From Odiellus spinosus (taxonomy: Eukaryota > Arthropoda > Arachnida > Opiliones > Phalangiidae), in NCBI GenBank assembly GCA_963920705.1, contig CAWUCO010000219.1:868001-932000 (forward strand): a stretch of 64,000 nucleotides of DNA. The letters are read 5' to 3'. Below are positions 1 through 64,000 of this stretch, in pieces; position 1 is the first letter of the stretch, and every line of letters begins with the position of its first letter. Position numbers and translations under genes: made by a program. A model generated the notes under the pieces. The model searched no databases. It saw nothing but the letters and a program-made list of their open reading frames with translations, and had not been told where the DNA came from.

Positions 1-182
1 ATTTTTCGATCTATACTTGGGAAATTTTTCGATCTATACTTGGAAAATTTTTGGATCTATACTTGGGAAATTTTTCGATCTATACTTGGGAAATTTTTCG
101 ATCTATACTTGGGAAATTTTTCGATCTATACTTGGGAAATTTTTGAATCTCTACTTGGGAAATTTTTGAATCTCTACTTGGG

Positions 183-204
183 AAATTTTTGGACTATACT
201 TGGG
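183..204 (+). repeat. 22-bp marker monomer GGACTATAC (P12 deleted)
   Basis: This monomer lacks the T at P12, giving GGACTATAC instead of GGATCTATAC. It usually follows two P10=A, P15=C monomers (GAATCTCTAC) and precedes a P17=G monomer (CTATGCTTGG). The same cassette recurs more than 30 times, near 1063, 2414, 3813, 6312, 7801, 8260, 8830, 9289, 10593, 11052, 13211, 17755, 18740, 20320, 21578, 23297, 27219, 28477, 30196, 38943, 39767, 41372, 42841, 43756, 44238, 47381, 48801, 49718, 50200, 52834, 55034, 55608, 56501 and 57805. It is the best register marker for the HORs. Confidence 0.92.
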
Positions 205-619
205 AAATTTTTGGATCTATGCTTGGGAAATTTTTGAATCTATACTTGGGAAATTTTTGGATCTATACTTGGGAAATTTTTGGATCTATACTTGGGAAAT
301 TTTTGGATCTATACTTGGGAAATTTTTGGATGTATACTTGGAAAATTTTTGGATCTATACTTGGGAAATTTTTGAATCTATACCTGGGAAATTTTTGGAT
401 CTATACTTGGGAAATTTTTGGATGTATACTTGGGAAATTTTTGGATCTATACTTGGGAAATTTTTCGATCTATACTTGGGAAATTTTTGGATCTATACTT
501 GGGAAATTTTTGAATCTATACTTGGGAAATTTTTGAATCTATACTTGGGAAATTTTTGGACCTATACTTGGGAAATTTTTGAATCTATACTTGGGAAATT
601 TTTCGATCTATACTTGGGA

Positions 620-3490
620 AATTTTTGGATCTATACTTGGGAAATTTTGGATCTATACTTGGGAAATTTTTCGATCTATACTTGGAAAATTTTGCGATCT
701 ATGCTTGGGAAATTTTTGGATCTATACTTGGGAAATTTTTGGATGTATACTTGTGAAATTTTTGGATCTATACTTGGGAAATTTTTGGATCTATACTTGG
801 GAAATTTTTGGATCTATTCATGGGAAATTTTTGGATTTATACTTGGGAAATTTTTCTTACTATACTTGGGAAATTTTTCGATCTATACTTGGGAAATTTT
901 TCGATCTATACTTGGAAAATTTTTGGATCTATACTTGGGAAATTTTTCGATCTATACTTGGGAAATTTTTCGATCTATACTTGGGAAATTTTTCGATCTA
1001 TACTTGGGAAATTTTTGAATCTCTACTTGGGAAATTTTTGAATCTCTACTTGGGAAATTTTTGGACTATACTAGTAAAATTTTTGGATCTATGCTTGGGA
1101 AATTTTTGAATCTATACTTGGGAAATTTTTGGATCTATACTTGGGAAATTTTTGGATCTATACTTGGGAAATTTTTGGATCTATACTTGGGAAATTTTTG
1201 GATGTATACTTGGAAAATTTTTGGATCTATACTTGGGAAGTTTTTGAATCTATACTTGGGAAATTTTTGGATCTATACTTGGGAAATTTTTGGATGTATA
1301 CTTGGGAAATTTTTGGATCTATACTTGGGAAATTTTTGGATCTATACTTGGGAAATTTTTCGATCTATACTTGGGAAATTTTTGAATCTATACTTGGGAA
1401 ATTTTTGAATCTATACTTGGGAAATTTTTGGACCTATACTTGGGAAATTTTTGAATCTATACTTGGGAAATTTTTCGATCTATACTTGGGAATTTTTTCG
1501 ATCTATACTTGGGAAATTTTTGGATCTATACTTGGGAAATTTTTGGATCCATACTTAGGAAATATTTGGATCTATACTTGGGAAATTTTTTATCTATACT
1601 TGGGAAATTTTGGATCTATACTTGGGAAATTTTTCGATCTATACTTGGAAAATTTTGGATCTATACTTGGAAAATTTTTCGATCTATACTAGGGAAATTT
1701 TTGGATGTATACTTGTGAAATTTTTAGATCTATACTTGGGAAATTTTTGGATCTATACTTGGGAAATTTTGGATCTATACTTGGGAAATTTTTCGATCTA
1801 TACTTGGAAAATTTTTCGATCTATGCTTGTGAAATTTTTGGATCTACACTTGGGAAATTTTTCGATCTATACTTGGGAAATTTTTGGATCTATACTTGGA
1901 AAATTTTTGGATCTATACTTGGAAAATTTTTGGATCTATACTTGGGAAATTTTTGGATCTATACTTGGGAAATTTTTGGATCTATACTTGGGAAATTTTG
2001 GATCTATACTTGGGAAATTTTTCGATCTATACTTGGAAAATTTTTCGATCTATGCTTGGGAAATTTTTGGATCTATACTTGGGAAATTTTTGGATGTATA
2101 CTTGTGAAATTTTTGGATCTATACTTGGGAAATTTTTGGATCTATACTTGGGAAATTTTTGGATCTATTCATGGGAAATTTTTGGATATATACTTGGGAA
2201 ATTTTTCTTACTATACTTGGGAAATTTTTCGATCTATACTTGGGAAATTTTTCGATCTATACTTGGAAAATTTTTGGATCTATACTTGGGAAATTTTTCG
2301 ATCTATACTTGGGAAATTTTTCGATCTATACTTGGGAAATTTTTCGATCTATACTTGGGAAATTTTTGAATCTCTACTTGGGAAATTTTTGAATCTCTAC
2401 TTGGGAAATTTTTGGACTATACTTGGGAAATTTTTGGATCTATGCTTGGGAAATTTTTGAATCTATACTTGGGAAATTTTTGGATCTATACTTGGGAAAT
2501 TTTTGGATCTATACTTGGGAAATTTTTGGATCTATACTTGGGAAATTTTTGGATGTATACTTGGAAAATTTTTGGATCTATACTTGGGAAATTTTTGAAT
2601 CTATACTTGGGAAATTTTTGGATCTATACTTGGGAAATTTTTGGATGTATACTTGGGAAATTTTTGGATCTATACTTGGGAAATTTTTCGATCTATACTT
2701 TGGAAATTTTTGAATCTATACTTGGGAAATTTTTGAATCTATACTTGGGAAATTTTTGGACCTATACTTGGGAAATTTTTGAATCTATACTTGGGAAATT
2801 TTTCGATCTATACTTGGGAAATTTTTCGATCTATACTTGGGAAATTTTTGGATCTATACTTGGGAAATTTTTGGATCTATACTTAGGAAATATTTGGATC
2901 TATACTTGGGAAATTTTTCGATCTATACTTGGAAAATTTTGGATCTATACTTGGAAAATTTTTCGATCTATACTAGGGAAATTTTTGGATGTATACTTGT
3001 GAAATTTTTGGATCTATACTTGGGAAATTTTTGGATCTATACTTGGGAAATTTTGGATCTATACTTGGGAAATTTTTCGATCTATACTTGGAAAATTTTT
3101 CGATCTATGCTTGGGAAATTTTTGGATCTACACTTGGGAAATTTTTGGATGTATACTTGTGAAATTTTTGGATCTATACTTGGGAAATTTTTGGATCTAT
3201 ACTTGGGAAATTTTTGAATCTATACTTGGGAAATTTTTGGACCTATACTTGGGAAATTTTTGGATCTATACTTGGGAAATTTTTCGATCTATACTTGGGA
3301 AATTTTTCGATCTATACTTGGAAAATTTTTGGATCTATACTTGGGAAATTTTTGGATCTATACTTGGGAAATTTTTGGATCTATACTTTTGAAATTTTGG
3401 ATCTATACTTGGGAAATTTTTCGATCTATACTTGGAAAATTTTTCGATCTATGCTTGGGAAATTTTTGGATCTATACTTGGGAAATTTTT
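620..3490 (+). repeat. 1.35-1.40 kb higher-order repeat, block A
   Basis: The marker GGATGTATAC followed by TTGTG occurs at 741, 2092 and 3491, always leading into the TTCATGGG trimer. Spacings are 1,351 and 1,399 bp. The GGACTATAC marker repeats at 1063, 2414 and 3813 with the same spacings. The 1,351-bp unit equals 59 monomers, six of them 22-mers (counted). Copies differ by scattered substitutions and by gain or loss of whole monomers; near 1556 and 2884 the offset drops by exactly 23. Confidence 0.85.
810..870 (+). repeat. TTCATGGG marker trimer
   Basis: Three consecutive, strongly divergent monomers: one with CTATTCATGGG (P17 and P19 changed), one with GGATTTATAC, and one with CTTACTATAC (P9-P12 all changed). 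The trimer recurs about 50 times, for example near 2161, 3560, 5141, 5852, 7548, 10340, 17366, 18351, 19931, 21189, 25849, 26828, 28086, 32748, 33650, 34609, 38688, 39514, 40912, 42586, 46921, 51688, 52581 and 54803. Subtypes have ATATAC in the second monomer, or CGTACTATAC in the third (near 23.1, 30.0, 35.1, 35.6, 36.6, 37.2, 59.3, 61.1 and 62.8 kb). The window ends just inside another copy. Confidence 0.9.
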
Positions 3491-4844
3491 GGATGTATAC
3501 TTGTGAAATTTTTGGATCTATACTTGGGAAATTTTTGGATCTATACTTGGGAAATTTTTGGATCTATTCATGGGAAATTTTTGGATATATACTTGGGAAA
3601 TTTTTCTTACTATACTTGGGAAATTTTTCGATCTATACTTGGGAAATTTTTCGATCTATACTTGGAAAATTTTTCGATCTATACTTGGGAAATTTTTCGA
3701 TCTATACTTTTGAAATTTTTCGATCTATACTTGGGAAATTTTTCGATCTATACTTGGGAAATTTTTGAATCTCTACTTGGGAAATTTTTGAATCTCTACT
3801 TGGGAAATTTTTGGACTATACTTGGGAAATTTTTGGATCTATGCTTGGGAAATTTTTGAATCTATACTTGGGAAATTTTTGGATCTATACTTGGGAAATT
3901 TTTGGATCTATACTTGGGAAATTTTTGGATCTATACTTGGGAAATTTTTGGATGTATACTTGGAAAATTTTTGGATCTATACTTGGGAAATTTTTGAATC
4001 TATACTTGGGAAATTTTTGGATCTATACTTGGGAAATTTTTGGATGTATACTTGGGAAATTTTTGGATCTATACTTGGGAAATTTTTGGATCTATACTTG
4101 GGAAATTTTTCGATCTATACTTGGGAAATTTTTGAATCTATACTTGGGAAATTTTTGGATCTATACTTGGGAAATTTTTGGATGTATACTTGGGAAATTT
4201 TTGGATCTATACTTGGGAAATTTTTGGATCTATACTTGGGAAATTTTTCGATCTATACTTGGGAAATTTTTGAATCTATACTTGGGAAATTTTTGAATCT
4301 ATACTTGGGAAATATTTGGACATATACTTGGGAAATTTTTGAATCTATACTTGGGAAATTTTTCGATCTATACTTGGGAAATTTTTCGATCTATACTTGG
4401 GAAATATTTGGATCTATACTTGGGAAATTTTTGGATCTATACTTGGGAAATATTTGGATCTATACTTGGGAAATTTTTGGATCTATACTTGGGAAATTTT
4501 GGATCTATACTTTTGAAATTTTTCGATCTATACTTGGAAAATTTTGGATCTATACTTGGAAAATTTTTCGATCTATACTAGGGAAATTTTTGGATGTATA
4601 CTTGTGAAATTTTTGGATCTATACTTGGGAAATTTTTGGATCTATAATTGGGAAATTTTGGATCTATACTTGGGAAATTTTTCGATCTATACTTGGAAAA
4701 TTTTTGGATCTATGCTTGGGAAATTTTTGGATCTACACTTGTTAAATTTTTGGATGTATACTTGTGAAATTTTTGGATCTATACTTGGGAAATTTTTGGA
4801 TCTATACTTGGGAAATTTTTGGACCTATACTTGGGAAATTTTTG
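3491..4844 (+). repeat. Block A continuation, ancestral to the 40 kb and 46 kb units
   Basis: This stretch carries the same marker order as block A and continues into GGATCTATACTTTTG and CTTGTTAAA variants near 4507, 4740 and 4945. Those rare variants reappear in the same order near 40,277, 40,510 and 40,715 (offset 35,770) and again about 6,009 bp further on. It is satellite only. Confidence 0.8.
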
Positions 4845-6290
4845 GATCTATACTTGGGAAATTTTTCGATCTATACTTGGGAAATTTTTGGATCTATACT
4901 TGGGAAATTTTTGGATCTATACTTGGGAAATTTTTGGATCTATACTTGTTAAATTTTTGGATCTATACTTGGGAAATTTTGGATCTATACTTGGGAAATT
5001 TTTCGATCTATACTTGGAAAATTTTTCGATCTATGCTTGGGAAATTTTTTGATCTATATTGGGAAATTTTTGGATGTATACTTGTGAAATTTTTGGATCT
5101 ATACTTGGGAAATTTTTGGATCTATACTTGGGAAATTTTTGGATCTATTCATGGGAAATTTTTGGATTTATACTTGGGAAATTTTTCTTACTATACTTGG
5201 GAAATTTTTCGATCTATACTTGGGAAATTTTTCGATCTATACTTGGAAAATTTTTGGATCTATACTTGGGAAATTTTTCGATCTATACTTGGGAAATTTT
5301 TCGATCTATACTTGGGAAATTTTTGGATCTATTCATGGGAAATTTTTGGATTTATACTTGGCAAATTTTTCTTACTATACTTGGGAAATTTTTCGATCTA
5401 TACTTGGGAAATTTTTCGATCTATACTTGGAAAATTTTTGGATCTATACTTGGGAAATTTTTCGATCTATACTTGGGAAATTTTTCGATCTATACTTGGG
5501 AAATTTTTCGATCTATACTTGGGAAATTTTTGAATCTCTACTTGGGAAATTTTTGGATCTATACTTGGGAAATTTTTCGATCTATACTTGGGAAATTTTT
5601 GGATCTATACTTGGGAAATTTTTGGATCTATACTTGGGAAATTTTTGGATCTATACTTGTTAAATTTTTGGATCTATACTTGGGAAATTTTGGATCTATA
5701 CTTGGGAAATTTTTCGATCTATACTTGGAAAATTTTTCGATCTATGCTTGGGAAATTTTTTGATCTATATTGGGAAATTTTTGGATGTATACTTGTGAAA
5801 TTTTTGGATCTATACTTGGGAAATTTTTGGATCTATACTTGGGAAATTTTTGGATCTATTCATGGGAAATTTTTGGATTTATACTTGGGAAATTTTTCTT
5901 ACTATACTTGGGAAATTTTTCGATCTATACTTGGGAAATTTTTCGATCTATACTTGGAAAATTTTTGGATCTATACTTGGGAAATTTTTCGATCTATACT
6001 TGGGAAATTTTTCGATCTATACTTGGGAAATTTTTCGATCTATACTTGGGAAATTTTTGGATCTATTCATGGGAAATTTTTGGATTTATACTTGGCAAAT
6101 TTTTCTTACTATACTTGGGAAATTTTTCGATCTATACTTGGGAAATTTTTCGATCTATACTTGGAAAATTTTTGGATCTATACTTGGGAAATTTTTCGAT
6201 CTATACTTGGGAAATTTTTCGATCTATACTTGGGAAATTTTTCGATCTATACTTGGGAAATTTTTGAATCTCTACTTGGGAAATTTTTGA
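4845..6290 (+). repeat. 711-bp tandem duplication
   Basis: Unit 1 (4845-5555) and unit 2 (5556 onward) share two rare landmarks at an offset of 711: CTTGTTAAA at 4945 and 5656, and GATCTATATTGGG at 5051 and 5762. The unit is 31 monomers with two 22-mers. Both units carry a paired TTCATGGG trimer whose second member has CTTGGCAAA. That second trimer sits 734 bp apart, so one monomer was gained in unit 2. Confidence 0.85.
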
Positions 6291-6739
6291 ATCTCTACTT
6301 GGGAAATTTTTGGACTATACTTGGGAAATTTTTGGATCTATGCTTGGGAAATTTTTGAATCTATACTTGGGAAATTTTTGGATCTATACTTGGGAAATTT
6401 TTGGATCTATACTTGGGAAATTTTTGGATCTGTACTTGGGAAATTTTTGGATGTATACTTGGAAAATTTTTGGATCTATACTTGGGAAGTTTTTGAATCT
6501 ATACTTGGGAAATTTTTGGATCTATACTTGGGAAATTTTTGGATGTATACTTGGGAAATTTTTGGATCTATACTTGGGAAATTTTTGGATCTATACTTGG
6601 GAAATTTTTCGATCTATACTTGGGAAATTTTTGGACCTATACTTGGGAAATTTTTGAATCTATACTTGGGAAATTTTTCGATCTATACTTGGGAAATTTT
6701 TCGATCTATACTTGGGAAATTTTTGGATCTATACTTGGG

Positions 6740-9700
6740 AAATTTTTGGATCTATACTTGGGAAATATTTGGATCTATACTTGGGAAATTTTTGGATCTA
6801 TACTTGGGAAATTTTGGATCTATACTTTTGAAATTTTTCGATCTATACTTGGAAAATTTTGTATATATACTTGGAAAATTTTTCGATCTATACTAGGGAA
6901 ATTTTTGGATGTATACTTGTGAAATTTTTGGATCTATACTTGGGAAATTTTTGGATCTATACTTGGGAAATTTTGGATCTATACTTGGGAAATTTTTCGA
7001 TCTATACTTGGAAAATTTTTCGATCTATGCTTGGGAAATTTTTGGATCTACACTTGGGAAATTTTTGGATGTATACTTGTGAAATTTTTGGATCTATACT
7101 TGGGAAATTTTTGGATCTATACTTGGGAAATTTTTGGACCTATACTTGGGAAATTTTTGGATCTATACTTGGGAAATTTTTGGATCTATACTTGGGAAAT
7201 TTTTGGATCTATACTTGGGAAATTTTTGGATCTATACTTGGGAAATTTTTGGATCTATACTTGGGAAATTTTGGATCTATACTTGGGAAATTTTTCGATC
7301 TATACTTGGAAAATTTTTCGATCTATGCTTTTGAAATTTTTGGATCTATACTTGGGAAATTTTTGGATGTATACTTGTGAAATTTTTGGATCTATTCATG
7401 GGAAATTTTTGGATTTATACTTGGGAAATTTTTGATCTATGCTTGGGAAATTTTTGGATCTATACTTGGGAAATTTTTGGATGTATACTTGTGAAATTTT
7501 TGGATCTATACTTGGGAAATTTTTGGATCTATACTTGGGAAATTTTTGGATCTATTCATGGGAAATTTTTGGATATATACTTGGGAAATGTTTCTTACTA
7601 TACTTGGGAAATTTTTCGATCTATACTTGGGAAATTTTTCGATCTATACTTGGAAAATTTTTGGATCTATACTTGGGAAATTTTTCGATCTATACTTGGG
7701 AAATTTTTCGATCTATACTTGGGAAATTTTTCGATCTATACTTGGGAAATTTTTGAATCTCTACTTGGGAAATTTTTGAATCTCTACTTGGGAAATTTTT
7801 GGACTATACTTGGGAAATTTTTGGATCTATGCTTGGGAAATTTTTGAATCTATACTTGGGAAATTTTTGGATCTATACTTGGGAAATTTTTGGATCTATA
7901 CTTGGGAAATTTTTGGATGTATACTTGGAAAATTTTTGGATCTATACTTGGGAAATTTTTGAATCTATACTTGGGAAATTTTTGGATCTATACTTGGGAA
8001 ATTTTTGGATGTATACTTGGGAAATTTTTGGATCTATACTTGGGAAATTTTTGGATCTATACTTGGGAAATTTTTGAATCTATACTTGGGAAATTTTTGG
8101 ACCTATACTTGGGAAATTTTTGAATCTATACTTGGGAAATTTTTCGATCTATACTTGGGAAATTTTTCGATCTATACTTGGGAAATTTTTCGATCTATAC
8201 TTGGGAAATTTTTGAATCTCTACTTGGGAAATTTTTGAATCTCTACTTGGGAAGTTTTTGGACTATACTTGGGAAATTTTTGGATCTATGCTTGGGAAAT
8301 TTTTGAATCTATACTTGGAAATTTTTGGATCTATACTTGGGAAATTTTTGGATCTATACTTGGGAAATTTTTGGATCTATACTTGGGAAATTTTTGGATG
8401 TATACTTGGAAAATTTTTGGATCTATACTTGGGAAATTTTTGAATCTATACTTGGGAAATTTTTGGATCTATACTTGGGAAATTTTTGGATGTATACTTG
8501 GGAAATTTTTGGATCTATACTTGGGAAATATTTGGATCTATACTTGGGAAATTTTTGGATCTATACTTGGGAAATTTTGGATATATACTTTTGAAATTTT
8601 TCGATCTATACTTGGAAAATTTTGTATATATACTTGGAAAATTTTTCGATCTATACTAGGGGAATTTTTGGATGTATACTTGTGAAATTTTTGGATCTAT
8701 ACTTGGGAAATTTTTGGATCTATACTTGGGAAATTTTGGATCTATACTTGGGAAATTTTTCGATCTATACTTGGGAAATTTTTGAATCTCTACTTGGGAA
8801 ATTTTTGAATCTCTACTTGGGAAATTTTTGGACTATACTTGGGAAATTTTTGGATCTATGCTTGGGAAATTTTTGAATCTATACTTGGGAAATTTTTGGA
8901 TCTATACTTGGGAAATTTTTGGATCTATACTTGGGAAATTTTTGGATGTATACTTGGAAAATTTTTGGATCTATACTTGGGAAATTTTTGAATCTATACT
9001 TGGGAAATTTTTGGATCTATACTTGGGAAATTTTTGGATGTATACTTGGGAAATTTTTGGATCTATACTTGGGAAATTTTTGGATCTATACTTGGGAAAT
9101 TTTTGAATCTATACTTGGGAAATTTTTGGACCTATACTTGGGAAATTTTTGAATCTATACTTGGGAAATTTTTCGATCTATACTTGGGAAATTTTTCGAT
9201 CTATACTTGGGAAATTTTTCGATCTATACTTGGGAAATTTTTGAATCTCTACTTGGGAAATTTTTGAATCTCTACTTGGGAAGTTTTTGGACTATACTTG
9301 GGAAATTTTTGGATCTATGCTTGGGAAATTTTTGAATCTATACTTGGAAATTTTTGGATCTATACTTGGGAAATTTTTGGATCTATACTTGGGAAATTTT
9401 TGGATCTATACTTGGGAAATTTTTGGATGTATACTTGGAAAATTTTTGGATCTATACTTGGGAAATTTTTGAATCTATACTTGTGAAATTTTTGGATCTA
9501 TACTTGGGAAATTTTTGGATGTATACTTGGGAAATTTTTGGATCTATACTTGGGAAATATTTGGATCTATACTTGGGAAATTTTTGGATCTATACTTGGG
9601 AAATTTTGGATCTATACTTTTGAAATTTTTCGATCTATACTTGGAAAATTTTGTATATATACTTGGAAAATTTTTCGATCTATACTAGGGAAATTTTTGG

Positions 9701-11311
9701 ATGTATACTTGTGAAATTTTTGGATCTATACTTGGGAAATTTTTGGATCTATACTTGGGAAATTTTGGATCTATACTTGGGAAATTTTTCGATCTATACT
9801 TGGAAAATTTTTCGATCTATGCTTGGGAAATTTTTGGATCTACACTTGGGAAATTTTTGGATGTATACTTGTGAAATTTTTTGATCTATACTTGGGAAAT
9901 TTTTGGATCTATACTTGGGAAATTTTTGGACCTATACTTGGGAAATTTTTGGATCTATACTTGGGAAATTTTTGGATCTATACTTGGGAAATTTTTGGAT
10001 CTATACTTGGGAAATTTTTGGATCTATACTTGGGAAATTTTTGGATCTATACTTGGGAAATTTTGGATCTATACTTGGGAAATTTTTCGATCTATACTTG
10101 GAAAATTTTTCGATCTATGCTTTTGAAATTTTTGGATCTATACTTGGGAAATTTTTGGATGTATACTTGTGAAATTTTTGGATCTATTCATGGGAAATTT
10201 TTGGATTTATACTTGGGAAATTTTTGATCTATGCTTGGGAAATTTTTGGATCTATACTTGGGAAATTTTTGGATGTATACTTGTGAAATTTTTGGATCTA
10301 TACTTGGGAAATTTTTGGATCTATACTTGGGAAATTTTTGGATCTATTCATGGGAAATTTTTGGATATATACTTGGGAAATGTTTCTTACTATACTTGGG
10401 AAATTTTTCGATCTATACTTGGGAAATTTTTCGATCTATACTTGGAAAATTTTTGGATCTATACTTGGGAAATTTTTCGATCTATACTTGGGAAATTTTT
10501 CGATCTATACTTGGGAAATTTTTCGATCTATACTTGGGAAATTTTTGAATCTCTACTTGGGAAATTTTTGAATCTCTACTTGGGAAATTTTTGGACTATA
10601 CTTGGGAAATTTTTGGATCTATGCTTGGGAAATTTTTGAATCTATACTTGGGAAATTTTTGGATCTATACTTGGGAAATTTTTGGATCTATACTTGGGAA
10701 ATTTTTGGATGTATACTTGGAAAATTTTTGGATCTATACTTGGGAAATTTTTGAATCTATACTTGGGAAATTTTTGGATCTATACTTGGGAAATTTTTGG
10801 ATGTATACTTGGGAAATTTTTGGATCTATACTTGGGAAATTTTTGGATCTATACTTGGGAAATTTTTGAATCTATACTTGGGAAATTTTTGGACCTATAC
10901 TTGGGAAATTTTTGAATCTATACTTGGGAAATTTTTCGATCTATACTTGGGAAATTTTTCGATCTATACTTGGGAAATTTTTCGATCTATACTTGGGAAA
11001 TTTTTGAATCTCTACTTGGGAAATTTTTGAATCTCTACTTGGGAAGTTTTTGGACTATACTTGGGAAATTTTTGGATCTATGCTTGGGAAATTTTTGAAT
11101 CTATACTTGGAAATTTTTGGATCTATACTTGGGAAATTTTTGGATCTATACTTGGGAAATTTTTGGATCTATACTTGGGAAATTTTTGGATGTATACTTG
11201 GAAAATTTTTGGATCTATACTTGGGAAATTTTTGAATCTATACTTGGGAAATTTTTGGATCTATACTTGGGAAATTTTTGGATGTATACTTGGGAAATTT
11301 TTGGATCTATA
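6740..11311 (+). repeat. 2,792-bp tandem duplication
   Basis: Copy 1 spans about 6740-9531 and copy 2 about 9532-11311, which is partial. Shared landmarks at an offset of 2,792 include GTATATATAC at 6861 and 9653, the GGACTATAC markers at 7801 and 10593, and a paired TTCATGGG trimer. Counting 22-mers between 7799 and 10591 gives 14, matching 122 x 23 - 14 exactly. Confidence 0.87.
7728..9785 (+). repeat. 1,029-bp tandem duplication nested in the 2.8-kb unit
   Basis: Unit 1 (7728-8756) and unit 2 (8757-9785) match at an offset of 1,029, which is 45 monomers with six 22-mers (counted). Shared rare variants are the shortened CTTGGAAATTTTT monomer near 8316 and 9345 and GTATATATAC near 8622 and 9653. 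The junction of the copies, near 8756, is the point where a P9=C monomer is followed directly by GAATCTCTAC. Confidence 0.87.
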
Positions 11312-11417
11312 CTTGGGAAATTTTTGGATCTATACTTGGGAAATTTTTGAATCTATACTTGGGAAATTTTTGGACCTATACTTGGGAAATTTTTGAATCT
11401 ATACTTGGGAAATTTTT

Positions 11418-12930
11418 CGATTTATACTTGGGAAATTTTTCGATCTATACTTGGGAAATTTTTCGATCTATTCTTGGGAAATTTTTCGATCTATACTTGG
11501 GAAATTTTTCGATCTATACTTGGGAAATTTTTCGATCTATACTTGGGAAATTTTTCGATCTATACTTGGGAAATTTTTTGATCTATACTTGGGCAATTTT
11601 TCGATCTGTACTTGGGAAATTTTTCGATCTGTACTTGGGAAATTTTCGATCTATACTTGGAACATTTTTCGATCTATACTTGGGAAATTTTTCGATCTAT
11701 ACTTGGGAAATTTTTCGATCTATTCTTGGGAAATTTTTCGATCTATACTTGGGAAATTTTTCGATCTATACTTGGGAAATTTTTCGATCTATACTTGGGA
11801 AATTTTTCGATCTATTCTTGGGAAATTTTTCGATCTATACTTGGGAAATTTTTCGATCTATACTTGGGCAATTTTTCGATCTGTACTTGGGAAATTTTTC
11901 GATCTATTCTTGGAAAATTTTTCGATCTATTCTTGGAAAATTTTTCGATCTATACTTGGGAAATTTTTCGATCTATACTTGGGAAATTTTTGAATCTCTA
12001 CTTGGGAAATTTTTGAATCTCTACTTGGAAAATTTTTGAATCTCTACTTGGGAAATTTTTGAATCTCTTCTTGGGAAATTTTTGAATTTCTACTTGGGAA
12101 ATTTTACGATCTATACTTGGGAAATTTTTCGATCTATACTTGGGAAATTTTTCGATCTATACTTGGGAAATTTTTGGATCTATACTTGGGAAATTTTTGA
12201 ATCTCTACTTGGGAAATTTTTGAATCTCTACTTGGGAAATTTTTGAATCTCTTCTTGGGAAATTTTTGAATCTCTACTTTGGAAATTTTTGAATTTCTAC
12301 CTGGGAAATTTTTCGATCTATACTTGGGAAATTTTTCGATCTATACTTGGGCAATTTTTCGATCAGTACTTGGGAAATTTTTCGATCTGTACTTGGGAAA
12401 TTTTTCGATCTATTCTTGGAAAATTTTTCGATCTATACTTGGGAAATTTTTCGATCTATACTTGGGAAATTTTTGAATCTCTACTTGGGAAATTTTTGAA
12501 TCTCTACTTGGAAAATTTTTGAATCTCTACTTGGGAAATTTTTGAATCTCTTCTTGGGAAATTTTTGAATTTCTACTTGGGAAATTTTACGATCTATACT
12601 TGGGAAATTTTTCGATCTATACTTGGGAAATTTTTCGATCTATACTTGGGAAATTTTTCGATCTATACTTGGGAAATTTTTCGATCTATACTTGGGAAAT
12701 TTTTCGATCTATACTTGGGAAATTTTTCGATCTATTCTTGGGAAATTTTTCGATCTATACTTGGGAAATTTTTCGATCTATACTTGGGCAATTTTTCGAT
12801 CAGTACTTGGGAAATTTTTCGATCTGTACTTGGGAAATTTTTCGATCTATTCTTGGAAAATTTTTCGATCTATACTTGGGAAATTTTTCGATCTATACTT
12901 GGGAAATTTTTGAATCTCTACTTGGGAAAT
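11418..12930 (+). repeat. P9=C subfamily domain, left part (block B)
   Basis: Monomer composition changes abruptly here. Nearly every copy has C at P9 (TTTTTCGATC), mixed with GAATCTCTAC runs and variants scarcely seen elsewhere: TATTCTTGGG, CTGTACTTGG, CAGTACTTGG, GGGCAATTTTT, GAATTTCTAC and ATTTTACGATC. The G-type monomers (GGATC) that dominate elsewhere are nearly absent. Confidence 0.9.
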
Positions 12931-13553
12931 TTTTGGATCTATACTTGGGAAATTTTTGGATGTATACTTGGGAAATTTTTGGATCTATACTTGGGAAATT
13001 TTTGGATCTATACTTGGGAAATTTTTGAATCTATACTTGGGAAATTTTTGGACCTATACTTGGGAAATTTTTGAATCTATACTTGGGAAATTTTTCGATC
13101 TATACTTGGGAAATTTTTCGATCTATACTTGGGAAATTTTTCGATCTATACTTGGGAAATTTTTGAATCTCTACTTGGGAAATTTTTGAATCTCTACTTG
13201 GGAAGTTTTTGGACTATACTTGGGAAATTTTTGGATCTATGCTTGGGAAATTTTTGAATCTATACTTGGAAATTTTTGGATCTATACTTGGGAAATTTTT
13301 GGATCTATACTTGGGAAATTTTTGGATCTATACTTGGGAAATTTTTGGATGTATACTTGGAAAATTTTTGGATCTATACTTGGGAAATTTTTGAATCTAT
13401 ACTTGGGAAATTTTTGGATCTATACTTGGGAAATTTTTGGATGTATACTTGGGAAATTTTTGGATCTATACTTGGGAAATTTTTGGATCTATACTTGGGA
13501 AATTTTTGGACCTATACTTGGGAAATTTTTGAATCTATACTTGGGAAATTTTT
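12931..13553 (+). repeat. A-type segment inside the P9=C domain
   Basis: This segment returns to mixed GGATC monomers and matches about 10,775-11,417 at an offset of 2,159, falling to 2,136 after loss of one monomer near 13,500. It shows that the P9=C domain was duplicated together with its left flank as a unit of about 2.15 kb. Confidence 0.85.
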
Positions 13554-16380
13554 CGATTTATACTTGGGAAATTTTTCGATCTATACTTGGGAAATTTTTC
13601 GATCTATTCTTGGGAAATTTTTCGATCTATACTTGGGAAATTTTTCGATCTATACTTGGGAAATTTTTCGATCTATACTTGGGAAATTTTTCGATCTATA
13701 CTTGGGAAATTTTTTGATCTATACTTGGGCAATTTTTCGATCTGTACTTGGGAAATTTTTCGATCTGTACTTGGGAAATTTTCGATCTATACTTGGAACA
13801 TTTTTCGATCTATACTTGGGAAATTTTTCGATCTATACTTGGGAAATTTTTCGATCTATTCTTGGGAAATTTTTCGATCTATACTTGGGAAATTTTTCGA
13901 TCTATACTTGGGAAATTTTTCGATCTATACTTGGGAAATTTTTCGATCTATTCTTGGGAAATTTTTCGATCTATACTTGGGAAATTTTTCGATCTATACT
14001 TGGGCAATTTTTCGATCTGTACTTGGGAAATTTTTCGATCTGTACTTGGGAAATTTTTCGATCTATACTTGGAAAATTTTTCGATCTATACTTGGGAAAT
14101 TTTTCGATCTATACTTGGGAAATTTTTGGATCTATACTTGGGAAATTTTTGAATCTCTACTTGGGAAATTTTTGAATCTCTACTTGGGAAATTTTTGAAT
14201 CTCTACTTGGGAAATTTTTGAATCTCTTCTTGGGAAATTTTTGAATCTCTACTTTGGAAATTTTTGAATTTCTACCTGGGAAATTTTTCGATCTATACTT
14301 GGGAAATTTTTCGATCTATACTTGGGCAATTTTTCGATCAGTACTTGGGAAATTTTTCGATCTGTACTTGGGAAATTTTTCGATCTATTCTTGGAAAATT
14401 TTTCGATCTATACTTGGGAAATTTTTCGATCTATACTTGGGAAATTTTTGAATCTCTACTTGGGAAATTTTTGAATCTCTACTTGGAAAATTTTTGAATC
14501 TCTACTTGGGAAATTTTTGAATCTCTTCTTGGGAAATTTTTGAATTTCTACTTGGGAAATTTTACGATCTATACTTGGGAAATTTTTCGATCTATACTTG
14601 GGAAATTTTTCGATCTATACTTGGGAAATTTTTCGATCTATACTTGGGAAATTTTTCGATCTATACTTGGGAAATTTTTCGATCTATACTTGGGAAATTT
14701 TTCGATCTATTCTTGGGAAATTTTTCGATCTATACTTGGGAAATTTTTCGATCTATACTTGGGCAATTTTTCGATCAGTACTTGGGAAATTTTTCGATCT
14801 GTACTTGGGAAATTTTTCGATCTATTCTTGGAAAATTTTTCGATCTATTCTTGGGAAATTTTTCGATCTATACTTGGGAAATTTTTGAATCTCTACTTGG
14901 GAAATTTTTGAATCTCTACTTGGGAAATTTTTGAATCTCTACTTGGGAAATTTTTGAATCTCTACTTGGGAAATTTTTGAATCTCTACTTGGGAAATTTT
15001 TGAATCTCTACTTGGAAAATTTTTGAATCTCTACTTGGGAAATTTTTGAATCTCTTCTTGGGAAATTTTTGAATTTCTACTTGGGAAATTTTACGATCTA
15101 TACTTGGGAAATTTTTCGATCTATACTTGGGAAATTTTTCGATCTATACTTGGGAAATTTTTCGATCTATACTTGGGAAATTTTTCGATCTATACTTGGG
15201 AAATTTTTCGATCTATACTTGGGAAATTTTTCGATCTATTCTTGGGAAATTTTTCGATCTATACTTGGGAAATTTTTCGATCTATACTTGGGCAATTTTT
15301 CGATCAGTACTTGGGAAATTTTTCGATCTGTACTTGGGAAATTTTTCGATCTATTCTTGGAAAATTTTTCGATCTATTCTTGGGAAATTTTTCGATCTAT
15401 ACTTGGGAAATTTTTGAATCTCTACTTGGGAAATTTTTGAATCTCTACTTGGGAAATTTTTGAATCTCTACTTGGGAAATTTTTGAATCTCTACTTGGGA
15501 AATTTTTGAATCTCTACTTGGGAAATTTTTGAATCTCTACTTGGAAAATTTTTGAATCTCTACTTGGGAAATTTTTGAATCTCTTCTTGGGAAATTTTTG
15601 AATTTCTACTTGGGAAATTTTACGATCTATACTTGGGAAATTTTTCGATCTATACTTGGGAAATTTTTCGATCTATACTTGGGAAATTTTTCGATCTATA
15701 CTTGGGAAATTTTTCGATCTATACTTGGGAAATTTTTCGATCTATACTTGGGAAATTTTTCGATCTATTCTTGGGAAATTTTTCGATCTATACTTGGGAA
15801 ATTTTTCGATCTATACTTGGGCAATTTTTCGATCAGTACTTGGGAAATTTTTCGATCTGTACTTGAGAAATTTTTCGATCTATTCTTGGAAAATTTTTCG
15901 ATCTATACTTGGGAAATTTTTCGATCTATACTTGGGCAATTTTTCGATCAGTACTTGGGAAATTTTTCGATCTGTACTTGAGAAATTTTTCGATCTATTC
16001 TTGGAAAATTTTTCGATCTATACTTGGGAAATTTTTCGATCTATACTTGGGAAATTTTTGAATCTCTACTTGGGAAATTTTTGAATCTCTACTTGGAAAA
16101 TTTTTGAATTTCTACTTGGGAAATTTTACGATCTATACTTGGGAAATTTTTCGATCTAAACTTGGGAAATTTTTCGATCTATACTTGGGAAATTTTTCGA
16201 TCTATACTTGGGAAATTTTTCGATCTATACTTAGGAAATTTTTCGATCTATACTTGCGAAATTTTTCGATCTGTACTTGGGAAATTTCTCGATATATACT
16301 TGGGAAATTTTTCGATCTATACTTGGGAAATTTTTCGATCTATTCTTGGGAAATTTTTCGATCTATACTTGGGAAATTTT
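13554..16380 (+). repeat. P9=C subfamily domain, right part (block B)
   Basis: This is the second copy of the C-rich domain. CGATTTATAC opens both parts, at 11,418 and 13,554 (offset 2,136). Later parts match the left domain at an offset of 1,975, the difference of 161 being seven monomers lost. The domain ends at 16,381, where GGATC monomers resume after a 22-mer. Confidence 0.88.
14542..16105 (+). repeat. 529-bp HOR (23 x 23 bp) in tandem
   Basis: The marker GAATTTCTAC followed by ATTTTACGATC occurs at 14,542, 15,071, 15,600 and 16,106. The first two intervals are exactly 529 bp, which is 23 full-length monomers with no 22-mer. The third is 506 bp (22 monomers) and is internally rearranged. 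Earlier single copies of the marker lie at 12,084 and 12,567, 483 bp apart (21 monomers). Confidence 0.92.
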
Positions 16381-17470
16381 GGATCTATACTTGGGAAATT
16401 TTTCGATCTATACTTGGAAAATTTTTCGATCTATGCTTGGGAAATTTTTGGATCTACACTTGGGAAATTTTTGGATGTATACTTGTGAAATTTTTGGATC
16501 TATACTTCTGAAATTTTTGGATCTATACTTGGGAAATTTTTGGACCTATACTTGGGAAATTTTTGGATCTATACTTGGGAAATTTTTCGATCTATACTTG
16601 GGAAATTTTTGGATCTATACTTGGGAAATTTTTGGATCTATACTTGGGAAATTTTTGGATCTATAATTGGGAAATATTTGGATCTATACTTGGGAAATTT
16701 TAGGATCTATACTTGGGAAATTTTGGATCTATACTTGGGAAATTTTTCGATCTATACTTGGAAAATTTTGGATCTATACTTGGAAAATTTTTCGATCTAT
16801 ATTAGGGAAATTTTTGGATGTATACTTGTGAAATTTTTGGATCTATACTTGGGAAATTTTTGGATCTATACTTGGGAAATTTTGGATCTATACTTGGGAA
16901 ATTTTTCGATCTATACTTGGAAAATTTTTCAATCTATGCTTGGGAAATTTTTGGATCTACACTTGGGAAATTTTTGGATGTATACTTGTGAAATTTTTGG
17001 ATCTATACTTGGGAAATTTTGGGATCTATACTTGGGAAATTTTTGGACCTATACTTGGGAAATTTTTGGATCTATACTTGGGAAATTTTTCGATCTATAC
17101 TTGGGAAATTTTTGGATCTATACTTGGGAAATTTTTGGATCTATACTTGGGAAATTTTTGGATCTATACTTGGGAAATTTTTGGATCTATACTTGGGAAA
17201 TTTTGGATCTATACTTGGGAAATTTTTCGATCTATACTTGGAAAATTTTTCGATCTATGCTTGGGAAATTTTTGGATCTATACTTGGGAAATTTTTGGAT
17301 GTATACTTGTGAAATTTTTGGATCAATACTTGGGAAATTTTTGGATCTATACTTGGGAAATTTTTGGATCTATTCATGGGAAATTTTTGGATTTATACTT
17401 GGGAAATTTTTCTTACTATACTTGGGAAATTTTTCGATCTATACTTGGGAAATTTTTGGATCTATACTTG
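16381..17470 (+). repeat. Segment shared with 50.70-51.79 kb (block C)
   Basis: The segment matches 50,703-51,792 at a constant offset of 34,322. It shares a run of rare variants in the same order: TACTTCTGAAA near 16,505, CTATAATTGGG near 16,662, ATTTTAGGATC near 16,700 and ATTTTGGGATC near 17,020. I saw only a few substitutions, for example TATTAGGG against TCCTAGGG and TTTCAATC against TTTCGATC. Confidence 0.88.
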
Positions 17471-19080
17471 GAAAATTTTTCGATCTATGCTTGGGAAATT
17501 TTTGGATCTATACTTGGGAAATTTTTGGATCTATACTTGGGAAATTTTTGGATCTATACTTGGGAAATATTTGGATCTATACTTGGGAAATTTTTTTATC
17601 TATACTTGGGAAATTTTGGATCTATACTTGGGAAATTTTTCGATCTATACTTGGAAAATTTTGGATCTATACTTGGAAAATTTTTCGATCTATACTAGGG
17701 AAATTTTTGAATCTCTACTTGGGAAATTTTTGAATCTCTACTTAGGAAATTTTTGGACTATACTTGGGAAATTTTTGGATCTATGCTTGGGAAATTTTTG
17801 AATCTATACTTGGGAAATTTTTGGATCTATACTTGGGAAATTTTTGGATCTATACTTGGGAAATTTTTGGATGTATACTTGGAAAATTTTTGGATCTATA
17901 CTTGGGAAATTTTTGAATCTATACTTGGGAAATTTTTGGATCTATACTTGGGAAATTTTTGGATGTATACTTGGGAAATTTTTGGATCTATACTTGGGAA
18001 ATTTTTCGATCTATACTTGGGAAATTTTTGGATCTATACTTGGGAAATTTTTGAATCTATACTTGGGAAATTTTTGAATCTATACTTGGGAAATTTTTGG
18101 ATCTATACTTGGGAAATTTTTGGATCTATACTTGGGAAATTTTTGGATCTATACTTGGGAAATTTTGGATCTATACTTGGGAAATTTTTGGATGTATACT
18201 TGGGAAATTTTTGGATCTATACTTGGGAAATTTTTCGATCTATACTTGGGAAATTTTTGGATCTATACTTGGGAAATTTTTGGATGTATACTTGTGAAAT
18301 TTTTGGATCAATACTTGGGAAATTTTTGGATCTATACTTGGGAAATTTTTGGATCTATTCATGGGAAATTTTTGGATTTATACTTGGGAAATTTTTCTTA
18401 CTATACTTGGGAAATTTTTCGATCTATACTTGGGAAATTTTTGGATCTATACTTGGAAAATTTTTCGATCTATGCTTGGGAAATTTTTGGATCTATACTT
18501 GGGAAATTTTTGGATCTATACTTGGGAAATTTTTGGATCTATACTTGTGAAATATTTGGATCTATACTTGGGAAATTTTTGGATCTATACTTGGGAAATT
18601 TTGGATCTATACTTGGGAAATTTTTCGATCTATACTTGAAAAATTTTGGATCTATACTTGGAAAATTTTTCGATCTATACTAGGGAAATTTTTGAATCTC
18701 TACTTGGGAAATTTTTGAATCTCTACTTGGGAAATTTTTGGACTATACTTGGGAAATTTTTGGATCTATGCTTGGGAAATTTTTGAATCTATACTTGGGA
18801 AATTTTTGGATCTATACTTGGGAAATTTTTGGATCTATACTTGGGAAATTTTTGGATCTATACTTGGGAAATTTTTGGATGTATACTTGGAAAATTTTTG
18901 GATCTATACTTGGGAAATTTTTGAATCTATACTTGGGAAATTTTTGGATCTATACTTGGGAAATTTTTGGATGTATACTTGGGAAATTTTTGGATCTATA
19001 CTTGGGAAATTTTTCGATCTATACTTGGGAAATTTTTGGATCTATACTTGGGAAATTTTTGAATCTATACTTGGGAAATT
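17270..19080 (+). repeat. 985-bp tandem duplication
   Basis: Landmarks repeat at an offset of 985: GGATCAATAC near 17,322 and 18,307, the TTCATGGG trimer at 17,366 and 18,351, and GGACTATAC at 17,755 and 18,740. The length fits 43 monomers with four 22-mers. The match fades near 18,095 and 19,080. Confidence 0.82.
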
Positions 19081-19724
19081 TTTGAATCTATACTTGGGAA
19101 ATTTTTCGATCTATACTTGGGAAATTTTTCGATCTATACTTGGGAAATTTTTGGATCTATACTTGGGAAATTTTTGGATCTATACTTGGGAAATTTTTGG
19201 ATCTATACTTGGGAAATTTTGGATCTATACTTGGGAAATTTTTCGATCTATACTTGGAAAATTTTGGATCTATACTTGGAAAATTTTTCGATCTATACTA
19301 GGGAAATTTTTTGATGTATACTTGTGAAATTTTTGGATCTATACTTGGTAAATTTTTGGATCTATACTTGGGAAATTTTGGATCTATACTTGGGAAATTT
19401 TTGGATCTATACTTGGGAAATTTTTGAATCTATACTTGGGAAATTTTTGGATCTATACTTGGGAAATTTTTCGATCTATACTTGGGAAATTTTTCGATCT
19501 ATACTTGGGAAATTTTTGGATCTATACTTGGGAAATTTTTGAATCTATACTTGGGAAATTTTTGGACCTATACTTGGGAAATTTTTGGATCTATACTTGG
19601 GAAATTTTTCGATCTATACTTGGAAAATTTTTCGATCTATGCTTGGGAAATTTTTGGATCTACACTTGGGAAATTTTTGGATGTATACTTGTGAAATTTT
19701 TGGATCTATACTTGGGAAATTTTT

Positions 19725-22262
19725 GGATCTATACTTGGGAAATTTTTGGATCTATACTTGGGAAATTTTGGATCTATACTAGGGAAATTTTTCGATCTAT
19801 ACTTGGAAAATTTTTCGATCTATGCTTGGGAAATTTTTGGATCTATACTTGGGAAATTTTTGGATGTATACTTGTGAAATTTTTGGATCAATACTTGGGA
19901 AATTTTTGGATCTATACTTGGGAAATTTTTGGATCTATTCATGGGAAATTTTTGGATTTATACTTGGGAAATTTTTCTTACTATACTTGGGAAATTTTTC
20001 GATCTATACTTGGGAAATTTTTGGATCTATACTTGGAAAATTTTTCGATCTATGCTTGGGAAATTTTTGGATCTATACTTGGGAAATTTTTGGATCTATA
20101 CTTGGGAAATTTTTGGATCTATACTTGGGAAATATTTGGATCTATACTTGGGAAATTTTTGGATCTATACTTGGGAAATTTTGGATCTATACTTGGGAAA
20201 TTTTTCGATCTATACTTGGAAAATTTTGGATCTATACTTGGAAAATTTTTCGATCTATACTAGGGAAATTTTTGAATCTCTACTTGGGAAATTTTTGAAT
20301 CTCTACTTGGGAAATTTTTGGACTATACTTGGGAAATTTTTGGATCTATGCTTGGGAAATTTTTGAATCTATACTTGGGAAATTTTTGGATCTATACTTG
20401 GGAAATTTTTGGATCTATACTTGGGAAATTTTTGGATCTATACTTGGGAAATTTTTGGATGTATACTTGGAAAATTTTTGGATCTATACTTGGGAAATTT
20501 TTGAATCTATACTTGGGAAATTTTTGGATCTATACTTGGGAAATTTTTGGATGTATACTTGGGAAATTTTTGGATCTATACTTGGGAAATTTTTCGATCT
20601 ATACTTGGGAAATTTTTGGATCTATACTTGGGAAATTTTTGAATCTATACTTGGGAAATTTTTGAATCTATACTTGGGAAATTTTTCGATCTATACTTGG
20701 GAAACTTTTCGATCTATACTTGGGAAATTTTTGGATCTATACTTGGGAAATTTTTGGATCTATACTTGGGAAATTTTTGGATCTATACTTGGGAAATTTT
20801 GGATCTATACTTGGGAAATTTTTCGATCTATACTTGGAAAATTTTGGATCTATACTTGGAAAATTTTTCGATCTATACTAGGGAAATTTTTTGATGTATA
20901 CTTGTGAAATTTTTGGATCTATACTTGGTAAATTTTTGGATCTATACTTGGGAAATTTTGGATCTATACTTGGGAAATTTTTGGATCTATACTTGGGAAA
21001 TTTTTGGATCTATACTTGGGAAATTTTGGATCTATACTAGGGAAATTTTTCGATCTATACTTGGAAAATTTTTCGATCTATGCTTGGGAAATTTTTGGAT
21101 CTATACTTGGGAAATTTTTGGATGTATACTTGTGAAATTTTTGGATCAATACTTGGGAAATTTTTGGATCTATACTTGGGAAATTTTTGGATCTATTCAT
21201 GGGAAATTTTTGGATTTATACTTGGGAAATTTTTCTTACTATACTTGGGAAATTTTTCGATCTATACTTGGGAAATTTTTGGATCTATACTTGGAAAATT
21301 TTTCGATCTATGCTTGGGAAATTTTTGGATCTATACTTGGGAAATTTTTGGATCTATACTTGGGAAATTTTTGGATCTATACTTGGGAAATATTTGGATC
21401 TATACTTGGGAAATTTTTGGATCTATACTTGGGAAATTTTGGATCTATACTTGGGAAATTTTTCGATCTATACTTGGAAAATTTTGGATCTATACTTGGA
21501 AAATTTTTCGATCTATACTAGGGAAATTTTTGAATCTCTACTTGGGAAATTTTTGAATCTCTACTTGGGAAATTTTTGGACTATACTTGGGAAATTTTTG
21601 GATCTATGCTTGGGAAATTTTTGAATCTATACTTGGGAAATTTTTGGATCTATACTTGGGAAATTTTTGGATCTATACTTGGGAAATTTTTGGATCTATA
21701 CTTGGGAAATTTTTGGATGTATACTTGGAAAATTTTTGGATCTATACTTGGGAAATTTTTGAATCTATACTTGGGAAATTTTTGGATCTATACTTGGGAA
21801 ATTTTTGGATGTATACTTGGGAAATTTTTGGATCTATACTTGGGAAATTTTTCGATCTATACTTGGGAAATTTTTGGATCTATACTTGGGAAATTTTTGA
21901 ATCTATACTTGGGAAATTTTTGAATCTATACTTGGGAAATTTTTCGATCTATACTTGGGAAACTTTTCGATCTATACTTGGGAAATTTTTGGATCTATAC
22001 TTGGGAAATTTTTGGATCTATACTTGGGAAATTTTTGGATCTATACTTGGGAAATTTTGGATCTATACTTGGGAAATTTTTCGATCTATACTTGGAAAAT
22101 TTTGGATCTATACTTGGAAAATTTTTCGATCTATACTAGGGAAATTTTTTGATGTATACTTGTGAAATTTTTGGATCTATACTTGGTAAATTTTTGGATC
22201 TATACTTGGGAAATTTTGGATCTATACTTGGGAAATTTTTGGATCTATACTTGGGAAATTTT
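19725..22262 (+). repeat. 1,258-bp tandem duplication inside the 6.9-kb unit
   Basis: Copy 1 spans about 19,725-20,982 and copy 2 about 20,983-22,262. The TTCATGGG trimer (19,931 and 21,189), GGACTATAC (20,320 and 21,578) and a CTTGGTAAA variant all repeat at 1,258 bp. Counting gives seven 22-mers, matching 55 x 23 - 7. The same pair reappears at 26.6-29.2 kb as part of the larger duplication. Confidence 0.9.
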
Positions 22263-25221
22263 TGAATCTATACTTGGGAAATTTTTGGATCTATACTTGG
22301 GAAATTTTTCGATCTATACTTGGGAAATTTTTCGATCTATACTTGGGAAATTTTTGGATCTATACTTGGGAAATTTTTGGACCTATACTTGGGAAATTTT
22401 TGGATCTATACTTGGGAAATTTTTCGATCTATACTTGGAAAATTTTTCGATCTATGCTTGGGAAATTTTTGGATCTACACTTGGGAAATTTTTGGATGTA
22501 TACTTGTGAAATTTTTGGATCTATACTTGGGAAATTTTTGGATCTATACTTGGGAAATTTTTGAATCTATACTTGGGAAATTTTTGGACCTATACTTGGG
22601 AAATTTTTGGATCTATACTTGGGAAATTTTTCGATCTATACTTGGGAAATTTTTCGATCTATACTTGGGAAATTTTTCGATCTATACTTGGGAAATTTTT
22701 CGATCTATACTTGGGAAATTTTTGGATCTATACTTGGGAAATTTTTGGATCTATACTTGGGAAATTTTTCGATCTATACTTGGGAAATTTTGGATCTATA
22801 CTTGGGAAATTTTTCGATCTATACTTGGAACATTTTGGATCTATACTTGGGAAATTTTTCGATCTATACTTGGAAAATTTTTGGATCTATGCTTGGGAAG
22901 TTTTTGGATCTATACTTGGGAAATTTTTGGATGTATACTTGTGAAATTTTTGGATCTATACTTGGGAAATGTTTCGATCTATACTTGGAAAATTTTTCGA
23001 TCTATGCTTGGGAAATTTTTGGATCTATACTTGGGAAATTTTTGGATGTATACCTGTGAAATTTTTGGATCTATACTTGGGAAATTTTGGGATCTATTCA
23101 TGGGAAATTTTTGGATTTATACTTGGGAAATTTTTCGTACTATACTTGGGAAATTTTTCGATCTATACTTGGGAAATTTTTGGATCTATACTTGGGAAAT
23201 TTTTAAATCTATACTTGGGAAATTTTTCGATCTATACTTGGGAAATTTTTGAATCTCTACTTGGGAAATTTTTGAATCTCTACTTGGGAAATTTTTGGAC
23301 TATACTTGGGAAATTTTTGGATCTATGCTTGGGAAATTTTTGAATCTATACTTGGGAAATTTTTGGATCTATACTTGGGAAATTTTTGGATCTATACTTG
23401 GGAAATTTTTGGATCTATACTTGGGAAATTTTTGGATGTATACTTGGAAAATTTTTGGATCTATACTTGGGAAATTTTTGAATCTATACTTGGGAAATTT
23501 TTGGATCTATACTTGGGAAATTTTTGGATGTATACTTGGGAAATTTTTGGATCTATACTTGGGAAATTTTTCGATCTATACTTGGGAAATTTTTGGATCT
23601 ATACTTGGGAAATTTTTGAATCTATACTTGGGAAATTTTTGATTCTATACTTGGGAAATTTTTCGATCTATACTTGGGAAATTTTTCGATCTATACTTGG
23701 GAAATTTTTGGATCTATACTTGGGAAATTTTTGGATCTATACTTGGGAAATTTTTGGATCTATACTTGGGAAATTTTGGATCTATACTTGGGAAATTTTT
23801 CGATCTATACTTGGAAAATTTTGGATCTATACTTGGAAAATTTTTCGATCTATACTAGGGAAATTTTTTGATGTATACTTGTGAAATTTTTGGATCTATA
23901 CTTGGTAAATTTTTGGATCTATACTTGGGAAATTTTGGATCTATACTTGGGAAATTTTTGGATCTATACTTGGGAAATTTTTGAATCTATACTTGGGAAA
24001 TTTTTGGATCTATACTTGGGAAATTTTTCGATCTATACTTGGGAAATTTTTCGATCTATACTTGGGAAATTTTTGGATCTATACTTGGGAAATTTTTGAA
24101 TCTATACTTGGGAAATTTTTGGACCTATACTTGGGAAATTTTTGGATCTATACTTGGGAAATTTTTCGATCTATACTTGGAAAATTTTTCGATCTATGCT
24201 TGGGAAATTTTTGGATCTACACTTGGGAAATTTTTGGATGTATACTTGTGAAATTTTTGGATCTATACTTGGGAAATTTTTGGATCTATACTTGGGAAAT
24301 TTTTGAATCTATACTTGGGAAATTTTTGGACCTATACTTGGGAAATTTTTGGATCTATACTTGGGAAATTTTTCGATCTATACTTGGGAAATTTTTCGAT
24401 CTATACTTGGGAAATTTTTCGATCTATACTTGGGAAATTTTTGGATCTATACTTGGGAAATTTTTGGATCTATACTTGGGAAATTTTTCGATCTATACTT
24501 GGGAAATTTTGGATCTATACTTGGGAAATTTTTCGATCTATACTTGGAACATTTTGGATCTATACTTGGGAAATTTTTCGATCTATACTTGGAAAATTTT
24601 TGGATCTATGCTTGGGAAGTTTTTGGATCTATACTTGGGAAATTTTTGGATGTATACTTGTGAAATTTTTGGATCTATACTTGGGAAATGTTTCGATCTA
24701 TACTTGGAAAATTTTTCGATCTATGCTTGGGAAATTTTTGGATCTATACTTGGGAAATTTTTGGATGTATACCTGTGAAATTTTTGGATCTATACTTGGG
24801 AAATTTTTGGATTTATACTTGGGAAATTTTTCGTACTATACTTGGGAAATTTTTCGATCTATACTTGGGAAATTTTTGGATCTATACTTGGGAAATTTTT
24901 AAATCTATACTTGGGAAATTTTTGGATCTATACTTGGGAAATTTTTTGATCTATACTTGGGAAATTTTTGGATCTATACTAGGGAAATTTTTCGATCTAT
25001 ACTTGGGAAATTTTTCGATCTATACTTGGGAAATTTTTGGATCTATACTTGGGAAATTTTTGGATCTATACTTGGGAAATTTTTCGATCTATACTTGGGA
25101 AATTTTTGGATCTATACTTGGGAAATTTTGGATCTATACTTGGGAAATTTTTCGATCTATACTTGGAAAATTTTTCGATCTATGCTTGGGAAATTTTTGG
25201 ATCTACACTTGAGAAATTTTT

Positions 25222-25681
25222 GGATGTATACTTGTGAAATTTTTGGATCTATACTTGGGAAATTTTTGGATCTATACTTGGGAAATTTTTGGATCTATAC
25301 TTGGGAAATTTTTGGATCTATACTTGGGAAATTTTTGGATCTATACTTGGGAAATTTTTGGATCTATACTTGGGAAATTTTTCGATCTATACTTGGAAAA
25401 TTTTTCGATCTCTGCTTGGGAAATTTTTGGATCTATACTTGGGAAATTTTTACATGTATACTTGTGAAATTTTTGGATCTATACTTGGGAAATTTTTGGA
25501 TCTATACTTGGGAAATTTTTGGATCTATACTTGGGAAATTTTTGGATCTATACTTGGGAAATTTTTGGATCTATACTTGGGAAATTTTTGGATCTATACT
25601 TGGGAAATTTTTCGATCTATACTTGGAAAATTTTTCGATCTATGCTTGGGAAATTTTTGGATCTATACTTGGGAAATTTTT
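25222..25681 (+). repeat. 230-bp decamer duplication with ACATGTATAC marker
   Basis: Two exact 10-monomer units (25,222-25,451 and 25,452-25,681) run from a GGATGTATAC or ACATGTATAC monomer with TTGTG, through six GGATC monomers, two CGATC monomers (the second with TATGC) and one more GGATC. The pair recurs at 32,121-32,580, 61,425-61,884 and 63,264-63,723, always at exactly 230 bp, with no 22-mers. Confidence 0.9.
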
Positions 25682-26408
25682 ACATGTATACTTGTGAAAT
25701 TTTTGGATCTATACTTGGGAAATTTTTGGATCTATACTTGGGAAATTTTTGAATCTATACTTGGGAAATTTTTGGACCTATACTTGGGAAAATTTTGGAT
25801 CTATACTTGTGAAATTTTTCGATCTATACTTGGGAAATTTTTGGATCTATTCATGGGAAATTTTTGGATTTATACTTGGGAAATTTTTCTTACTATACTT
25901 GGGAAATTTTTCGATCTATACTTGGGAAATTTTTCGATCTATACTTGGAAAATTTTTGGATCTATACTTGGGAAATTTTTGGATCTATACTTGGGAAATT
26001 TTGGATCTATACTTGGGAAATTTTTCGATCTATACTTGGAAAATTTTTCGATCTATGCTTGGGAAATTTTTGGATCTATACTTGGGAAATTTTTGGATGT
26101 ATACTTGTGAAATTTTTGGATCTATGCTTGGGAAATTTTTGGATCTATACTTGGGAAATTTTTGAATCTATACTTGGGAAATTTTTGGACCTATACTTGG
26201 GAAAATTTTGGATCTATACTTGTGAAATATTTCGATCTATACTTGGAAAATTTTTCGATCTATGCATGGGAAATTTTTGGATCTATACTTGGGAAATTTT
26301 TGGATGTATACTTGTGAAATTTTTGGATCTATACTTGGGAAATTTTTGGATCTATATTTGGGAAATTTTTACATGTATACTTGTGAAATTTTTGGATCTA
26401 TACTTGGG

Positions 26409-29400
26409 AAATTTTTGGATCTATACTTGGGAAATTTTTGAATCTATACTTGGGAAATTTTTGGACCTATACTTGGGAAATTTTTGGATCTATACTTGGG
26501 AAATTTTTCGATCTATACTTGGAAAATTTTTCGATCTATGCTTGGGAAATTTTTGGATCTACACTTGGGAAATTTTTGGATGTATACTTGTGAAATTTTT
26601 GGATCTATACTTGGGAAATTTTTGGATCTATACTTGGGAAATTTTTGGATCTATACTTGGGAAATTTTGGATCTATACTAGGGAAATTTTTCGATCTATA
26701 CTTGGAAAATTTTTCGATCTATGCTTGGGAAATTTTTGGATCTATACTTGGGAAATTTTTGGATGTATACTTGTGAAATTTTTGGATCAATACTTGGGAA
26801 ATTTTTGGATCTATACTTGGGAAATTTTTGGATCTATTCATGGGAAATTTTTGGATTTATACTTGGGAAATTTTTCTTACTATACTTGGGAAATTTTTCG
26901 ATCTATACTTGGGAAATTTTTGGATCTATACTTGGAAAATTTTTCGATCTATGCTTGGGAAATTTTTGGATCTATACTTGGGAAATTTTTGGATCTATAC
27001 TTGGGAAATTTTTGGATCTATACTTGGGAAATATTTGGATCTATACTTGGGAAATTTTTGGATCTATACTTGGGAAATTTTGGATCTATACTTGGGAAAT
27101 TTTTCGATCTATACTTGGAAAATTTTGGATCTATACTTGGAAAATTTTTCGATCTATACTAGGGAAATTTTTGAATCTCTACTTGGGAAATTTTTGAATC
27201 TCTACTTGGGAAATTTTTGGACTATACTTGGGAAATTTTTGGATCTATGCTTGGGAAATTTTTGAATCTATACTTGGGAAATTTTTGGATCTATACTTGG
27301 GAAATTTTTGGATCTATACTTGGGAAATTTTTGGATCTATACTTGGGAAATTTTTGGATGTATACTTGGAAAATTTTTGGATCTATACTTGGGAAATTTT
27401 TGAATCTATACTTGGGAAATTTTTGGATCTATACTTGGGAAATTTTTGGATGTATACTTGGGAAATTTTTGGATCTATACTTGGGAAATTTTTCGATCTA
27501 TACTTGGGAAATTTTTGGATCTATACTTGGGAAATTTTTGAATCTATACTTGGGAAATTTTTGAATCTATACTTGGGAAATTTTTCGATCTATACTTGGG
27601 AAACTTTTCGATCTATACTTGGGAAATTTTTGGATCTATACTTGGGAAATTTTTGGATCTATACTTGGGAAATTTTTGGATCTATACTTGGGAAATTTTG
27701 GATCTATACTTGGGAAATTTTTCGATCTATACTTGGAAAATTTTGGATCTATACTTGGAAAATTTTTCGATCTATACTAGGGAAATTTTTTGATGTATAC
27801 TTGTGAAATTTTTGGATCTATACTTGGTAAATTTTTGGATCTATACTTGGGAAATTTTGGATCTATACTTGGGAAATTTTTGGATCTATACTTGGGAAAT
27901 TTTTGGATCTATACTTGGGAAATTTTGGATCTATACTAGGGAAATTTTTCGATCTATACTTGGAAAATTTTTCGATCTATGCTTGGGAAATTTTTGGATC
28001 TATACTTGGGAAATTTTTGGATGTATACTTGTGAAATTTTTGGATCAATACTTGGGAAATTTTTGGATCTATACTTGGGAAATTTTTGGATCTATTCATG
28101 GGAAATTTTTGGATTTATACTTGGGAAATTTTTCTTACTATACTTGGGAAATTTTTCGATCTATACTTGGGAAATTTTTGGATCTATACTTGGAAAATTT
28201 TTCGATCTATGCTTGGGAAATTTTTGGATCTATACTTGGGAAATTTTTGGATCTATACTTGGGAAATTTTTGGATCTATACTTGGGAAATATTTGGATCT
28301 ATACTTGGGAAATTTTTGGATCTATACTTGGGAAATTTTGGATCTATACTTGGGAAATTTTTCGATCTATACTTGGAAAATTTTGGATCTATACTTGGAA
28401 AATTTTTCGATCTATACTAGGGAAATTTTTGAATCTCTACTTGGGAAATTTTTGAATCTCTACTTGGGAAATTTTTGGACTATACTTGGGAAATTTTTGG
28501 ATCTATGCTTGGGAAATTTTTGAATCTATACTTGGGAAATTTTTGGATCTATACTTGGGAAATTTTTGGATCTATACTTGGGAAATTTTTGGATCTATAC
28601 TTGGGAAATTTTTGGATGTATACTTGGAAAATTTTTGGATCTATACTTGGGAAATTTTTGAATCTATACTTGGGAAATTTTTGGATCTATACTTGGGAAA
28701 TTTTTGGATGTATACTTGGGAAATTTTTGGATCTATACTTGGGAAATTTTTCGATCTATACTTGGGAAATTTTTGGATCTATACTTGGGAAATTTTTGAA
28801 TCTATACTTGGGAAATTTTTGAATCTATACTTGGGAAATTTTTCGATCTATACTTGGGAAACTTTTCGATCTATACTTGGGAAATTTTTGGATCTATACT
28901 TGGGAAATTTTTGGATCTATACTTGGGAAATTTTTGGATCTATACTTGGGAAATTTTGGATCTATACTTGGGAAATTTTTCGATCTATACTTGGAAAATT
29001 TTGGATCTATACTTGGAAAATTTTTCGATCTATACTAGGGAAATTTTTTGATGTATACTTGTGAAATTTTTGGATCTATACTTGGTAAATTTTTGGATCT
29101 ATACTTGGGAAATTTTGGATCTATACTTGGGAAATTTTTGGATCTATACTTGGGAAATTTTTGAATCTATACTTGGGAAATTTTTGGATCTATACTTGGG
29201 AAATTTTTCGATCTATACTTGGGAAATTTTTCGATCTATACTTGGGAAATTTTTGGATCTATACTTGGGAAATTTTTGGACCTATACTTGGGAAATTTTT
29301 GGATCTATACTTGGGAAATTTTTCGATCTATACTTGGAAAATTTTTCGATCTATGCTTGGGAAATTTTTGGATCTACACTTGGGAAATTTTTGGATGTAT

Positions 29401-32400
29401 ACTTGTGAAATTTTTGGATCTATACTTGGGAAATTTTTGGATCTATACTTGGGAAATTTTTGAATCTATACTTGGGAAATTTTTGGACCTATACTTGGGA
29501 AATTTTTGGATCTATACTTGGGAAATTTTTCGATCTATACTTGGGAAATTTTTCGATCTATACTTGGGAAATTTTTCGATCTATACTTGGGAAATTTTTC
29601 GATCTATACTTGGGAAATTTTTGGATCTATACTTGGGAAATTTTTGGATCTATACTTGGGAAATTTTTCGATCTATACTTGGGAAATTTTGGATCTATAC
29701 TTGGGAAATTTTTCGATCTATACTTGGAACATTTTGGATCTATACTTGGGAAATTTTTCGATCTATACTTGGAAAATTTTTGGATCTATGCTTGGGAAGT
29801 TTTTGGATCTATACTTGGGAAATTTTTGGATGTATACTTGTGAAATTTTTGGATCTATACTTGGGAAATGTTTCGATCTATACTTGGAAAATTTTTCGAT
29901 CTATGCTTGGGAAATTTTTGGATCTATACTTGGGAAATTTTTGGATGTATACCTGTGAAATTTTTGGATCTATACTTGGGAAATTTTGGGATCTATTCAT
30001 GGGAAATTTTTGGATTTATACTTGGGAAATTTTTCGTACTATACTTGGGAAATTTTTCGATCTATACTTGGGAAATTTTTGGATCTATACTTGGGAAATT
30101 TTTAAATCTATACTTGGGAAATTTTTCGATCTATACTTGGGAAATTTTTGAATCTCTACTTGGGAAATTTTTGAATCTCTACTTGGGAAATTTTTGGACT
30201 ATACTTGGGAAATTTTTGGATCTATGCTTGGGAAATTTTTGAATCTATACTTGGGAAATTTTTGGATCTATACTTGGGAAATTTTTGGATCTATACTTGG
30301 GAAATTTTTGGATCTATACTTGGGAAATTTTTGGATGTATACTTGGAAAATTTTTGGATCTATACTTGGGAAATTTTTGAATCTATACTTGGGAAATTTT
30401 TGGATCTATACTTGGGAAATTTTTGGATGTATACTTGGGAAATTTTTGGATCTATACTTGGGAAATTTTTCGATCTATACTTGGGAAATTTTTGGATCTA
30501 CACTTGGGAAATTTTTGAATCTATACTTGGGAAATTTTTGATTCTATACTTGGGAAATTTTTCGATCTATACTTGGGAAATTTTTCGATCTATACTTGGG
30601 AAATTTTTGGATCTATACTTGGGAAATTTTTGGATCTATACTTGGGAAATTTTTGGATCTATACTTGGGAAATTTTGGATCTATACTTGGGAAATTTTTC
30701 GATCTATACTTGGAAAATTTTGGATCTATACTTGGAAAATTTTTCGATCTATACTAGGGAAATTTTTTGATGTATACTTGTGAAATTTTTGGATCTATAC
30801 TTGGTAAATTTTTGGATCTATACTTGGGAAATTTTGGATCTATACTTGGGAAATTTTTGGATCTATACTTGGGAAATTTTTGAATCTATACTTGGGAAAT
30901 TTTTGGATCTATACTTGGGAAATTTTTCGATCTATACTTGGGAAATTTTTCGATCTATACTTGGGAAATTTTTGGATCTATACTTGGGAAATTTTTGAAT
31001 CTATACTTGGGAAATTTTTGGACCTATACTTGGGAAATTTTTGGATCTATACTTGGGAAATTTTTCGATCTATACTTGGAAAATTTTTCGATCTATGCTT
31101 GGGAAATTTTTGGATCTACACTTGGGAAATTTTTGGATGTATACTTGTGAAATTTTTGGATCTATACTTGGGAAATTTTTGGATCTATACTTGGGAAATT
31201 TTTGAATCTATACTTGGGAAATTTTTGGACCTATACTTGGGAAATTTTTGGATCTATACTTGGGAAATTTTTCGATCTATACTTGGGAAATTTTTCGATC
31301 TATACTTGGGAAATTTTTCGATCTATACTTGGGAAATTTTTGGATCTATACTTGGGAAATTTTTGGATCTATACTTGGGAAATTTTTCGATCTATACTTG
31401 GGAAATTTTGGATCTATACTTGGGAAATTTTTCGATCTATACTTGGAACATTTTGGATCTATACTTGGGAAATTTTTCGATCTATACTTGGAAAATTTTT
31501 GGATCTATGCTTGGGAAGTTTTTGGATCTATACTTGGGAAATTTTTGGATGTATACTTGTGAAATTTTTGGATCTATACTTGGGAAATGTTTCGATCTAT
31601 ACTTGGAAAATTTTTCGATCTATGCTTGGGAAATTTTTGGATCTATACTTGGGAAATTTTTGGATGTATACCTGTGAAATTTTTGGATCTATACTTGGGA
31701 AATTTTTGGATTTATACTTGGGAAATTTTTCGTACTATACTTGGGAAATTTTTCGATCTATACTTGGGAAATTTTTGGATCTATACTTGGGAAATTTTTA
31801 AATCTATACTTGGGAAATTTTTGGATCTATACTTGGGAAATTTTTTGATCTATACTTGGGAAATTTTTGGATCTATACTAGGGAAATTTTTCGATCTATA
31901 CTTGGGAAATTTTTCGATCTATACTTGGGAAATTTTTGGATCTATACTTGGGAAATTTTTGGATCTATACTTGGGAAATTTTTCGATCTATACTTGGGAA
32001 ATTTTTGGATCTATACTTGGGAAATTTTGGATCTATACTTGGGAAATTTTTCGATCTATACTTGGAAAATTTTTCGATCTATGCTTGGGAAATTTTTGGA
32101 TCTACACTTGAGAAATTTTTGGATGTATACTTGTGAAATTTTTGGATCTATACTTGGGAAATTTTTGGATCTATACTTGGGAAATTTTTGGATCTATACT
32201 TGGGAAATTTTTGGATCTATACTTGGGAAATTTTTGGATCTATACTTGGGAAATTTTTGGATCTATACTTGGGAAATTTTTCGATCTATACTTGGAAAAT
32301 TTTTCGATCTCTGCTTGGGAAATTTTTGGATCTATACTTGGGAAATTTTTACATGTATACTTGTGAAATTTTTGGATCTATACTTGGGAAATTTTTGGAT

Positions 32401-33375
32401 CTATACTTGGGAAATTTTTGGATCTATACTTGGGAAATTTTTGGATCTATACTTGGGAAATTTTTGGATCTATACTTGGGAAATTTTTGGATCTATACTT
32501 GGGAAATTTTTCGATCTATACTTGGAAAATTTTTCGATCTATGCTTGGGAAATTTTTGGATCTATACTTGGGAAATTTTTACATGTATACTTGTGAAATT
32601 TTTGGATCTATACTTGGGAAATTTTTGGATCTATACTTGGGAAATTTTTGAATCTATACTTGGGAAATTTTTGGACCTATACTTGGGAAAATTTTGGATC
32701 TATACTTGTGAAATTTTTCGATCTATACTTGGGAAATTTTTGGATCTATTCATGGGAAATTTTTGGATTTATACTTGGGAAATTTTTCTTACTATACTTG
32801 GGAAATTTTTCGATCTATACTTGGGAAATTTTTCGATCTATACTTGGAAAATTTTTGGATCTATACTTGGGAAATTTTTGGATCTATACTTGGGAAATTT
32901 TGGATCTATACTTGGGAAATTTTTCGATCTATACTTGGAAAATTTTTCGATCTATGCTTGGGAAATTTTTGGATCTATACTTGGGAAATTTTTGGATGTA
33001 TACTTGTGAAATTTTTGGATCTATGCTTGGGAAATTTTTGGATCTATACTTGGGAAATTTTTGAATCTATACTTGGGAAATTTTTGGACCTATACTTGGG
33101 AAAATTTTGGATCTATACTTGTGAAATATTTCGATCTATACTTGGAAAATTTTTCGATCTATGCATGGGAAATTTTTGGATCTATACTTGGGAAATTTTT
33201 GGATGTATACTTGTGAAATTTTTGGATCTATACTTGGGAAATTTTTGGATCTATATTTGGGAAATTTTTACATGTATACTTGTGAAATTTTTGGATCTAT
33301 ACTTGGGAAATTTTTGGATCTATACTTGGGAAATTTTTGAATCTATACTTGGGAAATTTTTGGACCTATACTTGG
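26409..33375 (+). repeat. 6,899-bp HOR, copy 2 (block D)
   Basis: This is the second copy, offset by 6,899. In the stretches I compared it is almost identical; the one difference I found is CTACAC for CTATAC near 30,500. The match ends just after GGACCTATAC at 33,362, where copy 2 reads GGGAAAATTTTGG. Such similarity implies a recent duplication or an assembly effect. Confidence 0.92.
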
Positions 33376-34985
33376 GAAAATTTTGGATCTATACTTGTGA
33401 AATTTTTCGATCTATACTTGGAAAATTTTTGGATCTATGCTTGGGAAATTTTTGGATCTATACTTGGGAAATTTTTGGATGTATACTTGTGAAATTTTTG
33501 GATCTATACTTGGGAAATTTTTGGATCTATGCTTGGGAAATTTTTGGATCTATACTTGGGAAATTTTTGGATGTATACTTGTGAAATTTTTGGATCTATA
33601 CTTGGGAAATTTTTGGATCTATACTTGGGAAATTTTTGGATCTATTCATGGGAAATTTTTGGATTTATACTTGGGAAATTTTTCTTACTATACTTGGGAA
33701 ATTTTTCGATCTATACTTGGGAAATTTTTCGATCTATACTTGGGAAATTTTTGGATCTATACTTGGGAAATTTTTGGATCTATACTAGGGAAATTTTTCG
33801 ATCTATACTTGGGAAATTTTGGATCTATACTTGGGAAATTTTTCGATCTATACTTGGAACATTTTGGATCTATACTTGGGAAATTTTTCGATCTATACTT
33901 GGAAAATTTTTGGATCTATGCTTGGGAAGTTTTTCGATCTATACTTGGGAAATTTTTGGATGTATACTTGTGAAATTTTTGGATCTATACTTGGGAAATG
34001 TTTCGATCTATACTTGGAAAATTTTGAATCTATACTTGGGAAATTTTTGGACCTATACTTGGGAAAATTTTGGATCTATACTTGTGAAATATTTCGATCT
34101 ATACTTGGAAAATTTTTCGATCTATGCATGGGAAATTTTTGGATCTATACTTGGGAAATTTTTGGATGTATACTTGTGAAATTTTTGGATCTATACTTGG
34201 GAAATTTTTGGATCTATATTTGGCAAATTTTTACATGTATACTTGTGGAATTTTTGGATCTATACTTGGGAAATTTTTGGATCTATACTTGGGAAATTTT
34301 TGAATCTATACTTGGGAAATTTTTGGACCTATACTTGGGAAAATTTTGGATCTATACTTGTGAAATTTTTCGATCTATACTTGGAAAATTTTTGGATCTA
34401 TGCTTGGGAAATTTTTGGATCTATACTTGGGAAATTTTTGGATGTATACTTGTGAAATTTTTGGATCTATACTTGGGAAATTTTTGGATCTATGCTTGGG
34501 AAATTTTTGGATCTATACTTGGGAAATTTTTGGATGTATACTTGTGAAATTTTTGGATCTATACTTGGGAAATTTTTGGATCTATACTTGGGAAATTTTT
34601 GGATCTATTCATGGGAAATTTTTGGATTTATACTTGGGAAATTTTTCTTACTATACTTGGGAAATTTTTCGATCTATACTTGGGAAATTTTTCGATCTAT
34701 ACTTGGGAAATTTTTGGATCTATACTTGGGAAATTTTTGGATCTATACTTGGGAAATTTTTCGATCTATACTTGGGAAATTTTGGATCTATACTTGGGAA
34801 ATTTTTCGATCTATACTTGGAACATTTTGGATCTATACTTGGGAAATTTTTCGATCTATACTTGGAAAATTTTTGGATCTATGCTTGGGAAGTTTTTCGA
34901 TCTATACTTGGGAAATTTTTGGATGTATACTTGTGAAATTTTTGGATCTATACTTGGGAAATGTTTCGATCTATACTTGGAAAAT
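33060..34985 (+). repeat. 963-bp tandem duplication with visible junction
   Basis: Copy 1 (33,060-34,022) and copy 2 (34,023-34,985) match at an offset of 963, which is 42 monomers with three 22-mers (counted). Shared rare variants include TATGCATGGG at 33,159 and 34,122, CTATATTTGG near 33,252 and ACATGTATAC at 33,270 and 34,233. The junction is an unusual 22-mer, GGAAAATTTTGAATC, near 34,021, absent at the end of copy 2. Confidence 0.9.
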
Positions 34986-35770
34986 TTTTCGATCTATGCT
35001 TGGGAAATTTTTGGATCTATACTTGGGAAATTTTTGGATGTATACCTGTGAAATTTTTGGATCTATACTTGGGAAATTTTTGGATCTATTCATGGGAAAT
35101 TTTTGGATTTATACTTGGGAAATTTTTCGTACTATACTTGGGAAATTTTTCGATCTATACTTGGGAAATTTTTGGATCTATACTTGGGAAATTTTTAAAT
35201 CTATACTTGGGAAATTTTTGGATCTATACTTGGGAAATTTTTTGATCTATACTTGGGAAATTTTTGGATCTATACTAGGGAAATTTTTCGATCTATACTT
35301 GGAACATTTTGGATCTATACTTGGGAAATTTTTCGATCTATACTTGGAAAATTTTTGGATCTATGCTTGGGAAGTTTTTCGATCTATACTTGGGAAATTT
35401 TTGGATGTATACTTGTGAAATTTTTGGATCTATACTTGGGAAATGTTTCGATCTATACTTGGAAAATTTTTCGATCTATGCTTGGGAAATTTTTGGATCT
35501 ATACTTGGGAAATTTTTGGATGTATACCTGTGAAATTTTTGGATCTATACTTGGGAAATTTTTGGATCTATTCATGGGAAATTTTTGGATTTATACTTGG
35601 GAAATTTTTCGTACTATACTTGGGAAATTTTTCGATCTATACTTGGGAAATTTTTGGATCTATACTTGGGAAATTTTTAAATCTATACTTGGGAAATTTT
35701 TGGATCTATACTTGGGAAATTTTTTGATCTATACTTGGGAAATTTTTGGATCTATACTAGGGAAATTTTT
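34800..35770 (+). repeat. 482-bp tandem duplication
   Basis: The cassette running from CTTGGAACATTTT through the TTCATGGG trimer (CGTACTATAC subtype) to a TACTAGGG monomer occurs twice, at an offset of 482 (21 monomers with one 22-mer). Copies begin near 34,806 and 35,288. A further copy lies near 36,900 as part of the 1,608-bp unit. Confidence 0.85.
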
Positions 35771-38100
35771 CGATCTATACTTGGGAAATTTTTGGATCTA
35801 TACTAGGGAAATTTTTCGATCTATACTTGGGAAATTTTTGGATCTATACTTGGGAAATTTTTGGATCTATACTTGGGAAATTTTTCGATCTATACTTGGG
35901 AAATTTTTGGATCTATACTTGGGAAATTTTGGATCTATACTTGGGAAATTTTTCGATCTATACTTGGAAAATTTTTCGATCTATGCTTGGGAAATTTTTG
36001 GATCTACACTTGAGAAATTTTTGGATGTATACTTGTGAAATTTTTGGATCTATACTTGGGAAATTTTTGGATCTATACTTGGGAAATTTTTGGATCTATA
36101 CTTGGGAAATTTTTGGATCTATACTTGGGAAATTTTTGGATCTATACTTGGGAAATTTTTCGATCTATACTTGGAAAATTTTTCGATCTATGCTTGGGAA
36201 ATTTTTGGATCTATACTTGGGAAATTTTTACATGTATACTTGTGAAATTTTTGGATCTATACTTGGGAAATTTTTGGATCTATACTTGGGAAATTTTTGG
36301 ATCTATACTTGGGAAATTTTTGGATCTATACTTGGGAAATTTTTGGATCTATACTTGGGAAATTTTTGAATCTATACTTGGGAAATTTTTGGACCTATAC
36401 TTGGGAAAATTTTGGATCTATACTTGTGAAATTTTTCGATCTATACTTGGAAAATTTTTGGATCTATGCTTGGGAAATTTTTGGATCTATACTTGGGAAA
36501 TGTTTCGATCTATACTTGGAAAATTTTTCGATCTATGCTTGGGAAATTTTTGGATCTATACTTGGGAAATTTTTGGATGTATACCTGTGAAATTTTTGGA
36601 TCTATACTTGGGAAATTTTTGGATCTATTCATGGGAAATTTTTGGATTTATACTTGGGAAATTTTTCGTACTATACTTGGGAAATTTTTGGATCTATACT
36701 TGGGAAATTTTTAAATCTATACTTGGGAAATTTTTGGATCTATACTTGGGAAATTTTTTGATCTATACTTGGGAAATTTTTGGATCTATACTTGGGAAAT
36801 TTTTAAATCTATACTTGGGAAATTTTTGGATCTATACTTGGGAAATTTTTTTATCTATACTTGGGAAATTTTTGGATCTATACTAGGGAAATTTTTCGAT
36901 CTATACTTGGAACATTTTGGATCTATACTTGGGAAATTTTTCGATCTATACTTGGAAAATTTTTGGATCTATGCTTGGGAAGTTTTTCGATCTATACTTG
37001 GGAAATTTTTGGATGTATACTTGTGAAATTTTTGGATCTATACTTGGGAAATGTTTCGATCTATACTTGGAAAATTTTTCGATCTATGCTTGGGAAATTT
37101 TTGGATCTATACTTGGGAAATTTTTGGATGTATACCTGTGAAATTTTTGGATCTATACTTGGGAAATTTTTGGATCTATTCATGGGAAATTTTTGGATTT
37201 ATACTTGGGAAATTTTTCGTACTATACTTGGGAAATTTTTCGATCTATACTTGGGAAATTTTTGGATCTATACTTGGGAAATTTTTAAATCTATACTTGG
37301 GAAATTTTTGGATCTATACTTGGGAAATTTTTTGATCTATACTTGGGAAATTTTTGGATCTATACTAGGGAAATTTTTCGATCTATACTTGGGAAATTTT
37401 TGGATCTATACTAGGGAAATTTTTCGATCTATACTTGGGAAATTTTTGGATCTATACTTGGGAAATTTTTGGATCTATACTTGGGAAATTTTTCGATCTA
37501 TACTTGGGAAATTTTTGGATCTATACTTGGGAAATTTTGGATCTATACTTGGGAAATTTTTCGATCTATACTTGGAAAATTTTTCGATCTATGCTTGGGA
37601 AATTTTTGGATCTACACTTGAGAAATTTTTGGATGTATACTTGTGAAATTTTTGGATCTATACTTGGGAAATTTTTGGATCTATACTTGGGAAATTTTTG
37701 GATCTATACTTGGGAAATTTTTGGATCTATACTTGGGAAATTTTTGGATCTATACTTGGGAAATTTTTCGATCTATACTTGGAAAATTTTTCGATCTATG
37801 CTTGGGAAATTTTTGGATCTATACTTGGGAATTTTTTACATGTATACTTGTGAAATTTTTGGATCTATACTTGGGAAATTTTTGGATCTATACTTGGGAA
37901 ATTTTTGGATCTATACTTGGGAAATTTTTGGATCTATACTTGGGAAATTTTTGGATCTATACTTGGGAAATTTTTGGATCTATACTTGGGAAATTTTTGA
38001 ATCTATACTTGGGAAATTTTTGGACCTATACTTGGGAAATTTTTGGATCTATACTTGTGAAATTTTTCGATCTATACTTGGAAAATTTTTGGATCTATGC
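35170..38100 (+). repeat. 1,608-bp tandem duplication (block E)
   Basis: Copy 1 spans about 35,170-36,777 and copy 2 about 36,778-38,100, at an offset of 1,608 (70 monomers with two 22-mers, counted). The offset rises to 1,631 near 36,368 and 37,999 through gain of one monomer. A substitution near 36,850 (TTTTTTTATC against TTTTTTGATC) separates the copies. Confidence 0.87.
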
Positions 38101-38429
38101 TTGGGAAATTTTTGGATCTATACTTGGGAAATTTTTGAATCTATACTTGGGAAATTTTTCGATCTATACTTGGAAAATTTTTGGATCTATACTTGGGAAA
38201 TTTTTCGATCTATACTTGGGAAATTTTTCGATCTATACTTGGGAAATTTTTCGATCTATACTTGGGAAATTTTTGGATCTATACTTGTGAAATTTTTCTA
38301 TCTATACTTGGAAAATTTTTGGATCTATGCTTGGGAAATTTTTGGATCTATACTTGGGAAATTTTTGGATGTATACTTGTGAAATTTTTGGATCTATACT
38401 TGGGAAATTTTTGGATCTATACTTGGGAA

Positions 38430-39950
38430 ATTTTTCGATCTATACTTGGAAAATTTTTGGATCTATACTTGGGAAATTTTTGGATCTATACTTGGGAAAT
38501 TTTTGGATCTATACTTGGGAAATTTTGGATCTATACTTGGGAAATTTTTCGATCTATACTTGGAAAATTTTTCGATCTATGCTTGGGAAATTTTTGGATC
38601 TATACTTGGGAAATTTTTGGATGTATACTTGTGAAATTTTTGGATCTATACTTGGGAAATTTTTGGATCTATACTTGGGAAATTTTTGGATCTATTCATG
38701 GGAAATTTTTGGATATATACTTGGGAAATTTTTCTTACTATACTTGGGAAATTTTTCGATCTATACTTGGGAAATTTTTCGATCTATACTTGGAAAATTT
38801 TTGGATCTATACTTGGGAAATTTTTCGATCTATACTTTTGAAATTTTTCGATCTATACTTGGGAAATTTTTCGATCTATACTTGGGAAATTTTTGAATCT
38901 CTACTTGGGAAATTTTTGAATCTCTACTTGGGAAATTTTTGGACTATACTTGGGAAATTTTTGGATCTATGCTTGGGAAATTTTAGAATCTATACTTGGG
39001 AAATTTTTGGATCTATACTTGGGAAATTTTTGGATCTATACTTGGGAAATTTTTGGATCTATACTTGGGAAATTTTTGGATGTATACTTGGAAAATTTTT
39101 GGATCTATACTTGGGAAATTTTTGAATCTATACTTGGGAAATTTTTCGATCTATACTTGGGAAATTTTTGGATCTATACTTGGGAAATTTTTCGATCTAT
39201 ACTTGGGAAATTTTTGAATCTATACTTGGGAAATTTTTGGATCTATACTTGGGAAATTTTTGGATCTATACTTGGGAAATTTTTCGATCTATACTTGGAA
39301 AATTTTTGGATCTATACTTGGGAAATTTTTGGATCTATACTTGGGAAATTTTGGATCTATACTTGGGAAATTTTTCGATCTATACTTGGAAAATTTTTCG
39401 ATCTATGCTTGGGAAATTTTTGGATCTATACTTGGGAAATTTTTGGATGTATACTTGTGAAATTTTTGGATCTATACTTGGGAAATTTTTGGATCTATAC
39501 TTGGGAAATTTTTGGATCTATTCATGGGAAATTTTTGGATATATACTTGGGAAATTTTTCTTACTATACTTGGGAAATTTTTCGATCTATACTTGGGAAA
39601 TTTTTCGATCTATACTTGGAAAATTTTTGGATCTATACTTGGGAAATTTTTCGATCTATACTTTTGAAATTTTTCGATCTATACTTGGGAAATTTTTCGA
39701 TCTATACTTGGGAAATTTTTGAATCTCTACTTGGGAAATTTTTGAATCTCTACTTGGGAAATTTTTGGACTATACTTGGGAAATTTTTGGATCTATGCTT
39801 GGGAAATTTTTGAATCTATACTTGGGAAATTTTTGGATCTATACTTGGGAAATTTTTGGATCTATACTTGGGAAATTTTTGGATCTATACTTGGGAAATT
39901 TTTGGATCTATACTTGGGAAATTTTTGGATCTATACTTGGGAAATTTTTG
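38430..39950 (+). repeat. 826-bp tandem duplication in unit A'
   Basis: The TTCATGGG trimer (38,688 and 39,514) and GGACTATAC (38,943 and 39,769) repeat at 826 bp, which is 36 monomers with two 22-mers. Unit A'' has only one copy, which accounts for the 826-bp difference between the two large units. Confidence 0.85.
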
Positions 39951-41989
39951 GATGTATACTTGGGAAATTTTTGGATCTATACTTGGGAAATTTTTGGATC
40001 TATACTTGGGAAATTTTTCGATCTATACTTGGGAAATTTTTGAATCTATACTTGGGAAATTTTTGAATCTATACTTGGGAAATATTTGGACCTATACTTG
40101 GGAAATTTTTGAATCTATACTTGGGAAATTTTTCGATCTATACTTGGGAAATTTTTCGATCTATACTTGGGAAATATTTGGATCTATACTTGGGAAATTT
40201 TTGGATCTATACTTGGGAAATATTTGGATCTATACTTGGGAAATTTTTGGATCTATACTTGGGAAATTTTGGATCTATACTTTTGAAATTTTTCGATCTA
40301 TACTTGGAAAATTTTGGATCTATACTTGGAAAATTTTTCGATCTATACTAGGGAAATTTTTGGATGTATACTTGTGAAATTTTTGGATCTATACTTGGGA
40401 AATTTTTTGATCTATACTTGGGAAATTTTGGATCTATACTTGGGAAATTTTTCGATCTATACTTGGAAAATTTTTCGATCTATGCTTGGGAAATTTTTGG
40501 ATCTACACTTGTTAAATTTTTGGATGTATACTTGTGAAATTTTTGGATCTATACTTGGGAAATTTTTGGATCTATACTTGGGAAATTTTTGGACCTATAC
40601 TTGGGAAATTTTTGGATCTATACTTGGGAAATTTTTCGATCTATACTTGGGAAATTTTTGGATCTATACTTGGGAAATTTTTGGATCTATACTTGGGAAA
40701 TTTTTGGATCTATACTTGTTAAATTTTTGGATCTATACTTGGGAAATTTTGGATCTATACTTGGGAAATTTTTCGATCTATACTTGGAAAATTTTTCGAT
40801 CTATGCTTGGGAAATTTTTGGATCTATACTTGGGAAATTTTTGGATGTATACTTGTGAAATTTTTGGATCTATACTTGGGAAATTTTTGGATCTATACTT
40901 GGGAAATTTTTGGATCTATTCATGGGAAATTTTTGGATTTATACTTGGGAAATTTTTCTTACTATACTTGGGAAATTTTTCGATCTATACTTGGGAAATT
41001 TTTCGATCTATACTTGGAAAATTTTTGGATCTATACTTGGGAAATTTTTCGATCTATACTTGGGAAATTTTTCGATCTATATTTGGGAAATTTTTCGATC
41101 TATACTTGGGAAATTTTTGGATCTATTCATGGGAAATTTTTGGATTTATACTTGGGAAATTTTTCTTACTATACTTGGGAAATTTTTCGATCTATACTTG
41201 GGAAATTTTTCGATCTATACTTGGAAAATTTTTGGATCTATACTTGGGAAATTTTTCGATCTATACTTGGGAAATTTTTCGATCTATACTTGGGAAATTT
41301 TTCGATCTATACTTGGGAAATTTTTGAATCTCTACTTGGGAAATTTTTGAATCTCTACTTGGGAAATTTTTGGACTATACTTGGGAAATTTTTGGATCTA
41401 TGCTTGGGAAATTTTTGAATCTATACTTGGGAAATTTTTGGATCTATACTTGGGAAATTTTTGGATCTATACTTGGGAAGTTTTTGAATCTATACTTGGG
41501 AAATTTTTGGATCTATACTTGGGAAATTTTTGGATGTATACTTGGGAAATTTTTGGATCTATACTTGGGAAATTTTTGGATCTATACTTGGGAAATTTTT
41601 CGATCTATACTTGGGAAATTTTTGAATCTATACTTGGGAAATTTTTGAATCTATACTTGGGAAATTTTTGGACCTATACTTGGGAAATTTTTGAATCTAT
41701 ACTTGGGAAATTTTTCGATCTATACTTGGGAAATTTTTCGATCTATACTTGGGAAATTTTTGGATCTATACTTGGGAAATTTTTGGATCTATACTTGGGA
41801 AATATTTGGATCTATACTTGGGAAATTTTTGGATCTATACTTGGGAAATTTTGGATCTATACTTTTGAAATTTTTCGATCTATACTTGGAAAATTTTGTA
41901 TCTATACTTGGAAAATTTTTCGATCTATACTAGGGAAATTTTTGGATGTATACTTGTGAAATTTTTGGATCTATACTTGGGAAATTTTT

Positions 41990-43823
41990 GGATCTATACT
42001 TGGGAAATTTTGGATCTATACTTGGGAAATTTTTCGATCTATACTTGGAAAATTTTTCGATCTATGCTTGGGAAATTTTTGGATCTACACTTGGGAAATT
42101 TTTGGATGTATACTTGTGAAATTTTTGGATCTATACTTGGGAAATTTTTGGATCTATACTTGGGAAATTTTTGGACCTATACTTGGGAAATTTTTGGATC
42201 TATACTTGGGAAATTTTTGGATCTATACTTGGGAAATTTTTGGATCTATACTTGGGAAATTTTTGGATCTATACTTGGGAAATTTTTGGATCTATACTTG
42301 GGAAATTTTGGATCTATACTTGGGAAATTTTTCGATCTATACTTGGAAAATTTTTCGATCTATGCTTGGGAAATTTTTGGATCTATACTTGGGAAATTTT
42401 TGGATGTATACTTGTGAAATTTTTGGATCTATTCATGGGAAATTTTTGGATTTATACTTGGGAAATTTTTCGATCTATGCTTGGGAAATATTTGGATCTA
42501 TACTTGGGAAATTTTTGGATGTATACTTGTGAAATTTTTGGATCTATACTTGGGAAATTTTTGGATCTATACTTGGGAAATTTTTGGATCTATTCATGGG
42601 AAATTTTTGGATATATACTTGGGAAATGTTTCTTACTATACTTGGGAAATTTTTCGATCTATACTTGGGAAATTTTTCGATCTATACTTGGAAAATTTTT
42701 GGATCTATACTTGGGAAATTTTTCGATCTATACTTGGGAAATTTTTCGATCTATACTTGGGAAATTTTTCGATCTATACTTGGGAAATTTTTGAATCTCT
42801 ACTTGGGAAATTTTTGAATCTCTACTTGGGAAATTTTTGGACTATACTTGGGAAATTTTTGGATCTATGCTTGGGAAATTTTTGAATCTATACTTGGGAA
42901 ATTTTTGGATCTATACTTGGGAAATTTTGGATCTATACTTGGGAAATTTTTCGATCTAAACTTGGAAAATTTTTCGATCTATGCTTGGGAAATTTTTGGA
43001 TCTACACTTGGGAAATTTTTGGATGTATACTTGTGAAATTTTTGGATCTATACTTGGGAAATTTTTGGATCTATACTTGGGAAATTTTTGGACCTATACT
43101 TGGGAAATTTTTGGATCTATACTTGGGAAATTTTTGGATCTATACTTGGGAAATTTTTGGATCTATACTTGGGAAATTTTTGGATCTATACTTGGGAAAT
43201 TTTTGGATCTATACTTGGGAAATTTTGGATCTATACTTGGGAAATTTTTCGATCTATACTTGGAAAATTTTTCGATCTATGCTTGGGAAATTTTTGGATC
43301 TATACTTGGGAAATTTTTGGATGTATACTTGTGAAATTTTTGGATCTATTCATGGGAAATTTTTGGATTTATACTTGGGAAATTTTTCGATCTATGCTTG
43401 GGAAATTTTTGGATCTATACTTGGGAAATTTTTGGATGTATACTTGTGAAATTTTTGGATCTATACTTGGGAAATTTTTGGATCTATACTTGGGAAATTT
43501 TTGGATCTATTCATGGGAAATTTTTGGATATATACTTGGGAAATGTTTCTTACTATACTTGGGAAATTTTTCGATCTATACTTGGGAAATTTTTCGATCT
43601 ATACTTGGAAAATTTTTGGATCTATACTTGGGAAATTTTTGGATCTATACTTGGGAAATTTTTCGATCTATACTTGGGAAATTTTTCGATCTATACTTGG
43701 GAAATTTTTGAATCTCTACTTGGGAAATTTTTGAATCTCTACTTGGGAAATTTTTGGACTATACTTGGGAAATTTTTGGATCTATGCTTGGGAAATTTTT
43801 GAATCTATACTTGGGAAATTTTT
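41990..43823 (+). repeat. 917-bp tandem duplication in unit A'
   Basis: Copies near 41,990-42,906 and 42,907-43,823 match at 917 bp (40 monomers with three 22-mers, counted). Copy 2 has a private CTAAACTTGG variant near 42,958. The same pair is present in A'' at about 47.95-49.79 kb, so the 917-bp event predates the large duplication. Confidence 0.86.
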
Positions 43824-45069
43824 GGATCTATACTTGGGAAATTTTTGGATCTATACTTGGGAAATTTTTGGATCTATACTTGGGAAATTTTTGGATGTAT
43901 ACTTGGAAAATTTTTGGATCTATACTTGGGAAATTTTTGAATCTATACTTGGGAAATTTTTGGATCTATACTTGGGAAATTTTTGGATGTATACTTGGGA
44001 AATTTTTGGATCTATACTTGGGAAATTTTTGGATCTATACTTGGGAAATTTTTGAATCTATACTTGGGAAATTTTTGGACCTATACTTGGGAAATTTTTG
44101 AATCTATACTTGGGAAATTTTTCGATCTATACTTGGGAAATTTTTCGATCTATACTTGGGAAATTTTTCGATCTATACTTGGGAAATTTTTGAATCTCTA
44201 CTTGGGAAATTTTTGAATCTCTACTTGGGAAGTTTTTGGACTATACTTGGGAAATTTTTGGATCTATGCTTGGGAAATTTTTGAATCTCTACTTGGAAAT
44301 TTTTGGATCTATACTTGGGAAATTTTTGGATCTATACTTGGGAAATTTTTGGATCTATACTTGGGAAATTTTTGGATGTATACTTGGAAAATTTTTGGAT
44401 CTATACTTGGGAAATTTTTGAATCTATACTTGGGAAATTTTTGGATCTATACTTGGGAAATTTTTGGATGTATACTTGGGAAATTTTTGGATCTATACTT
44501 GGGAAATTTTTGGATCTATACTTGGGAAATTTTTGAATCTATACTTGGGAAATTTTTGGACCTATACTTGGGAAATTTTTGAATCTATACTTGGGAAATT
44601 TTTCGATCTATACTTGGGAAATTTTTCGATCTATACTTGGGAAATTTTTCGATCTATACTAGGGAAATTTTTGGATGTATACTTGTGAAATTTTTGGATC
44701 TATACTTGGGAAATTTTTGGATCTATACTTGGGAAATTTTTGAATCTATACTTGGGAAATTTTTGGACCTATACTTGGGAAAATTTTGGATCTATACTTG
44801 TGAAATATTTCGATCTATACTTGGAAAATTTTTCGATCTATGCTTGGGAAATTTTTGGATCTATACTTGGGAAATTTTTGGATGTATACTTGTGAAATTT
44901 TTGGATCTATACTTGGGAAATTTTTGGATCTATACTTGGGAAATTTTTACATGTATACTTGTGAAATTTTTGGATCTATACTTGGGAAATTTTTGGATCT
45001 ATACTTGGGAAATTTTTGAATCTATACTTGGGAAATTTTTGGACCTATACTTGGGAAAATTTTGGATCT

Positions 45070-48000
45070 ATACTTGTGAAATTTTTCTATCTATACTTGG
45101 AAAATTTTTGGATCTATGCTTGGGAAATTTTTGGATCTATACTTGGGAAATTTTTGGATGTATACTTGTGAAATTTTTGGATCTATACTTGGGAAATTTT
45201 TGGATCTATACTTGGGAAATTTTTCGATCTATACTTGGAAAATTTTTGGATCTATACTTGGGAAATTTTTGGATCTATACTTGGGAAATTTTTGGATCTA
45301 TACTTGGGAAATTTTGGATCTATACTTGGGAAATTTTTCGATCTATACTTGGAAAATTTTTCGATCTATGCTTGGGAAATTTTTGGATCTATACTTGGGA
45401 AATTTTTGGATGTATACTTGTGAAATTTTTGGATCTATACTTGGGAAATTTTTGGATCTATACTTGGGAAATTTTTGGATCTATTCATGGGAAATTTTTG
45501 GATATATACTTGGGAAATTTTTCTTACTATACTTGGGAAATTTTTCGATCTATACTTGGGAAATTTTTCGATCTATACTTGGAAAATTTTTGGATCTATA
45601 CTTGGGAAATTTTTCGATCTATACTTTTGAAATTTTTCGATCTATACTTGGGAAATTTTTCGATCTATACTTGGGAAATTTTTGAATCTCTACTTGGGAA
45701 ATTTTTGAATCTCTACTTGGGAAATTTTTGGACTATACTTGGGAAATTTTTGGATCTATGCTTGGGAAATTTTTGAATCTATACTTGGGAAATTTTTGGA
45801 TCTATACTTGGGAAATTTTTGGATCTATACTTGGGAAATTTTTGGATCTATACTTGGGAAATTTTTGGATGTATACTTGGAAAATTTTTGGATCTATACT
45901 TGGGAAATTTTTGAATCTATACTTGGGAAATTTTTGGATCTATACTTGGGAAATTTTTGGATGTATACTTGGGAAATTTTTGGATCTATACTTGGGAAAT
46001 TTTTGGATCTATACTTGGGAAATTTTTCGATCTATACTTGGGAAATTTTTGAATCTATACTTGGGAAATTTTTGAATCTATACTTGGGAAATATTTGGAC
46101 CTATACTTGGGAAATTTTTGAATCTATACTTGGGAAATTTTTCGATCTATACTTGGGAAATTTTTCGATCTATACTTGGGAAATATTTGGATCTATACTT
46201 GGGAAATTTTTGGATCTATACTTGGGAAATATTTGGATCTATACTTGGGAAATTTTTGGATCTATACTTGGGAAATTTTGGATCTATACTTTTGAAATTT
46301 TTCGATCTATACTTGGAAAATTTTGGATCTATACTTGGAAAATTTTTCGATCTATACTAGGGAAATTTTTGGATGTATACTTGTGAAATTTTTGGATCTA
46401 TACTTGGGAAATTTTTTGATCTATACTTGGGAAATTTTGGATCTATACTTGGGAAATTTTTCGATCTATACTTGGAAAATTTTTCGATCTATGCTTGGGA
46501 AATTTTTGGATCTACACTTGTTAAATTTTTGGATGTATACTTGTGAAATTTTTGGATCTATACTTGGGAAATTTTTGGATCTATACTTGGGAAATTTTTG
46601 GACCTATACTTGGGAAATTTTTGGATCTATACTTGGGAAATTTTTCGATCTATACTTGGGAAATTTTTGGATCTATACTTGGGAAATTTTTGGATCTATA
46701 CTTGGGAAATTTTTGGATCTATACTTGTTAAATTTTTGGATCTATACTTGGGAAATTTTGGATCTATACTTGGGAAATTTTTCGATCTATACTTGGAAAA
46801 TTTTTCGATCTATGCTTGGGAAATTTTTGGATCTATACTTGGGAAATTTTTGGATGTATACTTGTGAAATTTTTGGATCTATACTTGGGAAATTTTTGGA
46901 TCTATACTTGGGAAATTTTTGGATCTATTCATGGGAAATTTTTGGATTTATACTTGGGAAATTTTTCTTACTATACTTGGGAAATTTTTCGATCTATACT
47001 TGGGAAATTTTTCGATCTATACTTGGAAAATTTTTGGATCTATACTTGGGAAATTTTTCGATCTATACTTGGGAAATTTTTCGATCTATATTTGGGAAAT
47101 TTTTCGATCTATACTTGGGAAATTTTTGGATCTATTCATGGGAAATTTTTGGATTTATACTTGGGAAATTTTTCTTACTATACTTGGGAAATTTTTCGAT
47201 CTATACTTGGGAAATTTTTCGATCTATACTTGGAAAATTTTTGGATCTATACTTGGGAAATTTTTCGATCTATACTTGGGAAATTTTTCGATCTATACTT
47301 GGGAAATTTTTCGATCTATACTTGGGAAATTTTTGAATCTCTACTTGGGAAATTTTTGAATCTCTACTTGGGAAATTTTTGGACTATACTTGGGAAATTT
47401 TTGGATCTATGCTTGGGAAATTTTTGAATCTATACTTGGGAAATTTTTGGATCTATACTTGGGAAATTTTTGGATCTATACTTGGGAAGTTTTTGAATCT
47501 ATACTTGGGAAATTTTTGGATCTATACTTGGGAAATTTTTGGATGTATACTTGGGAAATTTTTGGATCTATACTTGGGAAATTTTTGGATCTATACTTGG
47601 GAAATTTTTCGATCTATACTTGGGAAATTTTTGAATCTATACTTGGGAAATTTTTGAATCTATACTTGGGAAATTTTTGGACCTATACTTGGGAAATTTT
47701 TGAATCTATACTTGGGAAATTTTTCGATCTATACTTGGGAAATTTTTCGATCTATACTTGGGAAATTTTTGGATCTATACTTGGGAAATTTTTGGATCTA
47801 TACTTGGGAAATATTTGGATCTATACTTGGGAAATTTTTGGATCTATACTTGGGAAATTTTGGATCTATACTTTTGAAATTTTTCGATCTATACTTGGAA
47901 AATTTTGTATCTATACTTGGAAAATTTTTCGATCTATACTAGGGAAATTTTTGGATGTATACTTGTGAAATTTTTGGATCTATACTTGGGAAATTTTTGG

Positions 48001-50697
48001 ATCTATACTTGGGAAATTTTGGATCTATACTTGGGAAATTTTTGGATCTACACTTGGGAAATTTTTGGATGTATACTTGTGAAATTTTTGGATCTATACT
48101 TGGGAAATTTTTGATCTATACTTGGGAAATTTTTGGACCTATACTTGGGAAATTTTTGGATCTATACTTGGGAAATTTTTGGATCTATACTTGGGAAATT
48201 TTTGGATCTATACTTGGGAAATTTTTGGATCTATACTTGGGAAATTTTTGGATCTATACTTGGGAAATTTTGGATCTATACTTGGGAAATTTTTCGATCT
48301 ATACTTGGAAAATTTTTCGATCTATGCTTGGGAAATTTTTGGATCTATACTTGGGAAATTTTTGGATGTATACTTGTGAAATTTTTGGATCTATTCATGG
48401 GAAATTTTTGGATTTATACTTGGGAAATTTTTCGATCTATGCTTGGGAAATATTTGGATCTATACTTGGGAAATTTTTGGATGTATACTTGTGAAATTTT
48501 TGGATCTATACTTGGGAAATTTTTGGATCTATACTTGGGAAATTTTTGGATCTATTCATGGGAAATTTTTGGATATATACTTGGGAAATGTTTCTTACTA
48601 TACTTGGGAAATTTTTCGATCTATACTTGGGAAATTTTTCGATCTATACTTGGAAAATTTTTGGATCTATACTTGGGAAATTTTTCGATCTATACTTGGG
48701 AAATTTTTCGATCTATACTTGGGAAATTTTTCGATCTATACTTGGGAAATTTTTGAATCTCTACTTGGGAAATTTTTGAATCTCTACTTGGGAAATTTTT
48801 GGACTATACTTGGGAAATTTTTGGATCTATGCTTGGGAAATTTTTGAATCTATACTTGGGAAATTTTTGGATCTATACTTGGGAAATTTTGGATCTATAC
48901 TTGGGAAATTTTTCGATCTAAACTTGGAAAATTTTTCGATCTATGCTTGGGAAATTTTTGGATCTACACTTGGGAAATTTTTGGATGTATACTTGTGAAA
49001 TTTTTGGATCTATACTTGGGAAATTTTTGGATCTATACTTGGGAAATTTTTGGACCTATACTTGGGAAATTTTTGGATCTATACTTGGGAAATTTTTGGA
49101 TCTATACTTGGGAAATTTTTGGATCTATACTTGGGAAATTTTTGGATCTATACTTGGGAAATTTTTGGATCTATACTTGGGAAATTTTGGATCTATACTT
49201 GGGAAATTTTTCGATCTATACTTGGAAAATTTTTCGATCTATGCTTGGGAAATTTTTGGATCTATACTTGGGAAATTTTTGGATGTATACTTGTGAAATT
49301 TTTGGATCTATTCATGGGAAATTTTTGGATTTATACTTGGGAAATTTTTCGATCTATGCTTGGGAAATTTTTGGATCTATACTTGGGAAATTTTTGGATG
49401 TATACTTGTGAAATTTTTGGATCTATACTTGGGAAAATTTTGGATCTATACTTGGGAAATTTTTGGATCTATTCATGGGAAATTTTTGGATATATACTTG
49501 GGAAATGTTTCTTACTATACTTGGGAAATTTTTCGATCTATACTTGGGAAATTTTTCGATCTATACTTGGAAAATTTTTGGATCTATACTTGGGAAATTT
49601 TTCGATCTATACTTGGGAAATTTTTCGATCTATACTTGGGAAATTTTTCGATCTATACTTGGGAAATTTTTGAATCTCTACTTGGGAAATTTTTGAATCT
49701 CTACTTGGGAAATTTTTGGACTATACTTGGGAAATTTTTGGATCTATGCTTGGGAAATTTTTGAATCTATACTTGGGAAATTTTTGGATCTATACTTGGG
49801 AAATTTTTGGATCTATACTTGGGAAATTTTTGGATCTATACTTGGGAAATTTTTGGATGTATACTTGGAAAATTTTTGGATCTATACTTGGGAAATTTTT
49901 GAATCTATACTTGGGAAATTTTTGGATCTATACTTGGGAAATTTTTGGATGTATACTTGGGAAATTTTTGGATCTATACTTGGGAAATTTTTGGATCTAT
50001 ACTTGGGAAATTTTTGAATCTATACTTGGGAAATTTTTGGACCTATACTTGGGAAATTTTTGAATCTATACTTGGGAAATTTTTCGATCTATACTTGGGA
50101 AATTTTTCGATCTATACTTGGGAAATTTTTCGATCTATACTTGGGAAATTTTTGAATCTCTACTTGGGAAATTTTTGAATCTCTACTTGGGAAGTTTTTG
50201 GACTATACTTGGGAAATTTTTGGATCTATGCTTGGGAAATTTTTGAATCTCTACTTGGAAATTTTTGGATCTATACTTGGGAAATTTTTGGATCTATACT
50301 TGGGAAATTTTTGGATCTATACTTGGGAAATTTTTGGATGTATACTTGGAAAATTTTTGGATCTATACTTGGGAAATTTTTGAATCTATACTTGGGAAAT
50401 TTTTGGATCTATACTTGGGAAATTTTTGGATGTATACTTGGGAAATTTTTGGATCTATACTTGGGAAATTTTTGGATCTATACTTGGGAAATTTTTGAAT
50501 CTATACTTGGGAAATTTTTGGACCTATACTTGGGAAATTTTTGAATCTATACTTGGGAAATTTTTCGATCTATACTTGGGAAATTTTTCGATCTATACTT
50601 GGGAAATTTTTCGATCTATACTAGGGAAATTTTTGGATGTATACTTGTGAAATTTTTGGATCTATACTTGGGAAATTTTTGGATCTATACTTGGGAA
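45070..50697 (+). repeat. 6.0-kb unit A'', copy 2
   Basis: Second copy of the A' unit. Near 48,040-48,113 it lacks two monomers and one base relative to copy 1 (46 + 1 = 47), which explains the offset shift from 6,009 to 5,962. Near 39.8-39.9 kb copy 1 is instead two monomers shorter. The match to A' ends at about 50,697, against 44,735 in copy 1. Confidence 0.87.
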
Positions 50698-51750
50698 ATT
50701 TTGGATCTATACTTGGGAAATTTTTCGATCTATACTTGGAAAATTTTTCGATCTATGCTTGGGAAATTTTTGGATCTACACTTGGGAAATTTTTGGATGT
50801 ATACTTGTGAAATTTTTGGATCTATACTTCTGAAATTTTTGGATCTATACTTGGGAAATTTTTGGACCTATACTTGGGAAATTTTTGGATCTATACTTGG
50901 GAAATTTTTCGATCTATACTTGGGAAATTTTTGGATCTATACTTGGGAAATTTTTGGATCTATACTTGGGAAATTTTTGGATCTATAATTGGGAAATATT
51001 TGGATCTATACTTGGGAAATTTTAGGATCTATACTTGGGAAATTTTGGATCTATACTTGGGAAATTTTTCGATCTATACTTGGAAAATTTTGGATCTATA
51101 CTTGGAAAATTTTTCGATCTATCCTAGGGAAATTTTTGGATGTATACTTGTGAAATTTTTGGATCTATACTTGGGAAATTTTTGGATCTATACTTGGGAA
51201 ATTTTGGATCTATACTTGGGAAATTTTTCGATCTATACTTGGAAAATTTTTCGATCTATGCTTGGGAAATTTTTGGATCTACACTTGGGAAATTTTTGGA
51301 TGTATACTTGTGAAATTTTTGGATCTATACTTGGGAAATTTTGGGATCTATACTTGGGAAATTTTTGGACCTATACTTGGGAAATTTTTGGATCTATACT
51401 TGGGAAATTTTTCGATCTATACTTGGGAAATTTTTGGATCTATACTTGGGAAATTTTTGGATCTATACTTGGGAAATTTTTGGATCTATACTTGGGAAAT
51501 TTTTGGATCTATACTTGGGAAATTTTGGATCTATACTTGGGAAATTTTTCGATCTATACTTGGAAAATTTTTCGATCTATGCTTGGGAAATTTTTGGATC
51601 TATACTTGGGAAATTTTTGGATGTATACTTGTGAAATTTTTGGATCAATACTTGGGAAATTTTTGGATCTATACTTGGGAAATTTTTGGATCTATTCATG
51701 GGAAATTTTTGGATTTATACTTGGGAAATTTTTCTTACTATACTTGGGAA
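50698..51750 (+). repeat. Block C' (copy of the 16.4-17.5 kb segment)
   Basis: The segment continues directly from A'' into the block C pattern (offset 34,322) and carries the same rare variants: TACTTCTGAAA near 50,827, CTATAATTGGG near 50,984 and ATTTTAGGATC near 51,022. Past about 51,790 two monomers are inserted relative to block C. Confidence 0.87.
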
Positions 51751-54700
51751 ATTTTTCGATCTATACTTGGGAAATTTTTGGATCTATACTTGGAAAATTT
51801 TTCGATCTATACTTGGGAAATTTTTGGATCTATACTTGGAAAATTTTTCGATCTATGCTTGGGAAATTTTTGGATCTATACTTGGGAAATTTTTGGATCT
51901 ATACTTGGGAAATTTTTGGATCTATACTTGGGAAATATTTGGATCTATACTTGGGAAATTTTTGGATCTATACTTGGGAAATTTTGGATCTATACTTGGG
52001 AAATTTTTCGATCTATACTTGGAAAATTTTGGATCTATACTTGGAAAATTTTTCGATCTATACTAGGGAAATTTTTGGATGTATACTTGTGAAATTTTTG
52101 GATCTATACTTGGGAAATTTTTGGATCTATACTTGGGAAATTTTGGATCTATACTTGGGAAATTTTTCGATCTATACTTGGAAAATTTTTCGATCTATGC
52201 TTGGGAAATTTTTGGATCTACACTTGGGAAATTTTTGGATGTATACTTGTGAAATTTTTGGATCTATACTTGGGAAATTTTTGGATCTATACTTGGGAAA
52301 TTTTTGGACCTATACTTGGGAAATTTTTGGATCTATACTTGGGAAATTTTTCGATCTATACTTGGGAAATTTTTGGATCTATACTTGGGAAATTTTTGGA
52401 TCTATACTTGGGAAATTTTGGATCTATACTTGGGAAATATTTCGATCTATACTTGGAAAATTTTTCGATCTATGCTTGGGAAATTTTTGGATCTATACTT
52501 GGGAAATTTTTTAATGTATACTTGTGAAATTTTTGGATCTATACTTGGGAAATTTTTGGATCTATACTTGGGAAATTTTTGGATCTATTCATGGGAAATT
52601 TTTGGATTTATACTTGGGAAATTTTTCTTACTATACTTGGGAAATTTTTCGATCTATACTTGGGAAATTTTTCGATCTATACTTGGAAAATTTTTGGATC
52701 TATACTTGGGAAATTTTTCGATCTATACTTGGGAAATTTTTCGATCTATACTTGGGAAATTTTTCGATCTATACTTGGGAAATTTTTGAATCTCTACTTG
52801 GGAAATTTTTGAATCTCTACTTGGGAAATTTTTGGACTATACTTGGGAAATTTTTGGATCTATGCTTGGGAAATTTTTGAATCTATACTTGGGAAATTTT
52901 TGGATCTATACTTGGGAAATTTTTGGATCTATACTTGGGAAATTTTTGGATCTATACTTGGGAAATTTTTGGATGTATACTTGGAAAATTTTTGGATCTA
53001 TACTTGGGAAATTTTTGAATCTATACTTGGGAAATTTTTGGATCTATACTTGGGAAATTTTTGGATGTATACTTGGGAAATTTTTGGATCTATACTTGGG
53101 AAATTTTTCGATCTATACTTGGGAAATTTTTGGATCTATACTTGGGAAATTTTTGAATCTATACTTGGGAAATTTTTTAATCTATACTTGGGAAATTTTT
53201 CGATCTATACTTGGGAAATTTTTCGATCTATACTTGGGAAATTTTTGGATCTATACTTGGGAAATTTTTGGATCTTTACTTGGGAAATTTTTGGATCTAT
53301 ACTTGGGAAATTTTGGATCTATACTTGGGAAATTTTTCGATCTATACTTGGAAAATTTTGGATCTATACTTGGAAAATTTTTCGATCTATACTAGGGAAA
53401 TTTTTTGATGTATACTTGTGAAATTTTTGGATCTATACTTGGTAAATTTTTGGATCTATACTTGGGAAATTTTGGATCTATACTTGGGAAATTTTTGGAT
53501 CTATACTTGGGAAATTTTTGAATCTATACTTGGGAAATTTTTGGATCTATACTTGGGAAATTTTTCGATCTATACTTGGGAAATTTTTCGATCTATACTT
53601 GGGAAATTTTTGGATCTATACTTGGGAAATTTTTGAATCTATACTTGGGAAATTTTTGGACCTATACTTGGGAAATTTTTGGATCTATACTTGGGAAATT
53701 TTTCGATCTATACTTGGAAAATTTTTCGATCTATGCTTGGGAAATTTTTGGATCTACACTTGGGAAATTTTTGGATGTATACTTGTGAAATTTTTGGATC
53801 TATACTTGGGAAATTTTTCGATCTATACTTGGGAAATTTTTCGATCTATACTTGGGAAATTTTTCGATCTATACTTGGGAAATTTTTGGATCTATACTTG
53901 GGAAATTTTTGGATCTATACTTGGGAAATTTTTCGATCTATACTTGGGAAATTTTGGATCTATACTTGGGAAATTTTTCGATCTATACTTGGGAAATTTT
54001 TGGATCTATACTTGGAAAATTTTTCGATCTATACTTGGGAAATTTTTGGATCTATACTTGGAAAATTTTTCGATCTATGCTTGGGAAATTTTTGGATCTA
54101 TACTTGGGAAATTTTTGGATCTATACTTGGGAAATTTTTGGATCTATACTTGGGAAATATTTGGATCTATACTTGGGAAATTTTTGGATCTATACTTGGG
54201 AAATTTTGGATCTATACTTGGGAAATTTTTCGATCTATACTTGGAAAATTTTGGATCTATACTTGGAAAATTTTTCGATCTATACTAGGGAAATTTTTGG
54301 ATGTATACTTGTGAAATTTTTGGATCTATACTTGGGAAATTTTTGGATCTATACTTGGGAAATTATGGATCTATACTTGGGAAATTTTTCGATCTATACT
54401 TGGAAAATTTTTCGATCTATGCTTGGGAAATTTTTGGATCTACACTTGGGAAATTTTTGGATGTATACTTGTGAAATTTTTGGATCTATACTTGGGAAAT
54501 TTTTGGATCTATACTTGGGAAATTTTTGGACCTATACTTGGGAAATTTTTGGATCTATACTTGGGAAATTTTTCGATCTATACTTGGGAAATTTTTGGAT
54601 CTATACTTGGGAAATTTTTGGATCTATACTTGGGAAATTTTGGATCTATACTTGGGAAATATTTCGATCTATACTTGGAAAATTTTTCAATCTATGCTTG

Positions 54701-55390
54701 GGAAATTTTTGGATCTACACTTGGGAAATTTTTTAATGTATACTTGTGAAATTTTTGGATCTATACTTGGGAAATTTTTGGATCTATACTTGGGAAATTT
54801 TTGGATCTATTCATGGGAAATTTTTGGATTTATACTTGGGAAATTTTTCTTACTATACTTGGGAAATTTTTCGATCTATACTTGGGAAATTTTTCGATCT
54901 ATACTTGGAAAATTTTTGGATCTATACTTGGGAAATTTTTCGATCTATACTTGGGAAATTTTTCGATCTATACTTGGGAAATTTTTCGATCTATACTTGG
55001 GAAATTTTTGAATCTCTACTTGGGAAATTTTTGGACTATACTTGGGAAATTTTTGGATCTATGCTTGGGAAATTTTTGAATCTATACTTGGGAAATTTTT
55101 GGATCTATACTTGGGAAATTTTTGGATCTATACTTGGGAAATTTTTGGATCTATACTTGGGAAATTTTTGGATGTATACTTGGAAAATTTTTGGATCTAT
55201 ACTTGGGAAATTTTTGAATCTATACTTGGGAAATTTTTGGATCTATACTTGGGAAATTTTTGGATGTATACTTGGGAAATTTTTGGATCTATACTTGGGA
55301 AATTTTTCGATCTATACTTGGGAAATTTATGGATCTATACTTGGGAAATTTTTGAATCTATACTTGGGAAATTTTTGAATCTATACTTGG
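51750..55390 (+). repeat. 2,222-bp tandem duplication
   Basis: Landmarks repeat at 2,222 bp: GGAAATATTTGG near 51,935 and 54,157, the TTCATGGG trimer at 52,581 and 54,803, and a TTTTTTAATGTATAC monomer near 52,510 and 54,732. The length fits 97 monomers with nine 22-mers. In copy 2 one GAATCTCTAC monomer is missing near 55,020, so the offset drops to 2,199. Confidence 0.83.
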
Positions 55391-57075
55391 GAAATTTTTC
55401 GATCTATACTTGGGAAATTTTTCGATCTATACTTGGGAAATTTTTCGATCTATACTTGGGAAATTTTTGGATCTATACTTGGGAAATTTTTGGATCTATA
55501 CTTGGGAAATTTTTCGATCTATACTTGGGAAATTTTTCGATCTATACTTGGGAAATTTTTCGATCTATACTTGGGAAATTTTTGAATCTCTACTTGGGAA
55601 ATTTTTGGACTATACTTGGGAAATTTTTGGATCTATGCTTGGGAAATTTTTGAATCTATACTTGGGAAATTTTTGGATCTATACTTGGGAAATTTTTGGA
55701 TCTATACTTGGGAAATTTTTGGATCTATACTTGGGAAATTTTTGGATGTATACTTGGAAAATTTTTGGATCTATACTTGGGAAATTTTTGAATCTATACT
55801 TGGGAAATTTTTGGATCTATACTTGGGAAATTTTTGGATGTATACTTGGGAAATTTTTGGATCTATACTTGGGAAATTTTTCGATCTATACTTGGGAAAT
55901 TTTTGGATCTATACTTGGGAAATTTTTCGATCTATACTTGGGAAATTTTTGGATCTATACTTGGGAAATTTTTGGATCTATACTTGGGAAATTTTGGATC
56001 TATACTTGGGAAATTTTTCGATCTATACTTGGAAAATTTTGGATCTATACTTGGAAAATTTTTCGATCTATACTAGGGAAATTTTTTGATGTATACTTGT
56101 GAAATTTTTGGATCTATACTTGGTAAATTTTTGGATCTATACTTGGGAAATTTTGGATCTATACTTGGGAAATTTTTGGATCTATACTTGGGAAATTTTT
56201 CGATCTATACTTGGGAAATTTTTGGATCTATACTTGGGAAATTTTTGAATCTATACTTGGGAAATTTTTGAATCTATACTTGGGAAATTTTTCGATCTAT
56301 ACTTGGGAAATTTTTCGATCTATACTTGGGAAATTTTTCGATCTATACTTGGGAAATTTTTGGATCTATACTTGGGAAATTTTTGGATCTATACTTGGGA
56401 AATTTTTCGATCTATACTTGGGAAATTTTTCGATCTATACTTGGGAAATTTTTCGATCTATACTTGGGAAATTTTTGAATCTCTACTTGGGAAATTTTTG
56501 GACTATACTTGGGAAATTTTTGGATCTATGCTTGGGAAATTTTTGAATCTATACTTGGGAAATTTTTGGATCTATACTTGGGAAATTTTTGGATCTATAC
56601 TTGGGAAATTTTTGGATCTATACTTGGGAAATTTTTGGATGTATACTTGGAAAATTTTTGGATCTATACTTGGGAAATTTTTGAATCTATACTTGGGAAA
56701 TTTTTGGATCTATACTTGGGAAATTTTTGGATGTATACTTGGGAAATTTTTGGATCTATACTTGGGAAATTTTTCGATCTATACTTGGGAAATTTTTCGA
56801 TCTATACTTGGGAAATTTTTCGATCTATACTTGGGAAATTTTTGGATCTATACTTGGGAAATTTTTGGATCTATACTTGGGAAATTTTGGATCTATACTT
56901 GGGAAATTTTTCGATCTATACTTGGAAAATTTTGGATCTATACTTGGAAAATTTTTCGATCTATACTAGGGAAATTTTTTGATGTATACTTGTGAAATTT
57001 TTGGATCTATACTTGGTAAATTTTTGGATCTATACTTGGGAAATTTTGGATCTATACTTGGGAAATTTTTGGATC
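55280..57075 (+). repeat. 893-bp tandem duplication
   Basis: Copy 1 (55,280-56,172) and copy 2 (56,173-57,075) match at 893 bp, which is 39 monomers with four 22-mers (counted). The GGACTATAC marker sits at 55,608 and 56,501. Both copies have only one GAATCTCTAC monomer before it, a trait shared with the copy near 55,034. Confidence 0.86.
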
Positions 57076-59107
57076 TATACTTGGGAAATTTTTGAATCTA
57101 TACTTGGGAAATTTTTGGATCTATACTTGGGAAATTTTTCGATCTATACTTGGGAAATTTTTCGATCTATACTTGGGAAATTTTTGGATCTATACTTGGG
57201 AAATTTTTGAATCTATACTTGGGAAATTTTTGGACCTATACTTGGGAAATTTTTGGATCTATACTTGGGAAATTTTTCGATCTATACTTGGAAAATTTTT
57301 CGATCTATGCTTGGGAAATTTTTGGATCTACACTTGGGAAATTTTTGGATGTATACTTGTGAAATTTTTGGATCTATACTTGGGAAATTTTTGGATCTAT
57401 ACTTGGGAAATTTTTGAATCTATACTTGGGAAATTTTTGGACCTATACTTGGGAAATTTTTGGATCTATACTTGGGAAATTTTTCGATCTATACTTGGGA
57501 AATTTTTCGATCTATACTTGGGAAATTTTTCGATCTATACTTGGGAAATTTTTGGATCTATACTTGGGAAATTTTTGGATCTATACTTGGGAAATTTTTC
57601 GATCTATACTTGGGAAATTTTGGATCTATACTTGGGAAATTTTTCGATCTATACTTGGAACATTTTGGATCTATACTTGGGAAATTTTTCGATCTATACT
57701 TGGAAAATTTTTGGATCTATGCTTGGGAAGTTTTTGGATCTATACTTGGGAAATTTTTGAATCTCTACTTGGGAAATTTTTGAATCTCTACTTGGGAAAT
57801 TTTTGGACTATACTTGGGAAATTTTTGGATCTATGCTTGGGAAATTTTTGAATCTATACTTGGGAAATTTTTGGATCTATACTTGGGAAATTTTTGGATC
57901 TATACTTGGGAAATTTTTGGATCTATACTTGGGAAATTTTTGGATGTATACTTGGAAAATTTTTGGATCTATACTTGGGAAATTTTTGAATCTATACTTG
58001 GGAAATTTTTGGATCTATACTTGGGAAATTTTTGGATGTACACTTGGGAAATTTTTGGATCTATACTTGGGAAATTTTTCGATCTATACTTGGGAAATTT
58101 TTGGATCTATACTTGGGAAATTTTTGAATCTATACTTGGGAAATTTTTGAATCTATACTTGGGAAATTTTTCGATCTATACTTGGGAAATTTTTCGATCT
58201 ATACTTGGGAAATTTTTGGATCTATACTTGGGAAATTTTGGATCTATACTTGGGAAATTTTTCGATCTATACTTGGAAAATTTTGGATCTATACTTGGAA
58301 AATTTTTCGATCTATACTAGGGAAATTTTTTGATGTATACTTGTGAAATTTTTGGATCTATACTTGGTAAATTTTTGGATCTATACTTGGGAAATTTTGG
58401 ATCTATACTTGGGAAATTTTTGGATCTATACTTGGGAAATTTTTGAATCTATACTTGGGAAATTTTTGGATCTATACTTGGGAAATTTTTCGATCTATAC
58501 TTGGGAAATTTTTCGATCTATACTTGGGAAATTTTTGGATCTATACTTGGGAAATTTTTGAATCTATACTTGGGAAATTTTTGGACCTATACTTGGGAAA
58601 TTTTTGGATCTATACTTGGGAAATTTTTCGATCTATACTTGGAAAATTTTTCGATCTATGCTTGGGAAATTTTTGGATCTACACTTGGGAAATTTTTGGA
58701 TGTATACTTGTGAAATTTTTGGATCTATACTTGGGAAATTTTTGGATCTATACTTGGGAAATTTTTGAATCTATACTTGGGAAATTTTTGGACCTATACT
58801 TGGGAAATTTTTGGATCTATACTTGGGAAATTTTTCGATCTATACTTGGGAAATTTTTCGATCTATACTTGGGAAATTTTTCGATCTATACTTGGGAAAT
58901 TTTTGGATCTATACTTGGGAAATTTTTGGATCTATACTTGGGAAATTTTTCGATCTATACTTGGGAAATTTTGGATCTATACTTGGGAAATTTTTCGATC
59001 TATACTTGGAACATTTTGGATCTATACTTGGGAAATTTTTCGATCTATACTTGGAAAATTTTTGGATCTATGCTTGGGAAGTTTTTGGATCTATACTTGG
59101 GAAATTT
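56860..59107 (+). repeat. 1,351-bp tandem duplication (block D')
   Basis: CTTGGTAAA, CTACACTTGG and CTTGGAACATTTT markers repeat at 1,351 bp (59 monomers with six 22-mers, counted). The content matches block D near 23.9-24.8 kb (offsets 33,111 and 34,462), so this is a further copy of D-type sequence. Confidence 0.85.
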
Positions 59108-59825
59108 TTGGATGTATAATTGTGAAATTTTTGGATCTATACTTGGGAAATGTTTCGATCTATACTTGGAAAATTTTTCGATCTATGCTTGGAAAATTTT
59201 TGGATCTATACTTGGGAAATTTTTGGATGTATACCTGTGAAATTTTTGGATCTATACTTGGGAAATTTTTGGATCTATTCATGGGAAATTTTTGGATTTA
59301 TACTTGGGAAATTTTTCGTACTATACTTGGGAAATTTTTCGATCTATACTTGGGAAATTTTTGGATCTATACTTGGGAAATTTTTGAATCTATACTTGGG
59401 AAATTTTTGGACCTATACTTGGGAAATTTTTGGATCTATACTTGGGAAATTTTTCGATCTATACTTGGGAAATTTTTCGATCTATACTTGGGAAATTTTT
59501 CGATCTATACTTGGGAAATTTTTGGATCTATACTTGGGAAATTTTTGGATCTATACTTGGGAAATTTTTCGATCTATACTTGGGAAATTTTGGATCTATA
59601 CTTGGGAAATTTTTCGATCTATACTTGGAACATTTTGGATCTATACTTGGGAAATTTTTCGATCTATACTTGGAAAATTTTTGGATCTATGCTTGGGAAG
59701 TTTTTGGATCTATACTTGGGAAATTTTTGGATGTATACTTGTGAAATTTTTGGATCTATACTTGGGAAATGTTTCGATCTATACTTGGAAAATTTTTCGA
59801 TCTATGCTTGGGAAATTTTTGGATC
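58745..59825 (+). repeat. 619-bp tandem duplication
   Basis: A cassette from GAATC, GGACC monomers through CTTGGAACATTTT to GGAAATGTTTCG repeats at 619 bp (27 monomers with two 22-mers): copy 1 about 58,745-59,363, copy 2 about 59,364-59,825. Copy 1 has a private CTATAATTGTG variant near 59,117. Confidence 0.82.
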
Positions 59826-62800
59826 TATACTTGGAAAATTTTTCGATCTATACTAGGGAAATTTTTTGATGTATACTTGTGAAATTTTTGGATCTATACT
59901 TGGGAAATTTTTGAATCTATACTTGGGAAATTTTTGAATCTATACTTGGGAAATTTTTCGATCTATACTTGGGAAATTTTTCGATCTATACTTGGGAAAT
60001 TTTTGGATCTATACTTGGGAAATTTTTGGATCTATACTTGGGAAATTTTTGGATCTATACTTGGGAAATTTTGGATCTATACTTGGGAAATTTTTCGATC
60101 TATACTTGGAAAATTTTGGATCTATACTTGGAAAATTTTTCGATCTATACTAGGGAAATTTTTTGATGTATACTTGTGAAATTTTTGGATCTATACTTGG
60201 TAAATTTTTGGATCTATACTTGGGAAATTTTGGATCTATACTTGGGAAATTTTTGGATCTATACTTGGGAAATTTTTGAATCTATACTTGGGAAATTTTT
60301 GGATCTATACTTGGGAAATTTTTCGATCTATACTTGGGAAATTTTTCGATCTATACTTGGGAAATTTTTGGATCTATACTTGGGAAATTTTTGAATCTAT
60401 ACTTGGGAAATTTTTGGACCTATACTTGGGAAATTTTTGGATCTATACTTGGGAAATTTTTCGATCTATACTTGGAAAATTTTTCGATCTATGCTTGGGA
60501 AATTTTTGGATCTACACTTGGGAAATTTTTGGATGTATACTTGTGAAATTTTTGGATCTATACTTGGGAAATTTTTGGATCTATACTTGGGAAATTTTTG
60601 AATCTATACTTGGGAAATTTTTGGACCTATACTTGGGAAATTTTTGGATCTATACTTGGGAATTTTTTCGATCTATACTTGGAAATTTTTCGATCTATAC
60701 TTGGGAAATTTTTGGATCTATACTTGGGAAATTTTTGGATCTATACTTGGGAAATTTTTGGATCTATACTTGGGAAATTTTTCGATCTATACTTGGGAAA
60801 TTTTGGATCTATACTTGGGAAATTTTTCGATCTATACTTGGAACATTTTGGATCTATACTTGGGAAATTTTTCGATCTATACTTGGAAAATTTTTGGATC
60901 TATGCTTGGGAAGTTTTTGGATCTATACTTGGGAAATTTTTGGATGTATACTTGTGAAATTTTTGGATCTATACTTGGGAAATGTTTCGATCTATACTTG
61001 GAAAATTTTTCGATCTATGCTTGGGAAATTTTTGGATCTATACTTGGGAAATTTTTGGATGTATACCTGTGAAATTTTTGGATCTATACTTGGGAAATTT
61101 TTGGATCTATTCATGGGAAATTTTTGGATTTATACTTGGGAAATTTTTCGTACTATACTTGGGAAATTTTTCGATCTATACTTGGGAAATTTTTGGATCT
61201 ATACTTGGGAAATTTTTAAATCTATACTTGGGAAATTTTTGGATCTATACTTGGGAAATTTTTTGATCTATACTTGGGAAATTTTTGGATCTATACTAGG
61301 GAAATTTTTCGATCTATACTTGGGAAATTTTTCGATCTATACTTGGGAAATTTTTCGATCTATACTTGGAAAATTTTTCGATCTATGCTTGGGAAATTTT
61401 TGGATCTACACTTGAGAAATTTTTGGATGTATACTTGTGAAATTTTTGGATCTATACTTGGGAAATTTTTGGATCTATACTTGGGAAATTTTTGGATCTA
61501 TACTTGGGAAATTTTTGGATCTATACTTGGGAAATTTTTGGATCTATACTTGGGAAATTTTTGGATCTATACTTGGGAAATTTTTCGATCTATACTTGGA
61601 AAATTTTTCGATCTATGCTTGGGAAATTTTTGGATCTATACTTGGGAAATTTTTACATGTATACTTGTGAAATTTTTGGATCTATACTTGGGAAATTTTT
61701 GGATCTATACTTGGGAAATTTTTGGATCTATACTTGGGAAATTTTTGGATCTATACTTGGGAAATTTTTGGATCTATACTTGGGAAATTTTTGGATCTAT
61801 ACTTGGGAAATTTTTCGATCTATACTTGGAAAATTTTTCGATCTATGCTTGGGAAATTTTTGGATCTATACTTGGGAAATTTTTACATGTATACTTGTGA
61901 AATTTTTGGATCTATACTTGGGAAATTTTTGGATCTATACTTGGAAAATTTTTGGATCTATGCTTGGGAAATTTTTGGATCTATACTTGGGAAATTTTTG
62001 GATGTATACTTGTGAAATTTTTGGATCTATACTTGGGAAATTTTTGGATCTATACTTGGGAAATTTTTGGATCTATTCATGGGAAATTTTTGGATTTATA
62101 CTTGGGAAATTTTTCTTACTATACTTGGGAAATTTTTTGGTCTATACTTGGGAAATTTTTCGATCTATACTTGGAAAATTTTTGGATCTATACTTGGGAA
62201 ATTTTTCGATCTATACTTGGGAAATTTTTCGATCTATACTTGGAAAATTTTTCGATCTATGCTTGGGAAATTTTTGGATCTATACTTGGGAAATTTTTGG
62301 ATGTATACTTGTGAAATTTTTGGATCTATACTTGGGAAATTTTTGGATCTATACTTGGGAAATTTTTGAATCTACACTTGGGAAATTTTTGGACCTATAC
62401 TTGGGAAAATTTTGGATCTATACTTGTGAAATATTTCGATCTATACTTGGAAAATTTTTCGATCTATGCTTGGGAAATTTTTGGATCTATACTTGGGAAA
62501 TTTTTGGATGTATACTTGTGAAATTTTTGGATCTATACTTGGGAAATTTTTGGATCTATACTTGGGAAATTTTTACATGTATACTTGTGAAATTTTTGGA
62601 TCTATACTTGGGAAATTTTTGGATCTATACTTGGGAAATTTTTGAATCTATACTTGGGAAATTTTTGAACCTATACTTGGGAAAATTTTGGATCTATACT
62701 TGTGAAATTTTTCGATCTATACTTGGAAAATTTTTGGATCTATGCTTGGGAAATTTTTGGATCTATACTTGGGAAATTTTTGGATGTATACCTGTGAAAT

Positions 62801-64000
62801 TTTTGGATCTATACTTGGGAAATTTTTGGATCTATTCATGGGAAATTTTTGGATTTATACTTGGGAAATTTTTCGTACTATACTTGGGAAATTTTTCGAT
62901 CTATACTTGGGAAATTTTTGGATCTATACTTGGGAAATTTTTAAATCTATACTTGGGAAATTTTTGGATCTATACTTGGGAAATTTTTTGATCTATACTT
63001 GGGAAATTTTTGGATCTATACTAGGGAAATTTTTCGATCTATACTTGGGAAATTTTTCGATCTATACTTGGGAAATTTTTGGATCTATACTTGGGAAATT
63101 TTTGGATCTATACTTGGGAAATTTTTCGATCTATACTTGGGAAATTTTTGGATCTATACTTGGGAAATTTTGGATCTATACTTGGGAAATTTTTCGATCT
63201 ATACTTGGAAAATTTTTCGATCTATGCTTGGGAAATTTTTGGATCTACACTTGAGAAATTTTTGGATGTATACTTGTGAAATTTTTGGATCTATACTTGG
63301 GAAATTTTTGGATCTATACTTGGGAAATTTTTGGATCTATACTTGGGAAATTTTTGGATCTATACTTGGGAAATTTTTGGATCTATACTTGGGAAATTTT
63401 TGGATCTATACTTGGGAAATTTTTCGATCTATACTTGGAAAATTTTTCGATCTATGCTTGGGAAATTTTTGGATCTATACTTGGGAAATTTTTACATGTA
63501 TACTTGTGAAATTTTTGGATCTATACTTGGGAAATTTTTGGATCTATACTTGGGAAATTTTTGGATCTATACTTGGGAAATTTTTGGATCTATACTTGGG
63601 AAATTTTTGGATCTATACTTGGGAAATTTTTGGATCTATACTTGGGAAATTTTTCGATCTATACTTGGAAAATTTTTCGATCTATGCTTGGGAAATTTTT
63701 GGATCTATACTTGGGAAATTTTTACATGTATACTTGTGAAATTTTTGGATCTATACTTGGGAAATTTTTGAATCTATACTTGGGAAATTTTTGGACCTAT
63801 ACTTGGGAAAATTTTGGATCTATACTTGTGAAATTTTTCGATCTATACTTGGAAAATTTTTGGATCTATGCTTGGGAAATTTTTGGATCTATACTTGGGA
63901 AATTTTTGGATGTATACTTGTGAAATTTTTGGATCTATACTTGGGAAATTTTTGGATCTATACTTGGGAAATTTTTGGATCTATTCATGGGAAATTTTTG
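59826..64000 (+). repeat. Block D' distal part, cut by window end
   Basis: This part repeats the order of 23.8-26.4 kb. It has CTTGGTAAA near 60,200, CTTGGAACATTTT near 60,840, then the 230-bp decamer pairs at 61,425 and 63,264, which lie 1,839 bp apart. The copy near 61.3 kb lacks 114 bp (five monomers less one base) relative to that near 63.0 kb. The last bases begin another TTCATGGG trimer. Confidence 0.82.

Follow-up and report, generated by a model that had tools for sequence, protein, structure and literature searches.

A rearranged duplicate of about 35 kb within a 23-bp satellite array of Odiellus spinosus

Does a satellite array carry an order of its own on a scale of about 35 kb, and if so, does that order amount to a repeated unit? 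The question was raised for a locus of Odiellus spinosus by a reading made from the letters only, according to which rare landmarks recur in the same order in the second half of the 64,000-nucleotide stretch analysed here (hereafter, the window) and a third level of organisation exists above monomer and HOR. That proposal is partly supported. What stands is a rearranged duplicate of about 35 kb that is colinear and compatible with one age; what does not stand is periodicity, given fewer than two turns, and a regular HOR beneath the duplicate. In the reading favoured here, to which we assign a probability of roughly 0.7, a single large duplication in register, later reworked by duplications and deletions on a local scale, is enough to explain the window.

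The entire window is a single uninterrupted array of a 23-bp monomer with the consensus GGATCTATACTTGGGAAATTTTT, arranged head to tail in one orientation on the + strand from position 1 to position 64,000, as revealed by TRF, in which one row covers all of it, and by monomer decomposition. As a long head-to-tail array of one monomer it is satellite DNA. Decomposition yielded 2,791 monomers (2,592 of 23 bp, 198 of 22 bp and one of 21 bp, plus a 1-base end) belonging to 133 types, a count that includes the end base. Partial monomers were absent from the decomposition except at the window end, such that the joints stay in monomer register, and the window contains no N. The array is AT-rich, with a GC content of 0.29-0.31 over the 64 kb, and strand-biased, with a GC skew of 0.14 to 0.37 along its full length and the minimum at 14-16 kb, in the block designated B below. 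Monomers vary mostly at positions 1, 2, 5, 7, 9, 14 and 15, and the final eight bases, AAATTTTT, are each conserved in at least 98% of the 23-bp monomers. The 22-bp monomers mostly lack one terminal T or are of the GGACTATAC type; they occupy fixed places in the variant order, which indicates that they are inherited rather than scattered errors. Types seen only once account for 44 monomers of the window (45 rows with the end base), and five of the 44 are clustered within 161 bp (16,152-16,312) at the right edge of block B.

A search with positions 1-8,000, one eighth of the window, gave no match in plasmid and phage collections, and a 21-base core of the monomer gave none in the genome contigs collection. 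This core matched one viral contig, at a 5.3-kb locus that lacks any 23-bp tandem repeat, and the match was taken as chance. The papers covered, searched by monomer strings and descriptive terms, yielded no description of the monomer, though one may still exist. The window contains 120 ORFs of at least 150 aa, the longest of 550 aa, and every one of them is on the + strand, because all three forward frames of the consensus are free of stops. They were rejected as genes, being a by-product of this stop-free consensus; in arrays of this kind such ORFs can give rise to false gene calls. No Rfam family was found in the window at the gathering score, a dimer of the monomer folded no better than its shuffles (z -0.58), and a core resembling the CENP-B box had no match in the window, a result that does not decide centromeric status.

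The six offsets between 34 and 37 kb that had been quoted for the recurring landmarks are all real. Checked base by base, with exact runs of at least 100 bp counted, each has a longest run of between 329 and 923 bp: runs of 186, 315 and 343 bp at offset 35,770 (4.1-5.0 kb), of 253, 465 and 101 bp at 35,037 (6.6-7.4 kb), of 441, 128 and 557 bp at 34,322 (16.4-17.5 kb), of 401 and 542 bp at 34,094 (18.7-19.7 kb), of 923 bp at 34,462 (23.7-24.7 kb) and of 281 and 329 bp at 36,203 (25.1-25.7 kb). Long matches are also seen at other offsets, for example 724 bp at 36,295 and 720 bp at 40,852, and non-unique 200-mers start at 71% of the positions, as would be expected if an array this repetitive recurred by chance at any offset and the landmarks near 35 kb had been picked by hand. 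Because of the matches at other offsets, the pattern was tested without choosing offsets. The share of positions with an exact copy of their 150-mer within 1.5 kb of the lag tested was 0.34 at 2 kb, 0.29 at 5.5-6 kb and 0.04 at 14-17.5 kb, with a far peak of 0.289 at 35.5 kb. A second far hump, of 0.242 at 40.5 kb, is what a doubling of block A in a step of 6 kb would give. Words of 20 monomers with a partner at no more than two differences numbered 0 of 2,773 at distances of 15-22 kb versus 473 of 2,667 at 33-38.5 kb. Between the two halves of the window, the best chain of exactly matching, colinear monomers was 575 monomers long. When the second half was shuffled in blocks of 40, 80 or 130 monomers, with 300 shuffles each, the mean chains were 332, 379 and 420 monomers, and 575 was reached in none of the 300 shuffles at any block size, that is, in 0 of 900, although the longest blocks leave a modest margin (z 3.1, best shuffle 559). 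The far matches are thus colinear, as had been claimed, and the block shuffles together with the word partners refute chance as the source of the whole colinearity, leaving it with a negligible probability.

A gapped alignment of the monomer strings joins 1,932-33,316 (turn 1) with 38,459-62,621 (turn 2) in 35 segments that together contain 727 monomers and 16,660 bp; the colinear stretch is 31 kb long in turn 1 and 24 kb long in turn 2. The turns differ at 63 of the 16,660 aligned bp (0.38%), and the differences are spread evenly over the segments, which is compatible with one age (dispersion p = 0.18). The block order in the window is A-B-C-(DE)-(DE)-X-A'-A''-C'-D'-E', with all blocks on the + strand. 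The sequence-only reading had given A-B-C-D-E followed by A'-A''-C'-D', an order with which the colinear alignment agrees but from which the second D-E, X and E' had been omitted. In turn 1, block A (1,932-11,463) is aligned in order with 38,459-50,612, and positions 1-1,931 are also filled by A-type repeats. It is followed by block B (11,464-16,380), present in turn 1 only, and by block C (16,381-18,693), which is aligned, with gaps, with 50,703-52,077. The D-E block occurs as a first copy at 19,518-26,416 and, as delimited by the turn alignment, a second copy at 26,417-33,315. Between the turns lies X (33,316-38,274), a local expansion of E-type repeats composed of E-type monomers and local duplications, among them tandem duplications at lags 963 and 482 and an exact 979-bp match at lag 1,608. 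Turn 2 opens with A' (38,275-45,063), which is aligned with both A and A'', and continues with A'' (45,064-50,680), placed by the turn alignment, and C' (50,681-52,787). Blocks D' and E' (52,788-64,000) are aligned with 18,694-33,316 up to position 62,621 and run off the window; they have local duplications of their own, including an 893-bp tandem duplication at 55.3-57.1 kb.

Both the turn alignment and the private monomer types confirm that B is missing from turn 2 and that A is doubled there, as the earlier reading had it. B forms a 214-monomer gap in the turn alignment, and at least eight monomer types, amounting to 67 monomers when types with six or more copies are counted, are private to it; C' directly follows A'' without B, and the private types of B are absent there. 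Block B has a 529-bp sub-repeat, with 14,434-15,336 exact at that lag. Ahead of C', turn 2 shows the usual array order except for a small gap; in turn 1 the corresponding run-up to C is replaced by B, so that it is more sparing to assume that turn 1 gained B than that turn 2 lost it. Judged from the monomer strings, B was probably gained, a preference held with moderate confidence.

Tandem duplications ranging from 230 bp to 6.9 kb are found across the window. The cleanest feature of the window, and probably the latest of its large events, is the doubling of D-E, which had escaped the sequence-only reading: a tandem duplication of 6,899 bp (19,518-33,315) whose two copies, of 301 monomers each, differ at one position (0.014%). 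If gaps of 34 and 2 monomers are left aside, A' and A'' differ at four of their 5,618 aligned bp (0.07%). The window therefore contains two colinear copies, with the monomer register kept throughout, and three levels of divergence. Their decrease from 0.38% through 0.07% to 0.014% suggests that the large duplication is the oldest event and that A was doubled before D-E, an order that gene conversion could disturb.

Homology at the breakpoints of these duplications was estimated from the length by which the match overruns the unit. In eight tandem duplications the overrun was 68, 25, 41, 43, 4, 36, 51 and 86 bp, the last value being that of D-E, and its median of 42 bp exceeded the median of 18 bp of random in-register pairs (p = 0.0035). 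This set left out three short rows at lag 207 that fell below a full unit, an array of 2.7 copies at lag 529 and rows that repeated an event already counted. Once the lag-207 rows were restored as two events of zero overrun and the smallest value was used for lag 230, p rose to 0.11. Breakpoint homology is thus suggestive but not robust, which slightly lowers the confidence in an explanation by a single duplication.

A regular HOR is not found beneath the 35-kb recurrence. In the autocorrelation of the monomer string, identity did not rise above 0.232 (chance 0.13) at any lag for which more than 200 positions were compared, and the best lag, 301 monomers, is that of the 6.9-kb duplication. The median spacing was 1.35-1.65 kb for seven of ten landmarks; the remaining three had medians of 0.95, 2.6 and 4.5 kb, and the spacings scattered widely. 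A regular HOR array was rejected on the grounds of the low autocorrelation and the scattered landmark spacing; the order is kept only in pieces. Colinear copies at about 35 kb, one of the features expected of a super-HOR, are present in two turns.

In a true super-HOR, a unit of about 35 kb, or roughly 1,500 monomers, would return again and again along the array and be homogenised as one, and its copies would resemble one another more than neighbouring parts do; the shared order of the two turns and the lag peak at 35.5 kb agree with such a unit. In a comparison of ungapped 20-monomer words over whole blocks, the local copy was closer than the 35-kb counterpart in 244 versus 133 words of A (19 ties), 214 versus 125 of C-D-E (79 ties) and 187 versus 4 of B (3 ties). 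Since ungapped words penalise whole-monomer gaps, the comparison was repeated within the aligned segments, where the balance reverses: among 242 words from the 15 of 35 aligned segments with at least 20 monomers, a set selected for alignability, the counterpart was closer in 132 and the local copy in 84, with 26 ties. Of these 84 local wins, 78 lie at 6.6-11.5 and 18.7-19.7 kb, where recent local copies are found. The outcome is mixed: the 132 words favour a super-HOR, and they count at the same time against a single duplication; the 84 words and most of the whole-block words of A and C-D-E argue in the opposite direction. Fewer than two turns fit into the 64-kb window, moreover, and the turns differ by many whole-monomer gaps in addition to B, A'' and the second D-E, all of which makes a super-HOR unlikely, although it is the foremost of the alternatives. 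An assembly artefact, in which the near-identical copies (D-E, A'/A'') or the whole of turn 2 were misassembled or two haplotypes were placed end to end, comes after it and is likewise improbable. Arrays with copies one base apart in 6,899 are hard to assemble, and turn 2, at its divergence from turn 1, might represent another haplotype. The turns differ, however, by gains and doublings of whole blocks, and they are joined through X without a break of register or an N.

The reading preferred over these alternatives starts from a large 23-bp satellite array that would have evolved by in-register tandem duplication and deletion. A segment from A to E, some tens of kilobases in length, would have been duplicated head to tail in a single founding event to give the two turns, each of which would then have been reworked separately by later, smaller events. 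In turn 1, D-E (6.9 kb) would have been doubled, the E end locally expanded into X, and B gained or substituted for the usual sequence; in turn 2 a doubling of about 6 kb would have affected block A. These events may be ascribed to exchange between misaligned copies, either by unequal sister exchange or by replication restart, two routes that are indistinguishable here. Blind duplication and deletion in register were also modelled in a toy simulation with 600 events, which was not fitted to the window and from which one array was dropped as too short. The observed far peak, which amounts to 0.27 in the measure used there, was equalled or exceeded in 38 of 40, 12 of 39 and 1 of 40 arrays with event-size exponents of 1, 1.5 and 2, respectively. 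With broad event sizes blind events match the far peak, and hence no special organising principle is required, provided that large events are not too uncommon; nor does the 35-kb spacing call for a separate function. Counting against a single duplication is the rarity of the peak under steep event sizes (exponent 2), and one 64-kb window with fewer than two turns leaves room for a repeated unit.

According to the unequal crossing-over model, satellites evolve by duplications and deletions that stay in register, range over all sizes and leave copies of different ages. The window shares with this model its in-register duplications and deletions and its copies of mixed age, and nothing found here contradicts it. 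The best reading is that of a new example of known churn, one large tandem duplication in a satellite array. The array has kept a readable order of events, from the large duplication (0.38%) through the doubling of A (0.07%) to that of D-E (0.014%), and the nested copies allow the frequency, size and homology use of satellite duplications to be measured.

Among satellites of the same monomer length, Chio, a 23-bp centromeric satellite of Chionographis japonica, is described as sharing TTCGTACGA with Chama (PMC12722358). The window resembles Chio in the 23-bp monomer and the very large array, but the Chio word TTCGTACGA had no match in the window, which was accordingly not assigned to Chio, and whereas Chio arrays often alternate in orientation, the array of the window does not within its 64 kb (PMC12722358). 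Local-nested HORs are known in human centromeres, as outlined in the HiCAT report (PMC10053651). Like the window, with its A'/A'' and its doubled D-E, they show sub-units that were amplified in tandem within a larger unit, and they differ from it in that the canonical HOR is well defined in human, whereas the middle level is irregular here (PMC10053651). For alpha-satellite, cascading HORs are described and, on the orangutan Y, a 58mer superHOR in 67 copies (PMC12428378). A long ordered series of variants, types that are repeated within the unit and copies less than 1% divergent are features that the window shares with alpha-satellite superHORs; in place of the 67 copies of the orangutan 58mer, it has less than two full turns, each of some 1,500 23-bp monomers, with unequal content (PMC12428378). 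If the 35-kb unit were truly periodic, homogenisation would act on units of more than 1,000 monomers, and a super-HOR built from a 23-bp monomer would be far larger in monomers than the 58mer to 84mer superHORs that this source describes (PMC12428378).
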